Assembly: GCF_030815855.1 (NCBI RefSeq)
Contig: NZ_JAUSXG010000001.1
Span: 1,922,001 to 1,986,000, forward strand
Source of the DNA: Variovorax paradoxus
GTDB lineage: Bacteria; Pseudomonadota; Gammaproteobacteria; Burkholderiales; Burkholderiaceae_C
Direction of reading: 5' to 3'
Length of the DNA: 64,000 bases
The stretch's first letter is position 1. The number at the start of each line of letters is the position of its first letter. A program made the translations under genes and the position numbers. Under the pieces are notes generated by a model that was not told the DNA's origin, ran no database searches, and worked only from the letters and a program-made list of their open reading frames with translations. Positions 1-64,000 of this stretch are shown in pieces.

Positions 1-1560
1 CTGCGTCCGGGGCGCTTCGTTCGCGGCCTCCAGCGCGACAGCAGCGGTGCGCGGCTTGCGCTCCGCCCACGCACGCGGCTTTAAATATTCGTAGCAGCCC
101 TCGCGCCCACCTTCGCGGCCGTAGCCCGATTCGCGGTAGCCGCCGAAGCCCACGCCCGCGTCGAACAGGTTGGTCGCGTTGACCCACACCACGCCGGCCA
201 GCAGTTGCGGCGCGATGCCCAGCGCCAGCCCGATGGTTTCGCTCCACACGCTGGCCGCGAGACCGTAGCGCGTGTTGTTGGCCAGTGCCACGGCCTCGTC
301 GGGCGTGCGGAAGGTCATCGTCACCAGCACCGGGCCGAAGATCTCCTCGTTCGCCACGGTTGATGCGGGGTGCACGTTGGTCAGGAGCGTCGGCGGGAAG
401 AAGCTGCCGCCCGGCGGCAGCGCGCCCTGTGACTGATAGCAGCTCGCGCCTTCGCGCACACCGGCGGCCACCAGCGTGCGCACGCGCTCGAGCTGGGTGG
501 AATCGATCAGGCTGCCCATGTCGATCGCCTTGTCCAGCGGCGAACCCACGCGCAGGCTCTGCATGCGGCGCTTCAGGCGCTCGATGAAGTCGGCCGCAAT
601 GCCTTCCTGCAGCAGCAGCCGCGAGCCGGCGCAGCACACCTGGCCCTGGTTGAACCAGATGGCATCGACCACGCCTTCGACGGCCGCGTCGATGTCGGCA
701 TCGTCGAACACGATGAAGGGCGACTTGCCGCCCAGTTCCAGCGTGAGCGATTTACCCGAGCCTGCGGTGGCTTCGCGGATGAGGCGGCCCACGTCGGTCG
801 AGCCGGTGAAGGCGATCTTGTCGACGCCTGCGTGCGCGACCAGCGCCGCGCCGGTGCCGCCGTCGCCGGTCACCACGTTCAGCACGCCCGGCGGCAGGCC
901 GGCTTGGGCGGCCAGTTCGGCAAAGAGCAGGGCGCTCAGCGGCGTGAGTTCGGCGGGCTTGAGCACCACCGTGTTGCCCAGCGCGAGCGCGGGCGCGATC
1001 TTCCACGCGAGCATCAGCAGCGGGAAGTTCCACGGAATGATCTGGCCAACCACGCCCAGCGGCACCTGGTCGGCGAACTCGCGTTCCTGCAACTGCGCCC
1101 ATCCGGCGTGGTGATAGAAGTGGCGCGCCACTAGCGGCACGTCCAGGTCGCGTGTCTCGCGGATCGGCTTGCCGTTGTCCAGTGCCTCGACCACCGCGAG
1201 CAGGCGTGCATGGCGTTGCACCATGCGCGCCATGGCGTAGAGATGGCGTGCGCGGCCGTGGCCGCCGAGCGCGAGCCAGCCGGGCTGCGCGGCGCGCGCT
1301 GCAGCAACGGCTGCATCCACGTCCTGCGCGGAACCCTGCGCGATGCCGGCCAGGCGCTGGGCGGTGGCGGGCTCGGCGGTGTCGAACTGCGCGCCGGCCG
1401 ATGCCGTGGTGAAGCGCCCGTCGATGAAGTGGCCGAAGCCCTCGGCATGGCGCGCGAGCCATTGGCGCGCGTCGGTGTCGCTCTCTGGCGCGGGGCCGTA
1501 GTCCATGGTATCGAAATAGCGTGCGACGCTGCTGTTGCTGTTGTTCTGGCTGCTGCTCAT
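1..1560 (-). CDS. Aldehyde dehydrogenase family protein (3' end outside window)
   Basis: NAD(P)-dependent aldehyde dehydrogenase. Reading down from ATG at 1560 gives 520 codons without a stop to the window edge, so the C-terminus is missing. Visible family signatures are the Rossmann-domain stretch IIPWNFPLLM, the FTGSTDVG turn, the general-base glutamate in TLELGGKSP, and the catalytic cysteine in NQGQVCCAGSR. The start lies 4 bp after the deoC stop, so the two are co-transcribed with deoC first. DeoC releases acetaldehyde from deoxyribose 5-phosphate, and this enzyme would oxidise it to acetate; that substrate is inferred from context, not seen in the sequence. Confidence 0.9.
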   Translation of the reverse strand, partial: MSSSQNNSNSSVARYFDTMDYGPAPESDTDARQWLARHAEGFGHFIDGRFTTASAGAQFDTAEPATAQRLAGIAQGSAQDVDAAVAAARAAQPGWLALGGHGRARHLYAMARMVQRHARLLAVVEALDNGKPIRETRDLDVPLVARHFYHHAGWAQLQEREFADQVPLGVVGQIIPWNFPLLMLAWKIAPALALGNTVVLKPAELTPLSALLFAELAAQAGLPPGVLNVVTGDGGTGAALVAHAGVDKIAFTGSTDVGRLIREATAGSGKSLTLELGGKSPFIVFDDADIDAAVEGVVDAIWFNQGQVCCAGSRLLLQEGIAADFIERLKRRMQSLRVGSPLDKAIDMGSLIDSTQLERVRTLVAAGVREGASCYQSQGALPPGGSFFPPTLLTNVHPASTVANEEIFGPVLVTMTFRTPDEAVALANNTRYGLAASVWSETIGLALGIAPQLLAGVVWVNATNLFDAGVGFGGYRESGYGREGGREGCYEYLKPRAWAERKPRTAAVALEAANEAPRTQ

Positions 1561-1564
1561 CGGG

Positions 1565-2653
1565 TCATCCGATCGGGTGGCGGTTGAAGGCCGAGTAGCG
1601 GCCGGTGACGTGGTGCTCCAGCTGGCGCTCGATGTCGGCCAGCAGCGTGGAGGCGCCGATGCGGAACAGGTCGGGCTCGAGCCAAGCGCGGCCCAGCTCT
1701 TCCTTCATGAGCACCTGGTAATCGAGTGCAGTCTTGGCGGTGGAAACCCCACCGGCGGGCTTGTAGCCCACGCGAAATCCGGTGCGGGCTTCGTACTGGC
1801 GGATCATGCGCAGCATCACCAGCGTGACCAGCGGCGTCGCGTTCACGCCTTCCTTGCCGGTGGAGGTCTTGATGAAATCCGCGCCGGCCATCATGCAGAC
1901 CATCGAGGCCTTGGCCACGTTGCGCAGTGTCTTCAGTTCGCCCGTGGCAAGAATGGCCTTCACATGCGCATCGCCGGCCGCGCTGCGAAAGTCGCGCATC
2001 TCGTCATAGAGCTTCTGCCACTGACCGGTGAGCACGTGCTCGCGGGTGATGACGATGTCGATCTCCGAGGCACCGTCACGCACCGAGGCTTCGATTTCCT
2101 TGAGCTTGAGCTCGTGCGGAATCAGCCCCGCCGGGAAGCCCGTGGACACCGCGGCCACCGGGATGCCGGTGCCCGCGAGCGCCTCGACGGCCGTCGACAC
2201 GAAGCGGTGGTACACGCACACCGCGCCCGTGTGCAGAGTGCGGTCGGCAAGGCCCAGCGCAGCCAGCAGGTCGGCGCGCACAGGCGTCACCGCCTTGGCG
2301 CAAAGCCGGCGCACGCGCTCGGCCGTGTCGTCGCCGTTGAGTGTGGTCAGGTCGATGCAGGTGATGGCCTTGAGCAGCCAGCCGGCCTGCGCGTCCTTCT
2401 TGACGGAGCGGCGCCCCGGCAGCGTCGCCACGCGGCGTTCGGCAGCCGAGAGGTTGATGCGGATGCCTTCGAACCAGCCGGTGTCGAAGGGCTGCGCGGT
2501 GTTGCGCGCGGCGGCGAGCGGCGACGCAGGCGCTTCGGTGGATGCGGCAGGGGCCGCCGGGGCCGCTGGGGTGAGCGCTGCGACGGCACTGGCGGGCGGC
2601 GCCGGCCGCGAGCGCACGGCGCCGCTGCTGCGAACGAGGGAGGTGGATGTCAT
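1565..2653 (-). CDS. deoC: Deoxyribose-phosphate aldolase
   Basis: Class I aldolase that splits 2-deoxy-D-ribose 5-phosphate into glyceraldehyde 3-phosphate and acetaldehyde in the cytoplasm. The 362-residue protein has the Schiff-base lysine in the motif FIKTSTGKEG, about two thirds along, and the conserved segment EIDIVI ahead of it. It is longer than the 220-260 residues of short bacterial DeoC because of a roughly 75-residue N-terminal extension rich in Ala and Pro at its start; long forms of this kind also occur in eukaryotes. It is first gene of an operon with the aldehyde dehydrogenase and divergent from a DeoR-family regulator, so it is probably repressed in the absence of deoxynucleosides or deoxyribose. 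Confidence 0.92.
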   Translation of the reverse strand: MTSTSLVRSSGAVRSRPAPPASAVAALTPAAPAAPAASTEAPASPLAAARNTAQPFDTGWFEGIRINLSAAERRVATLPGRRSVKKDAQAGWLLKAITCIDLTTLNGDDTAERVRRLCAKAVTPVRADLLAALGLADRTLHTGAVCVYHRFVSTAVEALAGTGIPVAAVSTGFPAGLIPHELKLKEIEASVRDGASEIDIVITREHVLTGQWQKLYDEMRDFRSAAGDAHVKAILATGELKTLRNVAKASMVCMMAGADFIKTSTGKEGVNATPLVTLVMLRMIRQYEARTGFRVGYKPAGGVSTAKTALDYQVLMKEELGRAWLEPDLFRIGASTLLADIERQLEHHVTGRYSAFNRHPIG

Positions 2654-2809
2654 GGCGTGATGGGCGCCGTGGCGCGCAAGGGCCGCATGTGCGGCGGGCA
2701 GGCAAAGGGCATGTCTTGTGTGTCTCCGGTGCTGCGCCGCGCGGCGGCGCAGCGGTGATGTCGTCCGTCGTGCGTACCGTCGTGCAGCGCCGGCGGCGTG
2801 TAGATGTTG

Positions 2810-2858
2810 ATGTTAGAGCAACAACATTTAATCAGGCAAGATGTTTTTGAAATAACAT
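2810..2858. promoter_or_regulatory. Two matching inverted repeats, candidate DeoR-type operators
   Basis: Two copies of ATGTT-N8-AACAT occur at 2810-2827 and 2841-2858, with centres 31 bp apart (about three helical turns). They sit in the AT-rich patch of the deoC/regulator intergenic region, which is otherwise GC-rich. The identical half-sites and spacing fit binding by the divergently encoded DeoR-family protein, probably controlling both promoters. The DNA pattern is directly visible; the binding protein is inferred. Confidence 0.6.
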
Positions 2859-2912
2859 TCAAAACCCCGCGATGACCGATACTCGGGCGCTTGGACCAGG
2901 AGGAACCCGAAC

Positions 2913-3701
2913 ATGCGAAAGACCGCCGGAGCCGAGGCCCGGGCCGTGCGCCTGGCGAAGATGCAGGAACTCGTCGAGGCCGGCGGGCCGCTGCCGATCA
3001 AGCAGGCGGCCCAGCGTCTCGAGGTGACCGAGATGACCATCCGCCGCGACCTGTCGTCGGCCGATTCGCCGCTCTCCGCGCTCGGCGGCTATGTGCTGGC
3101 GACGACGTTGCCGGGCGTCGAGCGTTATTCCCTCGACGAGGCCGGCGACCAACACGCCGCCAACAAGCGCCTGGCCTGCGAACACGCGGCCCAATGGGTG
3201 CAGCCGCACGACAGCCTGTTCATCGACTGCGGCACCACCATGGTCCATTTCGCGGAGGCGTTGCCGCCCGGCATGCCGTTGAGCGTGGTGTGCTACTCCA
3301 CGAACATCGCGGCGGTACTGAGCCGACGACCGAACACGCAGCTGATGCTGATGGGCGGGCTGTACCACTCGTCATCGGCCACATTCTTTTCGGACGAAGG
3401 ATTGCAATACCTCAACCGGTTGGGCGTGAACAAGGCATTCGTCTCTGCTGGCGGACTGGACGTGGAACGCGGCGCGAGCTGCTCCAACTTTCATGAAGTG
3501 CCAGTGAAGCAGGCGGCCATACGCAGCGCATCGCAGAGTTTTCTCATCGCTGACGAGAGCAAGCTAGGCAAGCGCAGACCCGCATTCTTCAGCCCGCTCC
3601 AGGCTTTTGCGCGCATCGTGGTGGGCGGCGCGCCTGCCGCGGCTGTGAAAAAGCAGTTCAAGGAACTGCCGGTGGAGTTCGCACGGGATGGCATCACATG
3701 A
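2913..3701 (+). CDS. DeoR/GlpR-family transcriptional regulator
   Basis: A 262-residue repressor with an N-terminal winged helix (residues about 12-65, with the family motif VTEMTIRRDL) and a C-terminal sugar-phosphate-sensing DeoRC domain (about 85-245), which includes the turn FIDCGTTMVHF. The start is fixed by AGGAGG 8-14 bp upstream of ATG 2913. It is divergent from deoC and the aldehyde dehydrogenase. Family knowledge suggests it releases DNA on binding a phosphosugar, here plausibly deoxyribose 5-phosphate; the effector is inferred. Confidence 0.9.
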   Translation: MRKTAGAEARAVRLAKMQELVEAGGPLPIKQAAQRLEVTEMTIRRDLSSADSPLSALGGYVLATTLPGVERYSLDEAGDQHAANKRLACEHAAQWVQPHDSLFIDCGTTMVHFAEALPPGMPLSVVCYSTNIAAVLSRRPNTQLMLMGGLYHSSSATFFSDEGLQYLNRLGVNKAFVSAGGLDVERGASCSNFHEVPVKQAAIRSASQSFLIADESKLGKRRPAFFSPLQAFARIVVGGAPAAAVKKQFKELPVEFARDGIT

Positions 3702-3816
3702 GCACTTCCGACGACCTGGGTTGTGAAAAAATAGCAAAGCCTGACCTTAGGCGCATTCCAGCGTTCTTGAGCACTGAATCCGGTCGCATGAACGATGAGG
3801 ACACGACACTGAACTG

Positions 3817-4164
3817 GTGGTCGCTCATACGGATTCCGGCGCCGAGTTCGTGGCGCGCCGACTTCCTGCGTCGCACCTCGTTGCACCATTCCAAGCAACC
3901 CCCAGCGAGGTGCTTTTGAGCGTGTTCGAAGCTCGTGAAAGATCACCTCGTCCTAGGATCGTGTTTTGTGGCGACGACGGGAGGAACACGCGCCGCATTG
4001 CAGCCCTTCTTGAGCAAATCGGGTTTGATCCGATCGACGCGGGGCGCTCAACCAAGCGCGAAGGGGAGTGCCTGCAGTGGATGTGGCCGGAATATCTGCA
4101 CCACAAGTACAGGGGCCTGAAGCCCGTCAACTTTCAAACGGCGTTTGAGGCCGATTGGAGCTAG
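3817..4164 (+). pseudogene. C-terminal remnant of an NADPH-dependent F420-reductase-like oxidoreductase
   Basis: The translation contains PSEVLLSVFEAR and IVFCGDD followed by IGFDPIDAG. This is the order seen in the second half of the Rossmann domain of small NAD(P)-binding proteins of the F420-dependent NADP oxidoreductase group. The N-terminal GxGxxG dinucleotide-binding half is absent, and neighbouring frames carry no recognisable start of the gene. No good ribosome binding site precedes it. I read it as a decayed fragment with a changed C-terminus rather than a working enzyme. Confidence 0.5.
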
Positions 4165-4257
4165 GTCATCCCGGAAGGCGCGATGGCGAAGGACTCGGCG
4201 GTGACGTTCCGGGAGTGACATGCGCACCTAGAGGGCTTTTTTTGCTCGACGAGCGTG

Positions 4258-5313
4258 TCAGGCCAGGAAGGCAGCCACCTCTTCGGGCGCGAGGAAACGC
4301 GTCAGCGTCACGTGTGCGTTCTGCTCGGAGTGAATCACACGGTTGAAGCCCGTCCAGGTGCGCTCGGGTTTGTCGTTCGTCTCGAGCGCGACGAGGACCA
4401 GCTTGCCATGCTTGCGGGCGTTGTCGCTCAACGCGCCTTCGCCCCAGGCCCAGGCCATCGGATCGGTCAGGTCTCCATTCGTGAAAGCCGTGGCCTGCAG
4501 CCACAGGTATGCCGCCGAATCGGTGTCTCCGTCGTCGCGCCGTTGCCGGGGCGGCTGCTGAATGCCCAGCGCCGCGGCATGCGTTTCCATCAGATCTTGC
4601 AACAGCGAGAACGCATGAAAGGTGTCGTTGATGCCGTGGGCTCGCACGATCATCCCCGTGCTCGAGGTGGGCAGCACCACCGCAAGTTCATCCTCGTAGC
4701 CCAACCGGGTGGCATCGCGCAGAAAATGGAGCTGGTCGAAGCGTACCGTGTCGCTCGCGGCCATCTCTTCGATACGTGCTGCGAGCGGGCCATCGGCCAA
4801 CAGTTCCCGATGATTGCGCACGTCGCGCATGATCATCGCCATCAACGGCAACACGAGAATGTCGACTGCGCGCTGACGTGCCTTGACCTGAAAGCGATCC
4901 GCCCGCCGCATTGCAGCGAACGCGGCATTGGCGGCTCGCCAGATGGCGAGATCGGAGCCTTCTTCCTCGTCATCGTCGTCTTCCTGTGGCTTCGTTGCGC
5001 AGAAAGGCTCCAGCGACGCCAGCAAGCGCCCCATCGATTGCCGCGCCGCGGAAAAGACCAGGCGCGGATCAGCTCCGTCCTCCACAAGTGCCCCGCAGAG
5101 CAGTGCCAGCAGCGCGGCCCGGTGCGGATGCAGATCGGGGAGGAGCGCAGCGCTGGCACGCAGCACATCGTCCATCTGCGGCCCGTTCGCGACTTCGGAA
5201 TAAAACGCCAGCACCTCCTCGCGTTTGAAGAAGGTGGCTTTCGTGTCCAGGTCGGCAGCACGCAGAACCGGTCGCCGCAGCGTCGCAAGGAAATCCGGAG
5301 GAAGTTCTTTCAT
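4258..5313 (-). CDS. Conserved-looking protein of unknown function (351 aa)
   Basis: I do not recognise this family. The protein is soluble, mostly helical in appearance, and has a strongly acidic patch (about residues 110-118, EDDDDEEE) between two helical parts. There is no signal peptide or membrane segment. Codon use matches the chromosomal background and the frame is long and clean, so it is probably a real gene. It stands alone between a pseudogene fragment and a gap; no neighbour suggests a role. Confidence 0.65.
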   Translation of the reverse strand: MKELPPDFLATLRRPVLRAADLDTKATFFKREEVLAFYSEVANGPQMDDVLRASAALLPDLHPHRAALLALLCGALVEDGADPRLVFSAARQSMGRLLASLEPFCATKPQEDDDDEEEGSDLAIWRAANAAFAAMRRADRFQVKARQRAVDILVLPLMAMIMRDVRNHRELLADGPLAARIEEMAASDTVRFDQLHFLRDATRLGYEDELAVVLPTSSTGMIVRAHGINDTFHAFSLLQDLMETHAAALGIQQPPRQRRDDGDTDSAAYLWLQATAFTNGDLTDPMAWAWGEGALSDNARKHGKLVLVALETNDKPERTWTGFNRVIHSEQNAHVTLTRFLAPEEVAAFLA

Positions 5314-5946
5314 CGAGGTGGAAAAGCCGGTGGCAGGCTTCGAGCGCCTTGTCGGCCCGATTGTGCTGTACCTCGCCCCAACCGCCGCCAGCCGACCGGC
5401 TGTGAACTTCTGGCATCACACCAGCGCAGCATCTGCGGGTCCCACGTCACGTTTTCCGGCCTGCAGCGCCGCGCCGACAATAATCCGGCATGACCAATAA
5501 CGTGGAACTGTTCATCTCTCCACAGGAGCCAGGTCGCCCCGACGACGGGCTGCCGCCAAGGATTCGCTTTGCGAACTCCAGGCGTCCGTTGCCACTGCCT
5601 ACGCTGCGGTTCTTGCGCAGGTGGTACAGGTGCAGGCGACGGTGGATGAGGTTCAAGCCGCAGGCCTCCGGCGCGAGCTTCGCCGATTCTTTGGCTGATG
5701 CACATCCGCGTCTGAGCTTCTTCTCTGGCGCGGCATTGCGGCACGAAGGTGCCGCCTTAGGATGGGGTTGTGCAGGAAGCCAGTGATGGCCAACCCGCAT
5801 GCAGAATATCCATCCGCAAAATTGCGCAAGCATTCATCGGGAGTGTTGATGCGGCCACACTGAGATGGCCGATCAGAGCGACTCCGTCAGAATGCCAGCG
5901 GGCCGCAGCCTCCTTGCTTCTCGGGTAGGGTGCGATCCGCTTCGGA
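5314..5946. other. Gap with no secure gene; possible decayed coding tail
   Basis: No frame gives a recognisable protein across these 630 bases. On the plus strand a frame from about 5506 to the TGA at 5696-5698 reads as an Ala/Gln/Val-rich amphipathic helix ending LRRELRRFFG. It resembles the C-terminus of a real protein, but the upstream part is closed by a stop after about 65 codons. It may be the tail of a broken gene. Confidence 0.25.
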
Positions 5947-6336
5947 TCAAGCTCTGGCAGCGACGACTTCAACTTCAACCAGAAAGCTTGGCCTGACCAG
6001 TGCAGGGACGATCAGCAGCATGGAAGCCGGGCGTGCGTGGCCGAGAAAACGGCTGCGCACCTGGGCATACGCAGCGATGTCCGACTCCCTGGTCAGATAC
6101 TGAGTGATCTTGACCAGATCGTTGACCGTCATTTCGGCGCGTTCGAGCATCGCGACGATGTGTTGCCACGCCAGCTCTGCTTGACCGGAGATATCTTCGG
6201 GCGGTGTCCCGTCGAGGGCCAAGCCTGGCGTGCCCGATGTCAGCAACCATCTGGCTGCTGCGGGAACCTCTACCGCGTCGCCGTACTTGCCGATCTGGCT
6301 GGCAATCCCGATGTCGTGGGGAACGTTCATTCGCAT
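5947..6336 (-). CDS. RidA/YjgF-family protein
   Basis: About 129 residues, the usual length for RidA proteins, which hydrolyse reactive enamine/imine intermediates. Family features are LLTSGTPGLALDG near the N-terminus, the central helix with ERAEMTVNDLVKITQYLT, and the C-terminal arginine turn HARPASMLLIVPALVRP followed by the strand FLVEVEVVAA. ATG 6336 and ATG 6330 are both possible; neither has a strong ribosome binding site. It is divergent from an ArsR-type regulator 69 bp away, which probably controls it. The substrate is unknown; the motif set is that of the wider YjgF group rather than strict RidA. Confidence 0.85.
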   Translation of the reverse strand: MRMNVPHDIGIASQIGKYGDAVEVPAAARWLLTSGTPGLALDGTPPEDISGQAELAWQHIVAMLERAEMTVNDLVKITQYLTRESDIAAYAQVRSRFLGHARPASMLLIVPALVRPSFLVEVEVVAARA

Positions 6337-6405
6337 CTTTCGTTGTGGACCGCGGCACTCATTGTTGGCAATATGGCCGCCACACGTTTCACGGTGTAAT
6401 GAAAT

Positions 6406-7104
6406 ATGAATGACGCAAGCCGGATTCCCCATGTTGCGAGCCTGCTCGCTGACCCGGCCCGCGCTGCCATCGTTTGGACGCTGATCGATGGCACAACGCG
6501 TCCGGCGGGCGAGTTGGCCTTTGCGGCCAATGTTTCTGCCCAGTCGGCCAGCGCGCACCTCGCCAAACTCGTGGAAGGCGGGTTGCTGACCGCCGAGGCC
6601 CAGGGCCGCCACCGCTACTTTCGGATCGCAAGTGCCGAGGCCGCGCACCTGATCGAGAGCTTGGCATCCTTCGGCGCGTCGATCCGGCCGAGAGTTCCTC
6701 GTCAGGCATCGCTCGTGCGCGCCATGCCAACGCAGTTCCTCCATGCCAGAACCTGCTATGACCACCTTGCTGGTGAAATGGCGGTCCAGGTGCTGCAGGC
6801 AATGCTCGACGCAGGATGGCTGCTCGCCCAAGGGCAGGAGTTCATTGCCACACGGCTCGGGCAAGAAAAATTGACCGCACTGGGTGTGGATGTGAGCCAT
6901 GGTCCCAAAGGACGTCGGCCATTTGCCCGGTGCTGCGTTGACTTGACTCAGCGCCGCGCCCACTTGGGCGGCTTCTTGGGCGCTGCCTTGCTGGATCTCT
7001 ATGTCGAGAAGGGCTGGGTACTCCGCACAGCCCGGTCTCGCGTCGTGAGCATCACGCCCAAAGGACATTCGGCTTTCATGCGCAAGCTGGGTGTTTCCGG
7101 TTAA
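6406..7104 (+). CDS. ArsR-family winged-helix transcriptional regulator
   Basis: 232 residues. The N-terminal HTH (about residues 5-85) carries LADPARAAIVWTLIDG, then the recognition segment NVSAQSASAHLAKLVEGGLL and the wing AQGRHRYFRI. A C-terminal region follows with RTCYDHLAGEMAV, seen in the longer ArsR regulators rather than in metal sensors. No paired-cysteine metal site like CVCDLC is visible. It is divergent from the RidA-like gene, so local control of that gene is the simplest reading. Confidence 0.85.
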   Translation: MNDASRIPHVASLLADPARAAIVWTLIDGTTRPAGELAFAANVSAQSASAHLAKLVEGGLLTAEAQGRHRYFRIASAEAAHLIESLASFGASIRPRVPRQASLVRAMPTQFLHARTCYDHLAGEMAVQVLQAMLDAGWLLAQGQEFIATRLGQEKLTALGVDVSHGPKGRRPFARCCVDLTQRRAHLGGFLGAALLDLYVEKGWVLRTARSRVVSITPKGHSAFMRKLGVSG

Positions 7105-7641
7105 CGCGCGTGCCCGCCATTCGAAAAGTCGGTATTTCCCGGTCTTACGCGGGCAACCGGATTTCTCAAAACCAGCGTCGCCAGCCTGGTTTACCTGGCC
7201 TGCTCCGCAAGAGCCAAGCTCCCGAAGCGTTGGTTGTTTCCAGCAAGCCGCTGCCCACGACGTCGGAATGGCACATGTAGTGCATCTCGATTTGCTGTGC
7301 TAAGTCTGCAGCATTCAGGGTCTTCTTCAGCATGGGAGCGGCCCTCGGTGGTGCGCTTCCGACCTGGAGCGCTACCTGAAGTCTGCTGTCACAATCGCCG
7401 CTTTCATCCGAGTGAGATTCCGCAGAAGCCGTATCGAGCAGGACCAAGGGGCTCGGCTGACCTCGGGGATCCTGATACATGCTGATGTTCCGGTGCCTCC
7501 GCATGGGCTTGTTTCTGAGCCGTTGGACCATGCTGCCGTAGAACCGGGCGCAATCATTCCTTGATGAAGCCCGTTCGAATCGTTTCGCAAGAAGCCTTCA
7601 CATCCTTGGCAACGCCATCCAACCCCGGATAGATGAACGAT
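7105..7641. other. Gap without a supported gene
   Basis: Short open frames exist on both strands but none shows family motifs, a ribosome binding site and an uninterrupted start together. The region lies between an intact regulator and the broken integrase and is probably decayed element DNA. I see nothing else in it. Confidence 0.4.
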
Positions 7642-7776
7642 GAAGCGGTAGTCCATCCGCCAATACTTACCCGGTGCCTTGACCCGCAAGTACATCCCGC
7701 CGCCGTCGGCATAGCGCTCGCCGATTTCCGCACCTTTGTGCTTCACCTGTCTCGCGATCGTGTCTGTCAGTGGCAT
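7642..7776 (-). pseudogene. N-terminal fragment of a P4-type tyrosine integrase
   Basis: Reading down from ATG 7776 gives MPLTDTIARQ, then YADGGGMYLRVK and GKYWRMDYRF. This is the DUF4102 arm-binding domain at the N-terminus of P4-like integrases. After the YRF at about residue 45 the family similarity stops and no catalytic domain (R-HxxR-Y) follows anywhere in the 500 bases downstream. The gene is therefore truncated and inactive. It marks the end of a former integrated element. Confidence 0.7.
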
Positions 7777-7882
7777 TGCCAATCCTTTGCTGTCGGTACT
7801 TCAAATCGCACCTTGCACGGGTACCCGAAGAAATACCGACAAATTACCGATATGAGACGTTTTATGGCTTGATACAGCCTGA

Positions 7883-7922
7883 GGCAAAGAAAAACCCGCT
7901 GCGCCTATGAAGCGAGCGGGTT
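7883..7922 (-). terminator. Rho-independent terminator (minus strand)
   Basis: AACCCGCT at 7893-7900 pairs with AGCGGGTT at 7915-7922; an inner CGC/GCG can extend the stem. On the minus strand the stem is followed by TTTTTCTTTG. It would stop transcription coming from higher coordinates before the integrase remnant. Confidence 0.6.
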
Positions 7923-7955
7923 CTGAGACAGCGTGATGCTTGGTAATACTGGGAT

Positions 7956-7976
7956 TGGCCCCCGGAGGGGATCGAA
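7956..7976 (-). other. Possible tRNA 3'-end fragment or attachment-site core
   Basis: On the minus strand the 21 bases read like the T-loop to acceptor end of a tRNA (TTCGATCCCC then TCCGGGGGCCA). The 5' side of the T stem is not complementary and no tRNA body is present. This fits an att core left by an element that integrated into a tRNA 3' end, beside the integrase remnant. It is a weak, composition-prone match. Confidence 0.25.
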
Positions 7977-8262
7977 GATGCAGCCTTAGACCGCATCAAT
8001 CCTCGTTTTTCTGAGTATGGCCTTCGAAGATACCGACAGAAGTACCGACAAAATGTAAAGCGTCCCTTGTGTTGCAGAAATGCCGCTCGCTGGTTCTCCC
8101 TATCGGACAGCTCCCGATCGGCGCCTGCTGAACGCCCGTTTAAGCCGCAAAGGGGCAATCACTGGGTTACTTCCACTGCCTCACTATGGTCGGGCAATGG
8201 GCAAAGCGATGGCGGGTGCCATCGACCAGCCAAGCGTGGTTCAGGGCGGTAAAGCTGTTGCC

Positions 8263-8514
8263 ATGACGGCCCCTTCTCTCAGCTCCTCATCGATCGTTAG
8301 ACACGAGCATCGCGGCTGGACGTTGTACATCCGCTGGTACCACTCGTTTTGGGGAGCCGCTGAGGGGTGGGTATGCAAGGCTATCCCTCCGGGCGGCGCG
8401 GTGTGCGATGCGCTGAGCATCGGCCGACATCGGACAAGCGCGGACGCAGTTGCATCCGGTACGTCTTGGATTGATCGCAAGCTGAGCATTCCGGTGCGGA
8501 AGCGAAGCCGCTGA
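8263..8514 (+). CDS. Small protein of unknown function (83 aa)
   Basis: From ATG 8263 the frame encodes a compact domain with HRGWTLYIRWYHSFWG and EGWVCKAIPPGG, ending in a basic tail. The regular spacing of aromatic residues looks like a small beta-rich domain, and I believe similar short hypothetical proteins exist in this bacterial group, but I cannot name a family. A longer start at 8080 is possible but its added residues look unnatural. No operon partner is evident. Confidence 0.45.
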   Translation: MTAPSLSSSSIVRHEHRGWTLYIRWYHSFWGAAEGWVCKAIPPGGAVCDALSIGRHRTSADAVASGTSWIDRKLSIPVRKRSR

Positions 8515-8646
8515 TCGCCCAGCCAAAGCGGCGGCCGTGGCGATGCCGCTTGCCTTGATGAGCGATCATCGGGTGGGGGGGCGTTGTGAAGTCGTCCTTC
8601 GCTGGCGTCTGAGAGGATTTTCTTGTCGGTAACCGGTATGCCATAA

Positions 8647-8704
8647 GCACACGCACACGCACACGCACACGCACACGCACACGCACACGCACACGCACAC
8701 GCAC
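8647..8704. repeat. Hexanucleotide tandem repeat GCACAC, about 9.7 copies
   Basis: Perfect GCACAC units run from 8647 to about 8704 in the intergenic space between a small gene and the SGNH hydrolase gene. The unit is a multiple of three, so copy changes would not shift a reading frame. No supported gene reads through it. Confidence 0.9.
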
Positions 8705-8796
8705 CACGCGAGGGAAGCACGTTGCGGCTGCGCATGTCTTGTCAAGGCTCTGGTCCTCAGCCTACCCCTCGGACGCGCAAGCGAAGTCTCCGGGCG

Positions 8797-10074
8797 CTAT
8801 CTGAACCTTGACAGGTCGACCGCATTGCCCATCGCTTCGTAGCCGGCATCATTGGGATGCAGATGGTCGCCGCTGTCCCAGGCTGGCCGCAGTCTCTGTG
8901 GATCGGCAGGGTCTTGCAAAGCAAGGTCGAAGTCGACGATGCCATCGACGCCCGCATTGCCGCGGATCCACGCATTGACCGTCTGGCGCTTGCGCTCAGC
9001 CTCGTCGTTGTAGTAGCCCGGGAAAGCGGCGCCCTTGAATGGCGTGAGTGTTGCAAGATGGACCTTCACGCCACGCTCCTTCGCCTTCGCGACCATCGAC
9101 GCCAGGCCAGCGGTGACCTGCTCAGCACTGACGCATTGAGCCACGCCGAATCGCCCGCAGTAGCCGAGGTCGTTGATGCCGAGCATGATGATCGTGTGCG
9201 TGACGCCGCTTTGCCCGAGCACGTCGCGATCGAAGCGGCCGATGCCCTTGGGACCGGCGGTATCGGCCAGGACCCGATTGCCGGAGATGCCCGCGTTGAC
9301 GACGCTCACGGGTGTGGCCGTGGCTTCGGCGGCGAAGCGCCGCGCCAGCACGTTGGGGTAGCGCTTGCTCGCGTCGACCGTGGAATTGAAGCCGTCCGTG
9401 ATCGAATCGCCGAATGCGACAAGCACGTTGGCGTTCTGCCGGCTGTAGACGTCGATGCCGCTGATCCAGTAGTAGCTCTGCTGCGTACTGGCGGCTGCAA
9501 CCGTTGCAGCCCTGAGCTGATTGCCGTTGGCCACGTAGGTCGTCTGCCGGCCGAGGGCGTGATAGGTCGTGACCGGTGTGGCACCCGAGACATAGATGCT
9601 CACAGCAACGCTGGCGTTCGCGGGCAGCCCGAGGGCCACAGGATCGCTCCACCTCTCTGACCCTGCCGGCACGCTGAATGAAGGCTGTCCCGCGACCGTG
9701 ATCGGTCGGTCCGAGGCGGGCTCGATGGCCGCGCCGCCGGCGCTGCCTGCGATGTGCGCACCGTCGATGCGCAGCGTGCTCTTGCCGAACAGGTGCGAGA
9801 AACGCACACGCACTCGGTCGCCGCCGAGCGACGTCGTCATCGTCTGGCGCAATGTCGTGTCGGTGAAGGTGGCGGGAATAAGAGCGACGCCGGTGGTGCT
9901 GGGAACGGCGTTGTAGTCCGATGGCGATGCGGTCCACGTTGCATGCGGCTTCGATGGCGGGGTGTCGAAGCTGGCGCAGCCGAACAGCGCGCTTGCGGCA
10001 AACGCGGCGCCACTCAGCGTCTTGAGGAACACGCGGCGTTCCGGAGGCCGCACAGGCTGATTCGATGGTTTCAT
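8797..10074 (-). CDS. Exported SGNH/GDSL-family hydrolase (Tat lipoprotein-like)
   Basis: 425 residues. The N-terminus has a twin-arginine signal (RRVFLKTLSGAAF) ending in a lipobox-like LFGC, so it is likely exported folded and possibly lipid-anchored. A beta-rich N-terminal domain (about 45-210) precedes the hydrolase fold. The four SGNH blocks are visible: nucleophile serine in GDSITDGF, glycine in NAGISGNR, asparagine in GINDLG, and the Asp/His pair in DHLHPND. This arrangement matches rhamnogalacturonan-acetylesterase-like or related carbohydrate esterases. The substrate is not evident. It is last gene of a three-gene operon with the ABM and DUF1330 proteins. Confidence 0.88.
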   Translation of the reverse strand: MKPSNQPVRPPERRVFLKTLSGAAFAASALFGCASFDTPPSKPHATWTASPSDYNAVPSTTGVALIPATFTDTTLRQTMTTSLGGDRVRVRFSHLFGKSTLRIDGAHIAGSAGGAAIEPASDRPITVAGQPSFSVPAGSERWSDPVALGLPANASVAVSIYVSGATPVTTYHALGRQTTYVANGNQLRAATVAAASTQQSYYWISGIDVYSRQNANVLVAFGDSITDGFNSTVDASKRYPNVLARRFAAEATATPVSVVNAGISGNRVLADTAGPKGIGRFDRDVLGQSGVTHTIIMLGINDLGYCGRFGVAQCVSAEQVTAGLASMVAKAKERGVKVHLATLTPFKGAAFPGYYNDEAERKRQTVNAWIRGNAGVDGIVDFDLALQDPADPQRLRPAWDSGDHLHPNDAGYEAMGNAVDLSRFR

Positions 10075-10110
10075 GGACGATGCTTTCGTCTTTTTCTCTT
10101 GCTTAGCCCG

Positions 10111-10533
10111 CTACCGAAGGACGTGTTCTGCTACGGGCGGAGGAGCGCCCTCGACGATGTACACGCGCGACTTCGCCGATTTGAAGCGGATGGGGCGAAT
10201 CGCCCGGTACGCTGGTGAGTCGTACCAGGCCTGTGCCTGCTCGAGGCTGGGAAAGGCGATCATGACGAGGCGTTTGCCAGGCTCGCCTTCCAGTGATCTG
10301 ACCTGCCCACCCCGCACGAAGTAGTAGCCGCCGAAGGGCTTGAAGGTCGAGTCCACTTGCGCGCTGTAAGGCTTGATGCCCTCCGGATCCGTAACCTCGA
10401 ATTCCGAGACGTAGTAGGCCGGTGCCTTGGCGGCAGAACCCTGCGTGTGCACGGCATCCACTGCGCAGCCGCTCAGGACGACGGCGGCAAAGGCGGCAAT
10501 CTGCAGGCTCCTGATATGGGTGAAAGAGATCAT
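10111..10533 (-). CDS. DUF1330-domain lipoprotein
   Basis: 140 residues. A signal peptide ends in the lipobox VLSGC (cysteine at about 23), predicting a lipid-anchored periplasmic protein. The mature part is one DUF1330 ferredoxin-like domain with YYVSEFEVTDPEG, GGYYFVRGG and the closing AQAWYDSPAYRAI. These dimeric alpha/beta-barrel proteins resemble antibiotic-biosynthesis-monooxygenase folds. Its neighbour upstream is a tandem ABM protein, so the operon groups two related folds; function unknown. Confidence 0.82.
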   Translation of the reverse strand: MISFTHIRSLQIAAFAAVVLSGCAVDAVHTQGSAAKAPAYYVSEFEVTDPEGIKPYSAQVDSTFKPFGGYYFVRGGQVRSLEGEPGKRLVMIAFPSLEQAQAWYDSPAYRAIRPIRFKSAKSRVYIVEGAPPPVAEHVLR

Positions 10534-10557
10534 GGATGGAAGCGTAGTGTGGTGAAT

Positions 10558-11283
10558 TCAGCGTGAGGGAAGGGTGAGGGCAATGGGCTGCGCCTCCATG
10601 AGCTTGCGCGAAGCGATCATGGATTTGGTGGTCTCGACGTACTTCTTGAAATGCGGTGATTCGATGTGCTGCCGATACGCCGCGTCATCGGCGTAGATCT
10701 CGAAGAAGCGCAGTTGGATCGGTTGCTCCTTCAGCGCGACGGCATAGATGCCCAGCACGCCCGGCTCGGTACGTACCGACGTGTCGATTTCTTCCATCAC
10801 GGCGTCTTTGTAGGCCTGGAGCTGGGCTGGATCGATCGTGAGTTCCGCCACGCGCACGAGCGGCTGGCCACTCAGGCTTGCCTTCGCTCCAAAGCGCACG
10901 GGTACGACTTCATGCAGTTCGCGGCGCAATATCATCGCCTCGGTCTCCGCGCGAAACTTCTGGAAATGAGGCGTTTGTACATGGGTCCTGTAGGCCTGTG
11001 CGTCGACATAAATCTCGAGCACTCGCACGCGACCGGGGTTGTCCTTTTCAGCGGCGGTATGGAAGGCGAGGATCCCGGGCTCCAGCAGGCTGGCCTCGGC
11101 GTTTTGACGGGCGGCCTTGCCAAAGTCATCAAGCCGCGCTTGATCGATCTCAAGCTCGGCGAATCGCACAAGCGGTGTCAGGACAGGTTGGGCGAGCGTG
11201 GTCTGGCACAGCATCAGCAGCGATGTGCCGAATAGTGTCAGCTTCCAGAAGTGCCTGGCGGGATGAATGCTCGGGAACGGCAT
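10558..11283 (-). CDS. Secreted protein with two tandem ABM-like domains
   Basis: 241 residues from ATG 11283. A signal peptide (hydrophobic stretch LTLFGTSLLMLCQTTLAQ) is followed by two repeats of an antibiotic-biosynthesis-monooxygenase-like ferredoxin fold at about 38-135 and 143-240. Each ends in RVLEIYVDAQAYRTH or RFFEIYADDAAYRQH followed by PHF(Q/K)K. The repeat suggests an internal pseudo-dimer. It is the first gene of the operon and divergent from an AraC-type regulator, which probably controls it. A heme-degrading or quinone-related role is possible for the fold but not supported here. Confidence 0.8.
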   Translation of the reverse strand: MPFPSIHPARHFWKLTLFGTSLLMLCQTTLAQPVLTPLVRFAELEIDQARLDDFGKAARQNAEASLLEPGILAFHTAAEKDNPGRVRVLEIYVDAQAYRTHVQTPHFQKFRAETEAMILRRELHEVVPVRFGAKASLSGQPLVRVAELTIDPAQLQAYKDAVMEEIDTSVRTEPGVLGIYAVALKEQPIQLRFFEIYADDAAYRQHIESPHFKKYVETTKSMIASRKLMEAQPIALTLPSR

Positions 11284-11425
11284 GCGGCATCTTGGCGCAA
11301 GCACCACAGTCTCGATAGATAGATCCGCGCGAGTTCTTGCCTGATCCGACCTCCGTTGCAAGCAACGGGTGGCCAACCGGAAGGTACGTCCTACCATAGA
11401 CCTCTCAGCCCTTGGAGTGAAAGAA

Positions 11426-12370
11426 GTGAATCAAAAGCGGCCCAGTGTCCAGCCCGAAAAGTTCGAAGTCTTGCGAGCCGCGCTGGCACACCGCATCGCG
11501 CGCTGGACGGACGGTGCCGAGCAAGTCGCCACGGCCATCCCCGGACTGACGCTCTACCGGCACGATGTGCCGACAGAGCCCATGAACTGCATGGTGGGGC
11601 CGAGCATCGCGCTGACGGTACAGGGCGCTAAGCGCGCTTTGCTCGGAGGCCATACCTACAGCTACCACAGTGGCCGCTTTCTTCTTGCAGCGCTCAACCT
11701 CCCGGTTGTGTTGCAGGCGGTGGAGGCGCATCCCGACCGGCCGTATCTGAGCCTGGTGCTGGAATTGGATGCACGCAGCATCGCTGAGCTTGTCATTCAA
11801 GCGGAGCCTCCGGCGTTGGCGGGGCAGGCGAGCCTGGTGCCGGGCTTGCTCCTGGGCGAAACGACGGAGAAATTTCTCGAGCTCTTTCTGCGGCTCGTGG
11901 AACTGCTGGACGACCCGGGAGCCGTTCCGGTGCTTGCGCCGCTGATGCGCAAGGAGATCTTCTATCGCCTGCTGATGAGCGAGCAGGGCGCGCAGTTGTG
12001 GCAGATGGCGTCGGTGGGAAGCCAAAACCAGCGCATCGCACGCGCCATTGAATGGCTGAAGCAGAATTTCGCGGAGCAATTGCGGATCGAGGCGCTTGCT
12101 GCCCATGTGCAGATGAGCCCATCGCGGTTTCATCGGTATTTCCGTGCCTTGACGGCAATGAGTCCGCTGCAGTTTCAGAAATGGCTGCGCCTCAACGAAG
12201 CGCGCAAGCTGATGCTGGCAGAAGGCTTGGATGCTTCGAGCGCATCGTTCCAGGTGGGATACGAGAGCCCGTCGCAATTCAGCCGCGAATACGGCCGCCT
12301 GTTCGGCGCGCCACCGCGGCGCGATGTGCAGGATCTTCGGCAGAAGGCCCGGGGCGACGCGGCTCTTTAG
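11426..12370 (+). CDS. AraC-family transcriptional regulator
   Basis: 314 residues from GTG 11426, chosen because GGAG lies 8 bp upstream; an in-frame GTG at 11369 lacks such a site. The N-terminal half is the AraC_N cupin-like sensor (LALTVQG-type strand at about 75 and VVLQAVEAHPDRPYLSL). The C-terminal half (about 215-310) has both helix-turn-helix units: IEALAAHVQMSPSRFHRYF and the family end motif VGYESPSQFSREY. It faces the ABM/DUF1330/SGNH operon and is its likely activator; the inducer is unknown. Confidence 0.88.
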   Translation: MNQKRPSVQPEKFEVLRAALAHRIARWTDGAEQVATAIPGLTLYRHDVPTEPMNCMVGPSIALTVQGAKRALLGGHTYSYHSGRFLLAALNLPVVLQAVEAHPDRPYLSLVLELDARSIAELVIQAEPPALAGQASLVPGLLLGETTEKFLELFLRLVELLDDPGAVPVLAPLMRKEIFYRLLMSEQGAQLWQMASVGSQNQRIARAIEWLKQNFAEQLRIEALAAHVQMSPSRFHRYFRALTAMSPLQFQKWLRLNEARKLMLAEGLDASSASFQVGYESPSQFSREYGRLFGAPPRRDVQDLRQKARGDAAL

Positions 12371-12442
12371 CTGGCCTTGGCTTGCACACCCGGTACCTTG
12401 GGCTGCGTAACAATACGGCCATGTCCCTTCTCCGCAAGCGCT

Positions 12443-13366
12443 ATGGACACCCAGCATCTGCGAACTTTCATTGAGGTGGTCCGTCAGGGCAGCTTCGCGC
12501 GTGCGGCAAGGCGGCTGGACCTGGCTTCCTCCCAAGTCACCCGTGCGGTCGCTGCGCTGGAGAGCGACCTCGGCACCCGGCTCCTGCACCGCACCACGCG
12601 CAAGGTCACCCTGACCGAATCGGGCACCGCGTACTTCCGTCGCGTCAGCACGCTCATGGACGAGCTCGACGCAGCTGCGGACGATGCGCGTGCGAGCACA
12701 GGCGAAATCCGCGGACTCGTGCGACTGACGGCTTCCCTAGCCCTGGGTCAGAAGCTCGTTCTCCCGCTCCTGGAAAAGCTTCATCGACAACATCCCGGAC
12801 TTCAACTGGAACTGCGATTCAGCGATCTGGTCGTCGATATCATTGGCCAGCAGGTCGACGTGGCCTTGCGTCAAAGCCCGTCGGTTGACGAATCCCTGGT
12901 TGGCGTCCGACTTGGCACGCTGCGGTTTCGCGTGTGCGCCAGCCCGGGCTACATCGCGCAGAACGGACGTCCGGAACTGCCGGCGGATCTCTCGCATCGC
13001 GATTGCCTGCGCATCGCGCTACCGGGATTCAGCAGCACGTGGTCGTTCCGCCAGCGCAATGCAGTGCAAGCAGAGGTTGAAGAGGTGCCGATCGGCGGCT
13101 GGCTGACAGCGTCCTCGTCCCTTTCGTTGCTGGGCTCCGCCCTCGATGGATTGGGTCCCGTGCTGCTGGCAGACTGGCTCGTCCAGCCGGACATTGATGC
13201 CGGCCGCCTCGTTGACTTATTCCCGCTGCACGAAATCACGTCCACCAACTTCGACAACGCCGTGTGGCTGTTGTATGCGTCGCGCGAGCACCTTCCCAGT
13301 CGGGTGCGGGTGGTCGTCGACTTTTTGCGGACCGAACTGCAAGCGTTGCTCATGAGTCCGGGTTAG
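12443..13366 (+). CDS. LysR-family transcriptional regulator
   Basis: 307 residues from ATG 12443. The N-terminal winged HTH is clear: MDTQHLRTFIEVVRQGSFAR, then LDLASSQVTRAVAALE and GTRLLHRTTR. The remainder is a periplasmic-binding-protein-like effector domain. This type (CrgA/YhjC-like) often controls an adjacent redox gene. It converges with the molybdoenzyme gene downstream and lies 72 bp after the AraC gene, so its target cannot be assigned. Confidence 0.9.
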   Translation: MDTQHLRTFIEVVRQGSFARAARRLDLASSQVTRAVAALESDLGTRLLHRTTRKVTLTESGTAYFRRVSTLMDELDAAADDARASTGEIRGLVRLTASLALGQKLVLPLLEKLHRQHPGLQLELRFSDLVVDIIGQQVDVALRQSPSVDESLVGVRLGTLRFRVCASPGYIAQNGRPELPADLSHRDCLRIALPGFSSTWSFRQRNAVQAEVEEVPIGGWLTASSSLSLLGSALDGLGPVLLADWLVQPDIDAGRLVDLFPLHEITSTNFDNAVWLLYASREHLPSRVRVVVDFLRTELQALLMSPG

Positions 13367-13381
13367 GCAGTCGCAGCAATT

Positions 13382-15598
13382 TCAGGCTTGCGCCGGAAGC
13401 TTCTCGAGGATTTTGTCGAGTGTGATCGGATAGTCTCGCACCCTTGCACCAGTCGCGTTGTAGATCGCGTTGGCGATGGCGGCTGCCACGCCGCAGAGGC
13501 CGAGTTCGCCCACCCCCTTGGCCTTCATCGGCGACATGGTGGCATCAATCTCATCCAGAAAGATCACGTCCTGCTTCGGAATGTCGGCGTGCACAGGCAC
13601 TTCATACCCGGCCAAGTCGTGGTTGATGAAGCAGCCGACGTGCTTGTCGACGACGAGGTGCTCCATCAATGCAGCGCCAACGCCCATAACCATCGAGCCG
13701 ATCACCTGACTCCGGGCCGTCATCGGATTCAGGATCCGGCCTGCTGCGCACACTGCGAGCATCCGTCGCAACCGTACCTCGCCGGTGAAGTCGTCCACAC
13801 CCACTTCGACAAAGTGGGCGCCAAAAGTTTGCTGGGCGTACTGCTTGGACAATTCGCCGTAGGTGATCTCATCCTCGGCTACGAGCTCGCCCAGCTCTGC
13901 GGCCTTGGCAAGTGGGAGGCTGCGATTGCCCGACTGGACAACAGAGTCCGCGAACACGACCTCCGGCCCGCTGAAACCAAGCCGTGCAGCCACCGCCTCA
14001 CGCAACTTGACGCACGCGGCGTAAACGCCGGAGGTCGCAGACGCTGCACCCCACTGCCCGCCAGAACCTGGCGATTCCGGGAAGCGGCTGTCAGCCAGCC
14101 TGACCACCACCCGATCGATCGCCACGCCCATCATCTCTGCGGCGGTTTGCGCAATGATGGTGTAGCTGCCGGTGCCGATGTCCGTCATGTCGGTTTCGAC
14201 GGTGACGATGCCGCGACTGTCCAGCCGTACGCGTGCGGCCGATCTTGCGATAGGTGCGCCCCGAATCGCTGAGGCCACTCCCATCCCCACCAGCCATCGG
14301 CCGTCCCTGACCTGTGCAGGGATCGCCTGGCGCATGCTCCAGCCGAATCGCTCCGCGCCGGTCTGTAGGCATTGCACCAGCTGCCGTGTGGAAAACGGCC
14401 GATCAGGTTGCTCGGGGTCGAACTGAGTGTCGTTGAGAATGCGAAAAGCGACCGGGTCCAGTTTGAGCTTTTCAGCCATCTCGTCCATGGCGATCTCGAG
14501 AGTCATCATGCCCGGTGCTTCGCCGGGTGCGCGCATGGCGCTGCCTTCCGCGAGGTCCAGCACGGCAAGGCGCAGATGGGTCATGCGGTTCGCGCCGGCA
14601 TACAAGAGGCGGGTTGACGCCGTGGCCGCTTCCGTACGCCCGCCGCGCAGGTTTCCGGACCAGCTCTCATGGCCAATGGCCGTGATTTTTCCATCACGCG
14701 TCGCGCCGATGCGCAGCCGCTGAATCGTCGCAGGGCGGTGCGTTGTGCTGTTAAAAACCAGAGGACGGGTCAACGCCACCTTCACCGGCCTGCCCACGGC
14801 CCGCGCCGCGAGCGCTGCCGAGACGGTGTCGGCCAGGACTGTGCCTTTGCCGCCGAACCCTCCGCCGATGTAGGCCGCCACCATCCGGATGTTCTCTTTG
14901 GGAATGCCCAGTATCAAACCGAGGTCGCGTGCACCCCAGTTGAGCTGTTGGATGGGACACCAGCAGGTCAAACGATCGCCGTTCCAAGCGGCGATCGTTG
15001 CGTGTGGCTCCATCATTGCGTGAGACTGGTCGGGGGTGGTGTACTCCTCGTCCAGCTTCACTGCAGCAGTGGCAAACGCATCTTCAAAATCGCCGATCGA
15101 TGTTTGGGGCGGAGGACCGAATGCCGCCGGCTTTGGTGTGAATGCGCTGTCCTTGGCCGCTGCCAGATCGAAGGCCCCATCGGCTCGCACGTACCGGACA
15201 TCGATCATCGACGCGGCATCGCGCGCCTGTTCGAAAGTCTCGGCGACGACGATCGCGACCGCCTGTCCATAGTGGTCAACGTCGGGCCCTGCCAGTGCTC
15301 GATCGACATAGAAAGCTCCTACGCCAAGCTTGCCGGCGTTCGCTGCAGTAATTACCGCAAGCACCCCGGGAACAGAACGGGCTCGCGCATCGTTGATCTG
15401 AGCAATGCGCCCCTTCCCGATCGATGCTCCCAACACAAAGCCATAGGCCGGCTTGCCGCCGATGTCTTGCGCTTGGTACTCGTAAGCGTATCTGGCAGTA
15501 CCCGTCGTTTTCAGTGGACCTTCGATGCGGTGGGCGGGGCGACCAACCACACGAAGGCGGTCGATTGGGTTGGTGCCGGCAGGGGTGTCGAATTTCAA
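13382..15598 (-). CDS. paoC: Molybdenum-binding subunit of a PaoABC-type aldehyde oxidoreductase
   Basis: 738 residues, close to E. coli PaoC (732). This is the large subunit of a periplasmic xanthine-dehydrogenase-family enzyme that oxidises aromatic aldehydes and carries molybdopterin cytosine dinucleotide. Conserved segments include AYIGGGFGGKG, AMRAPGEAPG, GSGGQWGAASATSG and the C-terminal KGVGELGL with the active-site glutamate. TTG 15598 is the likely start because AAGGGA stands 7 bp upstream and the next residues KFDTPAGTNPID match the family N-terminus. The stop of the upstream FAD-subunit gene is 4 bp away, but that gene is cut off by an IS66 remnant. The protein is intact, but its FeS and FAD partners are not in this window. 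Confidence 0.9.
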   Translation of the reverse strand: MKFDTPAGTNPIDRLRVVGRPAHRIEGPLKTTGTARYAYEYQAQDIGGKPAYGFVLGASIGKGRIAQINDARARSVPGVLAVITAANAGKLGVGAFYVDRALAGPDVDHYGQAVAIVVAETFEQARDAASMIDVRYVRADGAFDLAAAKDSAFTPKPAAFGPPPQTSIGDFEDAFATAAVKLDEEYTTPDQSHAMMEPHATIAAWNGDRLTCWCPIQQLNWGARDLGLILGIPKENIRMVAAYIGGGFGGKGTVLADTVSAALAARAVGRPVKVALTRPLVFNSTTHRPATIQRLRIGATRDGKITAIGHESWSGNLRGGRTEAATASTRLLYAGANRMTHLRLAVLDLAEGSAMRAPGEAPGMMTLEIAMDEMAEKLKLDPVAFRILNDTQFDPEQPDRPFSTRQLVQCLQTGAERFGWSMRQAIPAQVRDGRWLVGMGVASAIRGAPIARSAARVRLDSRGIVTVETDMTDIGTGSYTIIAQTAAEMMGVAIDRVVVRLADSRFPESPGSGGQWGAASATSGVYAACVKLREAVAARLGFSGPEVVFADSVVQSGNRSLPLAKAAELGELVAEDEITYGELSKQYAQQTFGAHFVEVGVDDFTGEVRLRRMLAVCAAGRILNPMTARSQVIGSMVMGVGAALMEHLVVDKHVGCFINHDLAGYEVPVHADIPKQDVIFLDEIDATMSPMKAKGVGELGLCGVAAAIANAIYNATGARVRDYPITLDKILEKLPAQA

Positions 15599-15602
15599 GG
15601 TG

Positions 15603-15696
15603 TCATCCCTTCGTCTGCGCCAGAACCGCGCCGATGGCACGCTCAGTCAGGACAAGTTTGAACGCATTTTCGGAGGTTGGCTTTGCGCCGGCCAGC
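15603..15696 (-). pseudogene. paoB: Last codons of the FAD-binding subunit gene, cut by an IS66 remnant
   Basis: The minus strand reads LLAGAKPTSENAFK then LVLTERAIGAVLAQTKG and a TGA at 15603. This is the conserved C-terminus of FAD-binding subunits of the xanthine dehydrogenase family (the ENAFK motif is typical). Only about 30 codons remain. Past about 15690 the DNA becomes IS66 transposase sequence in the opposite orientation. The rest of the FAD subunit and the 2Fe-2S subunit gene are missing. Confidence 0.7.
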
Positions 15697-16440
15697 AGCT
15701 ACCTGTGGGCGTACTGCCCCGGAGTCTTCGAGAACCTCCGGGCTGTTGTCTATGACTTCGGGGACAGCCGCGCCGGGGAGCATGCCCGCGCCTTCCTGCA
15801 GCAGGGCAGCGAGCCGTGGACCGGCAAGCTGGTGTGCGACGACTACGCTGGATATAAGGCCAGCTTCACACAGGGCGTCACCGAGATCGGCTGCGCTGCG
15901 CACGCGAGGCGCAAGTTCTTCGAGCTCCAGGCGAGCACCCAGAGTGCCGTGGCCGAGCAGGCGATGAAGTTCTTCGGTGAGCTCTACGAGATCGAGCGCG
16001 AGGTGCACGGCTTGACCACGCAGCAGCGCCTTGCGGTCCGCCAGCACAAGGCCCGGCCCGTGGCCGATGCGCTGCACGCATGGATGATCGCGCACCGCCT
16101 TCGCGCAACCGATGGCACAGCGCTGGCCCGGGCCCTGGACTACAGCCTGAAGCGATGGACCGCGCTCACGCGCTACATCGACGACGGGCAATTGCCGATC
16201 GACAACAACTGGGTGGAGAACCAGATCCGTACGATCGCACTCGGGCGCTCGAACTGGTTGTTCGCGGGCTCGCTGCGGGCGGGTCAGCGCGCGGCCGCGG
16301 GGATGAGCTTGATCCAGTCGGCCAAGCTGAATGGGCTCGATCCGTACGCATACCTCAAGGACGTTCTCCAGCGCCTTCCCACGCACAAGGTGCGGCTCGT
16401 TGCCGAGTTGCTGCCCCATCGCTGGGGTCCATGCGGCTGA
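15697..16440 (+). pseudogene. tnpC: C-terminal half of an IS66-family transposase (TnpC)
   Basis: The open frame carries the IS66 core from SYLWAYCPG through KLVCDDYAGYKA and GCAAHARRKF to LPIDNNWVENQIRTIALGRS and WLFAGS, with normal stop at 16440. About half of a 500-residue TnpC is present; the N-terminal zinc-finger and first catalytic Asp region are gone. The left end is fused directly to the FAD-subunit fragment, so the insertion was followed by a deletion. It is not closely related to the complete IS66 at 24.7-27.2 kb. Confidence 0.82.
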
Positions 16441-16453
16441 TACGCTGCACGGC

Positions 16454-17050
16454 ATGAGCACGAAGCCGAACACCAAGACTCCTGTGCGTCGAAATACGCC
16501 CAACTGCATCTACCGACTGCGCGTCGAGCTGCAGCACATCGCGCCCACCATCCGCCGACGTATCCTCGTTCCGGACACCTTGACACTGGGCAAGCTCGAC
16601 CGGGTCATCCAAGCAGCCATGGGCTGGAACAACACCCATCTGCACGACTTCACGATCGAGGGCAAACGCTACGGCACGCCAGACCCGCAGTGGCCCGAGG
16701 CAGACATGCTCAACGAGCGCCGATACACCGTGGGCGATGTGCTCGGGCCGACCGTGCAGCAGTTCAGGTACAGCTACGACTTCGGAGACGGCTGGGATCA
16801 CACGGTCGTGGTCGAGCAGCGTCTGGTCACCGTCGAAGGAAAGAACACGTGGCCGATGTGCATCGATGGCGAGAACGCATGCCCGCCCGAGGACGTGGGC
16901 GGCCCGCCGGGCTACATGGACTTCCTCGAGGCCCTGCGCAATCCGACGCACGCGCAGCACGAAGACATGTGGACCTGGTGGGGCGGCCCCTTCGACCCGC
17001 TGGGCTTCAGCCTGAACGAGGCCAACAAAGCTATCCGCAAGTTGCGTTGA
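16454..17050 (+). CDS. Plasmid pRiA4b ORF-3-like protein (IS66 passenger)
   Basis: 198 residues from ATG 16454, 13 bp after the tnpC stop. The domain motifs are clear: YRLRVELQHIAPTIRRRI, GWNNTHLHDFTI, YSYDFGDGWDHTVVVE and CPPEDVGGPPGYMDFL. Proteins of this family often travel downstream of tnpC in IS66-type elements. Their role is unknown, although a binding function similar to IS1096 TnpR-type proteins has been suggested by family naming. The gene is intact even though its element is truncated at both ends. Confidence 0.85.
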   Translation: MSTKPNTKTPVRRNTPNCIYRLRVELQHIAPTIRRRILVPDTLTLGKLDRVIQAAMGWNNTHLHDFTIEGKRYGTPDPQWPEADMLNERRYTVGDVLGPTVQQFRYSYDFGDGWDHTVVVEQRLVTVEGKNTWPMCIDGENACPPEDVGGPPGYMDFLEALRNPTHAQHEDMWTWWGGPFDPLGFSLNEANKAIRKLR

Positions 17051-17087
17051 GATCGTCTGGCGTCAAGGTGACTTCGCCGGACGTACA

Positions 17088-17098
17088 TGGACGCCCCC
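17088..17098. repeat. Right sub-terminal inverted repeat of the IS1111-group element
   Basis: TGGACGCCCCC, the exact complement of 18459-18469. A related TGGACGCCCC copy directly precedes the transposase start at 18392-18401 and can pair with the 18459-18469 copy. Confidence 0.6.
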
Positions 17099-17354
17099 TA
17101 TGCCAAGCTCTCAATCTGCAACGACTCGAAGGTAAAGATTGCACCCGTACATCCGGACTTTGACGTGGCCTTTTGAGCCGCTGCCCCTGATGGGATTTGC
17201 TGGTTGACGCCTCGATCGCTTACACGCACTCTGGGTGCCTCGTCCGGCGCGGGCTTTGCCAACCACGGTCTGACCTGTCTTGCCATCACTTCATGATCGC
17301 CTGAGCAATCGGTGGTTTGTTCTCCCTGACGTTGTTGTTGCTGGTTACTCTGAC
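17099..17354 (-). ncRNA. Candidate bridge/seek RNA region of the IS1111-group element
   Basis: The 256 bases between the transposase stop and the right inverted repeat hold no supported gene. In IS1111-group elements the guide RNA that recognises donor and target DNA is encoded in this position, downstream of the transposase gene. The assignment rests on location and on the element type; I have not folded the RNA. Confidence 0.35.
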
Positions 17355-18389
17355 TCAGGCCACCGCTGTGCTGCGAACGTAGCTGGCGTCGAACTGCCTG
17401 TCATGCGCAAGCAGCGCCCACACGATTCGCGCGTTCTTGTTCGCGAGTGCCACTGCGGCCACGTTCTTGTTTCGTCGGTTGACGACTGAGCTGATCCAAC
17501 TGCATGCGTCGGCCCGCTGGCTCACGCGGTAGATCACCGAGCGCGCGCCGTGGATCAACAATGTCCGCAGGTAGGTGTCGCCACGTTTGCTCATGCCGAG
17601 CAGGTTTGACTTTCCACCCGAGGAATGCTGCCGGGGAACCAAGCCGAGCCAGGCAGCAACCTGCCGGCCGCCGTCGAAGTTCTTCGCATCACCGATCGAT
17701 GCGACCAGCGCGCTGGCGGTGATCGGCCCTATGCCAGGGACCATGGCCAGCTTGCGGCTGAGGTCGCTGCTGCGATGCCATGCATGAATCTTGTCTTCGA
17801 GTTCCTCGACCTGGCGATCCAGCTCCTTGAGGTGATCAAGCAACCGCTGGATGAGCAGTCGGAACGCACCCGGCAGTTCGTTGGCACCGTCTTCGATCAG
17901 CTCGGGGACACGCTTGGCGATGTGGCCGATACCCTGCGGCACGATGAGGCCGAACTCGCCCAGTAGCCCACGGATCTGGTTCGCCTGCGCTGTGCGCGCC
18001 CGTACGAATCCCTGCCGGGCCCGGTGCAGCGCCAGGACTGCTTGTTGCTCGACGTTCTTCACCGGGACGAAGCGCATGTTAGGCCGCCCGACCGCTTCGC
18101 AGATGGCTTCTGCGTCGGCCGCATCGTTCTTGTTGGTCTTGACGTAGGGTTTGACGAACTGTGGAGCCATCAGCCGCACCGTGTGGCCCATGCTCTGCAG
18201 CTTGCGACCCCAGTGGTGCGCGCTGCCGCAAGCCTCCATGCCGATCAGGCAAGGCGACAGGTTGACGAAGAACGCAGCCATCTGGTCGCGCCGCAACTGC
18301 TTCTTCAACACTGCCTTGCCATGCTCGTCGATGCCGTGGACCTGGAACACGTTCTTGGCAAGGTCGATGCCAACAGTCGTAATCTTCAT
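17355..18389 (-). CDS. tnpA: IS110-family (IS1111 group) transposase
   Basis: 344 residues from ATG 18389. The RuvC-like DEDD catalytic residues are visible as Asp9 (VGIDLAKN), Glu52 (GMEACGSAHHWG), and Asp89/Asp92 (NKNDAADAEA). The C-terminal transposase_20 domain has the HhH motif MVPGIGPITASALVA and the conserved serine region PRQHSSGGKSNL. All key residues are present and length is normal, so the enzyme is probably functional. The track-visible upstream in-frame extension reads through the inverted repeat and is not coding. Confidence 0.92.
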   Translation of the reverse strand: MKITTVGIDLAKNVFQVHGIDEHGKAVLKKQLRRDQMAAFFVNLSPCLIGMEACGSAHHWGRKLQSMGHTVRLMAPQFVKPYVKTNKNDAADAEAICEAVGRPNMRFVPVKNVEQQAVLALHRARQGFVRARTAQANQIRGLLGEFGLIVPQGIGHIAKRVPELIEDGANELPGAFRLLIQRLLDHLKELDRQVEELEDKIHAWHRSSDLSRKLAMVPGIGPITASALVASIGDAKNFDGGRQVAAWLGLVPRQHSSGGKSNLLGMSKRGDTYLRTLLIHGARSVIYRVSQRADACSWISSVVNRRNKNVAAVALANKNARIVWALLAHDRQFDASYVRSTAVA

Positions 18390-18458
18390 GGTGGACGCCC
18401 CTTTCGGTTCAAGTGGTTGGTGACACTTCCACTGTGGCACGCGAATGCCGGTACGGGT

Positions 18459-18469
18459 GGGGGCGTCCA
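18459..18469. repeat. Left sub-terminal inverted repeat of the IS1111-group element
   Basis: GGGGGCGTCCA, the exact complement of 17088-17098. It lies 70 bp upstream of the transposase start codon. Confidence 0.6.
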
Positions 18470-18802
18470 TCCCATTGCTTACAGTCGATCGATGTCCCAG
18501 GACTGATCGCCACATGACCGTCGCGAGGTGGGAGGCGATGCGCTGGACTGCCTCGCCAAACCTAAGTCGCGGTACGACGTGAGCCTTCTGCTCGGATGCG
18601 TGCCATGGAGTGCAATGCCATTGACCGAGTCTCGCCCAACAGGAGCAGATGGCGTGGGATTGGCTCCGAAGAGAGAACCTTTGGCCTCCTGTGCACTTTA
18701 GGTAATTCTGCCGGGCGCGAATAGTGACCCCGAGTCGGCGATTTCAGCGTGTAATCGCGTGCGCCTAGATTCGCCCAAGTGTTTGCCACCTACGGGGATT
18801 CA
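18470..18802. other. Gap upstream of the large unknown gene
   Basis: About 330 bases between the IS1111-group element and the 1306-residue gene. No supported gene or clear promoter consensus is visible. It is slightly less GC-rich than the flanking chromosome. Confidence 0.35.
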
Positions 18803-21800
18803 ATGTCTAAAGACTCACACGATCTGGTTGACGACCTTCCCTCGACTACGGTCGAGAATCCCGTGCTAGCCGCACCTTCATCTGTTTCCGAGCGCAGTCT
18901 GCTGATGCAGGACGCCATACCTGCGGGGGCATTGGTTCACGGAGATGGGCTCAATCAGATCGCGTTGTTCTCCAATCCTACCCACGCCGGGCGTCGTGAA
19001 GCGCTGGTCATTAATACCGATCGGTCACTCACATATCTTCAGCGCACCGACGCCACAACCACAGGCTGGAGCCAGACCCTTGTGGCAGATGTGCCAAAGG
19101 TCAAAGAGGTCGTGATCATCGTGCAGGGACGCGCCACCGAGATCTTCGCTGCTTGCGTGACGGATGATGACAACCTATTTTTGCTGCAGTTCAAGGCAGG
19201 AGCTTGGCAGCCATCGCCCAACCCCCCAGGTAGTGCGACTGGAAAATGGGGGCGGCTATGCACCTTCTACGTAAGCGATCGCCCGATACAGGCTTATGTG
19301 TTCGGCATCGACCCTGTAGGCAACGAGCTACGCTGCTTTTTTGGCAGATCGATAACTGACACATCGGACCGCTGGAACTCGTGCCATGCCTCTAAACCGT
19401 TGCCGCGGTTTACAGACTTTATCGCTGGCTTTTCGCATAAGCAGATGGGCGCGGGGGCCTTGTCTGTTTACGCTCTCTTGGACGGAACAGTCACTCGATA
19501 TGGTCTTGACTTCGGCAGCTTTGGTGAGATGGTCGTGGTTGACGTGTCAACTATCGCGATTCAGTCGAAGGTTGAAGCACTCATCTCTGCTTGGGATACT
19601 CCGAGTACAGGTGTCGGCTGCCTGGTCATGTCTAGCGCCGCTCAGGAAGCCAATCTGTTCGCCTGTGCCCCTCAGTATGAACAAGGCATCGCAGTTTTCA
19701 AGGTACCTGGCCTAGTGTCCGTCCGCGCCGCTGCATGGCAAGACAGCCGTGCCCGGTTGCACATATACAGTATCGACCAGAAGGGTACTCTTCAAATCCT
19801 GAATCAGACTGGATGGACGGCGACAGGGCTCGGCGGGCAGATGCCGATCTGGGCGCAGGCCCTCGCACCGGACGGGAAAATCACCCCCATCATTGTGCCG
19901 GTGCGTCCGAAGGTCGCGGCGATTGTGTATGACACATTCCCTGACGAACGGCCTTCCCAACTGCTTCGAATTGAGGGCGCGGCCGTCGGTGAAGCCAACT
20001 TACTCGTCACCCAGGAACTGTCCACCGGCGAGATGCATGAGGAACATGTGCGGCTGCCATCCACCGGTGTACTGCACTTGGTGACCCGTTACGTCAGTGA
20101 GATGACCTTGCTAGATGGCTACGGTCGTGCCCTTCCGGATCAGGACATCACGATCTCGGCAGCCAGCACGATCGAGATACAGGTTGGCGGCGTCTCCTAC
20201 TTGGTAGGCCCCCAGAAGTCGGTCACATTGAAGACGGACAGGGTTGGGACGCTCACTTTGTCTGTTCCTGGCACGGGGCTGACGCCACCGGCGGTTTACG
20301 TCAACGCTGTCGGCATGGCTGCTGGTGCAGCCATCCGTCCAGGTGCTGGGGTTCACCGTTACTTGGCTGGCACGGACACCCTGCCGAGTCAGGCCGGTCG
20401 TCTCGACGGCTCCGCACTGGCAGTTGCCCATGTTGGCGGCAAGCCCTTGGTACCCAAATGGACCAATTTCACTCCTGACGAGATCGCCGTTGCATGCACC
20501 GATACGTTCGCGATCGCAGGCGGCAAAACGCCGCCACTGCGCGCTGTTGCTGGCCATGAAGGACCGAGGCGAATAGCCGGCTTCGCTTTCCAAACCTTCG
20601 ACACCACCCGTCCCGCCTATGGTGCATTTGTCACGCCGCAGACCTTGGGATCTGCGATGGATCTCCTGCGCGCCGATCCACGCTACGGAGGGCGCTGGGA
20701 GGACTTCACGGATTGGGCGGATGAGGTCTGGGCAGGTATTAAGGCCGGTGTCGTGCGCGTCGCTCAGATCGTCGTCGACGGGGTGAGCCGAATGGCGCAG
20801 ATCGTCATCTACATTGGCGACAAGCTGGTGGAACTTGGCCGATTCGTCCTGGGGGCGGTCGAGGATGCTGCACGGGTGGTCGAGGCTCTGTTCCAGGCGA
20901 TCGATGCCGGCGTATCGCGTCTCGTTGATTGGCTGAAGGCGCTCTTTAATCTCAGCGACATCTGGGACACGAAGACTGCACTCGAAAGCGGTCTGCGGCA
21001 GCTCCCGCGAGAGGCAAAGAAGGTCGTGGTCATGTTCCAGGGGCTCTCGCATGGCACCTTCGAATCGTTGGAGCAGAGGGTTACCGAAGCTTTCGCAGGC
21101 CTGCGATCTACCTTTGCGCATCGGACGATAAGCAGTGTCGAAGCAGTCGCTGCAAAAGGCATTCCGGCCGGCAGTGCCGGTGGATCCGCAGTGAGCCTCG
21201 CCGACATGAAGAACAATCCCCAAAGCAACTGGCTAATGTCACGCGTGGGCTCCCATGCTGCGGCTCTCCCCGCGCTGGAGTCCCGCATGGCTCACGAAAG
21301 TCTTTGGGAGGCGCTGCAGGAAGCATGGAAGCAATCCCCCGCGGCAGGAAATTTCGCCAGCGCGGGCAAGGATTTCTTCCAGCTCTTTTCGACTGTCCTG
21401 GATCCTAACAATCCTCAATCTCTGGCCGAGCAGAAGCTGGAAGTGCTCGTCGACTTCCTTGAGCACCTGATCAAAGCGACGCTGCAGACCTGCGACGCTG
21501 TGGTCCACCAGATGCTCGCGATGGTCATTGCGACGCTGGACGAGATCGAGAGCGTGCTGTTCGCACCGATCGATCTTGGTCCTTTGCAACCTGTGTACGA
21601 CTGGATCCAGCGTTCGGCCAGGCCGCAAGCGCCGGTGGAGCGGCCCTCGATGGGCAGCCTTGTCTGTCTGCTGATGGCGTTTCCCGTCACCGTAGGCTAC
21701 AAGCTGGCCATGGGCGTAAACGCTGCACCCTTCCCAGGGGGAAAGCTTCTTTCGAAGCCACCCCTGGTTTCCTCGAGAGGGGTGGTCGGCGAGGCGTTTC

Positions 21801-22723
21801 AGTCCGGAGTATGGAACATTTGGATTTTGGTACCAACGTTTGCGCAGATCACCTATACAGGGTTCGAAATCGCATCGGACACCGGGAAAATGTCCGAAGC
21901 TTGGTTCGCGAGATTGGCAGCCGGCTACGAAGCCGTGATGCTGCTGGTTAACTTGCCTTTTTTCGATGTCGACAGCTCAGGAGCATTGAGCATCCATGTC
22001 GATCCCACCAACCCTACGCAGACGGCGCAAATGCTGAGCTGGATACCGCCATTGGCGCTTGCCATCTCTGACAACTCGTTGGCATGGACCAGCAATACAC
22101 TGCTACGAAACTATTCCAATGGGGGCGCATTTAAACCGGGGCTGCTGTTTAGCACCTTGCTCGGCGCTTCGAGCTACGCGACCATGGCATGGGAATGGCA
22201 CGCGGTCCCTTCGACGCCTCTGAAGTACAAGATTGGGTGTGGACTGATTGCCATGTCACCAACAACTCAGATCCTCCGCTGGGCCATCGACAAGCCAGGC
22301 TGGGGCAAGTTTATCGGGCTGGCGAAGGCCGGTCCGGTGAATATCGTCGCAGATTTTGTGGGCGCCCTTTTCCGCCTCGAGGGCATGCGCAAGGATGAAT
22401 ACTCGTTGGTTGTCGACGGCGGGAACAATCAGAGCGCGCCGGTCGGCAAACCATTCACGTCGCCGATGCGGGTGACGCTCAGTCCCAAGAAGCCCGGGGT
22501 GCGCGTGATGTTCATCGCACCGCCGCAGGAAACCCCGACTGCCGCAACCGGCGGATTTGCCAATGGTGCGTCGTTCTCAACGACAGTGACAACAGATAAG
22601 GACGGGCAAGCGACGGCGTCTCCATTTGTCGCAAACGCATACCCCGGCCTCTACAAGGTCAGCGCGAGCGTGATGGATGCCTATGGCTCTGCCACTTTCG
22701 ACCTGACGAACAAGAGCGTATGA
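18803..22723 (+). CDS. Large multidomain protein of unknown function (1306 aa)
   Basis: ATG 18803 (MSKDSHDLVDD) has GGGGA just upstream; an in-frame GTG at 18779 is an alternative. No signal peptide. Residues about 45-400 look like a beta-propeller (repeated short strands with Gly/Asp turns). About 430-520 is an all-beta segment. About 630-760 and 860-945 are amphipathic helices (KAGVVRVAQIVVDGVSRMAQ). About 950-1190 has several hydrophobic stretches (SLVCLLMAFPVTVGYKLAMG; MLSWIPPLALAI; LLFSTLLGASSYATMAWEW). The last 100 residues form a bacterial Ig-like domain (APVGKPFTSPMRVTL; GPTD-type TDKDGQATASPFVAN). I know no named family with this layout. Codon use is less GC-biased than the cluster genes, and mobile elements flank it, so transfer is likely. 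Confidence 0.75.
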   Translation: MSKDSHDLVDDLPSTTVENPVLAAPSSVSERSLLMQDAIPAGALVHGDGLNQIALFSNPTHAGRREALVINTDRSLTYLQRTDATTTGWSQTLVADVPKVKEVVIIVQGRATEIFAACVTDDDNLFLLQFKAGAWQPSPNPPGSATGKWGRLCTFYVSDRPIQAYVFGIDPVGNELRCFFGRSITDTSDRWNSCHASKPLPRFTDFIAGFSHKQMGAGALSVYALLDGTVTRYGLDFGSFGEMVVVDVSTIAIQSKVEALISAWDTPSTGVGCLVMSSAAQEANLFACAPQYEQGIAVFKVPGLVSVRAAAWQDSRARLHIYSIDQKGTLQILNQTGWTATGLGGQMPIWAQALAPDGKITPIIVPVRPKVAAIVYDTFPDERPSQLLRIEGAAVGEANLLVTQELSTGEMHEEHVRLPSTGVLHLVTRYVSEMTLLDGYGRALPDQDITISAASTIEIQVGGVSYLVGPQKSVTLKTDRVGTLTLSVPGTGLTPPAVYVNAVGMAAGAAIRPGAGVHRYLAGTDTLPSQAGRLDGSALAVAHVGGKPLVPKWTNFTPDEIAVACTDTFAIAGGKTPPLRAVAGHEGPRRIAGFAFQTFDTTRPAYGAFVTPQTLGSAMDLLRADPRYGGRWEDFTDWADEVWAGIKAGVVRVAQIVVDGVSRMAQIVIYIGDKLVELGRFVLGAVEDAARVVEALFQAIDAGVSRLVDWLKALFNLSDIWDTKTALESGLRQLPREAKKVVVMFQGLSHGTFESLEQRVTEAFAGLRSTFAHRTISSVEAVAAKGIPAGSAGGSAVSLADMKNNPQSNWLMSRVGSHAAALPALESRMAHESLWEALQEAWKQSPAAGNFASAGKDFFQLFSTVLDPNNPQSLAEQKLEVLVDFLEHLIKATLQTCDAVVHQMLAMVIATLDEIESVLFAPIDLGPLQPVYDWIQRSARPQAPVERPSMGSLVCLLMAFPVTVGYKLAMGVNAAPFPGGKLLSKPPLVSSRGVVGEAFQSGVWNIWILVPTFAQITYTGFEIASDTGKMSEAWFARLAAGYEAVMLLVNLPFFDVDSSGALSIHVDPTNPTQTAQMLSWIPPLALAISDNSLAWTSNTLLRNYSNGGAFKPGLLFSTLLGASSYATMAWEWHAVPSTPLKYKIGCGLIAMSPTTQILRWAIDKPGWGKFIGLAKAGPVNIVADFVGALFRLEGMRKDEYSLVVDGGNNQSAPVGKPFTSPMRVTLSPKKPGVRVMFIAPPQETPTAATGGFANGASFSTTVTTDKDGQATASPFVANAYPGLYKVSASVMDAYGSATFDLTNKSV

Positions 22724-22766
22724 CGTGCTTGGTCGCTGTGCCCGCTGAAAGCCGTTGCACGGAATG

Positions 22767-22784
22767 CTTGCAAGCGCTTGCAAG
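22767..22784. promoter_or_regulatory. Perfect 18-bp palindrome, LacI/GalR-operator-like
   Basis: CTTGCAAGCGCTTGCAAG is self-complementary over all 18 bases. The centre AAGCGCTT with a central CpG matches the operator style of LacI/GalR repressors. It lies 43 bp after the stop of the large gene, with no supported gene downstream, so it may be an orphaned operator or a short hairpin that ends transcription. Confidence 0.45.
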
Positions 22785-23243
22785 GGAGCAGAACGCCGTG
22801 GCTTGCTGATGCTTCATGGGACCTGCGGTCCCTGCAAAAGCACGATGTTGGGGCGGGTGACTTCGAAGTCTCGAGTATGCCGCTAGTCATTCACTAAGTA
22901 GCTTAGGAGTGAGGGGCGGACGCGATGCTCGTTCCCTAAAGGCATGAAACTCTTCAAGCACGGGAGCTTGGATCTGATGATGATCGAAAGGCCCGCGATC
23001 GAAACATGAGGCTCTTCGCGTACATCAGAGCCCAGCCCGCTGCCTGTTGGTGACGGTCTGGTCGCCGGCATCTTTGGCAGTCAATTTCCAACTCAGTAAA
23101 AAATTCCATCTCCAACGAAGCGCAACGTCGCGCATGGATAGATTCAGCTAGTTTGACCTTCCGTACGCGGGAAGACCGTGGACATGGATGCCGCTCATAA
23201 AGTTCAGGCGCGACAAGTACTTATCTAGCGTCCATGGGTGTAC
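22785..23243. other. Gap without a supported gene
   Basis: About 460 bases. Only short frames without motifs. The segment is part of the scarred region between the large gene and the dnaE2 fragment. Confidence 0.4.
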
Positions 23244-23513
23244 CAGTCCGGGGTGCGCGCGCAGATGAGCATGCTGCCGCGGCTGAAGCCGCGCTGCTTC
23301 TATGACCTGGTGATCGAGGTCGCCATCGTGCGACCGGGGCCGATCCAGGTGCGGCGTGGTGCACCCGTACCTCAACCGGCGTCAGGGCAGGGAGCCGGTG
23401 GTCTACCCGAGCGAGGCCTTGAAGGAAGCCCTTGGCCGAACCTTGGGCGTGCCGGTGTTCCAGGAGCAGGTGATGCAGATCTCCATCCTCGCGGCCGGCT
23501 TCACGCCGGGCGT
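23244..23513 (+). pseudogene. dnaE2: Internal fragment of error-prone DNA polymerase DnaE2
   Basis: Two frames give consecutive pieces of the polymerase palm region: [20 protein letters not shown] then [11 protein letters not shown] in one frame, and [20 protein letters not shown] then [15 protein letters not shown] in the next. A frameshift lies near 23350. In intact DnaE2 (over 1000 residues) these are contiguous. Sequence on either side is unrelated. It is a relic, perhaps moved here by the transposition events around it. Confidence 0.75.
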
Positions 23514-23520
23514 CCGACGC

Positions 23521-23630
23521 CATTCACGGTTCGATCCCCGAGAGCCTGATCAAGCATGTGGAGGTCGATCACGTCAGCCCGGCCCGGCAACTCGCCGACG
23601 TGATCGCAGGCCTGGTTGGTTCGCCAGCGC
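23521..23630 (+). pseudogene. Possible C-terminal scrap of a CheB-like methylesterase
   Basis: The frame reads [20 protein letters not shown] then [10 protein letters not shown]. The alternation of a small-residue Pro motif, an Asp and a Pro-ended strand resembles the end of CheB-type methylesterase domains. Only about 35 residues are present and there is no start. The 300 bases beyond it to 23935 contain no gene I can support. Confidence 0.25.
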
Positions 23631-23935
23631 CGGTCCATGCCATCGCCGCGATCTTGATGGGTCTGAACATGCGTAACTCCTGCGGTTTAAGAAGTAGGGA
23701 GCGTGGCGCCCCTCCCCGCGACCGGTGTCGCGAGGACGCTGCGTCTCGTCGTAGGCGGAGTTCCCGCAGCCCGCGGACATGACCCGGCGCTCGAAATCCC
23801 CGAAGTCGGACTCTCGCAGGCCGCCGACAACTGGTGCCATTCCAAAGCTCGTGGAGCAAGTGGCTCCACTCGAACGAAGGTGCGGGCAGAGTGCTCGCCA
23901 TAGTTTTTTTTGCGGCATTGCTTGCTGCCTCGGCA

Positions 23936-24676
23936 TCAGCCAATTTCCCCCGAGAAGGCACGGCGTACTTCGGACGCACCGCGGAGGCTCGGCTCGATGG
24001 TCCGAGTGAACCACGAAGGGTCGCCGGCCAGAAAGTGCGCATGGAGATCGACGAAGCGGCCGTGCCGTCCAGCAAGCGCTGCAATGATTTCGTTGACGCG
24101 GCGATGGTTGGCGCGTGCGGTGCGCGGCTCGACGCCCAGGAAATTGCGCGCGTCGTCGCCGAAGGTGGGGTCGTACACACTCGCCATCAGCACCGGTCGC
24201 ACCGGTAGCCGCTGCAGGAAAGTCGCGAGCTTGCGCTCGAAGATGCGCATGCCTTGGCCGGTGTCGGCGGCGAGCCCTCGGATCAGGTCGTTGCCGCCGA
24301 TCGTCAGCAACGCAAGCGCCGCATGCTGCGGCAGCCGCACGCCGCGTGATTGCTCGGCGAGTTCATCCACGGTCGCTCCATCGACGGCCCGGTGATCGAG
24401 TTGCGCCGGCCGGCGCGACTGCAGGTCTCGTCCCGCAAAGTCGGGAAACAGCCGGTCGTCGTTCTTCACCAGCAATTGGCCGGGGTGGACGCCTTCATCG
24501 TTGTAGCGGCCACAGTCGAGTACCGAGTCGCCGAAGGTGTATACGGTCAGCATGTGTTGGGCAGTGACAGGACCGCCGCCGGCGGACTGCGCCGCGGCGG
24601 TGGCGAACGGGATCATTGAAGCACCGGCGGCGGCCATCAGGCGGCGCCTGCTCCATCGATGTTCGTAAGCGCTCAA
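23936..24676 (-). pseudogene. SGNH hydrolase gene interrupted near its start by IS66
   Basis: The frame encodes a secreted SGNH/GDSL hydrolase: twin-arginine signal SRRRLMAAAGASMIPFATAA, nucleophile serine in FGDSVLDCGRYN, glycine-asparagine block in TIGGNDL, and a C-terminal Asp in LAGDPSWFTRTIEPS. IS66 inserted after the codons for Met-Glu-His. The original ribosome binding site and ATG remain at 27206-27220 on the far side. Joining the flanks at the 8-bp duplication restores ATG GAA CAT CGA TGG, giving MEHRWSRRRL. On the hydrolase side the IS end supplies an in-frame TTG at 24676 (MSAYEHRW), so weak expression from the IS edge is possible. Confidence 0.8.
24657..24664. repeat. Target-site duplication, left copy
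   Basis: CGATGTTC, identical to 27198-27205. IS66 elements make 8-bp duplications, so these mark both edges of the insertion. Confidence 0.92.
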
Positions 24677-24725
24677 TAAACCACGCCCTTGCGCGCGGTG
24701 TCGGAACCGATCCGTGCAGGGCGGC

Positions 24726-26318
24726 CTACGCGCCGCCGAGCTCGATGTTCCAGGGCAGCAGCGCCTCGTAGTCGTCGACCGTCTGCGCCAGCGGCAGCTT
24801 CTTGAACAACGCGACCAGGTATCGGTAGGGCTCGACGTTGTTGGCCTTGGCTGTCTCGATCAGCGAGTACAGGTTGGCGCTGGCATTCGCGCCGCCCACG
24901 GTGTCGGCGAACAACCAACTGCGCCTTCCGACGACGAAGGGCCGGATCGCGTTCTCCACCGGGTTGGAGTCCAGCGGCCAGGTGCCGTTGTCCAGGAAGC
25001 GCACGAGCTTGGGCCACTGCCCGTGCAGGTAGTGCAGTGCCTCGCCCAGCAAGCTCGATGGCGCGACGGCGTGCAGGTGCGTGAGCAGCAGCCGCTCGAT
25101 CTCGCGCACAACCGCGGCGCTGTAGCGCGAACGCATCCGCAGCCGGCGCGCGGGCGTCCAGTCCCTGGCCAAGGACTCGGCACGGTACAGCTTGCCAATC
25201 AGCCGCACGAACCGGGTCGCGAGCTGATCCGGCGAGCGAGCCGCCTTCGGGGTGGCTTCCTCGGCCTTGATGAACGGTCGGCGCGCGTGGACCCAGCACC
25301 CAAGGTGCGTGAGACCACCGGCCTTCGCGATGCCGTTGTAGACCTCGTAGCCATCAGTGATGAGCGTGGTGCCGGGGCGGATGCCGGCATACAGCTTCTC
25401 GGCGTGCACAGCGCCGCGTCCCGGCGCATAGGCGAACAATCGCACCGGTGGACCCGTGCCATTCATCTGCGCCCACATGAAGCTCTTCGTCTGTGCCTTG
25501 CGCCCAGGCTCCTTCAGTACCTGGACGTGGGTCTCGTCGCCGTAGATCAGGTCCGAGTCCAGCAAGTGGTCGCGCAGCAAGTTGATGACCGGCTGCACAG
25601 CCTGGCCGATGCGCACGATGCCCGACGCCAGCGTGTTGCTCGCGATGTCGCCACCGAAGCGGCGCAGCAAGACGGCCGTGCGGTACAGCGGCATGCCGAA
25701 CTGGTACTTGCCGGTGATGACCCAGGCCTGGGCCTCTTCGGTGAGGAGGCCTCGCGGGATGATGCGCGCCGGCACCGGCGCGACCTTCAGGCTCTGATCG
25801 CAGCAGGGACAGGCGTACTTGATGCGGTGATGCTGCAGCACACGCACCTGCTCGGGGATGACGTCCATCTGCTCGCTGACCTCGGCGCCGATCTCGACCA
25901 ATGCGTGGCCATCGTGAGCGCACACACGCTCGGACTCGGGCAGCTCGTGGCGCACGATGTCGCGCGGCAGCGCCGGATCCAGCGGCTTGCGTCCACGCTT
26001 CTTGCGCTGGTGACCGGCGACCGGCGTCGACTCCTCTTCGTCGATGTCTTCGACCTCGGCCTGCGGCGTCTGATCGGTGGGCGCGAGTGCCTCGGCCTCG
26101 TTCAGGAACAGGTCCTTCTGATCGGTGCCGCGGGCTTCGCTCTTGGCGGCGAAGAGCTGGCGCTGCAGCGCCTTCAAACGCTCCAGGGCCAGGTCCCGCT
26201 CGGTGGTCGCCACCCGAAGCGCACCGGCCAGCGCGTCGCGCTCGGCAATGAGACCAGCGAGTTCTTCAGCGGTGATGGAGGCAGTGGCAGGCGACGGCAC
26301 GCCCGCTTGGATCGGCAT
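24726..26318 (-). CDS. tnpC: IS66-family transposase TnpC
   Basis: 530 residues, full length. An N-terminal leucine-zipper-like coiled coil (about 20-65, ERDLALERLKALQRQLFAAK) is followed by a zinc-binding domain (YACPCCDQSLK at about 170), then the DDE transposase core with YGDETHVQVL, LITDGYEVYNG and GCWVHARRPF, and a C-terminal segment with SNPVENAIRPFVVGRRSWLF. This is the strand-transfer enzyme of the element. It is the last gene of the tnpABC operon, 24 bp after tnpB. Confidence 0.95.
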   Translation of the reverse strand: MPIQAGVPSPATASITAEELAGLIAERDALAGALRVATTERDLALERLKALQRQLFAAKSEARGTDQKDLFLNEAEALAPTDQTPQAEVEDIDEEESTPVAGHQRKKRGRKPLDPALPRDIVRHELPESERVCAHDGHALVEIGAEVSEQMDVIPEQVRVLQHHRIKYACPCCDQSLKVAPVPARIIPRGLLTEEAQAWVITGKYQFGMPLYRTAVLLRRFGGDIASNTLASGIVRIGQAVQPVINLLRDHLLDSDLIYGDETHVQVLKEPGRKAQTKSFMWAQMNGTGPPVRLFAYAPGRGAVHAEKLYAGIRPGTTLITDGYEVYNGIAKAGGLTHLGCWVHARRPFIKAEEATPKAARSPDQLATRFVRLIGKLYRAESLARDWTPARRLRMRSRYSAAVVREIERLLLTHLHAVAPSSLLGEALHYLHGQWPKLVRFLDNGTWPLDSNPVENAIRPFVVGRRSWLFADTVGGANASANLYSLIETAKANNVEPYRYLVALFKKLPLAQTVDDYEALLPWNIELGGA

Positions 26319-26342
26319 GCCCCATCATTGTTCCGTCAAACC

Positions 26343-26693
26343 TCAAGCCACGCTGGCATAGCGCAGACGGGAGTGGCGTTGCACCAGCGCGATGTCGATG
26401 CCCTCGAGCAACCAGTGCAGTTGCTCGGGGGTCAGCGTGGGCACCGCCTCGGCCGAGGGCCAGATGAACCTGTCCTTCTCCAGGCGCTTGAGCAACAGCC
26501 AGAAGCCGTTGCGTTCCCAGCCCAGGATCTTGACCCGGTCGCGCCGGCGGTTGCTGAACACGTAGGCGCACGAGGCGAACGGGTCCAGGCCCAGGGCCTG
26601 CTCCACCAGCACCGCCAAGCCGTTGATGCTCAGCCGGAAGTCCACCGGCTCGCGGTGCAGATAGACCTTCAGCCCTTCGTCGAAGCGGAACAC
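26343..26693 (-). CDS. tnpB: IS66 accessory protein TnpB
   Basis: 116 residues from GTG 26693 (MFRFDEGLKVYLH), overlapping the tnpA stop by 25 bp. The family motifs YLHREPVDFRLSINGLAVLV, AYVFSNRRRDRVKILGWERNG and FWLLLKRLEKDRF are all present. IS66 TnpB is required for transposition of the family, but its biochemical role is not settled. It is not the Cas12-related TnpB of IS605. Longer frames that extend upstream run through tnpA in another phase. Confidence 0.92.
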   Translation of the reverse strand: MFRFDEGLKVYLHREPVDFRLSINGLAVLVEQALGLDPFASCAYVFSNRRRDRVKILGWERNGFWLLLKRLEKDRFIWPSAEAVPTLTPEQLHWLLEGIDIALVQRHSRLRYASVA

Positions 26694-27112
26694 CGCAGCC
26701 TCCCGAGCGCCTCGATCACTTCGCCGACGTTGCGCAGCTCGACGCCGCGAATGTCGATCGTCACGCCGTTGGGCAAGTGTGCCTGCACGTCCATCACGGC
26801 GACGATGTCGCCGCCGCTTCGGGCCGCGATCGGCGACGCCGGCGGCACTGCAACCGCCACGAACGCCGCAGGCGCCGGCACTACGCTGGCAGCGGCCTTG
26901 CGCGCACGACCACCGTGGCCATGCTCGCGAAGCCAGCGCCCCACCTGGTTGGCATTGACGCCGCACTCGCGCGCCAGGCGCGACACCGAGGCGCCTGGCT
27001 GCAGGCACAGTGCGACCAATTGCGACTTCGCTGCTTCGTCGTACACGCTGCGTCCGTCGCTCTTGTGCCCCACCACCAGCCGGCGCTTGAGGTCTTCCAA
27101 ATCGTCTGTCAT
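26669..27112 (-). CDS. tnpA: IS66 accessory protein TnpA
   Basis: 147 residues. The N-terminal Tnp_8-type HTH reads SVYDEAAKSQLVALCLQPGA then SVSRLARECGVNANQVGRWL, and the C-terminus has VTIDIRGVELRNVGEVIEAL, the usual end of this family. It probably binds the element ends or its own promoter. It is the first gene of the IS operon; a hairpin stands directly before its ATG. Confidence 0.9.
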   Translation of the reverse strand: MTDDLEDLKRRLVVGHKSDGRSVYDEAAKSQLVALCLQPGASVSRLARECGVNANQVGRWLREHGHGGRARKAAASVVPAPAAFVAVAVPPASPIAARSGGDIVAVMDVQAHLPNGVTIDIRGVELRNVGEVIEALGRLRCSASTKG

Positions 27113-27146
27113 CTACGTTCCCGCGTTCATCTACGTGGGAACGTAG
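27113..27146. promoter_or_regulatory. Hairpin immediately upstream of tnpA
   Basis: CTACGTTCCC at 27113-27122 pairs with GGGAACGTAG at 27137-27146 around a 14-base loop. It abuts the tnpA start codon, so it would sequester the leader of any transcript reading in from outside, a known way for IS elements to limit external activation. It may instead be a binding site for TnpA. Confidence 0.55.
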
Positions 27147-27197
27147 GCTGTCAGGTCTCAGCCTGCGGCTCAAGGACGGGGTTCATTGAACGCATAC

Positions 27198-27205
27198 CGA
27201 TGTTC
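27198..27205. repeat. Target-site duplication, right copy
   Basis: CGATGTTC, identical to 24657-24664, directly after the right terminal repeat of the IS66 element. Confidence 0.92.
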
Positions 27206-27220
27206 CATAGGTCAGCCTCC
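27206..27220 (-). promoter_or_regulatory. Stranded ribosome binding site and start codon of the SGNH hydrolase
   Basis: On the minus strand GGAGG (27216-27220), seven bases, then ATG (27206-27208) and the duplicated GAACATCG. These are the original translation signals of the gene now resuming at 24664. They currently drive a short frame into the IS end. Confidence 0.75.
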
Positions 27221-27327
27221 AAACAGAAATGCCCTCCAGATCAATGCATGGAGGGCATTTCACGCGGGCCCGACGCAGACCATCTGCACAGACTGGCGAG
27301 ACCCGCGTATCCCAGCTGTCGGCGCGA

Positions 27328-27525
27328 TCAGCGGACGGTGTCGGCTTTCGGTTGTTTCTTCTCGTCGGAAGCCATGCGGATACCCTCGCTTTTGGAGCGC
27401 AGCGAAGCGCGTGCATCCTGCGAGAGTTCCAGCCGGGTGACCTTCACCACGGCGCCCTCGTGAGAGACGACTTTCTGCCCGACGAAGGTTGTCTGCGGCT
27501 TGCGATCGAAATCGAGGCTAGACAT
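27328..27525 (-). CDS. Small basic protein of unknown function (65 aa)
   Basis: ATG 27525 has a strong AGGAGA seven bases upstream, and the frame ends cleanly at 27328. The protein (MSSLDFDRKPQTTFVGQKVV then SHEGAVVKVTRLELSQDARA) is charged and soluble. It overlaps the end of the GAF protein gene by 8 bp and must be translated from the same mRNA. No family recognised. The good translation signal and coupling make it a likely real gene. Confidence 0.6.
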   Translation of the reverse strand: MSSLDFDRKPQTTFVGQKVVSHEGAVVKVTRLELSQDARASLRSKSEGIRMASDEKKQPKADTVR

Positions 27526-28324
27526 AACGTTCTCCTGTGTAACGGGCAATTCCCCAGCATCCATTGGCAACCGCCTCTTTGACGGCATCGGAAGAGAAAA
27601 AGTTCTTCTTGCTGCTGTCCAAGTAGACCACTCCGATGACCTGCTGTCCATTCCTGGACTGGATAGGGACCGCAATAGCCGAAAACCGATCGCTGGTGAT
27701 CGATCTGATATCTTTTTCAGTGTAGTGCCAGTGCCTGATGAGTTCCTTTTTGTAGTCCTCATAAGCATCGCTTTGCCGATCCATCACGAACACCGCGTTC
27801 TCCCTGATCGCTTGGCCTGTAATTCCCGACCGTATCGGGAATTTGCGGCCTGCACCGTCTCCTGCGCCGCCGACGTAATTCACGATCTGTTCTATTTCGT
27901 CGCTTTCGCCGACAGGAGGCACGACCCGATGGAAGGTGGCCCGCAGGCACTTCATCTTTTCCTCTTGGGAGAGCCCGGCGGCTCTCGCGACCAGTTCATG
28001 CACGACGGTCAGCGCGGCAACGAGGCCATCGTGGCTGCGAAGGTCGTCATCCCTTTCATCCTGCCGCTTTGCGTGAATTACCTTGATAATCGAAAAAGCC
28101 ACCGTCCACGCGCAGGCAATTGCCAATCCCCATCCAAGTACGTAGCTGGATTCAAAAAAGAACTTCGCGGAAGCGGCAGCGCCCGCAGTGACTGCGGGAA
28201 CGAATGAAAGCGATTCGACGAACCATTTCCGGTCAAGCAGGCTTTGCTTCTTTACACCATGGATCGGATTCTTTTTTGATGTCATGGGAGGGGGGGTGGA
28301 GATCGGAAATTTTCTCATCTTCAT
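27518..28324 (-). CDS. Membrane-anchored GAF-domain protein
   Basis: About 268 residues (ATG 28324; ATG 28318 or 28285 possible, none with a strong ribosome binding site). Two membrane segments (about 42-60, FVPAVTAGAAASAKFFF, and 64-88, YVLGWGLAIACAWTVAFSII) are followed by a cytoplasmic GAF domain (about 105-262) with FPIRSGITGQAIRENAVFVM, AIAVPIQSRNGQQVIGVVYL and FFSSDAVKEAV. GAF domains bind small ligands or dimerise; no kinase, cyclase or HTH is attached, so the output is unknown. A LexA-type box lies 71 bp upstream of the start. Confidence 0.8.
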   Translation of the reverse strand: MKMRKFPISTPPPMTSKKNPIHGVKKQSLLDRKWFVESLSFVPAVTAGAAASAKFFFESSYVLGWGLAIACAWTVAFSIIKVIHAKRQDERDDDLRSHDGLVAALTVVHELVARAAGLSQEEKMKCLRATFHRVVPPVGESDEIEQIVNYVGGAGDGAGRKFPIRSGITGQAIRENAVFVMDRQSDAYEDYKKELIRHWHYTEKDIRSITSDRFSAIAVPIQSRNGQQVIGVVYLDSSKKNFFSSDAVKEAVANGCWGIARYTGERYV

Positions 28325-28394
28325 GCAAGTATCGTTTTTTGATCTGTGCTTTGGAAAGCTCCCGGACTCGGACGCGCGTCTGGCAGGCGGTATA

Positions 28395-28412
28395 ACTGTA
28401 TGAACATACAGT
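28395..28412. promoter_or_regulatory. LexA-type SOS box
   Basis: ACTGTATGAACATACAGT is an 18-bp palindrome with four central bases unpaired and contains the exact CTGT-N8-ACAG consensus of proteobacterial LexA. It lies in the divergent space between the GAF gene and a small plus-strand frame, overlapping the latter's ATG at 28400. LexA binding would couple one or both to DNA damage. The consensus match is visible; the regulation is inferred. Confidence 0.6.
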
Positions 28413-28629
28413 ATCGTCGGGGCAGGGAAAACCTGCCTGCCGCCCTTTGGATCGCCGCTTGCGCGCATCGGCTCGAGCAGCAGTGGCATACCGTCGACCC
28501 GCTCGAGCTGGAGGATGTCGCACGCGGCCTATGGCGCGATGCGCACCTGCAAGCAATGCCGCCCGAGGCTGCGGCGGTGGAGTGGCTCAAGCCGATCCCC
28601 GAAGCGGCCCGAATCTTCCGAGCGGGTCG
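28400..28629 (+). CDS. Small protein of unknown function, true end uncertain
   Basis: From ATG 28400 the product begins MNIQYRRGRENLPAALWIAA then CAHRLEQQWHTVDPLELEDV, a helical, well-formed stretch of about 70 residues with codon use like real genes here. Beyond about codon 72 the frame stays open to 29251 but its composition degenerates and it would overlap the DUF883 gene, so the natural stop was probably lost or frameshifted. Its start lies inside the LexA-type box. Function unknown. Confidence 0.4.
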
Positions 28630-28920
28630 GCTGCTGCTTGGAAGTCGGTCGCATCCGGCATTCGAGCTCACGCTCGAAATCTTATTTGCCGTTGTCCCCG
28701 ATCCTTGGTTTTTTCCATTCGGGGCCCTTGACGTGGCGACATCGCCGGGGCTTCTGCCCAGCCTTCGTGCTGGGCGATTTTTCCCCCGCAGACCCGGTTC
28801 GCCCGGTCCCCTTCACCTTGCTTTCACCTACAAGAGATGCCTGTCCAACCCGACACTCCGATCGGACCGGAGTCTCCCAAATATCCGATTCGCAACCGTT
28901 GCTTCCCTGGAAAGGCCGCT

Positions 28921-29364
28921 ATGGCAGACGACGCAAAAACCCCTTCTGAACTTGCCGATGAAGCACGCCAGACTGGACGAGACGCATCGACGGCCGCCAG
29001 CGGACTCGCTGATGAGGCCAAGGCGATCGCCCGCGATACGGCCGAAGCCTTGCGTTCAAGCGCCAAGGATGCAAAGGCGACCGCCGGCGAGGCTCTGGAT
29101 ACCCTACGAGGTGTTGCCGCGGATACGAAGGACGTCGCTGCAGATGCCGTGGACACGGGCAAGGCCTATGCCCGACACGCAGTCAACGAAGCCGGGCAGA
29201 AGATCACCAGCTTCAGAGAGCAAGCGGCGGCATGGCAGGAGTCCTGCGTGAAACAGATAGCGGCCGAGCCCGTGAAGTCGGTGCTTGTCGCTGCCGCCGC
29301 CGGTGCGCTGCTCGCGGGCTTGCTTTTGGCTTTCGACCGGTCGGGACGGCGGTACTGCGACTGA
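28921..29364 (+). CDS. DUF883/YqjD-ElaB-like membrane-anchored protein
   Basis: 147 residues from ATG 28921 with GGAAAGG upstream; an in-frame ATG at 28837 adds an unlikely leader. The protein is a long Ala-rich, charged helix (about 1-110) with heptad-like repeats (DEARQTGRDASTAASGLADE), then CVKQIAAEPVKSVLVAAAAG and a single C-terminal membrane segment LLAGLLLAF. This is the layout of ElaB/YqjD proteins, inner-membrane tail-anchored proteins that bind ribosomes in stationary phase in E. coli. The role here is inferred from layout. Confidence 0.75.
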   Translation: MADDAKTPSELADEARQTGRDASTAASGLADEAKAIARDTAEALRSSAKDAKATAGEALDTLRGVAADTKDVAADAVDTGKAYARHAVNEAGQKITSFREQAAAWQESCVKQIAAEPVKSVLVAAAAGALLAGLLLAFDRSGRRYCD

Positions 29365-29389
29365 AACGGCGACGGGCCACCCTGTCTCT

Positions 29390-29412
29390 ATATGGCCGCA
29401 CTGCGGCCATAT
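29390..29412. terminator. Perfect 10-bp hairpin after the DUF883 gene
   Basis: ATATGGCCGC (29390-29399) and GCGGCCATAT (29403-29412) around a 3-base loop, 26 bp after the stop codon. No T-tract follows on either strand, so it may be a weak terminator or a protein-binding palindrome. The next 268 bases to the minus-strand cluster hold no supported gene. Confidence 0.5.
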
Positions 29413-29680
29413 CTGCTCGTCAAAATGAACGATCGCTGCATCGGCTAAAGACAGCACGGTCGAACATCCGCCGACGGAAGCAGCCGCGACCTTGCGGCGG
29501 GCATCGGCGCCAGCCCGAACGGCCGCGCATGAAGGTGATCGAGCGATACGTCACCGTCGGTCTCAGCATCACAATTTGACTTGCGAAGAGTGTGGGACCA
29601 TATAGCCACCGTCGTCTGTCCGATGAAGCTGCGTATGCGCGGGTGAGCGCTCGGTGAAAGATTTGACAGGCGAAGGTCAG

Positions 29681-30511
29681 TCACTCCACGGGTGTCGGCA
29701 CCGGACTTCTGATCATGAGTTTCACGGTGTAAGGCCCCACGCTGTTGAGCTTCGAGGCGCCGTACAGAAACTCGCCCGTGTGCCTGAACCCAAAGCCCTT
29801 GAAAACACGACTGTCGTTGCGATCTGGATTGCTGCTTTGAAGCAAGTAGGAGAGTTGATGAAGGTCGGCCAACCGCTGAAACGGTCGCGACATTCGAGAG
29901 GCCACGCGCTTCTGCTCGTGCGTCGGGTGGACGCAGACCATGCCGCCGTAGATGCATCGTTCGGGCACACCTTCGCGCACGCGCATTGCATGGGTCGCGC
30001 GCTGCAGCGCGACCGAAGCGCTCTGGGCCGCGAGAGTTCGGCGCAAGCCGTAGGCACGTAGGGCGGCATAGCCGCCAACCGTCAGTTCATGCAAAAGCCC
30101 CGGTGTCGACGGGACGGCGCTCGGCAATGTTCTGAGCGCCGCACCGCGGACTGTGCGGTCGCCATGCAGTTCATCGTGCGCGGTCTCCAGAACCACCACA
30201 CCGCCCGTTCGGAGCGCCGCCTGCAGAAGGTAGTGAATGACGCGGCCGATTTTTTTCTCGGCATCGACGAAGTCGCCTGCACGAATGCGCTGCACATCGG
30301 CGGTTCGTAGCCATGCAATCCACGCCTTGTCGCCGTTTCTTACGAATGCCTGCGCCATCACCGAGGCCGCATGCACCAAGTCGTCCGATGTTGCGGCGAT
30401 GTGCACCCGAGGTGCGCCCGGCTCTGCCTTACTCACAGCGTTCTGCTGTTCGATCAGTTCTGCCAGGCTTTGAAGGATGGCGGCTTCGATGTTGAGTTGG
30501 ATATGGCGCAC
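29681..30511 (-). CDS. GNAT-like protein, paralogue of the product of 50711-51577
   Basis: 276 residues; last gene of the 18-gene operon, 6 bp after the decarboxylase gene. It has a GNAT-acetyltransferase-like outline: an N-terminal helix-strand unit (VHIAATSDDLVHAASVMAQA), a central VVVLETAHDE strand, and the end GFRHTGEFLYGASKLNSVGP. It aligns along its whole length with the plus-strand protein at 50711-51577 (shared MAQAFV, ARCIY/ERCIYGG-type turn and SVGPYT(V/I)(K/N)LMIR end). A clear acetyl-CoA P-loop (Q/RxxGxG/A) is not visible, so acyl transfer is only a suggestion. Confidence 0.65.
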   Translation of the reverse strand: MRHIQLNIEAAILQSLAELIEQQNAVSKAEPGAPRVHIAATSDDLVHAASVMAQAFVRNGDKAWIAWLRTADVQRIRAGDFVDAEKKIGRVIHYLLQAALRTGGVVVLETAHDELHGDRTVRGAALRTLPSAVPSTPGLLHELTVGGYAALRAYGLRRTLAAQSASVALQRATHAMRVREGVPERCIYGGMVCVHPTHEQKRVASRMSRPFQRLADLHQLSYLLQSSNPDRNDSRVFKGFGFRHTGEFLYGASKLNSVGPYTVKLMIRSPVPTPVE

Positions 30512-30517
30512 GGAAGG

Positions 30518-31651
30518 TCAATCCAGCTCGTGCGCTTCGACCGTCACGAGGTGATCGACGGTAAAGCCATTGAATGCGCAGCGCACGCTTTCCGAATAGG
30601 CGCCCACATGCTGGAACTCGATCCAGTCGCCTTCTTGCAGGTGGGCGGGCAGAGCATACGGAAACGCAAGTCGGTCATTGCTGTCGCAGGTTGGGCCGAA
30701 GACGACGAACTCGCGGCGGTCGCCAGCCGCCACAACGATCGGCTCGCCGCCGCGCCATGCTCGCACTGGCAGCTGGAAGAACTGCTGCGCCGGCAGCAGC
30801 CCGCCGAAGATGCCGGCGCCGCAGTAGAGCGCTTGGTCTTTGCGAAGGATGATCCGCGCAAAGAGCGACATGCAGTCGTACGCCAGCACGCGCCCCGGTT
30901 CGCACAACAGCTCCACACGCTTCAGCGCTGCAGACGAGGTGACGAACTCGCCCAGCCGCGCAAGCATGGCGGCTGGTGGCGGCATCGGCATGTTGTCGTA
31001 GCGCGCCGGAAAGCCGCCACCGATGTCGAGCGCGGCCACGGGGGCATCCGCCTGTTCGATCAGCCTGGCGGCCGTCTGCATTGCGTTGAGGTAGGGCTCG
31101 ACACTGATCGTCTGCGAGCCCGGGTGGAACGCGATGCCCGACGACCACGCAGTCTGCGACGCAATGCGCTGGAGAAGGCGCAGTGTCTCTTCGTGCGAAG
31201 CGCCGAACTTGCTGTTCAGGTCGTAGAGGGCGTCCGACGCGCCCGAGTGAAACCGCACATAGATGCGCAGCGAAGGCTCCCGTGTGGGCAGCACCTCGAG
31301 CAGCTTGTCGAGCTCCGCGGTGCAATCGACCACGAAATCCCGCAGCCCCAGTTCGCGCCAGGCGCGCTCGATGTCGCGGCGCGACTTGGCGGGGTTCATG
31401 AACCAGCAGCGTGCGCCCGGCGCCTCGGCCTGCACGAGAAGGGCTTCGCCGATCGAGGCCACGTCGAAGCCTGCCACGCCCGCGGCGCGGACGGTGGAGA
31501 TCACCTGCGGCAAGGGGTTGGCCTTCACCGCATACAGCACGCTGCCCGGAAAGCCCTCGACGAAGTCCCTCGTCGCGTGGGCGAGGCGGGCGGGGTTGAA
31601 GGTGTAGAACGCGTCGAACTCTGTCGCGCGGACGGCGGTGGCGAACTGCAT
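30518..31651 (-). CDS. PLP-dependent decarboxylase, ornithine/lysine decarboxylase-like
   Basis: 377 residues from ATG 31651. Fold-type III (alanine-racemase-like barrel) decarboxylase. Seen: PLP lysine in YAVKANPLP, glycine-rich phosphate loop LDIGGGFP, CEPGRVLAYD, and the C-terminal catalytic cysteine/aspartate motif GPTCDSNDRL shared with eukaryotic-type ornithine decarboxylases. Expected reaction: decarboxylation of a basic amino acid to a diamine such as putrescine or cadaverine. In this cluster it probably supplies the amine building block. The particular substrate cannot be read from sequence. Confidence 0.9.
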   Translation of the reverse strand: MQFATAVRATEFDAFYTFNPARLAHATRDFVEGFPGSVLYAVKANPLPQVISTVRAAGVAGFDVASIGEALLVQAEAPGARCWFMNPAKSRRDIERAWRELGLRDFVVDCTAELDKLLEVLPTREPSLRIYVRFHSGASDALYDLNSKFGASHEETLRLLQRIASQTAWSSGIAFHPGSQTISVEPYLNAMQTAARLIEQADAPVAALDIGGGFPARYDNMPMPPPAAMLARLGEFVTSSAALKRVELLCEPGRVLAYDCMSLFARIILRKDQALYCGAGIFGGLLPAQQFFQLPVRAWRGGEPIVVAAGDRREFVVFGPTCDSNDRLAFPYALPAHLQEGDWIEFQHVGAYSESVRCAFNGFTVDHLVTVEAHELD

Positions 31652-31685
31652 GATGCTTGTCTCTCGTCTGTGGTGTGGATGTCGT

Positions 31686-32471
31686 TCAGCGTGCAAGAAG
31701 GCCAGCGCCGTGCAGGTAGGGCATCAGGCCGGCAATGCTCTGCAGTTCCGTGTCGGGGGCTGCCGCGTCCGGTGCGCGCGGCGTCTCGCCCTTGCCGGTG
31801 CGTACCAGCACGCTCGCAAGGCCCGAGGCCCTGGCGCCCGCGATGTCGGTGAGCAGGTCATCGCCCACCACCAGCGCTTCGCCGGCGGAAACGCCGAGGG
31901 CGTCGAGCGCGGCCTGGAAGAACACCGCGGAGGGCTTGCCGGTGACGATGGCCGCCTGGCCGGCCGCGGCCTCCAGCCCGAGGATGAACGCGCCGGCGTC
32001 CAGCCGGGGCGGCCCGGCGCCGTCGAACCAGTAGAGGTTGCGGTGCGGCACCACCAGTTGCGCGCCGTCGCGCAGCATGCGGAAGATCCCGTTGAGCAGG
32101 TCGTAGTCGAAGCGCTCCGCCACGTCGCCGATCACGACGAAGTCGGGCCTGCGATCGTCGCGCCGCATGTCCTCGAAGAGGGCGGCCATGGCGTCGGGCA
32201 CCAGCAGGTGGCACGACGTATCGGGCTGCCTGCGGATGTAGGCGCTGCAGGCCATGCCCGCGGTCTGGATGCTGTCTTCGGCCACATCGATGCCGCATGC
32301 CTGCAGCCCGGCGGCGATGTGATGCGGCAGCTTGGCGCTGATATTGGTCAGCAGTCGCACCGCGAGGCCCGCCTCCGCCGCCTCCTGCAGCGCCCGGTTC
32401 GCACCGGCGATGGCTTCGCCCCGAAAGAGCAGGGTGCCGTCGATGTCGATCAGCAGCGCCTTCAGTGCCAT
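31686..32471 (-). CDS. HAD-superfamily phosphatase (subfamily IIA, LHPP/HDHD2-like)
   Basis: 261 residues from ATG 32471, overlapping the upstream gene's stop by 10 bp. The four HAD motifs are intact: LIDIDGTLL (nucleophile and acid Asp), LLTNISAK, IVTGKPSAVFF (Lys) and VVGDDLLTDI. A type IIA cap lies between motifs II and III. It resembles NagD and the LHPP/HDHD2 group, which remove phosphate from sugars, amino-acid phosphates or pyrophosphate. It may remove a protecting phosphate from the cluster's product. Its substrate is unknown. Confidence 0.85.
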   Translation of the reverse strand: MALKALLIDIDGTLLFRGEAIAGANRALQEAAEAGLAVRLLTNISAKLPHHIAAGLQACGIDVAEDSIQTAGMACSAYIRRQPDTSCHLLVPDAMAALFEDMRRDDRRPDFVVIGDVAERFDYDLLNGIFRMLRDGAQLVVPHRNLYWFDGAGPPRLDAGAFILGLEAAAGQAAIVTGKPSAVFFQAALDALGVSAGEALVVGDDLLTDIAGARASGLASVLVRTGKGETPRAPDAAAPDTELQSIAGLMPYLHGAGLLAR

Positions 32472-34108
32472 GCGTGCGCCTCCCGCGACGGCGCGGCGTG
32501 CGCGGGCCGGCCCAGTTCGGCCATAAGAGCCGGAGCCAGCTGTACCAGCGTCAGCGGCGCCTGCCATGGCGGCGTGCCGGGCTGCGGCGTCGGCTCCAGG
32601 AAGACGCCCTTGAGCCATGGCGCGTCGGACCAGCAGGTGTGGTCGCCGCCCTTGCGGCTTTCCACGGCAAACGGCAGATGTGGCGATTTGAGCAGGCGGG
32701 CGCATGTGGGCGGTTGCAGGTACCAGGGGCTCGTCCATCCGCCGCCCAGATCGACCACCGGCCCCTCGATCAGCCGGAAGGCGCCGGGAAGCTCGGGCGG
32801 CAGGGCGCCGTCCAGCGCATCGACGATGGCCTGCGTCGTCACCCCGGCCGCTGCCATGCGCGCGGGATGCAGGGCCAGCCAGCCGTTCTCGGCCGGGTGA
32901 TAGAACGCCAGCGAGCGCTCCGTGTCGATCTGCCCAGCGCCGATTGTCATGAGCCAGCCCTGTGCCGCAAAGCAGCGGTTGGGTGCGAGGTCGTGGCTCA
33001 GCGGCTGCATGCCGTGGTCAGAGTGCGCGATGAAGCGGCAGCCCGGTGCGAGCAGCGCCTGACAGCCATCGAACAGCTCGAAGAGCCAGCGCGCCAGGCG
33101 CGCGCGGATCGCACTGGCTACCGCATGCTGCGACGCGATCGAGGCGGGTTCGAGATGGCGCAGCAGCTGGTGCGACACCAGGTCGATCACGGGGTAGTAG
33201 CCCACCGTGAGCTCTGCACCGCCCGCGCGCAGGCTCCACAGGATGTCATCGAGAAAGCTGCGGTGCATCACCTCGAGCAGGTCGAGCAGCAGCAGCTCGG
33301 CCGAACCGTCGCCGCCTTGGTCGGCGTGCCGACCCAGCGCGCCGCTCGCGTGCAGTTTGGCGGGGTTGCCCACGCTGCAGGCGCGATGGCGCAACGCCAG
33401 CCTGCGCAAGGCAGCGTCACGGCCATGCACGAACACCGGCTGAAAGCCCAGGAAGCACAGCCGCGGCTCGCCGCCCACGTGCGCGGCGTGAACTGCCACC
33501 GCACGGTTGGTGTCGCCGGCCAGCGCGGTCGGCAGTGCCGGGGACAGGGCGACATGGCAAGTGCCGCCAAAAGGCACGCGCAGATCGCCGCCGGTCGGCA
33601 CGTCGTGAAGCACCATCGCGCTTTTGTCGGGCGATACCGAAACGGCGCAACGCAGCTGCAGCGCCGGCACCGACAGCGCATCGCCTGGTGCCAGCACCGC
33701 GGGCGGGCCCACGGGGCGTGCATACACCTCAGTGTGCGACAGCAGCGCACCCGCGAGCCGCGACGGCTGCACGAAGGGCACTGCGCTGGTGCGGATGTGG
33801 CCGCCCGCGGCGGCCCAGCGGTCCCACACCATCGGTGTGGCGCGTGGCCAGCGGCCGAACGCATCGGCGACCGCCAACGGGTCGCCCGCCTCGGGGTCGG
33901 GAATCTCGTAGCCCGTGAGGCCATGCGCGCTGGTGTCGAGCCCGCTCCAGATGCTGAACAGCGAAGGCGGCGTCTGGCAGTTGGGCGACAGTGGCTCCAG
34001 CGGCAGCGCGCAATCCACGCCCAGCGGCAGTAGCGGCGCGAGCTGCTGCCACAGCGCGTGCGAAAGGCCGTCGACCAGCAGCCAGAACAGGCCCTTCGCG
34101 GGTGTCAT
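32462..34108 (-). CDS. Alkaline-phosphatase-superfamily phosphodiesterase/phosphatase-like protein
   Basis: 548 residues from ATG 34108, ATGA overlap with the kinase gene upstream. Metal-site residues typical of type I phosphodiesterases and phosphomutases are visible: FWLLVDGLS (Asp), the nucleophile region NCQTPPSLFSIWSGLD (Thr), VIDLVSHQ (Asp and His), FIAHSDHGMQ (Asp-His) and late GGDHTCWSD (His). A long insertion at about 110-250 is beta-rich. It probably hydrolyses or transfers phosphate on a cluster intermediate; no signal peptide, so cytoplasmic. Confidence 0.75.
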   Translation of the reverse strand: MTPAKGLFWLLVDGLSHALWQQLAPLLPLGVDCALPLEPLSPNCQTPPSLFSIWSGLDTSAHGLTGYEIPDPEAGDPLAVADAFGRWPRATPMVWDRWAAAGGHIRTSAVPFVQPSRLAGALLSHTEVYARPVGPPAVLAPGDALSVPALQLRCAVSVSPDKSAMVLHDVPTGGDLRVPFGGTCHVALSPALPTALAGDTNRAVAVHAAHVGGEPRLCFLGFQPVFVHGRDAALRRLALRHRACSVGNPAKLHASGALGRHADQGGDGSAELLLLDLLEVMHRSFLDDILWSLRAGGAELTVGYYPVIDLVSHQLLRHLEPASIASQHAVASAIRARLARWLFELFDGCQALLAPGCRFIAHSDHGMQPLSHDLAPNRCFAAQGWLMTIGAGQIDTERSLAFYHPAENGWLALHPARMAAAGVTTQAIVDALDGALPPELPGAFRLIEGPVVDLGGGWTSPWYLQPPTCARLLKSPHLPFAVESRKGGDHTCWSDAPWLKGVFLEPTPQPGTPPWQAPLTLVQLAPALMAELGRPAHAAPSREAHAWH

Positions 34109-34719
34109 GCCGCGGCCTCGACGCGCTTGCCCACGAGCAGCCGGCATAGGCCGTCCACCTGCGCCTCCAATGCAGCAAGGCTGCCGTTGTTGGTAAGCAC
34201 GTAATCGGCTTCGATGCGTGCCATCTGCAGGTCGAGAGGGCTGTCCTTCACGACGCTGAGATCGTTCCGTTCGGCCAGCCGCTGCGCACGGACCTCGGCG
34301 CGCGCTGCCACCTTGACCACCCGGAAGCCCGCTTCGCGCAATGCGGGCCAGTCGACGCGGTCGTCGCGCAGGTCGTCGTTGATCACCACGTCGGCGTGCG
34401 AAGCCGTCAGGCGCCGCAGGAAGCCATCGGCCAGCGCGCGCGCATGAATGGCGCGCAGGTGCGTGGCCACGCTTTCCAGCAGCTTCTGGTCCTGCGTCTC
34501 GGGCGTGAGGGCGATGCCCGCCTCGGCATAGAACATGGCCTGGATACGGTACAGCGGCTCGGCCAGCTTCACGACTTCGACCGAGCGCCCGCGCGCGAAC
34601 AGCCAGTTGCGGATCAGTTGCGCGGTCGTGCTCTTGCCCGAGCCGCTGGGTGCCACGAGGCACAGGCACAAGCCGGGGCGCGTAGCGGCCGTTTCCGTGG
34701 AGATGATCTGGTTCGGCAT
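34105..34719 (-). CDS. P-loop small-molecule kinase
   Basis: 204 residues with Walker A motif APSGSGKSTTAQL at about 23-35 and an LID-like basic region VVKVAARAEVRAQRLAER. The VINDDLRDDRVDW segment sits where nucleoside and shikimate-type kinases bind substrate. Ribosome binding site GGGGAG precedes ATG 34719. It overlaps the phosphodiesterase-like gene by 4 bp. Its size and layout fit dNMP/nucleoside or amino-alcohol kinases; the acceptor is unknown. Confidence 0.78.
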   Translation of the reverse strand: MPNQIISTETAATRPGLCLCLVAPSGSGKSTTAQLIRNWLFARGRSVEVVKLAEPLYRIQAMFYAEAGIALTPETQDQKLLESVATHLRAIHARALADGFLRRLTASHADVVINDDLRDDRVDWPALREAGFRVVKVAARAEVRAQRLAERNDLSVVKDSPLDLQMARIEADYVLTNNGSLAALEAQVDGLCRLLVGKRVEAAA

Positions 34720-34741
34720 GTGCGGTGCTCCCCTTGTCCGC

Positions 34742-35791
34742 TCAGGCGGCGGCCAGCGTCGCGCGGCCGGGCGTGCTGACCCAGGGCAAGGTGCCTAGCG
34801 CGGCGGCGACGGGTGCGGCCACGCGCCGCTCCATCGGACGGTCGGCCGGCGGCATGCCGTGCCAGGTCGAGGTGATGAAGGTGTGCGGCCACTCGAAGAT
34901 GTGCGGATCGCGCAGCACGTCATCGATCTCCTCGCCGCGCAGCGGCCGGGCGCGCAGCGCCTCGTCCACCGCAACCTCGGGCAGCACGATACGCTCGAGC
35001 CAGCCGCTGCCCACGGGGCTGCGGCCGACGACATTTGCGAAGGCTTCGGGCGTGAGCAGGATCTTGTCGGAATTGGCGCGCGCCGGGTCCAGTGCCGCAC
35101 GGGCTTCGCTGCCGAGCCGCTCGACCAGCGCCGGGTGCTGCCGTAGAGAGCCCAGGCCGATGTGCGGGTAATCGGGCCAACCGCGCGCGCGCAGCCGGCC
35201 GTCCACCACGTCCAGCAGCAGCTTGTCGCCCGAGAAATAGCGGTGTCCTTGGCTGAGCACGAGGTCGAGCATGGTTGTGGTCTTGCCCGCGCCTTTGACG
35301 CCTGCGATGGCGATCACGCCGCCGGTCTTCTCGTCGAGCACGGCCGAGCTGTGCAGGATGGCCGTGCCCTTGGCCTGCTCGACCAGCAGGCCGAAGTAGC
35401 GCACGAGTTCGATCAGGTGGACGAACGCCGTCGCTTCGCTGCCATAGAACGAAACTTCGCGCCGCGCGGTGCTGTAGCGGTAGCCCACGCGCGTGTCGGC
35501 GTCCCATGCGAGTTGCGTGCCGTCGTCCAGCGTGCCGCGCACCACCTTGAGCGTGAAGCCGATGGCGTAGGTTTCGCGGATTGTCATCGGTGCCGTGCAG
35601 CGCGCGCGCCACGCGGGCAGGAAGTCGCCAGCGGCGTGCAGGTCGACCGCCAGGTCCGGCGCGCCGTCTTCGGTACCGGCCCAGAGGTAGGGCGAGAGAA
35701 AGGTCCGCAGGCGCGTCGCCAGCGGTCTCGATGCCTCGCCCGCCCGCAAGCGCAGGCTGAATACGGTATTCGTCAACAGGCTGTCCATCAT
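34742..35791 (-). CDS. HPr-kinase-like P-loop protein
   Basis: 349 residues from ATG 35791 (ATGA overlap). The HprK-like ATPase domain has Walker A in AIAGVKGAGKTTTMLDLVL at about 172-190, then HRYFSGDKLLLDVVDG, where HprK proteins place the catalytic Asp, and YPHIGLGSLR. The N-terminal 150 residues form a separate domain with IRETYAIGFTLKVV and RYSTARREVSFYG. HprK-related kinases in lasso-peptide clusters phosphorylate the product. No lasso precursor, cyclase or PqqD-like protein is present here, so this one probably acts on another substrate. Confidence 0.78.
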   Translation of the reverse strand: MMDSLLTNTVFSLRLRAGEASRPLATRLRTFLSPYLWAGTEDGAPDLAVDLHAAGDFLPAWRARCTAPMTIRETYAIGFTLKVVRGTLDDGTQLAWDADTRVGYRYSTARREVSFYGSEATAFVHLIELVRYFGLLVEQAKGTAILHSSAVLDEKTGGVIAIAGVKGAGKTTTMLDLVLSQGHRYFSGDKLLLDVVDGRLRARGWPDYPHIGLGSLRQHPALVERLGSEARAALDPARANSDKILLTPEAFANVVGRSPVGSGWLERIVLPEVAVDEALRARPLRGEEIDDVLRDPHIFEWPHTFITSTWHGMPPADRPMERRVAAPVAAALGTLPWVSTPGRATLAAA

Positions 35792-36912
35792 GGGCGGGTG
35801 CTTCCTTGGGCAATGCGGTCGTAAAAATGGGCGATGCCTCCGGGGTCGGGCCGGGCATCGAGCCCTTGCCGACGGAGAAACTGCAAGACCTTGTCGCGCA
35901 GCGCGGCCTGCTCCTGCGCGACGAGCGCGGCGTTGCCGTCGCCGCGGGTGCGCAGGTAGCCGATCGAGCAATAGAAAACGGGCGTTTCGGCCTGCGCGCA
36001 GGAAAAGCCCACGCTGAAGAGGTTGCCCGTTTCGAGGGACTCGCAGCCCGAACTCGCCCGCGTGTGGCGCCACCGCACGACAGGCCGCAGCGGCAGGTCG
36101 AAGTGCTGGGCGAGATCGACTTCGACTGCCGCGCCGTAGGGTTGGTCGGGCAGGCGCTGTTCTGTCCATGGTGCGCTGTCGTCCCCTCGAAGTACCGCGC
36201 TGAATTCGGCCAGCGGCTCCAGCACCGTGGCGCGGCGTTTGCGGCTGAAGAGCGCTGCATTGGCCCAGCCGCGCCGGCCCTCGAGATGGGGCAGCACGCG
36301 GCACAGGACGTTGTCGTGGCTGCCGTGCTGCAGCTCGTCGCCGATCTGCGCGACGAAGTGCGAGGGGGTGTCGGCGTCGAGCGCGTCGAGCCAGGCATCG
36401 CCGAGCGCCAGCACGTCGAGCGGCGCTGTCGCTTCGATGGCCACGTGCAGTTCCTCCGGCGCGGCATGCACGGCGTAGTAGCACTCGTAGTTGCTGGTCT
36501 GCAGGTGGTTGGCCTGGAAGGCCTGCCACAGCTGTTCGTACAGCTGTGGCGGCGCGAAAGGAGGCACCGGCATCGGCGGCGCGATGAAATGCGCCACGTG
36601 GCGGTCGGCGCGGTCGACCAGGTGCCTGATGTGCACCAGCCCGCCGTCGATGTCCACATGGGCCAGCGGCACCCAGTCGGGGTCGACGTTGTGGCTCGGC
36701 ACGGCAGGGGCGGCATCGGGGGCGGGCTGCCATGTCGCGTCCACGCAATGCGCGACGAGTGCGTGCACGCCGCGGCAGTCCGCCTGCGCTGCGCGCGCGC
36801 CCAAACGGGCGGCCACGCGCTGAACGCGCAGCCGCCGTGCCGCTTCGGGCGAGGGCTCGGCATGGCGCAGGCGCCAGTTGCCGAACACGATCATCGAGGT
36901 CGCATCTCTCAT
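35788..36912 (-). CDS. CYTH-like protein B, paralogue of the next upstream gene
   Basis: 374 residues; ATGA overlap on both sides. On its own it matches nothing I know, but it aligns with the product of 36909-38132 in its second half: EELHVAIEA against the partner's LEMERKF, ALFSRKRRATVLEP against MTVKRKW, RWRHTRASSGCESLETGNLF against RRKRFDAQFESLATGNIF, and YCSIGYLRTRG against CEVEYCRTRS. It lacks the canonical ExExK, so it may be a non-catalytic partner. It has no signal peptide or membrane segment. Confidence 0.6.
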   Translation of the reverse strand: MRDATSMIVFGNWRLRHAEPSPEAARRLRVQRVAARLGARAAQADCRGVHALVAHCVDATWQPAPDAAPAVPSHNVDPDWVPLAHVDIDGGLVHIRHLVDRADRHVAHFIAPPMPVPPFAPPQLYEQLWQAFQANHLQTSNYECYYAVHAAPEELHVAIEATAPLDVLALGDAWLDALDADTPSHFVAQIGDELQHGSHDNVLCRVLPHLEGRRGWANAALFSRKRRATVLEPLAEFSAVLRGDDSAPWTEQRLPDQPYGAAVEVDLAQHFDLPLRPVVRWRHTRASSGCESLETGNLFSVGFSCAQAETPVFYCSIGYLRTRGDGNAALVAQEQAALRDKVLQFLRRQGLDARPDPGGIAHFYDRIAQGSTRP

Positions 36913-38132
36913 GCGGCCCTCCGCTCGGGCTCTGCCTGCGCCTGGCCGGCGTCCGCGATCTCGCGCACGAAGTCGAGCTTGGAGTACAGATCCTGCTGAT
37001 GCGCCTGTCCCCAGCGCACGAGAGACGCACCCACGAAGCCCGAGATCGCGTCGAAGTCCTGCTGCAGCTCGCGCAGCTCGCCGAAGCTGCGCGTGCGGCA
37101 GTACTCGACCTCGCATTGCGAGAACGAATGCGCATCGTCGAGCGTGCGGCACACGTCCATGTAGATGCCGAAGATATTGCCTGTGGCCAGCGATTCGAAC
37201 TGCGCGTCGAAGCGCTTGCGCCGGTACGAGGGAAGCCGCCGCGTGGCCTCGGGCGTCAGCGTGCGAACATGCGCCTCGATGTCGGCCATGCCGAGCGTCA
37301 GGTTGCCCCACAGCGATTCGCGGCGCACCTCGCTGTTCTCGATGAACCACTTGCGCTTGACGGTCATGCGGCCGTCCGCCTGCGGGATGTAGGCGACGTA
37401 GCCGCTTTCGGCGTTGGCGCCCAGCACCTCGAAGATGTGCTGCTCGTAATCCCAGACCTGGATCTCGCGGTCGATCTCGGGCACGAAGTCGGGCAGGGCG
37501 CCGTCGGCGATGGCGTCGTGGAACGCCATCAGCAGCCGCCAGGTGTCGGGAATGCCATTGAACGTGAACTTGCGCTCCATCTCCAGGTCGGGCCGCCACT
37601 TGGTGTACCAGCACTCGTCGCCGAGCGCGGGGCGCAGCGCGGCGAGCACGGGCGCGTGGCTTGCGAGCAGGCTGTCGAAGTGGGGCCAGGCCAGCGGCGC
37701 ATCGGGCATCGCTTCGTCGCAGTAGCGCACGAACAGGCTGCCGAGTTCGCCCTGCTGCACGAAGTGATGAAAGGCGAGCGAGCCGCCTTCGCGGGTGGCG
37801 ACGATGGCCGGCGCAATGCGCGGTGGCAAGTCGGCACCGGCTTCGAGCGCGGGCACTAGCGCCGGATACCGCGCGCAGAGCCAGGCGCAGAAGCCGCGGC
37901 TGGCCGCGCGCTGCGTCGCGCTGAAGCTGCGGTACTCGAAGGCCGGCGAATCCGGCGGTGCGGCGTCGCAGCGCCCATCGGCGAGCCAGACGGCCTGCAG
38001 CGCAAGATCGCCGCCGCGCACGTAGAAGCTGTTCGCGCCCTTGCGCAAGCCGGTGCCGCTGCACGCGAGCACGGCCACGAGCTGCCGTGGCGCGGCGTTC
38101 GCGTGCAAGAAGAAGTAGACGGATTCGCTCAC
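36909..38132 (-). CDS. CYTH-domain-like protein A
   Basis: 407 residues. The ExExK signature of CYTH triphosphate-tunnel enzymes appears as EMERKF at 184-189, followed by basic strands VKRKWFIENSEV (about 258), YRRKRFD (about 303) and an acidic closing strand QCEVEYCRTRS (about 339). CYTH proteins hydrolyse or make triphosphates (thiamine triphosphatase, class IV adenylate cyclase, polyphosphatase). The first 170 residues are a separate region with no recognised motif. The family call rests on motif order; I rate it probable, not certain. It sits next to a paralogue and a PEP-synthase-like gene. Confidence 0.62.
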   Translation of the reverse strand: MSESVYFFLHANAAPRQLVAVLACSGTGLRKGANSFYVRGGDLALQAVWLADGRCDAAPPDSPAFEYRSFSATQRAASRGFCAWLCARYPALVPALEAGADLPPRIAPAIVATREGGSLAFHHFVQQGELGSLFVRYCDEAMPDAPLAWPHFDSLLASHAPVLAALRPALGDECWYTKWRPDLEMERKFTFNGIPDTWRLLMAFHDAIADGALPDFVPEIDREIQVWDYEQHIFEVLGANAESGYVAYIPQADGRMTVKRKWFIENSEVRRESLWGNLTLGMADIEAHVRTLTPEATRRLPSYRRKRFDAQFESLATGNIFGIYMDVCRTLDDAHSFSQCEVEYCRTRSFGELRELQQDFDAISGFVGASLVRWGQAHQQDLYSKLDFVREIADAGQAQAEPERRAA

Positions 38133-40051
38133 GCTGTCTCCCGGCTGGTGCGGGCCGCGCGAGCCTCGATCGTCAGGCTCTCACCTTCGAGGCCGCGTGC
38201 GTAGAGCTTGCGCGAGGCGACGGCTGGCACCTGGCTCTCCCGCAGCAGGATCGCGAGGTGGCACAGCATCGACGCCTGCTCGAACACGAAGCCCGAGACG
38301 TACGGAATGAGTGCCGCGAGCGCGGCATAGGGGCGCGGCGCTACGACAATCATCGATCCGCCGCCCGCGCGTGCGCGCTCGGCCAGGCGAACGATGGCCG
38401 GGCCGAGGCTCTCCGCGCTCGGCATGTGGCTGATCGACACGGTGGCGGCGATGCTGATGTCTTCCAAGTGCCTGTCGGCCGGCACCACCAGCGCCGCGCC
38501 GTGCGCAAAGCCGGGAGAGATCGTGCGCCGGCCTTCCTCTCCATGGCTATCGTCGCACTGCGCGATGTGCAGGCTCTTGATCGGCGAAAAGTCGATCAGC
38601 CTCAATTGTCCCGAGCCGATCACCCATTCGAGCTGGACCGGTCCGAAGCGCGCCACCGCCGCATGGGTGGTGCGGTGCAGTTGCTCACGCTCGCGAGCGC
38701 CGAACGGCGCGGCCGCGGCGGCTTGCGCGCCGCTCGCCTGCCAGTCGCTGCCGATGAAGAACGCGTGCGTTTGCGCCGACCCGCGGTTGATGGCCAGCAG
38801 GCCGTCGGTGGAACATTCGCAGAGCACGCCGCCGTCTTCGGTCGGTTGGGTAATGAGCCCCCAGTCGCCGCGCACGTAGTCGCGGATCACGAAGGTCGAT
38901 GCCTTTGCGCCCAGCACCTGGCGCAGGCGCGATGCCAGCTCGCCAGTGGGCAGCACCTGCTGCCGCAGGCCGTCGGAAAAGTCGAGTACCACGCTGTCCT
39001 CGCCGAAGCGCGCGCAGAGCGCCTGCATGCACGAGACATCCTCGAAACCGCCCGAATTACCGCGCACCAGCAGCGCCGTGCCCGAGGCCACGCCGTGCGC
39101 AAGCGCCAGCAGCGCCAGCGGCCGGCGCTTAGAGCGGAAGTAGTTCGCGAAGCCCGGCAGCGGCCGGAAGGCGGCGATGTCTTCGTCGGCCGCAAGATAG
39201 AGATCGGTCCACTCGGCGTGGGCCGCGTCGTCAGTCTCTGTGTGCAGAGAGGTGATCGGCCGCGCCTGCAGCACCCACACGCGTTCGCCATCGCAGGCCC
39301 ATTCGACGTCGACGGCGGTTCCCAGATGCCCCTCGACCGTGCGCACGATGGCGGCCAGTTCGACCAGCATCTCCTGCGCGTCGCGCAACGGCGCATCGCC
39401 GACGAGGCCTGCCTCGCCCCAGCGCACCGACTGCGAGGTCGCGGCGCCGGACACCAGCGCGTCGCCAACGCCCTGCACGGCCTCGATCAGCACCTCGGGT
39501 CGGCCGTCGATGGGATCGTGGCTGAAGGCCACGCCAGCCCAGCGCGCGGCGACCATGCGCTGCACGATCACCGTCATTTCCAGCGGTGCGTCGAGCAGGC
39601 CGCAGCGCAGTCGCTCGACCGTCGCGCGGCGCGAGAACGCAGACCGCCACACCTCGGCGAGCGCCTCCTTCAGCGCCGCTATGCCTTGGACGTGCAGCAC
39701 GGATTCGAAGATGCCGGCAAAACTGTGGGCGGTTCCATCCTCGATGCCGCCGGAAGAGCGCACCGCCAGGGCATCCGCAGCCGACAGGCCGGCCGCCGCG
39801 AGGTGCGCCGCCAAGCGGGCGTCCGCATCGTCGGCCCATTGCGGCGCGGCCACGGCATCGAGACGGTCGAGGTCGCGGTCCAGAAAGGCGCCCGCCGTGA
39901 GGCGGACGTTAGCGAACACCTCTTGCGCCTCGCTGCGCATGGCGCCGTGGTTGGGCCAGAGCGCGGCCAGTTGTGCGTCGTCGAGCGCAAAGAGCGCGGG
40001 CACGGGCACCGCATGCGAGAGCGCGACGAGGGTTCGATATTTGGAGGACAT
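38129..40051 (-). CDS. PEP synthase/pyruvate phosphate dikinase-like phosphotransferase
   Basis: 640 residues from ATG 40051, preceded by AAGGAG. The N-terminal ATP-grasp domain has ALAVRSSGGIEDGTAHSFAG (as in PPDK_N), AGVAFSHDPIDG and VDVEWACDGERVWVLQARPI. The C-terminal swivelling domain keeps the phospho-histidine as LCHLAILLRE, followed by SQVPAV. The PEP-binding barrel of PEP synthase is absent. Such ATP-grasp plus phospho-His pairs, as in rifampin phosphotransferase, transfer the beta-phosphate of ATP to an acceptor. It probably phosphorylates a cluster intermediate. Confidence 0.8.
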   Translation of the reverse strand: MSSKYRTLVALSHAVPVPALFALDDAQLAALWPNHGAMRSEAQEVFANVRLTAGAFLDRDLDRLDAVAAPQWADDADARLAAHLAAAGLSAADALAVRSSGGIEDGTAHSFAGIFESVLHVQGIAALKEALAEVWRSAFSRRATVERLRCGLLDAPLEMTVIVQRMVAARWAGVAFSHDPIDGRPEVLIEAVQGVGDALVSGAATSQSVRWGEAGLVGDAPLRDAQEMLVELAAIVRTVEGHLGTAVDVEWACDGERVWVLQARPITSLHTETDDAAHAEWTDLYLAADEDIAAFRPLPGFANYFRSKRRPLALLALAHGVASGTALLVRGNSGGFEDVSCMQALCARFGEDSVVLDFSDGLRQQVLPTGELASRLRQVLGAKASTFVIRDYVRGDWGLITQPTEDGGVLCECSTDGLLAINRGSAQTHAFFIGSDWQASGAQAAAAAPFGAREREQLHRTTHAAVARFGPVQLEWVIGSGQLRLIDFSPIKSLHIAQCDDSHGEEGRRTISPGFAHGAALVVPADRHLEDISIAATVSISHMPSAESLGPAIVRLAERARAGGGSMIVVAPRPYAALAALIPYVSGFVFEQASMLCHLAILLRESQVPAVASRKLYARGLEGESLTIEARAARTSRETA

Positions 40052-40067
40052 GGCGTGCCGCTCCTTG

Positions 40068-40670
40068 CTACACGCCGTCGAGCTCGGCGGCGCGCGCGTC
40101 GATGATCTCCAGCGGCTGCGCCGGCGCGGGCATGGGAGCCGGCCGGGCCTTCTTCTGGTAGTCCATGAAGATGCGCGAGGCATAGGCCTCGGTCGCGCCC
40201 TGGTACTTCCCGTCGTAAAGTTCGATGTCGCCTTGCACGTCCCAGAACATCATCTGCCCAATGTCCATGCCGGCATAGACGCGGATGCGGTTGATGGCCA
40301 GCAGCTGGATGGTCCACTTGCCGACGAAGCCGATGTCGCCGAGCGAAGCCGAGAGGTTGATGAACATGCCCAGCCGTGCAATGGAGGAGCGCGCCGCGTA
40401 GGTCGGCACGAATTTGGTGCTGCCCATGGTTTCCATGGTGGTCGCGAGGTAGAGCCGCATCGGCTCCAGCACCAAGCCCTCGGGGCCGATGTGGACGTCG
40501 TCGGTAGGTTTCTCCTCCTTGATGTCGATCACGCCCTCCTGGTACACCTTCATATCGGCGGCCAGCCTGAAGTTGTAGCTGTTGGGATTGACGTTCTTCG
40601 AGAGGAACGGCGCGATGGTGATGTCGCCGTTGTGAACGCGTCGGGAGATTTCGGTGCCGGTAAGGATCAT
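40068..40670 (-). CDS. dCTP-deaminase-like protein 1, catalytic Glu replaced
   Basis: 200 residues. Clear homologue of Dcd in the dUTPase/dCTP deaminase superfamily: MILTGTEISRRVHNGDI start, EGLVLEPMRLYLATT, AARSSIARLGMFINLSAS, and the end YASRIFMD. It keeps the RSSxAR motif that binds the triphosphate, but the catalytic glutamate of the TLEL motif is glutamine (KWTIQL). As seen, it should not deaminate dCTP by the known mechanism alone. It overlaps the second Dcd-like gene by 4 bp. Confidence 0.85.
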   Translation of the reverse strand: MILTGTEISRRVHNGDITIAPFLSKNVNPNSYNFRLAADMKVYQEGVIDIKEEKPTDDVHIGPEGLVLEPMRLYLATTMETMGSTKFVPTYAARSSIARLGMFINLSASLGDIGFVGKWTIQLLAINRIRVYAGMDIGQMMFWDVQGDIELYDGKYQGATEAYASRIFMDYQKKARPAPMPAPAQPLEIIDARAAELDGV

Positions 40671-41185
40671 TTTTGGTCCATGATGATTCGCGAGGGAACA
40701 ACGCCTTCCGAACCCACGTAGCGGCCCTGATACTTCAGTTCTCCGCCGAGGTTGGTCCAGAAGCAAACCTTGCCAATGCGCGCGCCGGCATAGACGCGCA
40801 GCGGCTGGGTGACGACGATCTCCAGGGTCCAGCAGATCACCGCGCCCGTGTGGCCGAGCGGGGCGCTGGTCTGAATGAACATGCCGCACAGGGCGGTCGA
40901 GAGATTGGCGTAGAGCTCGGTGGCAAAGTGCACGCCACCGATGCGCTCCGCCGTCTGGCCGAGGTAGAAGCGATGGGGGTGTAGCACCAGCCCCTCTTCG
41001 GGGATGGTGTGGCGGATCACCTGCAGCCCCAGGTGCGGATCGATCTGGTCCGAGCTGTATTCGAGGATCTCCGCGCCCAGGCAGCAACCGTACGAGTTCT
41101 GCTCGATCTGGCGCTCGTCGAAGGGCTCGATGACGATCGAGCCGGCGTCGCGCATACGGCGGATTTCACTTCCCGTGAGGACCAT
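40667..41185 (-). CDS. dCTP-deaminase-like protein 2, triphosphate-binding motif lost
   Basis: 172 residues from ATG 41185 (MVLTGSEIRRMRDAGSIVI). Same family as the next gene (EEGLVLHPHRFYLGQT; VPSRIIMD end). Here the catalytic glutamate is kept (CWTLEIVV), but the RSSxAR motif is changed to ANLSTALCG, losing the arginines that hold the triphosphate. The two paralogues thus have complementary losses and could form a mixed active site or have a new function. The gene overlaps the desaturase gene by 20 bp. Confidence 0.82.
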   Translation of the reverse strand: MVLTGSEIRRMRDAGSIVIEPFDERQIEQNSYGCCLGAEILEYSSDQIDPHLGLQVIRHTIPEEGLVLHPHRFYLGQTAERIGGVHFATELYANLSTALCGMFIQTSAPLGHTGAVICWTLEIVVTQPLRVYAGARIGKVCFWTNLGGELKYQGRYVGSEGVVPSRIIMDQK

Positions 41186-42179
41186 GCATGCCTTTCTCCG
41201 GCGCAGTGGCGCGCCCCGGTGCCGGTCGCTCGGCCGGGTAGAGCTCGTGGATGAGCGAGCGCGGGCCGATGAAGTAGCCCAAGGTCGGGTTGGCGGCCGC
41301 GCACCCCGCATCGCCCGCCGCCAAAAGGCGAGAGAGCTGCGGCAGCTTGTAGCTGGGAACGGCGGGGCAGCTGTGGTGTTCCCAGTGGCGGTTGATGTGG
41401 CAGGGCGCCCAGAGAAAACGTTCGATCCATCCGACCCGCAGGCTGCGCGCCGCGGTAGGGGCCGGATTGCCGAGCCGCCCGCCGTGCTCCGCGATGCCGC
41501 GCACGCGCAGGATCGCCGGCATGAACAGCAGGATGGGCAGCAGCCAGTACAGGATGAACTCGCGCCACGCGCCGAACCCGGCCACGAGCACGGTCACCGC
41601 CGCGACGAAAGACACCGCCAGGCCGCGGTCGAGCCGGGTGCCCGGAGATTCTTTCGAGAACAGGCCCAGCATGCCGAAGCTGTTGGCCGAGCGCAGGGTC
41701 GCGAGGGTGGTGAGCCCCGAGGCATCGCGCAGCAGCAGCGCGAGGAACCGGCCGCGCGTGGCGGGGATCTCCGAGTCCGCGAGGTCGGGGTCGCCTTCGC
41801 CGTTCAGATAGCGGTGGTGCCTGAAATGATGCGCACGGTAGCGCGCCACGCTGACGGTCAGCGGAAAGGCGAGCAGCAGGTTGCCGACGATGTCGTTGAG
41901 CCGGCGGTTGCGCGCGAGCAGGCAGTGCGCCGCGTCGTGCATCAGCACCAGCATGGCGTGCTGCCGCGTGGCAATGACCAGCATCGCGGCGACGGTCATC
42001 GGCCACTGCTTCAACTGCTCCGCCAGCGCGATGGCCAGCGCGCACACCAGCCACTGCGTGAAGATCTGCGCAGCGCAGCGCCACGGCTGAAGAGTGGCGA
42101 GCGCCTGCAGCGTCTGCGGCCCGAAGGGCAGGCGCATCGGCTGCCCGCCGATCGTGGTGCCCATGCCTGCCGCGGTCAT
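41166..42179 (-). CDS. Membrane fatty acid desaturase-family protein
   Basis: 337 residues from ATG 42179 (ATGA overlap). The three histidine boxes of the di-iron desaturase/hydroxylase family are present: HDAAH at about 81, HHFRHH at about 117 and HINRHWEHH at about 262. Hydrophobic stretches (TQWLVCALAIALA, VGNLLLAFPLTVSV, LYWLLPILLFMPAIL) predict an inner-membrane protein. It would insert a double bond or hydroxyl in an acyl chain, perhaps the chain activated by the acyl ligase on the opposite strand. Confidence 0.85.
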   Translation of the reverse strand: MTAAGMGTTIGGQPMRLPFGPQTLQALATLQPWRCAAQIFTQWLVCALAIALAEQLKQWPMTVAAMLVIATRQHAMLVLMHDAAHCLLARNRRLNDIVGNLLLAFPLTVSVARYRAHHFRHHRYLNGEGDPDLADSEIPATRGRFLALLLRDASGLTTLATLRSANSFGMLGLFSKESPGTRLDRGLAVSFVAAVTVLVAGFGAWREFILYWLLPILLFMPAILRVRGIAEHGGRLGNPAPTAARSLRVGWIERFLWAPCHINRHWEHHSCPAVPSYKLPQLSRLLAAGDAGCAAANPTLGYFIGPRSLIHELYPAERPAPGRATAPEKGMHGPHGK

Positions 42180-43291
42180 GCGGCCTGCTCCTGCGCGGTC
42201 GACGTAGCGGCGGCTTGCGGCCGCACCGCGCGCGGATGGCATGCGATCCAGTGGTCGACCACGCCCGGCAGAAAGCCCAACGGATCGGGCGAGGGCTCGC
42301 GCACATCCAGCGGCGGCCGCACGCGGTCGCTGCTGGCATAGATGCCGTAGACGCGCAGCAGCCGCTCGAAGTAGCGGAAATCCGAGCGCGAGATGCCCCG
42401 CGGCTGCCACGCGGCCAGCGCGCGCTTCAGGAAACCCCATTGCCGGTCGCGCAGGATGGGCACCGGCGCGAGTTCGGGCAGGCCCTGGCGGCGGCGTGCC
42501 AGCGCAATGCGCTCCTCGATGAGCCGCACCGCGGTTTCGTAGCGCACGCGGTGGGAGCCAGCCGAGGCGACGCACTCGCGCGGCATGCCGTCGGCCGCGC
42601 ATCGCAGCACCATCGCGTGCAGCTCGGCGACGACCCAGTCCACGGGAACGATGTCGAGCAGGCCGTCCTTGTTGCCGACGAGGAAGGGCGGGTTGAAGGT
42701 GGCAAGGAACTTGATGAGCGGATAGAGCCCGTTGAAGCGCGCGATCTCTCCGGTGCGGCTGTCGCCGACCACCAGGCTGCAGCTGAAGGTCGAGACCGGC
42801 AGGCGCTCGCCGAACCCCTCGCGCAGGCTGCGCTCGGCCATGGCCTTGCTCTCTTCGTAGCCATTGCGGTAGTCCCAGTCGTGCGTCTGCGTGTAGGCGG
42901 TCGACACATAGACCATGTGCGGCCGTGTCGATGTTGCGAGCAGCAGGCGCGCGAAGTTCTGCGTGCCCTGCACGTTGAGTTGCCGCATCTCCTCGCAGCT
43001 CTTGTCCCACGACACGTCGGCGGCCAGGTGAACGCCGACGGTGGGTGTGCCGTGCGTGGCGAGCGCGGCCATCGAGGCAATCGCAGCGTCGATGGAGGCG
43101 TCGTTCGACAGGTCGGCCTCGATGAATTCGACGCGTTGCAGCAGGGCGGGCGCCAGGCTTTCCTCGAGCGCCGCGCGCGCCTTTGCCGAACGCAGCACGC
43201 AGAGCAGGCGCAGGTCGGCATCGTGCGCCAGCAAGGCAGCGGCCAGCGGAATGCCGACCGTGCCGCTCGCACCACTGAGCAGCACCCTCAT
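42176..43291 (-). CDS. Thioester-reductase-like NAD(P)-dependent SDR protein
   Basis: 371 residues; overlaps both neighbours by 4 bp. An extended SDR with nucleotide-binding GASGTVGIPLAAALL at the N-terminus, VHLAADVSW, VYVSTAYTQTHD (Ser/Thr) and the Tyr-x3-Lys pair GYEESKAMAE. The order VHLAADVSW-NVQGTQNF and FLVGNKDGLLDIVPVDWV is like NAD_binding_4 domains of carboxylic-acid reductases and fatty acyl-CoA reductases. It may reduce an acyl thioester to aldehyde, which the neighbouring aminotransferase could aminate. Confidence 0.8.
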   Translation of the reverse strand: MRVLLSGASGTVGIPLAAALLAHDADLRLLCVLRSAKARAALEESLAPALLQRVEFIEADLSNDASIDAAIASMAALATHGTPTVGVHLAADVSWDKSCEEMRQLNVQGTQNFARLLLATSTRPHMVYVSTAYTQTHDWDYRNGYEESKAMAERSLREGFGERLPVSTFSCSLVVGDSRTGEIARFNGLYPLIKFLATFNPPFLVGNKDGLLDIVPVDWVVAELHAMVLRCAADGMPRECVASAGSHRVRYETAVRLIEERIALARRRQGLPELAPVPILRDRQWGFLKRALAAWQPRGISRSDFRYFERLLRVYGIYASSDRVRPPLDVREPSPDPLGFLPGVVDHWIACHPRAVRPQAAATSTAQEQAA

Positions 43292-43749
43292 GAGCCGACC
43301 AGCAGGCCGTCGGCGGCGGCCACTCGCGTGCGGATGCCCTCCAGCATCTGGCGGCTGTTGGCGCGGATGGCGCGTTCGCCGATGGGGTGCAGCACCTCGG
43401 CCAGCGACGGGATGCCGAGGTCGAAGCTCACGGCGAGTTCCACGCTCAGGCTGCCGTCCTCGGCAGTCAGCACGCGCCACTGTCCCTGCCACACCTCCAG
43501 GTCGCCGTCGGTCTGCTCGAACACGATGCGGTGGTCGTCGGTGAGCAGGTCGCGCTCGGTCCACGACAGCTCGCTGCCGTTGAGCAGCACGCGCCAGTGG
43601 CTCACGATCTCGGTGGCAGTGCGGCGTTCGACACGCACTTCGAGCACGTCCTGCATGAAGTCCGGATAGCGCTCGAAGTCGCACAGCGTGCGCCAGAGGA
43701 GTTCGCGGTCCATCGGACCCATGGCGAGCGAGGAATTGACGTCAGGCAT
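43288..43749 (-). CDS. SRPBCC/COQ10-like polyketide-cyclase-fold protein
   Basis: 153 residues with the START-like fold pattern: [20 protein letters not shown], then [20 protein letters not shown] and [20 protein letters not shown], ending in a long C-terminal helix. Members bind hydrophobic ligands or catalyse cyclisation. Stand-alone members in biosynthetic clusters are often aromatases or lipid carriers. No catalytic residues can be assigned. It overlaps the aminotransferase gene by 8 bp. Confidence 0.75.
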
Positions 43750-45010
43750 TGGCGAGAGGCTCCTTCGAGGGCGTGGTGTCGCGGGCGGGAAGTGCGGCAA
43801 CGCTGGCGCAGAAGCGCTCGATGCCGTCCATCAGCGTGGCTTCGTCGATGACCGCCGGCGGGTACACCCGCACGACGTTCGGTGCCGTGAGGCAGAAGGC
43901 GATCAGCAGCTTGCGCTTGGCCGCTTCGATGATCATCTGGCCGGCGTCGCTCATGTCCTTGAACTCGACGCCGAGCATGAAACCCTCGCCGCGGATTTCC
44001 GCCACCGCCGGGTGGTGGCCGATGCGCGCGGCGAGCAGTTCGCGGCAGCGGGCGCCCAGCGTGGCGATGCGGGTTGCGAAAGACGCCTCGGTGACCACGT
44101 CGAGCACCGCATTGACCACGGCGCCTGCCATCGGGCTGCCCGCGAAGGAGGACGCATGCACCACCGGGTCGCGCGCGGCGGTGCCGAACTGCGAGGTGTC
44201 GAACAGTGCCGCGGCCACCGGGAACATGCCGCCGCCGAGCACCTTGCCCAGCAGGCGGATGTCGGGCACGACCGGGCACACCAGCTGGCCTGTGCGGCCG
44301 AGTCCGGTCTGGATCTCGTCGAGGATGAGCCGCACGCCATGGGCACGCGTCAGTTCGCGCAATGCCTGCAGAAAGGCCGGGCTCACGGGGCGAATGCCGC
44401 CTTCGCCCTGCACCGGCTCGATGATCGCGGCCGCATGGACACCGCTGGCCAGCGCGGCTTCGACGGCCTGCAGGTCGCCGACGTCGACGAAGGTCGATTG
44501 CCCGTCGGTCAGCAAGGCGCCGTGACGCTCGTAGCCATGGCTCACGCTCAGCGCGCCGGGCGAACGCCCGTGGTAGGCATGACGGAACGCGAGGATGCGC
44601 CGGCGGCCGGTAGCGATGCGCGCGAGCTTGAGCGCCGCCTCCACCGCCTCGGAGCCGGTGTTGGCAAAGATGATGTTGTCCAGCGGCTGGCCACCCAGCG
44701 CGAGCAGACGCTCGGCCGCGGTCACGATCGGCTCGTTGGCCAGGATCTTCGAGGACAGGCCCATGCGCCCGGCCTGCGCCGTCAGCGCCTGCACCACCTG
44801 CGGATGGCAATGGCCCAGCAGGTGCACACCGAACGAGCCGAAGTCGAGCCAGTGCGCGCCCGCGCTGTCCTCGATCCAGGCGCCGCTCGCGCCGCACTCG
44901 GAACTCGCGAGCCCGGCCATCTTGAGCATCAGCCCCTGCTGGCGGCCGAAGACGGTGCCGTAGCGGTCAGCGAAGGCGTTCTTGCGCCCGGTGGTCATGT
45001 TCTGGTTCAT
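43742..45010 (-). CDS. Class III PLP-dependent aminotransferase
   Basis: 422 residues from ATG 45010. All the marks of the class III group are present: [56 protein letters not shown] and the PLP lysine in [15 protein letters not shown]. It resembles acetylornithine, putrescine and 4-aminobutyrate transaminases. With a decarboxylase making diamines and a putative thioester reductase making aldehydes in the same operon, it could either deaminate a diamine or aminate an aldehyde. Confidence 0.9.
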
Positions 45011-45567
45011 AGCGAAGTCATCAACGGCGCGAGGAATCCGGCATCGCAGCCGACGCGCTCGCAAGCCTTGTTGGCCGAGCGCAGGAAGCGCAGTACGTGG
45101 CCTTGGTTCTGGGGTTGCAGCGCATCGACGAGGTCGCTCGGAAATGCCGCGAGCAGTTCTTCGAGCACGGTGATGAGCCGGTCGACCTCCGTGCCATCGG
45201 TTGGCGCGTCGAGCCCGATGAGCCGGGTGGCGGTGGGGCCGTCCATTGCCGCCACATCGCTCAATCCGTACGCCATGAGCAGCGATAGGCGATGCATCTC
45301 GTGCGGCACGGCGGCGCGGCCGAGCACCGCATCCACTTGCAGCAGCAACTCCGCGATCTTGATCTTGACGAGCGCCGCCGCATCCGGGATGTCGCGTGCG
45401 CCCGCCAGGTCTTCGATGTAGGCACGCAGTTCGGTCATGAGCAGCCAGGCGGCGCTGATGGTCGAGGTGACATGCTCGCCCGCGGCAAACCGGTAGCCCG
45501 CGTTGATCCGCGGGAACCAGCGGATGCCGCGCACGGTCGGGGGCTTCGGCTCAGTCGGCGAGGGCAT
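45007..45567 (-). CDS. Cluster protein of unknown function (186 aa)
   Basis: A soluble, all-helical protein (TSTISAAWLLMTELRAYIED; ALVKIKIAELLLQVDAVLG). No phosphopantetheine serine motif, so not an acyl carrier protein. It overlaps the aminotransferase gene by 4 bp and the nucleotidyltransferase-like gene by 17 bp, which implies translational coupling. No family recognised. It could be a partner of the nucleotidyltransferase-like protein encoded just before it. Confidence 0.65.
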   Translation of the reverse strand: MPSPTEPKPPTVRGIRWFPRINAGYRFAAGEHVTSTISAAWLLMTELRAYIEDLAGARDIPDAAALVKIKIAELLLQVDAVLGRAAVPHEMHRLSLLMAYGLSDVAAMDGPTATRLIGLDAPTDGTEVDRLITVLEELLAAFPSDLVDALQPQNQGHVLRFLRSANKACERVGCDAGFLAPLMTSL

Positions 45568-46636
45568 GGGCGTCTTCCTTTTCTTCCGCGGAGGAATTGG
45601 CGGCCACGAGCGAGAAATTCAGTGTGCCGCTGCGTGCGCTGCGCAGCAGCGAGGCCGCATGCGCGGTGGCGATGGTGGCCAGGCTTGCGAGGTCTGCCGG
45701 TGCGTCCTGTGCCTCGATCGTCGCAGCGAGCCGGGCACGGCCGTCGCCGCCGATCAGGAAGGCCGAGCGCTTGTCGAGCGCAGCTTGCGTGCAGGGGGCT
45801 GTGGTGTGGGGCATTGCGCCGGAGAGCGACGGTGCGCCCAGCAGGAGGCCGAGCCGCCGGTCGATCTCGTCCAGTGCGGCGATCTCTTGCGTGGTGGCGG
45901 CGGGTGCCAGTTCGCAAACCGACGACCACATCGCAGTGAGTCGCTCTTGCAGCAACGCATCGACCACGCGCATGCGCGGACCCGCCGCTTCGCGCCAGCG
46001 TCGCAAGGTCCACTTCTTGTTCGACAGCACCCAGCCGCCGAGCGACAGCGCGGCCGCCATCGCAGACAGGCAGGCGTTGATCAGGTAGCCGCGCGCGGCG
46101 TCGAGCTCGCCGGCGCGCTCCGCTAGCATGGCGCAGACGCGGCCCTGGTGAAAGGCGTCGTATTCCTGTGCGGCCACGACCGGGACCAGCGCGGGCAGGT
46201 GCGCGATATGGTGCGCTCGGCCATCGGTGGCCACGGCGTAGACGATGCGCTCCAGATATTTCTTGCGCACGGCATGGCCGCTGTCCCAGCGCTGGTAGCC
46301 CGCGAGGCGCTGCGGCAGGGAGCACCGCGACAGCAGCGCGAGATCGGAGAAGGCCTGCGCCAGGTCGTCGGCGCCTATCGGCAGGATCTCGCAATGCTGG
46401 CCGTCGCGGTGGATCTGCGTGGCCATTTGGCCCTTGCTCACGGCTTGCGGCGTCACGCAGATGAGGTCGATGTCGCTCGTGGCGGTAGCGATGCCGTGCA
46501 CCGGCGAACTCGTGAGCAGCACCTGCGCGCCGTCGAAGCCTTGCTCGCGCGCCAGTGTCGCGAGCATGTCGAAGCCGATGTTCCGGCTGCGCAGGAACGC
46601 ACCGGCATTGGCCGTGACGAAATCCGTGTAGTTCAC
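45551..46636 (-). CDS. Nucleotidyltransferase-fold protein
   Basis: 361 residues. The N-terminal segment VLLTSSPVHGIATATSDIDL contains the pattern G-S-x(n)-SDID of DNA polymerase beta-like nucleotidyltransferases (about residues 40-60), with ATQIHRDGQHCEILPIG supplying a possible third acidic residue. The C-terminal 220 residues are helical (DELARGYLINACLSAMAAAL). It may adenylylate or otherwise nucleotidylate a small molecule. The second gene of the operon. Confidence 0.65.
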   Translation of the reverse strand: MNYTDFVTANAGAFLRSRNIGFDMLATLAREQGFDGAQVLLTSSPVHGIATATSDIDLICVTPQAVSKGQMATQIHRDGQHCEILPIGADDLAQAFSDLALLSRCSLPQRLAGYQRWDSGHAVRKKYLERIVYAVATDGRAHHIAHLPALVPVVAAQEYDAFHQGRVCAMLAERAGELDAARGYLINACLSAMAAALSLGGWVLSNKKWTLRRWREAAGPRMRVVDALLQERLTAMWSSVCELAPAATTQEIAALDEIDRRLGLLLGAPSLSGAMPHTTAPCTQAALDKRSAFLIGGDGRARLAATIEAQDAPADLASLATIATAHAASLLRSARSGTLNFSLVAANSSAEEKEDAHALAD

Positions 46637-46675
46637 TGTCTGATGCTCCGCGTGGTGTCGACGGTGTCGCTGCGC

Positions 46676-47470
46676 TCAGGCGAATCCGTAGGGACCCGCG
46701 AACGTGCCGATGTGGCTCACATGGCTGACCATGCCGTGCACCTCATCCCACAGGTGCAGCATGCAGCCGCGCGGTCCGATGTGGGATTGCGGCTGCGCAT
46801 CGGGAGCGAGCTGCAGATCAATCTCTGTCGTGGTGCTGGGGCAGGAGCACACGATGGTCCCGGCCCAGCGTCGCAGCATCGTGCGATGCACATGTCCGCA
46901 GAGCACGAGTTCGATGTTGGGCGCCGCACGCACCACACCCTCCAACTGCTGCACCTCCATGTAGCGGTACATGTCCATGTAGGGGATGCCACTCATGAAG
47001 GGTGGATGGTGGAGCATGAGCAGCGTGGGCTTGCTCGTGTCCTGCGCGAGCACGCGCGCCAGCCAGGCGAGCCCTTGCGCATCGATGTGCCCGTGGTGCT
47101 TTCCGGTAGGGCACGAGTCGAGACCAATGAATCGCACTGGATGGTCGTCGATGCACCAATGCAGGGCGCCGTCCGCGGGCAGGTACGGATGATCGTGAAA
47201 CGCGGCGCGAAAGTTCTCGCGGTGATCGTGGTTGCCCGGAATCACGAGGAACGGAATGAGCGAGGCCGACAGCAACTCGCGCACCATCGCGTATTCCTCT
47301 GGCCGACCTTCGTCGACGAGGTCGCCGGTGATCAGGAGCAGATCGGGGCGCCGGTCGAGTGCGTGCACATGCGCAAGCGCCTCGGAGAACATGCGATTCG
47401 AATCCGCCACGCCTTGGTACAGCACGCCTTCGGGCCGGATGTGCGGGTCGGACAACTGCGCGATGAGCAT
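46676..47470 (-). CDS. Metallophosphoesterase (CpdA/GpdQ-like phosphodiesterase)
   Basis: 264 residues from ATG 47470, with GAGGAG 4 bp upstream; the longer frame to 47515 adds an unnatural leader. The calcineurin-like motifs are complete: AQLSDPHI (DxH), LLITGDLVDEG (GDxxD), VIPGNHD (GNHD), LLMLHHPP and LCGHVHR (GHxH). This layout matches class III cyclic-nucleotide and glycerophosphodiester phosphodiesterases. First gene of the 18-gene operon, next to the divergent control region. Confidence 0.9.
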   Translation of the reverse strand: MLIAQLSDPHIRPEGVLYQGVADSNRMFSEALAHVHALDRRPDLLLITGDLVDEGRPEEYAMVRELLSASLIPFLVIPGNHDHRENFRAAFHDHPYLPADGALHWCIDDHPVRFIGLDSCPTGKHHGHIDAQGLAWLARVLAQDTSKPTLLMLHHPPFMSGIPYMDMYRYMEVQQLEGVVRAAPNIELVLCGHVHRTMLRRWAGTIVCSCPSTTTEIDLQLAPDAQPQSHIGPRGCMLHLWDEVHGMVSHVSHIGTFAGPYGFA

Positions 47471-47637
47471 GTGACTCCTCGATGAACAGGCTGTCATGGT
47501 GTTGTCATGCATCAAGCGCAGCCATACGCCTGATGGCGTAGCGGCACAAAGTATTCATGCCGCACTCAATGCATTTGCTTTGACGTAAAAACGCGCGCTG
47601 ACATCGGGCCGTTCCGATTGCAAGGAGGAATGGAATC
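47471..47637. promoter_or_regulatory. Divergent control region of the 22-gene cluster
   Basis: All 22 genes read away from this 167-bp space. It contains a perfect inverted repeat TACGCC-TGAT-GGCGTA at 47525-47540, two TGTCATG repeats at about 47492 and 47505, and an AT-rich patch with TTTGACG near 47580 as a possible -35 element for the plus operon. A strong AAGGAGG precedes ATG 47638. No regulator gene lies inside the cluster, so control must come from elsewhere. Confidence 0.5.
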
Positions 47638-49482
47638 ATGAGTTCTCCACGTCTAGCGCCTGCTGCGACGGTGATGACGCACCGCGCGGACGACGCGCTC
47701 TATGCAACCGGGCAGCCGTTAAGGCCGTACCCGCAAACGTTGCTGGATCATCTCGACGCATGGGCGCGGGATGCACCCGATCGTGTGTTCCTCGCTGAAC
47801 GCGACGGCGAGGCATGGCGCACGGTGCGCTATGCCGCAACGCGCGAACGCGTGCATGCCATCGCACGGAGGCTGCTGCAGGATGGCGCGCCGGTCGACAG
47901 CACGCTGCTGCTGATCGACGGAAACTCGATCGCGCACGCGCTGCTGTCGCTCGCGGCGATGGCCATCGGCGTGATCGTGGTTCCGGTGTCGCCGGTGCAC
48001 CTGCACAGCGCACAGGGGCTCGCACGCATCGCGAGCATTGTGCAGCGCATACGGCCCGCGCTTGCGTACATGGCCGATGCAATCGTGTCTCGCCCATCTC
48101 TTGGCGAAGCCGATACGTGCAGGTGGCTGCCGCCGGAGATGCTCGCCGGCGCCGCAACCCAGGAGACCGACGACGGATTGCACGCGCTCTTTCGCGAACG
48201 CAGGGCACGAATCGACGGCGACACATGGGCAAAGTTTCTTCTCACCTCCGGCTCCACGGGGTTGCCAAAGATCGTGATTCACACGCAGCGCATGCTCTGC
48301 GCGCAACAGCAGCAGATGGCGCAGCTCTGGCAGTTTCTCGAAGACAGCCCGCCCGTTCTGTGCGACTGGCTGCCTTGGAACCACACCTCGGGCGGCAACA
48401 ACAGTTTCAACATGACGCTGCGCAACGGCGGCACGCTGTTCATCGACGAGGGAAGGCCGACGTTGAAGGACATCGGGCAAAGCGTGCGCAACCTGCGCGA
48501 GGTGTCACCCACCTGGTACACCAACGTGCCGCTCGGCTATGCGGCGCTGCTGCCGTATCTCGAAGTCGATGCATCCTTTGCCGACGCCTTCTTCCGCCGG
48601 CTCGACCTGCTGGTGTACGGCGGTGCGCCGCTGCCCGCCGATCTCTGGCGGCGCATGGATGCGCTGTGCCGCCGCTGCACCGGGCATGCCGCGCGTTGGG
48701 CCAGCGGATGGGGGCTGACGGAGACGACCTCGACCTCGGCCATTACGCATTTCGAGACGGCCGGCACCGGCGAGATCGGCGTGCCGCTGCCGGGCATGAG
48801 CTTCAGGCTTCTGCCACGGCGAGGCCTCTACGCCGTGGCGGTGAAGGGGCCCAACGTCACGCCGGGCTATCTTGGCGACGAGGAGCGCACGCGCGAGGCG
48901 TTCGACGATGAAGGCTTCTTCCGGACAGGCGACCTGGTTTCCTTCGTCGACCCCGGCAACCCCGATGCGGGCCTGCGCTACGAAGGCCGTTCAAGCGACG
49001 AGTTCAAGCTCGGCAGCGGCATCTGGGTGGTGCCCGGGCGCATCAAGGCCAACCTGCTTTCGCACACCGGCCCGCTGGTGCAGGACGTTGTGGTGGCCGG
49101 GCCAGGCAGGCTGCAACTGGTTGTCTTCCTCTGGCTGAACGCCGAGCTGGCGCGGCGGGACTTCGAAGGTCCGGCCGATGAGCGCGGGCAAGCCGCGGGC
49201 AGGGGAGCGTTGCTGCGTTTTCTCGAGGGAGCCTTGGCCGCCTACAACGCGGTGCACACCGGTTCGAGCGAGTCGATCGTGCGGGCCTGCGTGCTGCTGG
49301 AGCCGCCGAGCGCGGCCTTCGGCGAGCTGACCGACAAGGGCACCATCAACCAACGCCGCTTTCTCTCGCGGCGCGCGGTCGTCGTCGAGGCCCAGTACGC
49401 ACACGCGGCACGGCAGGCGGGCGCGGTGGTCGAATTCGCGGTGGGCGAGAGCCTGGCCCCACACCCCGTCGCCGCATGTTGA
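47638..49482 (+). CDS. Acyl-CoA ligase, feruloyl-CoA-synthase-like (AMP-binding)
   Basis: 614 residues with ribosome binding site AAGGAGG. ATP-dependent adenylating enzyme: P-loop FLLTSGSTGLPKIVIHTQRM, DWLPWNHTSGGNNSFNMTLR (as in feruloyl-CoA synthases), ASGWGLTETTSTSAI, FRTGDLVSF and near the C-terminus LTDKGTINQRR with the catalytic lysine. It activates a carboxylic acid, aromatic or fatty. No carrier protein is encoded in the cluster, so CoA is the likely acceptor. First gene of the four-gene plus-strand operon. Confidence 0.88.
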   Translation: MSSPRLAPAATVMTHRADDALYATGQPLRPYPQTLLDHLDAWARDAPDRVFLAERDGEAWRTVRYAATRERVHAIARRLLQDGAPVDSTLLLIDGNSIAHALLSLAAMAIGVIVVPVSPVHLHSAQGLARIASIVQRIRPALAYMADAIVSRPSLGEADTCRWLPPEMLAGAATQETDDGLHALFRERRARIDGDTWAKFLLTSGSTGLPKIVIHTQRMLCAQQQQMAQLWQFLEDSPPVLCDWLPWNHTSGGNNSFNMTLRNGGTLFIDEGRPTLKDIGQSVRNLREVSPTWYTNVPLGYAALLPYLEVDASFADAFFRRLDLLVYGGAPLPADLWRRMDALCRRCTGHAARWASGWGLTETTSTSAITHFETAGTGEIGVPLPGMSFRLLPRRGLYAVAVKGPNVTPGYLGDEERTREAFDDEGFFRTGDLVSFVDPGNPDAGLRYEGRSSDEFKLGSGIWVVPGRIKANLLSHTGPLVQDVVVAGPGRLQLVVFLWLNAELARRDFEGPADERGQAAGRGALLRFLEGALAAYNAVHTGSSESIVRACVLLEPPSAAFGELTDKGTINQRRFLSRRAVVVEAQYAHAARQAGAVVEFAVGESLAPHPVAAC

Positions 49483-50714
49483 AGCCCGTCACCGCCATGC
49501 CGGGTGCCAAGGAGTTCATCGTGCTGGCCGCGGCCATCATGTCGGTGAACGCGGTGGCGATCGATACGCTGCTGCCGGCTCTGGCCGCTGTCGGCGCCGC
49601 GGTGGATGCCGGCGAGGACAACCGAAGGCAATGGTTGATCACCGCCTACCTGATCGGGTTCGGTACCTCACAGCTTGTCTACGGCACGCTGTCGGATCAC
49701 TATGGCCGCAAGCCCTTGATGTTGGCGGGTCTTGCACTCTATACGGCCTTTGCGGCGCTGAGCATGCTGGCCAGCAACTTTGGGACTGCGGTAGCCCTGC
49801 GTGTGCTGCAAGGGTGCGGCGGCGGGGTGAGCGTGCTCGCGCTGTCGATCATCCGGGATCGCCATTCGGGCGACGAGATGGTGCGCGTGATGTCGCTGGC
49901 CTTCATGCTCTTTCTGGGTATTCCGATCTTCGCGCCTTCGCTGGGCCACGCGATCCTGGTGGCCTCGTCGTGGCAGTGGGTGTTCGCCGCCACCGCTCTC
50001 TTCGGTGCGCTGCTGATGCCATGGGTGGCGCTGCGCCTGCCCGAGACGCTGCCGCCCGAGCGTCGCATGCCGCTATCGCTGCAGGCGGTGACGCGCGCCA
50101 TCGGGCACGTGCTGCGACAGCGCGATTCGCTCGGCTACACGCTGGCGTCTACCGCGCTCGTGGGGGCGCTGTTCGGCATCGTGACGTCGGGCCAGCAGCT
50201 GTTCGCGAACGTGTTCCATGCGTCCGAGGCGTTTCCGGTGGTCTTCGGCACGGTCGCAACCTGCGTTGCGTTGTCCGCGCTGCTCAACGGGCGCGTCGTG
50301 GGCCGCTTCGGCGCGCGATGTACTTCGCACCTCGCATTGATGGGCTACCTGCTCGTCGCATGCGTGCACGGGGCGGTGGCGTGGTCGGGGCTGGAGAGGC
50401 CATGGATATTCACGGTGCTGCAATCGGCGTTGATGTTCTGTTTCGGCCTGATGCTGGCGAACTTCGGGTCGCTCGCGATGGCGCGGCTCGCTCACATCGC
50501 AGGCACGGCCTCCGCAGTTCAGAGCCTGGTCATCAATGTGGGCGGCGCGCTGGTCGGCATCTTCATCGGGCAGCGCTTCGACGGCACCGCAGTGCCCATG
50601 ACGTTGGGCTCGATCGCCTGCGGCTGTGCGGCGCTGGCGATGGTGCTCATGGCCGAACGCGGGCGCCTGTTCCAGCCGGTGGCGGCGCCACTGCCGATGC
50701 GGGCGGCAGGATGA
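49476..50714 (+). CDS. MFS drug/metabolite exporter (Bcr/CflA-like)
   Basis: 412 residues, twelve predicted membrane helices. The family motif between helices 2 and 3 is GTLSDHYGRKPLMLAGLALY, and helix 5 contains the antiporter-like LGIPIFAPSLG. Bcr/CflA transporters export sulfonamides, bicyclomycin and dipeptides by proton antiport. Start ATG 49476 overlaps the ligase stop. It is the probable exporter of the product and a self-resistance determinant. Confidence 0.88.
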   Translation: MLKPVTAMPGAKEFIVLAAAIMSVNAVAIDTLLPALAAVGAAVDAGEDNRRQWLITAYLIGFGTSQLVYGTLSDHYGRKPLMLAGLALYTAFAALSMLASNFGTAVALRVLQGCGGGVSVLALSIIRDRHSGDEMVRVMSLAFMLFLGIPIFAPSLGHAILVASSWQWVFAATALFGALLMPWVALRLPETLPPERRMPLSLQAVTRAIGHVLRQRDSLGYTLASTALVGALFGIVTSGQQLFANVFHASEAFPVVFGTVATCVALSALLNGRVVGRFGARCTSHLALMGYLLVACVHGAVAWSGLERPWIFTVLQSALMFCFGLMLANFGSLAMARLAHIAGTASAVQSLVINVGGALVGIFIGQRFDGTAVPMTLGSIACGCAALAMVLMAERGRLFQPVAAPLPMRAAG

Positions 50715-51577
50715 GCGACTCCTCCGTGCCAGAGAAATCCCGGCCTCTGCGGCCGCTCAACGTGGAGCCGGCGCTGCTGCAGGGCCTGAATCAGCACATC
50801 GCGGCACTGAACACGGCGGACGCCGCGCTGCCCGGTCGCCCCGCCGTCGAGATCGCAAGCACCAGGGCACAGGTGGCTTCGGCCGCGCGGCTGATGGCGC
50901 AGGCCTTCGTGCACAACCAGGACAAGGGCTGGCTCGCATGGCTGCCGCCTTCGGAGGTGGCGCGCGTTCGCGCGGGCGACACCCCGCGGGCGCAGGAAAA
51001 GATCGCGCGCGTGATCGACTATTTGTGCGCGGCTTCGGCCTTCGAGGGAGGGCTGGTGCTGCTCGAATCGGCGCAGGCGTCGGATGCAGCGGACAGACGC
51101 GAGATCCGCGGCGCCTCGCTGTGGGGGCTTCCACCGGCTGTACCCTGCACCGAGCCATGGTGGCACCTGGCGGCTTTCGGCGCGCCGGCCGCATTGCGTG
51201 GTTATGGACCGCTGCGTGCGATAGCTGCCGCGTGTGCCGCGAACGCATTGGTGCGAGCCTCGGAGGAGACGATGCACCGCCTCGGCTTCCCGGCGCGCTG
51301 CATCTACGCCCAGATGGGATGCGTCAAGCCCGCGCATCAAGGCCAGCGCGTTTCGCGGCGCATGTTCGAGCCGTTCCGCCTCCTCGCGGATCGTTTCGAC
51401 CTCGTGTACAGGCTCGAGAGCAGCAGCCCCGAGACGAATGACCAACGCGTTTTCTCTAACTTCCGCTTCGAGAAGATCGGGGAGCACCGCTTCGGCGCCT
51501 CGCGGTTCAACAGCGTCGGACCCTACACGATCAATCTCATGATCAGAAGGCCGCCACCCGAGGTGTCATGTCCCTGA
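50711..51577 (+). CDS. GNAT-like protein, paralogue of the product of 29681-30511
   Basis: 288 residues; ATGA overlap with the MFS gene, overlaps the next gene by 10 bp. N-terminal RAQVASAARLMAQAFVHNQD, GGLVLLESAQASD, LGFPARCIYAQMGCVKPAHQ (a plausible V-x-P-x-x-Q-x-x-R acetyl-CoA loop, VKPAHQGQRVSRRM) and the end RFGASRFNSVGPYTINLMIR. The loop is better kept than in its paralogue at the other end of the cluster. Likely an N-acyltransferase; acceptor and acyl donor unknown. Confidence 0.7.
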   Translation: MSDSSVPEKSRPLRPLNVEPALLQGLNQHIAALNTADAALPGRPAVEIASTRAQVASAARLMAQAFVHNQDKGWLAWLPPSEVARVRAGDTPRAQEKIARVIDYLCAASAFEGGLVLLESAQASDAADRREIRGASLWGLPPAVPCTEPWWHLAAFGAPAALRGYGPLRAIAAACAANALVRASEETMHRLGFPARCIYAQMGCVKPAHQGQRVSRRMFEPFRLLADRFDLVYRLESSSPETNDQRVFSNFRFEKIGEHRFGASRFNSVGPYTINLMIRRPPPEVSCP

Positions 51578-52653
51578 CCTTCCGTCAAGTCGATCCTTCC
51601 GATGAGGATTTTCGCGCCCGGTGGAATGCACGGGTGGCGGAGCACGAGCTCTCGCTGGATATCGAGTTCCTCCGGCTCCTGGCCGGCGTCGAATCCGAAG
51701 CCGCGTACTACTTCGTGCAGGCCTCGGATGCGGCAGGGCATGTGCGCGCGCTGGCCTGCTACTCAATCGCGCAGATGCGTGTGCTGCGCTTCGTTCCGTT
51801 TCGCGTGCTGGTGATGGGCGGCACAGTCGCTGCAGGCAAGGCGTTCTGGTTCGATGTCGACGCGCTCGATTTCGCGTCGTTCCTCGCCGCTTTCGAGGCC
51901 TTCGTGAAAGCCGAAGTGCGGTGCGACATTCTTGTGCTCAAGGAGTTCTCACCGGACCGAGACGAAGAGTCGATGCGTTCGATGGCCAAGGCGGGCTTCA
52001 TTGCGCAGATGTGCTACGACCGGAGCAGCCTCGCATTGCCAGCGGACGGGAAAATGCAGAGCTTTCTCGAATTGCTCCCATCGAAGAAGAGACGGTACTT
52101 GCGGCAAGTGTTGGCGCAGGGGCAGGTGGCAAATCTCGAGGTCGAGGTTCACCGGCGTTTCGATCACCTGATCGATGCCGTCTATTCGCTCTATCTGGAG
52201 GTGAACGGACGGGCCAGCGAAGCGCGTACCCCGGCCTTGCCTCGCCGGTTCTTTGCGGCCTTGGGGCAGCTTGATCGCGCCGCGCAGATGTTGACGATCT
52301 CGCAGGGCAAGAGGACGATCGGGTTCGGTCTGCTGATGCAGCGCGGAGAGAAGCTCAAGTGCATGGTGATTGGTCTCGACTATGAGGTGTCGAGAGAGCT
52401 TCAGCTCTGGTACCAGATCGTCATTCGTTCGATCGAGCACGCCCTGAACAGCGGCTGCACCAGCGTCGATCTGGGCTCGACCAACCACAGCATGAAGCGT
52501 AAGTTCGGTGCCGAGCGCGAAGACATCTGGGTCGCGGTGCGCCATCGGAACCGCTTGATCACGCGGCTGATAACCCCATTGATCCGGCATTTCCTATCAA
52601 CGATTTACCGACCGCGGGCAAGCGCACTTCCCGTCGTCGACGATCCTGCCTGA
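51568..52653 (+). CDS. FemAB/BioF2-like GNAT acyltransferase
   Basis: 361 residues. Second half is a GNAT-type domain of the peptidogalycan/FemAB-like group: KKRRYLRQVLAQGQ, IDAVYSLYLEV, QGKRTIGFGLLMQRGEKLKC, YEVSRELQLWYQIVIRSIEH and DLGSTNHSMKRKFGAE. These enzymes transfer amino-acyl or acyl groups to amines. Last gene of the plus-strand operon. With two GNAT-like paralogues it gives the cluster three candidate acyltransferases. Confidence 0.72.
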   Translation: MSLTFRQVDPSDEDFRARWNARVAEHELSLDIEFLRLLAGVESEAAYYFVQASDAAGHVRALACYSIAQMRVLRFVPFRVLVMGGTVAAGKAFWFDVDALDFASFLAAFEAFVKAEVRCDILVLKEFSPDRDEESMRSMAKAGFIAQMCYDRSSLALPADGKMQSFLELLPSKKRRYLRQVLAQGQVANLEVEVHRRFDHLIDAVYSLYLEVNGRASEARTPALPRRFFAALGQLDRAAQMLTISQGKRTIGFGLLMQRGEKLKCMVIGLDYEVSRELQLWYQIVIRSIEHALNSGCTSVDLGSTNHSMKRKFGAEREDIWVAVRHRNRLITRLITPLIRHFLSTIYRPRASALPVVDDPA

Positions 52654-52950
52654 GCGCACCGAAAGGGTGAGCCGTGCCGCGCGGCCAGCGCGATGCTGCC
52701 GGAACTCCCCGGGCGATTTCATCTTCAGTGCAGAGTAGGTTGCCGGCCGACGCGTTGCAACGAGGTTCGGCGCCCCATGACGGTCTTCTCGGAGTTCCAC
52801 AGGGCTGCTGACCGACAGGGCTTACGCTGAGCCAGCTCTGCCACGATCGGCGGATGGGTCCATCGATAATGAGGCAGACATTCAGTGCGCAGCTGTGTTG
52901 GTCGCCGCCGAGCTTGTTGAGGCGAACCTTCCTGGCCCCGGCGCGCGGTA

Positions 52951-54105
52951 TTACGAGATGCAAATGCATGGGTCTTGCAGGGCTGCTGCGCTTGCTAAGA
53001 CCACGTCCCTGAATGAATGAACTTCGTCGTAGCAGCGGCGGAGTACCGCGGCATCGTTCTCCCCGGTCTCCGCGACACGCATCAGCTTATCGATCGCGTC
53101 GCAAGCGCCGAAATCTTCTGCATGCGCCGAAAGCCCGTGCAGAGTCGTTCTTAGATGGTCCAGCAGTCGCACGCACCGTCCACTGCGAGGGTCTATGTAC
53201 GCCGCGTTAAGGCCAAATCTTGCCGCTTGGAACTTGTTATGAGCATAGACGATGTAGTCGTCGCGATGGGGCATGAACGGCGTATCGTTCAGGAGCCAGG
53301 AACCGAGCACCTGCGCGAAAGACGCCAACGCCGCCGCTCTGGTCAGGGTCAGTGGGCTGTCCAGAACCCGGATTTCCACTGTTCCGAACTCCGGCTTTGG
53401 CCGGATGTCCCAATGCAGATCCTTCGCCGACTCTATGACGCCGGAAGAAACGCATTTCGCAAAGTATTCGGTCAGCTCGGTCCAACTCAGCGTAAAAGGT
53501 GCATGCACGCCCGTGGGAAACGGACTCGGCCGTGTCAGTCGGCTGGAGTCGTACCCGGAGTCGCTCCCATCCAAAAATGGACTGGAAGCCGAAAGTGCAA
53601 TGAAGTGCGGCACATAGTGGGCGAGCTGATGCATGAGCAAGGGGACGCGCGCCACGTCCGAACAGCCCAAGTGAATGTGCTGTCCGAACACGGTGAATTG
53701 TTTCAGGAGTGACCCGTACAGATCCGAAAGCTCCAGAAACCGGGGGCTGTCGTAGATTCGCTGATCGGCCCACCTCTGAAACGGATGCGTCCCCCCTCCT
53801 GAGATCAGAGCGCCACACTGTACCGCTGCAGATTCGACACGCATCTTCAGCGCCTGCAAGTCGACAAGCACCTCCGAGGCATCCCTGCACACTCCCGTTG
53901 AAATTTCGATCATGCCGGAAGTGATCTCGGCAACAATCGACCCCCGCTCCGGGGGAAACATGCGGCGTATCGAAGTGAGAATGTCGCCGCACAGCGGCGC
54001 GAGGTCACCCGTTTTAGGGTCGACGATCTGTAGTTCCAGTTCTACGCCAAGGCTGAGCTCCGCAGACGGCGCAAACGAGACTCCGGGCGAATCCGAGGAC
54101 AGCAT
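52951..54105 (-). CDS. Carboxylate-amine ligase (GCS2/YbdK-type glutamate-cysteine ligase-like)
   Basis: 384 residues. GCS2-family signatures: LSLGVELELQIVDPKTG, IVAEITSGMIEISTGVCRD, GGGTHPFQRWADQRIYDS and FGQHIHLGCSD, plus PEFGTVEIRVLDSPLTL. The family makes ATP-dependent amide bonds between an amino-acid carboxylate (often glutamate) and an amine. Last gene of a four-gene operon with methyltransferase, MFS and carbamoyltransferase genes, 20 bp after the methyltransferase gene. It likely completes a small amide metabolite; partners unknown. Confidence 0.85.
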   Translation of the reverse strand: MLSSDSPGVSFAPSAELSLGVELELQIVDPKTGDLAPLCGDILTSIRRMFPPERGSIVAEITSGMIEISTGVCRDASEVLVDLQALKMRVESAAVQCGALISGGGTHPFQRWADQRIYDSPRFLELSDLYGSLLKQFTVFGQHIHLGCSDVARVPLLMHQLAHYVPHFIALSASSPFLDGSDSGYDSSRLTRPSPFPTGVHAPFTLSWTELTEYFAKCVSSGVIESAKDLHWDIRPKPEFGTVEIRVLDSPLTLTRAAALASFAQVLGSWLLNDTPFMPHRDDYIVYAHNKFQAARFGLNAAYIDPRSGRCVRLLDHLRTTLHGLSAHAEDFGACDAIDKLMRVAETGENDAAVLRRCYDEVHSFRDVVLASAAALQDPCICIS

Positions 54106-54125
54106 GTTCCTCCCTTCCCGTGGAA

Positions 54126-54932
54126 TCAGTGAGTGCGCTGGAGCGAACCGGTCAGGATGTAGCTCAACGGTGGCTTCGCGGCGAGCGATTCGAGGCTCTG
54201 TCGCGATTGAGAGGGATCACGATCATGCTCTTCGAAGTTGTCGATCAAGAATCCCGCTTGGGTAAATGCTCGCAGAATGTCGGACAGCTTGTACTGAAAA
54301 TAGTAGATCGGCTTGGCCTCATACGTCGTGCCACCCTGGTAGTCGAGACCGGCGGTGTGCAGGACAGGGTCCGACTCGAAGTACGAACGGACGAACTGGA
54401 GAGGCTCTCCCTTGCGGTCTCGATCCTTCAAGAACATTCGAGTCAACGGATGCGCTTCGTAAATCGTCAGGACACCATCCTTGTTCAACAAAGAACGCGC
54501 GATTGCGAAGTAACGAGGAAGATCCGGCATGAAACACAGCGCCCCGGCCGTCACCACCACCACATCGAACTGCCCCGCAAACTCCGGACCGATGTCGTAG
54601 ACGTCGCTGCTGACAAATTCGCAGTCCAAGCCAGCCGCCTCGTTCAACTGACGTGCCTGCGACACGAACTCATCGGAGATGTCAAAACCGACGCAACGGC
54701 CCGCACCCATGCGTTTGATGGTGATCAGTTCCCGACCGTTGTTGCAGTTGAGCTGGGCGACTGATGCACCGTGCACCCCGATGCGATCGAGTTCCGCGAT
54801 CTGGACGTCGTGGATGTCGCGGCGAGTCGGATCCTTGATCTCCCGCAGGAGCGTCTCTGTCACGCGCCAATGAATGGGGGCGGCTTCATTCCACGCTTCG
54901 CGTGACAGCTGGTTGTAATTCACTTCCGTCAT
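54126..54932 (-). CDS. SAM-dependent methyltransferase
   Basis: 268 residues from ATG 54932, with AGGAG 5 bp upstream. Class I Rossmann fold: motif I VAQLNCNNGRELITIKRMGA, CVGFDISDEFVSQAR, motif II-III DVVVVTAGALCFMPDLPRYF and motif IV IYEAHPLTRMFL. The C-terminal YYFQYKLSDILRAFTQAGFL is usual for small-molecule methyltransferases. One base separates it from the MFS stop, so translation is coupled. Substrate unknown. Confidence 0.85.
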   Translation of the reverse strand: MTEVNYNQLSREAWNEAAPIHWRVTETLLREIKDPTRRDIHDVQIAELDRIGVHGASVAQLNCNNGRELITIKRMGAGRCVGFDISDEFVSQARQLNEAAGLDCEFVSSDVYDIGPEFAGQFDVVVVTAGALCFMPDLPRYFAIARSLLNKDGVLTIYEAHPLTRMFLKDRDRKGEPLQFVRSYFESDPVLHTAGLDYQGGTTYEAKPIYYFQYKLSDILRAFTQAGFLIDNFEEHDRDPSQSRQSLESLAAKPPLSYILTGSLQRTH

Positions 54933-54933
54933 T

Positions 54934-56124
54934 TCAACTCCTAGAAGGGTTAAGGTTTTCTTTGCTCGAGCCGGGCCGCACAACGCCCGCGAAGAACACT
55001 GCAATTCCGAGCAGGAGAAATGCAGCGCACAGAGATACTGGGAGAGCACGCCAGCCAAAAACGTCAATCGCTGCACCGACCATCGGAGGACCGGCGATGC
55101 CACCCAGGCCTCCAGCCATGGTCAGCGCCGCACTACCCGCCAGCAGCGCGCCACCTTGAAAATGGTCACCCAAGAGCGCCACAGCGACTGTCGCAACCCC
55201 ATAAGCAAGTGCACCCCATACGAACAAGAAGGGCATCAGGAGCCACGATCCAATCGCGTAGGGAAGCGCCAAAGCTCCGATGGCGGTCAGCAGAGCGCAT
55301 CCGATGAGAATCCGTTCGCGAGGAAAACGGTCCGCCAGCCAGCCGATGGGTGTCTGCAGCAACACGTTGCCGACGTTCAAGGCGGCGACGGCAACTCCCA
55401 TCTGTGTCAACGAAACCCCATGTCCCGCGCCGTACGCCGGCAAGAAGCCCAAGGTCACATGATCGAAAACTCCGAAGGCGGCGCTTGCCAGCAAGAGCAC
55501 CGGTGCGCAGGGGATAAAAGACAGCACAGAGACACGTTCCTTACCCCGGAAACTCGGCGCGCGGTGTTGCCAAGCCAAAAGGGTGACCGCGCACACCACC
55601 AGTGCGCCTGCAAGTATTCCCAAGCTGGCGAACGGCGCGAAATTGACCGCGGCCAAGGAGGCTGGCCCCATGGAGAATCCTGCAGCGAGAACCGTGCTGT
55701 AGATTCCAATGACGCGCCCGCGCGATGACGCCGGAGTCAGCTCGGCCAACCACGCCTTGTTGACGACATAGAAACCACTGATGGCCATGCCCCAGGCAAA
55801 ACGGGCAACAAGCCAAAAGTGAGAATCCGGGATCGCGGCCATGGAAAGCAAGAGAGCTGCCCCAAGGAGCGCGCATGACAATGCCGTGGTGACTGCCCCC
55901 ATTCTTTGGGCGATGCGCGGCGTTATGAACGCGGCGGTTATGAGTCCGAGCGGAGTCATCGCCGCAGACAGGCCGATGAAGGACGCGGTCTGGTTTTCCT
56001 GTCGCAGCAGGACGCCCATCAACACCGGCGTGCCACCAACAGCACATGCGAACAGGCCGACCAGAACTGAAATAACCGCAATGTCCGCCCAGTTCACTTG
56101 CGGAGAATCGGTGGATGTAGTCAA
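54934..56124 (-). CDS. MFS transporter
   Basis: 396 residues from TTG 56124; GGAG lies 6 bp upstream and the start overlaps the carbamoyltransferase stop (ATTGA). About twelve membrane helices (IAVISVLVGLFACAVGGTPV; RFAWGMAISGFYVVNKAWLA; LLASAAFGVFDHVTLGFLPA). It belongs to the YcaD/YfkF-like group of MFS permeases. Probably exports the product of the operon or imports its precursor. Confidence 0.85.
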   Translation of the reverse strand: MTTSTDSPQVNWADIAVISVLVGLFACAVGGTPVLMGVLLRQENQTASFIGLSAAMTPLGLITAAFITPRIAQRMGAVTTALSCALLGAALLLSMAAIPDSHFWLVARFAWGMAISGFYVVNKAWLAELTPASSRGRVIGIYSTVLAAGFSMGPASLAAVNFAPFASLGILAGALVVCAVTLLAWQHRAPSFRGKERVSVLSFIPCAPVLLLASAAFGVFDHVTLGFLPAYGAGHGVSLTQMGVAVAALNVGNVLLQTPIGWLADRFPRERILIGCALLTAIGALALPYAIGSWLLMPFLFVWGALAYGVATVAVALLGDHFQGGALLAGSAALTMAGGLGGIAGPPMVGAAIDVFGWRALPVSLCAAFLLLGIAVFFAGVVRPGSSKENLNPSRS

Positions 56125-57050
56125 TGAAGGCTCCTCGAAAGGATCGATTCGAGGACGGCCATGCGCACCGGCACGCCGTTTGCGGCGCACTCGAAATACT
56201 TGGCGTGCCGAGTCTGGTCCACGTCGATCGCGATACTGCCGGGGCGCGGTAGCGGATGCATGACGATCGAATGGCTTCGCGCAGCACGTAGCTTTGTCGC
56301 GGTAAGAAAATGATCTTCTCCCAACTGCGGTTGCCAGTCGGCAGCCAGCCCGCCGTGATAGATCACATCTCCATTCGCGATCACCTCTTCGATCGTGTCG
56401 AAGCAATTTATTGCCAGGCCGTCGCGACGAGCACGCTTCTCATCCTCATCAAGCAGCGGGAACGCCAAGTTGCGAGGGATATTGAGTGAGATCTCCTTGT
56501 ATTTCCCTAAACCTGCAACGAGCGACCGTATCGCACGCTTCTGCAGATTCCCCAGCAACGACACCGACAGGCCGTTCAGCCTCCCGAAATGCTTCTGAAT
56601 CGTGTACAGGTCGCACAGGGCTTGGCTCGGATGCTCGGCGCCGGCGCCGTTGCCGTTGCCGGCATTGATCACGGGAACCGCCGAGTTTTCGACGAAGACG
56701 GGTAGAGCGTTTGGCGACGAGTGACGGAAGACAATGACATCCGCGAACGAACTCATCACTCGCGCAGCATCTGCCATTGACTCCTCGTGCGAGGAGTTGG
56801 CTCGGTGACCGCTGCTGGAACCGTTTCCCAGCACCTTGCCGCCCAAGCGCAGCATCGCAGCCTCGAAGCTCGCCTGCGTCCTCAGGCTCGGCTCGAAGAA
56901 AAAACTCGCCAGCAATTTGGTGCCGAAGTACTGCCGCAGGCGACCAGGCCCGTCCTTTTTCTGGACGGTGTCTGCGCGCTCGAAAATTGCCTCGATGTCC
57001 CCGAGGCAGAGCGAACTCATCCCCAACAAATCCCGAGAAGATTCCAGCAT
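56121..57050 (-). CDS. Aspartate/ornithine carbamoyltransferase-family protein
   Basis: 309 residues from ATG 57050 (AGAGG upstream). The carbamoyl-phosphate site is FFEPSLRTQASFEAAMLRLG (S-L-R-T instead of S-T-R-T), followed by SSGHRANSSHEESMADAARV, ADVIVFRHSS, EHPSQALCDLYTI and HPLPRPGSI, all in family order and closest to PyrB-type enzymes. A housekeeping pyrB with this context is unlikely; it begins a biosynthesis-like operon. It probably carbamoylates an amino acid or amine other than aspartate. Confidence 0.85.
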   Translation of the reverse strand: MLESSRDLLGMSSLCLGDIEAIFERADTVQKKDGPGRLRQYFGTKLLASFFFEPSLRTQASFEAAMLRLGGKVLGNGSSSGHRANSSHEESMADAARVMSSFADVIVFRHSSPNALPVFVENSAVPVINAGNGNGAGAEHPSQALCDLYTIQKHFGRLNGLSVSLLGNLQKRAIRSLVAGLGKYKEISLNIPRNLAFPLLDEDEKRARRDGLAINCFDTIEEVIANGDVIYHGGLAADWQPQLGEDHFLTATKLRAARSHSIVMHPLPRPGSIAIDVDQTRHAKYFECAANGVPVRMAVLESILSRSLH

Positions 57051-57964
57051 ATCGTTGCCTCTTGGAGAGCTTGGGTGAAGCCTCTTTCTGAAGCGCAATG
57101 GAATCTGCCCGCATTGCCAACGGTGTAGGAGGATTCCCGCAGCGCTCCTCCAATTCGCGCCTACGCCATTTGATGCACCTTTTCACGCGATGTATGAAAA
57201 AGCCGTACGTCGAACGCAGGCTCGACGGCGATGGTCGCGGCGGAACCAGTGATTCGCACCGAGACCGGCAGCGTCGCCGTACTGACGATGCCTACTTCCA
57301 ATATTCCGAGCTCTGATCGACCGGTAGGTCCGCAGCAGCGTGCCATGCACCCGTTCCCGAAGGCGTGAAGCCCGCGCCCGGCGAGCAGAGGCAACGCGCC
57401 AGGAAAGATTCCAGAGGGCAGCAGGCGGTTTTCTCAGGCGCTGCGATCAAGACTATCGATGTCTGCGGACGGGACTTCCTGAGTTGCCACCCATGCAAAA
57501 CATTGAGCTTGCAACAAGGCCAACCCTTCGCCACGAGTCGTCGCCGGCTTGCTGAGAACGAGCTTGATTCGGTGCTCGAGACCGAGAGAGATGTCTGCGA
57601 CCCCGCTGAACATCTGCGGATCTGCCGTTTGAACGAAGTACAGATCGAAGGTCCAGGCTCCGCGGTGAAATCGCTCTGATGGTGCCATGGCCATCGTTCC
57701 TAGTGCTTGCCCGGTTCCGCTATCGAGAAGAGGGCAGATCGCGGGGCCATTTGCCCATTGCAAAACGGTGAACCAGGAGGGTGCCCTGGTGCTCTTTCGA
57801 GGCGCAATCTGGCCCTCAGCTCTGCGGAATGGGTGACCGCACTGAGGCCTTCGACATGAGCGCGCTGCGCCGCCAGGAGCAACGCTTCTGTCGTGGGCAG
57901 TGATCGGGTGTTCCAGTGCATGCAGACGTATTGATTGATATGGCGAGATCGTCAAAGATTCCGC
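57051..57964. other. Gap of about 900 bases without a supported gene
   Basis: Several minus-strand frames of 70-170 residues are open, but motifs are absent and the best pieces lie in different frames (for example ALLLAAQRAHVEGLSAVTHS at about 57870 and FDLYFVQTADPQMFSGVADI at about 57640). This pattern suggests a frameshifted, decayed gene of unknown identity on the minus strand. Confidence 0.35.
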
Positions 57965-58246
57965 TCAGCGACGCGCTGGCGTTTTTCTGTCCGGCTGACT
58001 ATCCTCAGCAGCTGTTCGTCGGTCATCCCAAACTCCGCTGAGCGCAGCACGGATGTGCGAAGCAACGGACGCGAGGTGCGCGGCCGACACGGCGAGCGGC
58101 GGCGCATCCTCCAAGTGGTCCGCGGTCAGCCGAAGCTCCACAGCTGCCTGCGGCGCGTACTTGAGAACCGCACCCAAGCACAGCGTCAGCGCGAATATGC
58201 GTTCTTCTGCCGCATGGAGACGCTGGGTCACTTCGTTCTGGTTCAT
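57965..58246 (-). CDS. Small helical protein of unknown function (93 aa)
   Basis: From ATG 58246: MNQNEVTQRLHAAEERIFAL then TLCLGAVLKYAPQAAVELRL. The sequence is helical and well-formed with a basic, disordered C-terminus. No family recognised and no strong ribosome binding site seen. Codon use supports coding. Longer frames upstream are unlikely. Confidence 0.5.
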   Translation of the reverse strand: MNQNEVTQRLHAAEERIFALTLCLGAVLKYAPQAAVELRLTADHLEDAPPLAVSAAHLASVASHIRAALSGVWDDRRTAAEDSQPDRKTPARR

Positions 58247-58480
58247 GTTGTCCAGTCGGATGCGTGTTGAGGAACAGGCTCTAGGCCCTCTCGGGCACAG
58301 GAGACCCGCCGTAGCAGTAGCGGAACGCCGCAGACCGTCGACTACGGGAGGATGGCCCTGAGTCACCCGGCGACGAGGCGCAGCTCCTCATCTGGGTAGG
58401 TTTTGGATCGTCGAAGATGGGGTGAACAGACATGAAAGGCCCCTCGCAGGACAGCTTCTATGGCGCCCGCCGACTTTCGG

Positions 58481-58648
58481 TCAGCGCACCCAGTGGCAGA
58501 CGCGGTGGTGATGGTGTGCATTCCACTTGCAGACCTTGTGCGCCTTGTGCGTCCGATGAGAGGGCGCGGCCGAGGCGATGGTCGGTGCGAACGCGGCCAG
58601 AGTGGCGAATGCAACGACGCTGGAGAGAACGAACTGCTTGATTTTCAT
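58481..58648 (-). CDS. Small secreted histidine-rich protein
   Basis: 55 residues from ATG 58648; ATG 58666 is in frame as an alternative. A signal peptide (MKIKQFVLSSVVAFATLAAF) ends near ASA-AP. The mature part of about 25 residues, HRTHKAHKVCKWNAHHHHRV then CHWVR, has eight histidines and two cysteines. It could bind Ni, Zn or Cu in the periplasm. Monocistronic; similar tiny secreted proteins appear to be common in this bacterial group, but no function is known to me. Confidence 0.65.
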   Translation of the reverse strand: MKIKQFVLSSVVAFATLAAFAPTIASAAPSHRTHKAHKVCKWNAHHHHRVCHWVR

Positions 58649-59228
58649 GTGGTTCTTTCTAAGCAAATGCCAACGAAGGGCGCGCCGCGCGAACGACGCA
58701 CAACCGATAACGTTCGAGCTTGTCTTTCGGACGACGATTGAAAGAGGTCCGGTGCTCGAGGGTCAGTGGTAGTCGTCTTCGCGCTGATGCCTGACCGCTG
58801 CGATGACGATCGAGTCGGTGGACTCGATTTCCCGCACCTGATCCGCCCGGCCTTCCTGGAGGCCGGTCTAAATCGAGCCATCGCCGTAGTGGCTAGACGG
58901 CGAGTTGCTGGCAACAGGGTGCCTCGGCCTCGTCGGGAGTACTCCACGATAGTCAGGCTGTAAAGGGTACTAACTTGTTAAAAGTAGACCTCAGCCTGAC
59001 CGAATTGTCAGCCGCAACGGGTGAACGCGAATGGACATTGGGCGAACCCTCCTTGGCATAGCCTTTTCTCACTGCAGGTCGCGCCCTCCGGCTGATATCG
59101 TCAATCCGTCGATAGTTCACAACCGGGAGGACGTCGAATTGCCCTTCGCCGCAAACCGGAGGCTGGGCCGTTTGCAACGGCTACTTCAGCAGTGGGCGGG
59201 AACGCGGATCGTCTCGCCGACACCGAGT
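58649..59228. other. Gap without a supported gene
   Basis: About 580 bases. Frames are short and without motifs. The first part is the promoter region of the histidine-rich protein. AT-rich stretch TACTAACTTGTTAAAAG near 58968-58985 could hold a promoter but no consensus pair is clear. Confidence 0.35.
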
Positions 59229-59429
59229 TCAACTCTGCGCTTCCGTCCGTATCCAGATGCGCGACAGCTCTCTGCGCGTGCGAGGTTCCCAGAAGCGCTT
59301 GAGGTGCAGGACGAGGTCATGCAGCGCGTCATCACGATCGGGCATGGCTTCGAAGAAGCCGCCCATCTGGTTGACCATGCGAATCAGTTGCGACAGCGCA
59401 CCGCCGACGCGCGACAAACGATCTTGCAT
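59229..59429 (-). CDS. fdsD: Orphan formate dehydrogenase delta-subunit-like protein
   Basis: 66 residues from ATG 59429. QLIRMVNQMGGFFEAMPDRD then DALHDLVLHLKRFWEPRTRR is the FdsD signature; FdsD assists maturation of NAD-linked tungsten/molybdenum formate dehydrogenases. In working operons it ends fdsGBACD. None of those genes is nearby and the ribosome binding site is poor, so it is either a relic or a stray copy acting with enzymes elsewhere. Confidence 0.6.
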   Translation of the reverse strand: MQDRLSRVGGALSQLIRMVNQMGGFFEAMPDRDDALHDLVLHLKRFWEPRTRRELSRIWIRTEAQS

Positions 59430-59587
59430 GGCAAGCAAGTGCGACGAGCCGTGGCCTCGCCCCGCTCGTGGGCAAGGCGGGTCTTGGCAGCCTCGATGCC
59501 CCGCGGAGCTTTTTGCGCACCAGACAGGAGTTGATTCGGCGCGTTGTGGAAGCAAGACTTGGCTTTCAATTCTCATCAGGTCTTGCC

Positions 59588-60637
59588 ATGTCCCTCTTGG
59601 TTTTTCGAACGCATGCCGCTCGTCTGCTCTGTCTTTTTGGGGCGTTCGCCTGTATTGGTATCGCCTGCGCGCAGTCGTCAGGCGCGAATCGCTCCGGTCC
59701 CGGCCCGGCGGGTGCCCCGAGCGCCCATCCGGCGGGCCTGAACTGGCCGACGCGACCGCTTCGGCTGGTCGTCGGCTTCGGCGGTGGCTCGTCGCCAGAT
59801 TTCGTGGCGCGCATCCTGGCTGCTCCCATGGCGAGGGCACTGGGGCAGCCTGTGATCGTCGAGAACCATCCGGGCGCCAGCGGCAACATCGCGGCGGACA
59901 TCGTCGCGAAGTCCACCGACAGGCATACGGTCGGCATCCTGATCAACGGCAATATGACGATCGCCAAGATACTCAATCCGGCGACCTCCTACGACCCGCA
60001 GAAGGACCTGGTGCCGCTGAGCATCATCTGCACGGCGCCACTGGTGCTCGCCACGACGTCGGAGGTCTCGAAGGCCGGTCCCCGCAGCTTCCTTGAGGCG
60101 GCGCGCGTCGCAGGAGGCAAGTGGAGCTATGGCTCTCCTGGCATCGGCACGATCGGCCACCTCGGCATGGAGCTTTTCAAGGCCCGCACAGGCATCGGCG
60201 CCGTGCATGTGCCCTACCAAGGCAATCCGCAAGTCATCACGGGTCTGGTCGGAGAGCAGTTGCAACTGGCGCTCCTTCCGCCGGGCCTCGCCCAGGAGCA
60301 GGTCAAGGCCGGAAAGCTGCGCGCAATCGGCGTGACCTCGGCGCGCCGCTCCGAACTCGTGCCGGACTATCCGACCCTGCAGGAAGCGGGCCTCAAGGAT
60401 TTCGAACTCGAGATCTGGACCGCCGCGGCGGCGCCCGCCAGCCTGCCTGCTCCCATCGTGCAGCGCCTGGCCCAGGTTCTCTCGGAAGTCATTCGCCTGC
60501 CGGAGGTGCGGCAGAAACTCTTCCAGCATGGCTACGAGGCCGCTGACATCTCGGGCGAGGCGCTGGTGCGCCGGGTGAAGGCCGACACGGCCACGCTCAC
60601 CGAGATCATCTCGAGCCAGGGCATCAAGCTCGAATAA
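59588..60637 (+). CDS. Tripartite tricarboxylate transporter substrate-binding protein (Bug/TctC family)
   Basis: 349 residues from ATG 59588. Signal peptide (LLCLFGAFACIGIACAQ), then the Bug fold: WPTRPLRLVVGFGGGSSPDF (loop that holds the ligand carboxylate), GQPVIVENHPGASGNIAADI, YGSPGIGTIGHLGMELFK and VPYQGNPQVITGLVGEQLQL. Many such periplasmic receptors are orphan. This one leads an operon with two genes for aromatic-acid metabolism, so an aromatic or cyclohexadienyl carboxylate is a reasonable ligand; that is inference. Confidence 0.9.
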   Translation: MSLLVFRTHAARLLCLFGAFACIGIACAQSSGANRSGPGPAGAPSAHPAGLNWPTRPLRLVVGFGGGSSPDFVARILAAPMARALGQPVIVENHPGASGNIAADIVAKSTDRHTVGILINGNMTIAKILNPATSYDPQKDLVPLSIICTAPLVLATTSEVSKAGPRSFLEAARVAGGKWSYGSPGIGTIGHLGMELFKARTGIGAVHVPYQGNPQVITGLVGEQLQLALLPPGLAQEQVKAGKLRAIGVTSARRSELVPDYPTLQEAGLKDFELEIWTAAAAPASLPAPIVQRLAQVLSEVIRLPEVRQKLFQHGYEAADISGEALVRRVKADTATLTEIISSQGIKLE

Positions 60638-60647
60638 GGAGATACCC

Positions 60648-61034
60648 ATGAATTCAGAACAAGGGCGCCCGAGCGGGCGCCAGGAGACCGCGGCCGCGGT
60701 CCATGACACAACCCCACCTGATGTCGGCAGCCACGAGGACGCCCAACGGGTCCTGCAGTCGCTGCGCGACGAATTAGACGGCTTGGACAGAACGCTGCTC
60801 GAGACCGTGAGGCGCAGGCTCGATTGCTGTTGCCGGATCGGACTGCACAAGCGCGACCATGCGATTCCGATGATGCAGCCCCATCGCATCGGCGTGGTGC
60901 AGGAGCGTGCGGCCGACTTTGCCGCCAAGCACGGCGTGAGCCCGGCGTTCCTGCGTGCCCTCTACGAACTGATCATCACGGAGACATGCCGGCTCGAGGA
61001 TGAGATCATCGGTGCGCCCTCGACGTCTGCATGA
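60648..61034 (+). CDS. Chorismate mutase-family protein (AroQ/PchB/PapB-like)
   Basis: 128 residues; ribosome binding site AAGGAGATA, 10 bp after the TctC stop. All-helical AroQ domain at about 32-122: LRDELDGLDRTLLETVRRRL, CRIGLHKRDHAIPMMQPHRI and ALYELIITETCRLEDEIIG. The His-Lys-Arg segment holds the usual active-site Lys/Arg. Closest in style to aminodeoxychorismate mutases and isochorismate pyruvate lyases of secondary metabolism rather than housekeeping CM-prephenate dehydratase fusions. Confidence 0.82.
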   Translation: MNSEQGRPSGRQETAAAVHDTTPPDVGSHEDAQRVLQSLRDELDGLDRTLLETVRRRLDCCCRIGLHKRDHAIPMMQPHRIGVVQERAADFAAKHGVSPAFLRALYELIITETCRLEDEIIGAPSTSA

Positions 61035-61164
61035 GTCGCTCGTTGTGCGCTCGAGCAAGCGCAGGTTCCGGCTCTGGCGGCGCTCGCGCATGCCGCGAAC
61101 CCCGTCAGGTGGACGTCGAGGCCGACCCACTGTCACCGTCATGCGCCACCGCCAAGGCGAACAC

Positions 61165-61785
61165 ATGCTGATCTTTTCAACGCTGGGCCATGAGGGCAGC
61201 AACCATCACTTCGTTCTCCAGCAGTACCTGGCCGCGCATGGCATTGCGCAAGCCTGCCGCATCGTGTTGTTCGACGACTTCCACAGCGGCGCGCGCGCGC
61301 TGATCGCCGGGGAGGCGGATTACCTGCTTCAGTGCGCGGTGCATCCCGCCGCGGCCGAGATCACGGGCACCTATCGCACGGCCATGGTGGTGGTCGACGC
61401 CTTCATTTCACCCAGCCAGCCCATGGCGCTCGTGCGGTCCATGGCAAGCGGGGAGGGCGCTGGCAAAGTGGGCGTGCAGACGGCGACACAGAGCTATGCC
61501 GACCTTTCCGCCTGGCCGACCATCGTGCACGAGCCGACGGTGCTCGCGGTCCAGTCCGGTCTGACAGAAGGACGCTACAGCGCGGGTATCGTCTTCACTT
61601 CCTTCGCGATGGCGCATGCAGAGCGCTTCGAGGTGGTCCAGTCCATCGGCACCGTCTGCGATGCATGGATCGTCTACGGGCGCCAGGCCGTCGACGATGG
61701 CAGGGCCGTCGTCTGGGACGACAGTCCAGTCGCGCGGCAGTTCCGGACGCGGATCAAGCGATCGTCGGAGGCAGGCGGCAGTTGA
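61165..61785 (+). CDS. Prephenate-dehydratase/decarboxylase-fold-like protein
   Basis: 206 residues from ATG 61165 with AAGGCGA upstream; ATG 61141 is an alternative. The start IFSTLGHEGSNHHFVLQQYL resembles the TLGPEGTxS motif of prephenate dehydratases and of BacA-type prephenate decarboxylases, and GARALIAGEADYLLQCAVHP and TQSYADLSAWPTIV fit a two-lobed PDT fold. The catalytic TRF motif of dehydratases is not visible. Directly after a chorismate mutase-like gene, it probably binds or converts prephenate or an amino analogue. Confidence 0.6.
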   Translation: MLIFSTLGHEGSNHHFVLQQYLAAHGIAQACRIVLFDDFHSGARALIAGEADYLLQCAVHPAAAEITGTYRTAMVVVDAFISPSQPMALVRSMASGEGAGKVGVQTATQSYADLSAWPTIVHEPTVLAVQSGLTEGRYSAGIVFTSFAMAHAERFEVVQSIGTVCDAWIVYGRQAVDDGRAVVWDDSPVARQFRTRIKRSSEAGGS

Positions 61786-62050
61786 CGCCGTGGTCCGCCG
61801 TCGTGCCGCGGCGTAGCTCCGATGCACGTGATGGTTAAGTCACAACGTGGACGTCAAGATGAGGTGACTGGACGCTTATCCTTCGTCGTCACACGCCCCC
61901 AATCACGGCGGGCAGTGCGTTCGAGCGCGCATCTTGGCCGGCTCGACCCCAGCCGTCGGGCTGTCTTCACCCGGGCCACTTTCCCGCGACGCGAATGGTC
62001 GAACAGCGGTGCACCTCGGCCCCGGTGTGTCACCGAGCGACATACGCCTT

Positions 62051-62569
62051 CTAGCGTCGCGAAGGCGCCGCGCCCCCCTTTGCGCCCATCAGATGGCCGA
62101 GCGGCAGTGCCACCTCCGACTTGATCTCGCGCAGCACGATGCTCGAGCGCACGTGCGTCACGCCGGGCAGGCTGAAGAGCACCTCGTGCAGGAAGCGCTC
62201 GTAGTGCTTCATGTCGGGCACTGTCACGTGGAGGATGTAGTCCGCCGGCCCGGTGGCCGAGACGCAGCGGATGATCTGCGGGCTCGCAGCCACCGCCTCC
62301 TCGAAGCGCTGCACCATCGCCTCGCTGTGGCGATCGAGGTTCACCTCGGCCACGGCCGAGACATGCAGGCCCACCAGTTCGGGATCGATCATGGCCGTGT
62401 AGCCGCGGATCACGCCGGCCGCCTCCATGTCCTTGATGCGCTTCCAGCAGGGCGTGGGTGAGAGCCCGACAGCCTCCGAAATCTGCTGCACGGTTTGCCG
62501 GCCGTCGTGCTGCAGTGCAGAAAGGATCTTGAGGCAATGCTCGTCAAGAGAAACAGAATCAATGTTCAT
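62051..62569 (-). CDS. Lrp/AsnC-family transcriptional regulator
   Basis: 172 residues. N-terminal HTH (DEHCLKILSALQHDGRQTVQ, then VGLSPTPCWKRIKDMEAAGV) and C-terminal RAM effector domain (IDPELVGLHVSAVAEVNLDR; TGPADYILHVTVPDMKHYER; GVTHVRSSIVLREIK). Divergent from the indolepyruvate ferredoxin oxidoreductase gene with 92 bp between them, a common pairing; it should sense an amino acid, plausibly a branched-chain or aromatic one. Confidence 0.93.
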   Translation of the reverse strand: MNIDSVSLDEHCLKILSALQHDGRQTVQQISEAVGLSPTPCWKRIKDMEAAGVIRGYTAMIDPELVGLHVSAVAEVNLDRHSEAMVQRFEEAVAASPQIIRCVSATGPADYILHVTVPDMKHYERFLHEVLFSLPGVTHVRSSIVLREIKSEVALPLGHLMGAKGGAAPSRR

Positions 62570-62661
62570 GGCGGTTTCCGAGAGGATTCCTCTTCAAACA
62601 AGGGTCTGCGCCAGTGTATTGAAGAAACACTTACTCGGAGTGCGGCAGAACAATTCCGGGC

Positions 62662-64000
62662 ATGAACGCCCCCCACAAGACGGTCGCGCTTCGACGGCCC
62701 GACTACCAGCTCTCCGACAACCTCTGGGCCGATGCCGGCGCGGTCTTCATCACCGGCACGCAGGCGCTGATTCGCATCCTGGCGATGCAGAAACAGCGCG
62801 ACGCGGCGCGCGGCCTCCACACGCAAGGCTTCGTGAGCGGCTACCGCGGCTCGCCGCTGGGCATGGTCGACCAAGCCATCTGGAAGGCCGGTGATCGCTT
62901 CAAGGACGCCGGCATCCGCTTCGTGCCCGCGGTGAACGAGGAGCTCGCGGCCACGCAGGTGCTGGGCACGCAGCGCGTGGAGTCCGACCCCGAGCGCACC
63001 GTCGATGGCGTGTTTGCCATGTGGTACGGCAAGGGCCCGGGCGTGGACCGCGCGGGCGATGCGCTCAAGCACGGCAACGCCTACGGCTCGTCGCCGCACG
63101 GCGGCGTGCTGGTGGTGGCGGGCGACGACCACGGCTGTGTGTCGTCGTCGATGCCCCACCAGAGCGACCATGCCTTCATGGCCTGGCGCATGCCGGTGAT
63201 GCAGCCCGCCAGCGTGGCCGAGTACCTGGAGTTCGGCCTGTACGGTTACGAGCTTTCGCGCTATTCGGGCGCGTGGGTCGGCATGGCGGCGCTGTCCGAA
63301 ATCGTCGAGAGCGCGGGCACCGTCGACCTCGATGCGGTGAACGCGCGCGTGGCGGCCTGGGAAGACGCCGATGCCGTGCGCGCCGCCACCGGCCACGCCT
63401 CGCCGCCAGACGGGCTGCACTACCGCTGGCCCGACCTGCCATCGCTGCGCATCGAGTCGCGGCTGGAGGACAAGCTCGCCGCCGTGGCCGCTTTCACGCA
63501 GCGCAACAGCATTGACCGCCACGTCATCGCGAGCCCGCATGCGAAGGTCGGCATCGTCACCTGCGGCAAGGCGCACCACGACCTGATGGAGGTGCTGCGG
63601 CGCCTGGAACTCTCGCCCGAACAGCTCGCGCGCGTCGGCGTGCGGCTCTACAAGGTGGGGTTGAGTTTTCCGGTCGAGCAGACGCGCCTGAAAGAATTCG
63701 CGCGCGGCCTCGACGAGATCCTCGTCGTGGAAGAGAAGGGCGCGGTGGTCGAGACGCAGCTGCGCGACATCTTCTACAACGCGCCGCCCGATGCGCGCCC
63801 CGTGCTCGTGGGCAAGCACGACCGCGAGGGCCAGCCGCTGGTGTCCGCGCTTGGCGAGCTGCGGCCCTCGCGTCTCATCGAGCTGGTCGCGCACTGGCTG
63901 GCCGCGCACTTCCCCGACAACCAGGACCTCGGCGACCACCTGCAGCACGTGCGCGACTTCACGCCGCCCGAGCTGCTGGGCAATGCGAGCGATGCGGTCA
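62662..64000 (+). CDS. Indolepyruvate ferredoxin oxidoreductase (5' part; runs off window)
   Basis: First 446 codons from ATG 62662. Large fused 2-oxoacid:ferredoxin oxidoreductase that decarboxylates aryl- or branched-chain pyruvates to acyl-CoA. Visible: GTQALIRILAMQKQRDAARG, FVSGYRGSPLGMVDQAIW, VNEELAATQVLGTQ, MWYGKGPGVDRAGDALKHGN, GDDHGCVSSSMPHQSDHAF, and EEKGAVVETQLRD, all in the order of the N-terminal pyrimidine-binding and linker domains. The full protein is about 1150-1200 residues. Regulated, by context, by the divergent Lrp gene. Confidence 0.93.
   Translation, partial: MNAPHKTVALRRPDYQLSDNLWADAGAVFITGTQALIRILAMQKQRDAARGLHTQGFVSGYRGSPLGMVDQAIWKAGDRFKDAGIRFVPAVNEELAATQVLGTQRVESDPERTVDGVFAMWYGKGPGVDRAGDALKHGNAYGSSPHGGVLVVAGDDHGCVSSSMPHQSDHAFMAWRMPVMQPASVAEYLEFGLYGYELSRYSGAWVGMAALSEIVESAGTVDLDAVNARVAAWEDADAVRAATGHASPPDGLHYRWPDLPSLRIESRLEDKLAAVAAFTQRNSIDRHVIASPHAKVGIVTCGKAHHDLMEVLRRLELSPEQLARVGVRLYKVGLSFPVEQTRLKEFARGLDEILVVEEKGAVVETQLRDIFYNAPPDARPVLVGKHDREGQPLVSALGELRPSRLIELVAHWLAAHFPDNQDLGDHLQHVRDFTPPELLGNASDAV

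Follow-up and report, generated by a model that had tools for sequence, protein, structure and literature searches.

A 22-gene cluster of Variovorax paradoxus that shares its P-N assembly genes with phaseolotoxin and probably makes a new relative of that class

The closest described counterpart of the cluster presented here is the phaseolotoxin (Pht/argK-tox) cluster of Pseudomonas savastanoi pv. phaseolicola. PhtL is required for phaseolotoxin and has been proposed for its N-P bonds, and the making of all three of these bonds is called poorly understood in PMC4530439; the function of most Pht genes is described as unknown in PMC5453526. Phaseolotoxins and sulphostin, a phosphosulfamate of Streptomyces, are the sole natural phosphotriamidates named in PMC6429109, and according to PMC9113183 nothing was known about sulphostin biosynthesis as of 2021. 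Two other systems can be likened to the locus from their published descriptions. In the O-methyl phosphoramidate pathway of Campylobacter jejuni a glutamine kinase forms the N-P bond, leading to 3'-phospho-cytidine diphosphoramidate (PMC6429109); this pathway decorates the capsule and the likeness is an analogy drawn from that paper. Agrocin 84 is a nucleotide antibiotic, and its agnD1 and agnD2 are given as phtL homologues in PMC4530439.

The locus studied lies in Variovorax paradoxus (GCF_030815855.1, contig NZ_JAUSXG010000001.1, 1,922,001-1,986,000 forward). The window is this whole stretch of 64,000 nucleotides, and all coordinates are window positions. Gene calling and comparison with other Variovorax gave 18 minus-strand genes at 29681-47470 and 4 plus-strand genes at 47638-52653 (Table 1), i.e. 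the same borders and the same divergent arrangement around a 167-bp gap as in the preliminary description. The start of g19 was set by the gene caller at 47674; the longer reading frame from 47638, with a conserved ribosome site, was used. The tight packing described earlier is real, with overlaps at 12 of the 17 minus-strand junctions; that most of them are ATGA overlaps was slightly overstated, as 4-bp overlaps occur at 8. The control region holds an inverted repeat (TACGCC-TGAT-GGCGTA, inside 47523-47541) of which there is one exact copy genome-wide.

Table 1. Genes and control region of the cluster, with the number of loci, among 30 selected through DUF6001 (g17), in which each gene was found
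Feature	Position	Strand	Description	Profile match or basis	Loci of 30
g1	29681..30511	-	GNAT-like, paralogue of g21	no Pfam/NCBIfam match	3 (all Variovorax)
g2	30518..31651	-	fold-III PLP decarboxylase (DAP/ornithine/arginine decarboxylase type)	PF02784, PF00278	8 (also P. syringae-group and Robbsia clusters)
g3	31686..32471	-	HAD-IIA phosphatase, family candidate for PhtP	PF13344/PF13242, TIGR01460	21
g4	32462..34108	-	type I phosphodiesterase/nucleotide pyrophosphatase family, core	PF01663	26 (no match in L007, L008, L010, where the stretch ends near the expected place, and L013, a short MAG contig)
g5	34105..34719	-	P-loop kinase, core, candidate PhtN	weak AAA/dephospho-CoA-kinase-like matches	25
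g6	34742..35791	-	HprK-related P-loop kinase, core	TIGR04355 below cut-off	26
g7	35788..36912	-	weak CYTH-like paralogue of g8	no Pfam match	at most 11 (some matches sit on the g8 gene)
g8	36909..38132	-	CYTH/triphosphate-tunnel protein, core	fold	
g9	38129..40051	-	PPDK-like kinase, PhtL orthologue, core	PF01326, PF00391	
g10	40068..40670	-	Dcd-A, PhtK by position	PF22769	
g11	40667..41185	-	Dcd-B, PhtJ orthologue	PF22769	29 (includes L016, where the match sits on the Dcd-A copy)
g12	41166..42179	-	di-iron desaturase/hydroxylase family, DesI by position and family	PF00487	
g13	42176..43291	-	thioester-reductase-like SDR, phtH position	PF07993; TIGR01746 below cut-off	15 (the same as g15)
g14	43288..43749	-	START/Polyketide_cyc protein, phtG position, core	PF03364	29
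g15	43742..45010	-	class III aminotransferase, PhtF by position and family	PF00202	15
g16	45007..45567	-	DUF6031, phtE position, core	PF19496	30 (loci selected through its neighbour g17)
g17	45551..46636	-	DUF6001 nucleotidyltransferase-fold protein, PhtD orthologue, core	DUF6001 match; fold	
g18	46676..47470	-	CpdA-like metallophosphoesterase	PF00149	20
Control region	47471..47637 (167 bp)		divergent control region	conserved in 4 Variovorax aligned	
g19	47638..49482	+	acyl-CoA synthetase (PRK12582 type)	PF00501; NF009232 573 bits, cut-off 777	5 (including two weak matches of at most 27%, L013 and L014)
g20	49476..50714	+	Bcr/CflA-type MFS exporter	PF07690; TIGR00710 below cut-off	
g21	50726..51577	+	GNAT-like, paralogue of g1	no Pfam/NCBIfam match	
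g22	51568..52653	+	FemAB-like/GNAT6 acyltransferase	PF13480 (Acetyltransf_6)	

Pfam and NCBIfam profile searches of the 22 proteins agreed with most family calls made earlier (PLP decarboxylase, aminotransferase, PPDK, DCD pair, desaturase, SDR, acyl-CoA synthetase, MFS). The Polyketide_cyc family of g14 was missing from the preliminary description. The nucleotidyltransferase named there is g17, which has the fold and acidic triad of the ANT type. As for the CYTH-like pair, g8 combines the tunnel fold with ExExK and belongs to the CYTH/TTM superfamily, while g7 only looks like its weak paralogue: in five loci (L019-L022 and L024) its 23-25% matches fall on the g8 stretch. The kinase g9 consists of ATP-binding and phosphohistidine domains with the His motif SMLCHLAILLRE, a strict pattern matched by 33 of the 59 PhtL-family proteins longer than 600 aa, and no PEP-binding barrel was found in it. 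The HprK-related-B match of g6 reaches 33.8 bits against a cut-off of 200. Among PDB sequences g5 matches ABC-type P-loops and thymidylate kinases, and g4 has no match. The protein g12 carries three His boxes and its best NCBIfam match is the GntB arginine hydroxylase, below cut-off. The paralogy of g1 and g21 follows from the 47-48% match of g1 to g21 orthologues.

All 22 genes occur in identical order in V. paradoxus ISL-81, V. gossypii and V. sp. SG517, where the flanks differ. In the wider set of 30 loci a core recurs in Proteobacteria, Actinobacteria and Paenibacillus, each gene in 25-30 of them: the DUF6001 nucleotidyltransferase, DUF6031, the START protein, two dCTP-deaminase-like proteins, the PPDK-like kinase, the CYTH protein, two further kinases and the phosphodiesterase. 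It could still be argued from the divergent promoters and the 39-bp gap between g17 and g18 that the block is a chance juxtaposition of several unrelated operons, but the identical 22-gene order in three other Variovorax with differing flanks refutes this practically inconceivable reading, and the claim of one biosynthetic system holds. The P. syringae-group cluster (P. amygdali, P. congelans, P. caricapapayae and P. graminis; L007-L010) comprises the same core with an aminotransferase-SDR-desaturase block and has counterparts of g2 and g18 (45-49%); in P. caricapapayae, the single longer stretch examined, oligopeptide ABC transporter genes adjoin the cluster and g1 and g19-g22 have no match. 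The OK074b locus, whose gene calls are poor, was read by tblastn, and the G327 cluster has no DUF6001 in the 40 kb covered. One reduced Pseudomonas cluster includes a CTP synthase, which could be a target or a resistance copy. Fourteen actinobacterial loci with neither aminotransferase nor SDR matches may be candidate sulphostin clusters. Against plasmids, g9 matched 230 records, all of them spanning less than 80% of its length, g8 matched 5 Streptomyces plasmids and g6 gave no match.

It had been stated that the gene set could not be matched to a known pathway; this has to be corrected, since gene order, primers and tree identify the phosphoryl enzymes as those of the Pht cluster. The order and names of phtD-phtL were taken from Table 2 of PMC3927611. 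Genes g17 to g9 follow that order at 6 of the 9 positions, which are all the judgeable ones: D, F, desI, J, K and L are matched by g17, g15, g12, g11, g10 and g9, compared by the Table 2 names and, for D, by primers. Positions E and G are uninformative (“hypothetical” in that table), and H stands under another name, phtH being listed as a fatty acid desaturase whereas g13 at this position is an SDR. The assignments of F, I, K and P were made by position and family names. NPS3121 primers were taken from tables in PMC5453526 and PMC9695256. The peptides coded by both phtD primers recur 6/6 in proteins of the DUF6001 family, to which g17 belongs; phtJ primer 1253 codes ATDPYANLS against ATELYANLS in g11, and the complement of primer P11311 (phtM-N pair) codes AQDQKL against TQDQKL in g5. 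Four of the five phtL-named oligos translate at least 5/6 into P0050, on the correct strand and in the correct order, and in 300 shuffles at most 1 of those 4 fitted. P0050, selected because no other listed PhtL-type protein fitted the oligos as well, is a g9 homologue (53%), and it forms the bridge between g9 and PhtL: set directly against g9, the oligos phtL fw, rv and P12718 match it no more closely than they match other proteins of the window, FIPIA (5/6) being the exception. The oligo L100116phtL fits none of the PhtL-type proteins listed, neither desI primer fits g12 well, and primers P12556, phtA, phtB and argK gave no clear match.

In the PPDK tree, which is midpoint-rooted and has long branches including Roseobacter, Nocardia and Paenibacillus, the clade of g9 and the primer-matching (phtL) clade are sisters (98/95). 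The P. syringae PPDK proteins P0054 and P0060, whose membership is the largest among the 120 listed, were rejected as PhtL: they are without the primer-coded LYTAAD and group with the L009 cluster of the P. syringae group. Searches for a Pseudomonas genome of phtL type found matches to P0060 in 2 of 298 genomes and to P0050 in 3 of 398, and the primer-matching type was not among them. A PhtL-type kinase orthologue, a PhtD orthologue and the order of the judgeable genes place the locus among phaseolotoxin-type N-P clusters. In the open-licence literature no prior description was found of precisely this set of genes, of its scaffold part or of the product, the full texts contained no mention of DUF6001 or DUF6031, and none of the matches listed connected Variovorax with phaseolotoxin or sulfodiaminophosphinyl. 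As its P-N assembly genes are the same as those of phaseolotoxin, the product is probably a relative of that rare class, not known before.

Beyond the shared block the two clusters differ. Among the 22 genes Pfam/NCBIfam revealed neither an amidinotransferase nor an ATP-grasp ligase, and likewise no sulfotransferase or APS kinase, so that the scaffold, and perhaps the sulfo group, would differ from those of phaseolotoxin. No equivalent of argK, amtA, phtQ/phtU, phtS or phtA was recognised in the Variovorax cluster, whereas a PLP decarboxylase, a CoA ligase, GNAT/FemAB acyltransferases, an MFS exporter and a metallophosphoesterase are additional to Pht. Its CYTH-like genes adjoin the PPDK gene, while the CYTH-like PhtB of phaseolotoxin (54% confidence, PMC5453526) belongs to the phtA operon. 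It is unlikely, in spite of the common phtD-phtL block, that the product is phaseolotoxin or PSorn, the amino acid that forms its warhead and inhibits ornithine carbamoyltransferase (OTC). True OTC genes do lie near related clusters of Paenibacillus (1 copy) and the actinobacterial OK074 (2 copies), i.e. in 2 of the 19 genomes compared. The present genome, however, has one OTC, one ATC and one ATC-like gene, and with this single OTC the ArgK-type resistance is missing; a phaseolotoxin producer would have ArgK beside the housekeeping OTC, and AmtA and PhtQ/PhtU, which were sought within the 22 genes. The carbamoyltransferase at 56121-57050 was considered as an ArgK-like resistance gene and rejected as aspartate-type (207.9 bits with TIGR00670, whose cut-off is 236.95); nearly all of its 40 solved relatives listed are named aspartate transcarbamoylases. 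For this reason, and because the 40-kb cluster stretches of the three other Variovorax contain nothing that corresponds to r1-r4 (52951-57050), these genes were left out of the cluster; the r4 matches in L014 and L015 are OTC genes.

Another route was implied by the preliminary description, in which an acyl chain is activated, desaturated, reduced, transaminated to an amine, acylated and exported, the phosphoryl enzymes being accessory. A CoA ligase (g19), a desaturase family protein (g12), a reductase (g13) and an aminotransferase (g15) are indeed present, but it is the phosphoryl genes that form the core, whereas g12, g13 and g15 are found in 14-15 of the 30 loci and g19 in still fewer, and the top score of g12 is to an arginine hydroxylase model, which makes this route very improbable.

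It is best explained, with a probability of about 0.78, that the 22 genes are one cluster for an exported small molecule with a phaseolotoxin-type phosphoramidate (N-P) group on a different scaffold. On the basis of the observed Pht kinship and gene order, conservation as one unit, folds and active-site residues, six steps can be suggested. The PPDK-like g9 would take a phosphate from ATP through its own histidine and pass it to nitrogen (step 1), and g17 would make a nucleotide-activated phosphoramidate, most likely with CTP (step 2). The pair g10/g11 may share one binding site for the cytidine nucleotide, where deamination probably does not take place (step 3). The proteins g5, g6 and g8 with the phosphatases g3, g4 and g18 would phosphorylate, transfer and trim the intermediates (step 4), g12, g13 and g15 would build or oxidise the amine carrier (step 5), and g2, g19, g1, g21 and g22 would make and acylate the scaffold, the product being exported by g20 (step 6).

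In E. coli Dcd, catalysis involves the RSSxxR motif and a Glu. In g10 (Dcd-A) RSSxAR is kept and the Glu is replaced by Gln, as in 29 of 29 aligned rows; g11 (Dcd-B) keeps the Glu and has lost the second Arg of RSSxAR, which is missing in 27 of 27. Throughout the alignment each of the two proteins lacks a catalytic residue that its partner retains, and neither protein has the intact RSSxxR and Glu of a dCTP deaminase in one chain. Matches below 120 residues were left out of the alignment, which is why L011 and L016 show only Dcd-A, and L013 and L014 gave no rows; Dcd-B is present in a longer stretch of the L011 genome, and the Paenibacillus pair fits the rule by eye. The complementary loss, the fusion of Dcd-A to the PPDK-like kinase in 18 of 18 actinobacterial loci, the nucleotidyltransferase fold of g17 and the CTP synthase of the reduced Pseudomonas cluster point to N-P assembly carried on a cytidine nucleotide, for which the Campylobacter pathway offers an analogy. 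A doubtful alternative, competing with steps 2-3 only, holds that the CTP synthase and OTC near clusters are targets, that the Dcd pair is unrelated to cytidine nucleotides and that activation proceeds by ATP or with no nucleotide. Paralogues of targets commonly serve as resistance genes. Phaseolotoxin itself targets OTC, ArgK being resistant (PMC4530439). Against this alternative stands the actinobacterial fusion; moreover, two separate Dcd copies are present in 26 of the 28 loci that contributed rows to the alignment, and reading by eye added two further clusters. With regard to the cytidine-borne assembly, it may tentatively be proposed that such a P-N assembly line is common to phaseolotoxin and other molecules in three phyla, the decayed Dcd pair forming one composite site (one protein giving the Arg/Ser side, its partner the Glu side) that handles CDP-phosphoramidate without deamination and is coupled to the PPDK-like nitrogen kinase.

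The Variovorax cluster and its kin separate the shared core from the scaffold genes, and predictions at residue level are available from the complementary Dcd pair and the PhtL-Dcd fusion. Variovorax, a soil bacterium outside the P. syringae pathogens, is offered as a genus in which N-P bond assembly could be tested. A new phosphoramidate natural product is predicted, with kin clusters in Streptomyces, Roseobacter and Paenibacillus.

The preliminary description could match the cluster to no known pathway, and this no longer holds, since gene order, primer-coded peptides and a PPDK tree tie it to the phaseolotoxin (Pht) genes of Pseudomonas. In the published Pht gene table (PMC3927611) the genes run phtD, phtE, phtF (ornithine aminotransferase), phtG, phtH (listed as a fatty acid desaturase), desI (fatty acid desaturase), phtJ (dcd), phtK (dcd) and phtL (PPDK), and the genes of the window run g17 (DUF6001), g16, g15 (class III aminotransferase), g14, g13 (SDR), g12 (desaturase family), g11 (DCD), g10 (DCD) and g9 (PPDK). 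Agreement holds at six of these nine positions, namely D (through the primers), F, desI, J, K and L; phtE and phtG are "hypothetical" in that list and hence uninformative, and H disagrees by name. The comparison was based on gene names and order and on the peptides coded by published NPS3121 primers, as given in PMC5453526 and PMC9695256. The peptides SSAVHG and LLSMSG encoded by the phtD primer pair are matched 6/6 at positions 46 and 199 of the DUF6001 proteins P0020, P0023 and P0024, a score never reached in 300 shuffles; SSAVHG by itself is a motif of the whole DUF6001 family. Of the five phtL-named oligos, four encode peptides present in the PPDK-like protein P0050, on the right strand and in the right order (positions 153, 285, 341 and 624; 6, 6, 6 and 5 of 6 residues), and the remaining one, L100116, which is listed alongside the phtJ-K pair, gave no match. 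When these four were shuffled 300 times and scored against P0050 alone, itself chosen as the best fit, none of the four reached 5/6 in 290 cases and one did in 10. P0050 (53% identity to g9 over 96%) is a primer-fitting relative and not the proven PhtL of NPS3121. A phtJ primer codes ATDPYANLS, best matched by g11 among 26 proteins tested. A tree of 36 PPDK proteins places the g9 clade (Variovorax, Albitalea, Roseateles) as sister to that of P0048, P0050 and P0051 (support 98/95), all three of which contain the primer-coded LYTAAD. P0051 (PhtL type) and P0025 (DUF6001) both carry the name P. syringae pv. syringae, and their contigs are of equal length (71355). Loci L007-L010 represent an uncharacterised phaseolotoxin-type cluster of the P. 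syringae group, and the protein clusters of its PPDK type, P0060 and P0054, represent 154 and 59 member sequences.

The cluster is located in a 5.95-Mb single-contig genome and its GC is 0.65-0.71 vs 0.59-0.63 within 4 kb either side (2-kb steps). Gene calls in longer stretches gave an identical order g1-g22 in three other Variovorax (V. gossypii, V. sp. SG517 and V. paradoxus ISL-81) with different outside genes on both sides, therefore 29681-52653 is a fair border; the proposed single unit is upheld, and the idea of several unrelated operons finds all 22 genes together against it. An extra 376-aa gene follows g22 in two of these three clusters, its V. gossypii copy belonging to the fatty acid hydroxylase family. 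The 167-bp gap between the divergent gene sets is conserved across the four Variovorax aligned, as is the inverted repeat of this divergent promoter. The 19-base stretch holding the repeat has one exact copy genome-wide, near matches to it in the genome are no commoner than for a reversed control, and no regulator gene was recognised among the 22.

DUF6001 was found in 4/101 genomes of the genus (one of the four being the window's own), in 1/399 genomes drawn from the order (again the window's own) and in 0/14 control genomes. A DUF6001 profile scan gave 30 loci from Proteobacteria, Actinobacteria, Paenibacillus and one Aminicenantes MAG, in which gene presence was scored by tblastn (with longer stretches for 11); the loci were picked through g17, whose 30/30 is thus by construction. 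According to these counts the phosphoryl genes form the core and the scaffold genes vary, the aminotransferase g15 and the SDR g13 being present or absent together, mostly with g12. Misses of g4-g6 in L007, L008 and L010 fit locus ends; L013 comes from a short MAG contig. In the co-occurrence check suggested by the preliminary description, the Dcd-like pair, PPDK-like kinase and CYTH-like g8 recur together; of the CYTH-like pair, g7 is much less frequent than g8.

Coordinates of features (window) and tblastn presence of cluster genes in 30 DUF6001 loci
Feature	Position	Strand	Description	Loci (of 30)
g18 to g1	29681-47470	minus	18 genes (gene calling)	
g19-g22	47638-52653	plus	4 genes (gene calling)	
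Gap	47471-47637		divergent control region	
Repeat	within 47523-47541		TACGCC-TGAT-GGCGTA	
IS66 trio	24726-27112		transposase genes, left of cluster	
Neighbouring operon	52951-57050	minus	separate; YbdK-type (GCS2-like) carboxylate-amine ligase, methyltransferase, MFS, aspartate-carbamoyltransferase-like paralogue	
g16			DUF6031	30
g8, g9, g10, g11			CYTH-like, PPDK-like, Dcd-A, Dcd-B	29 each (g11 includes L016, where the match is the Dcd-A copy)
g14			START	29
g4, g6			phosphodiesterase, HprK-like	26 each
g5			P-loop kinase	25
g3			HAD	21
g18			metallophosphoesterase	20
g13, g15			SDR, aminotransferase	15, identical for both
g12			desaturase family	14, all within the 15 of g13/g15
g7			CYTH-like	11, some matches on the g8 gene
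g2			PLP decarboxylase	8
g19			CoA synthetase	5, two weak
g20, g22			MFS, FemAB-like	4 each
g1, g21			GNAT-like	3 each

A related but reduced Pseudomonas cluster, present in one of 398 genomes (G327; loci L091 and L092), comprises Dcd-B, Dcd-A, PPDK, two CYTH-like, HprK-like, kinase, phosphodiesterase and aminotransferase genes, together with a CTP synthase paralogue, an ATP-grasp ligase, EamA and TauE exporters and two metallophosphoesterases; a DUF6001 match is absent within 40 kb. Its third-position GC is below that of its neighbours. True ornithine carbamoyltransferase (OTC) genes lie near the clusters of Paenibacillus and the actinobacterium OK074 (2/19 genomes compared, several of the others being on short contigs). 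OK074 (L080) has two phaseolotoxin-type loci, L015 and L021, one of which has two true OTC genes nearby as well as an ATP-grasp protein of L-amino-acid-ligase-like type (L081:7056-8306). A Peptidase_C26/glutamine amidotransferase gene (L085:10960-11721) adjoins the Roseobacter cluster and is suggestive of the hydrolase that acts in the Campylobacter phosphoramidate route.

Family profile searches recognised no amidinotransferase, ATP-grasp ligase, sulfotransferase or APS kinase among the 22 genes, and the genome has one OTC gene. An acylated amine scaffold is suggested by the proteins that the cluster has in addition, namely the decarboxylase, the CoA ligase, a pair of GNAT-like proteins and the FemAB-like protein. 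The top-scoring model for g12 was arginine hydroxylase (106 bits, under the cut-off of 380), so that "desaturase" may be a misnomer for both g12 and DesI. In the neighbouring operon the YbdK-type ligase scored 445 bits with NF010040 (cut-off 425), a regular aspartate carbamoyltransferase (ATC) is present elsewhere in the genome besides the ATC-like copy, and the 40-kb stretches surrounding the three other Variovorax clusters hold no counterpart; the operon may form a small cluster whose ATC-like gene is a resistance or target copy.

In Dcd proteins Arg and Glu are catalytic and the active sites sit between subunits. In alignments with Dcd proteins of solved structure, the RSSxxR stretch is intact in g10, which has Gln at the position of their Glu, and g11 retains Glu without the second Arg. 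The rule extends to the relatives, Dcd-A reading R,S,S,R,Q in 29/29 aligned rows and Dcd-B keeping Glu with Arg replaced by L, S, A or T in 27/27, with one of each in 26 of the 28 loci of the alignment table; the pairs of Roseobacter and Paenibacillus, inspected by eye on longer sequences, obey it as well. The PPDK-like kinase carries Dcd-A as an N-terminal fusion in 18/18 actinobacterial and 0/10 proteobacterial loci. We infer that Dcd-A and Dcd-B form a heteromer whose active site is composite and would not deaminate.

PhtL is needed for phaseolotoxin and its proposed role (PMC4530439) is formation of phosphorus-nitrogen (N-P) bonds, while in Campylobacter (PMC6429109) a glutamine kinase phosphorylates the amide nitrogen on the way to cytidine diphosphoramidate. 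By analogy, the present core of nitrogen kinase, nucleotidyltransferase, a cytidine-nucleotide-type fold present twice, kinases and phosphatases, together with the CTP synthase of one related cluster, would fit a similar route. If the N-P reading holds, the odds of a CTP step are perhaps about even.
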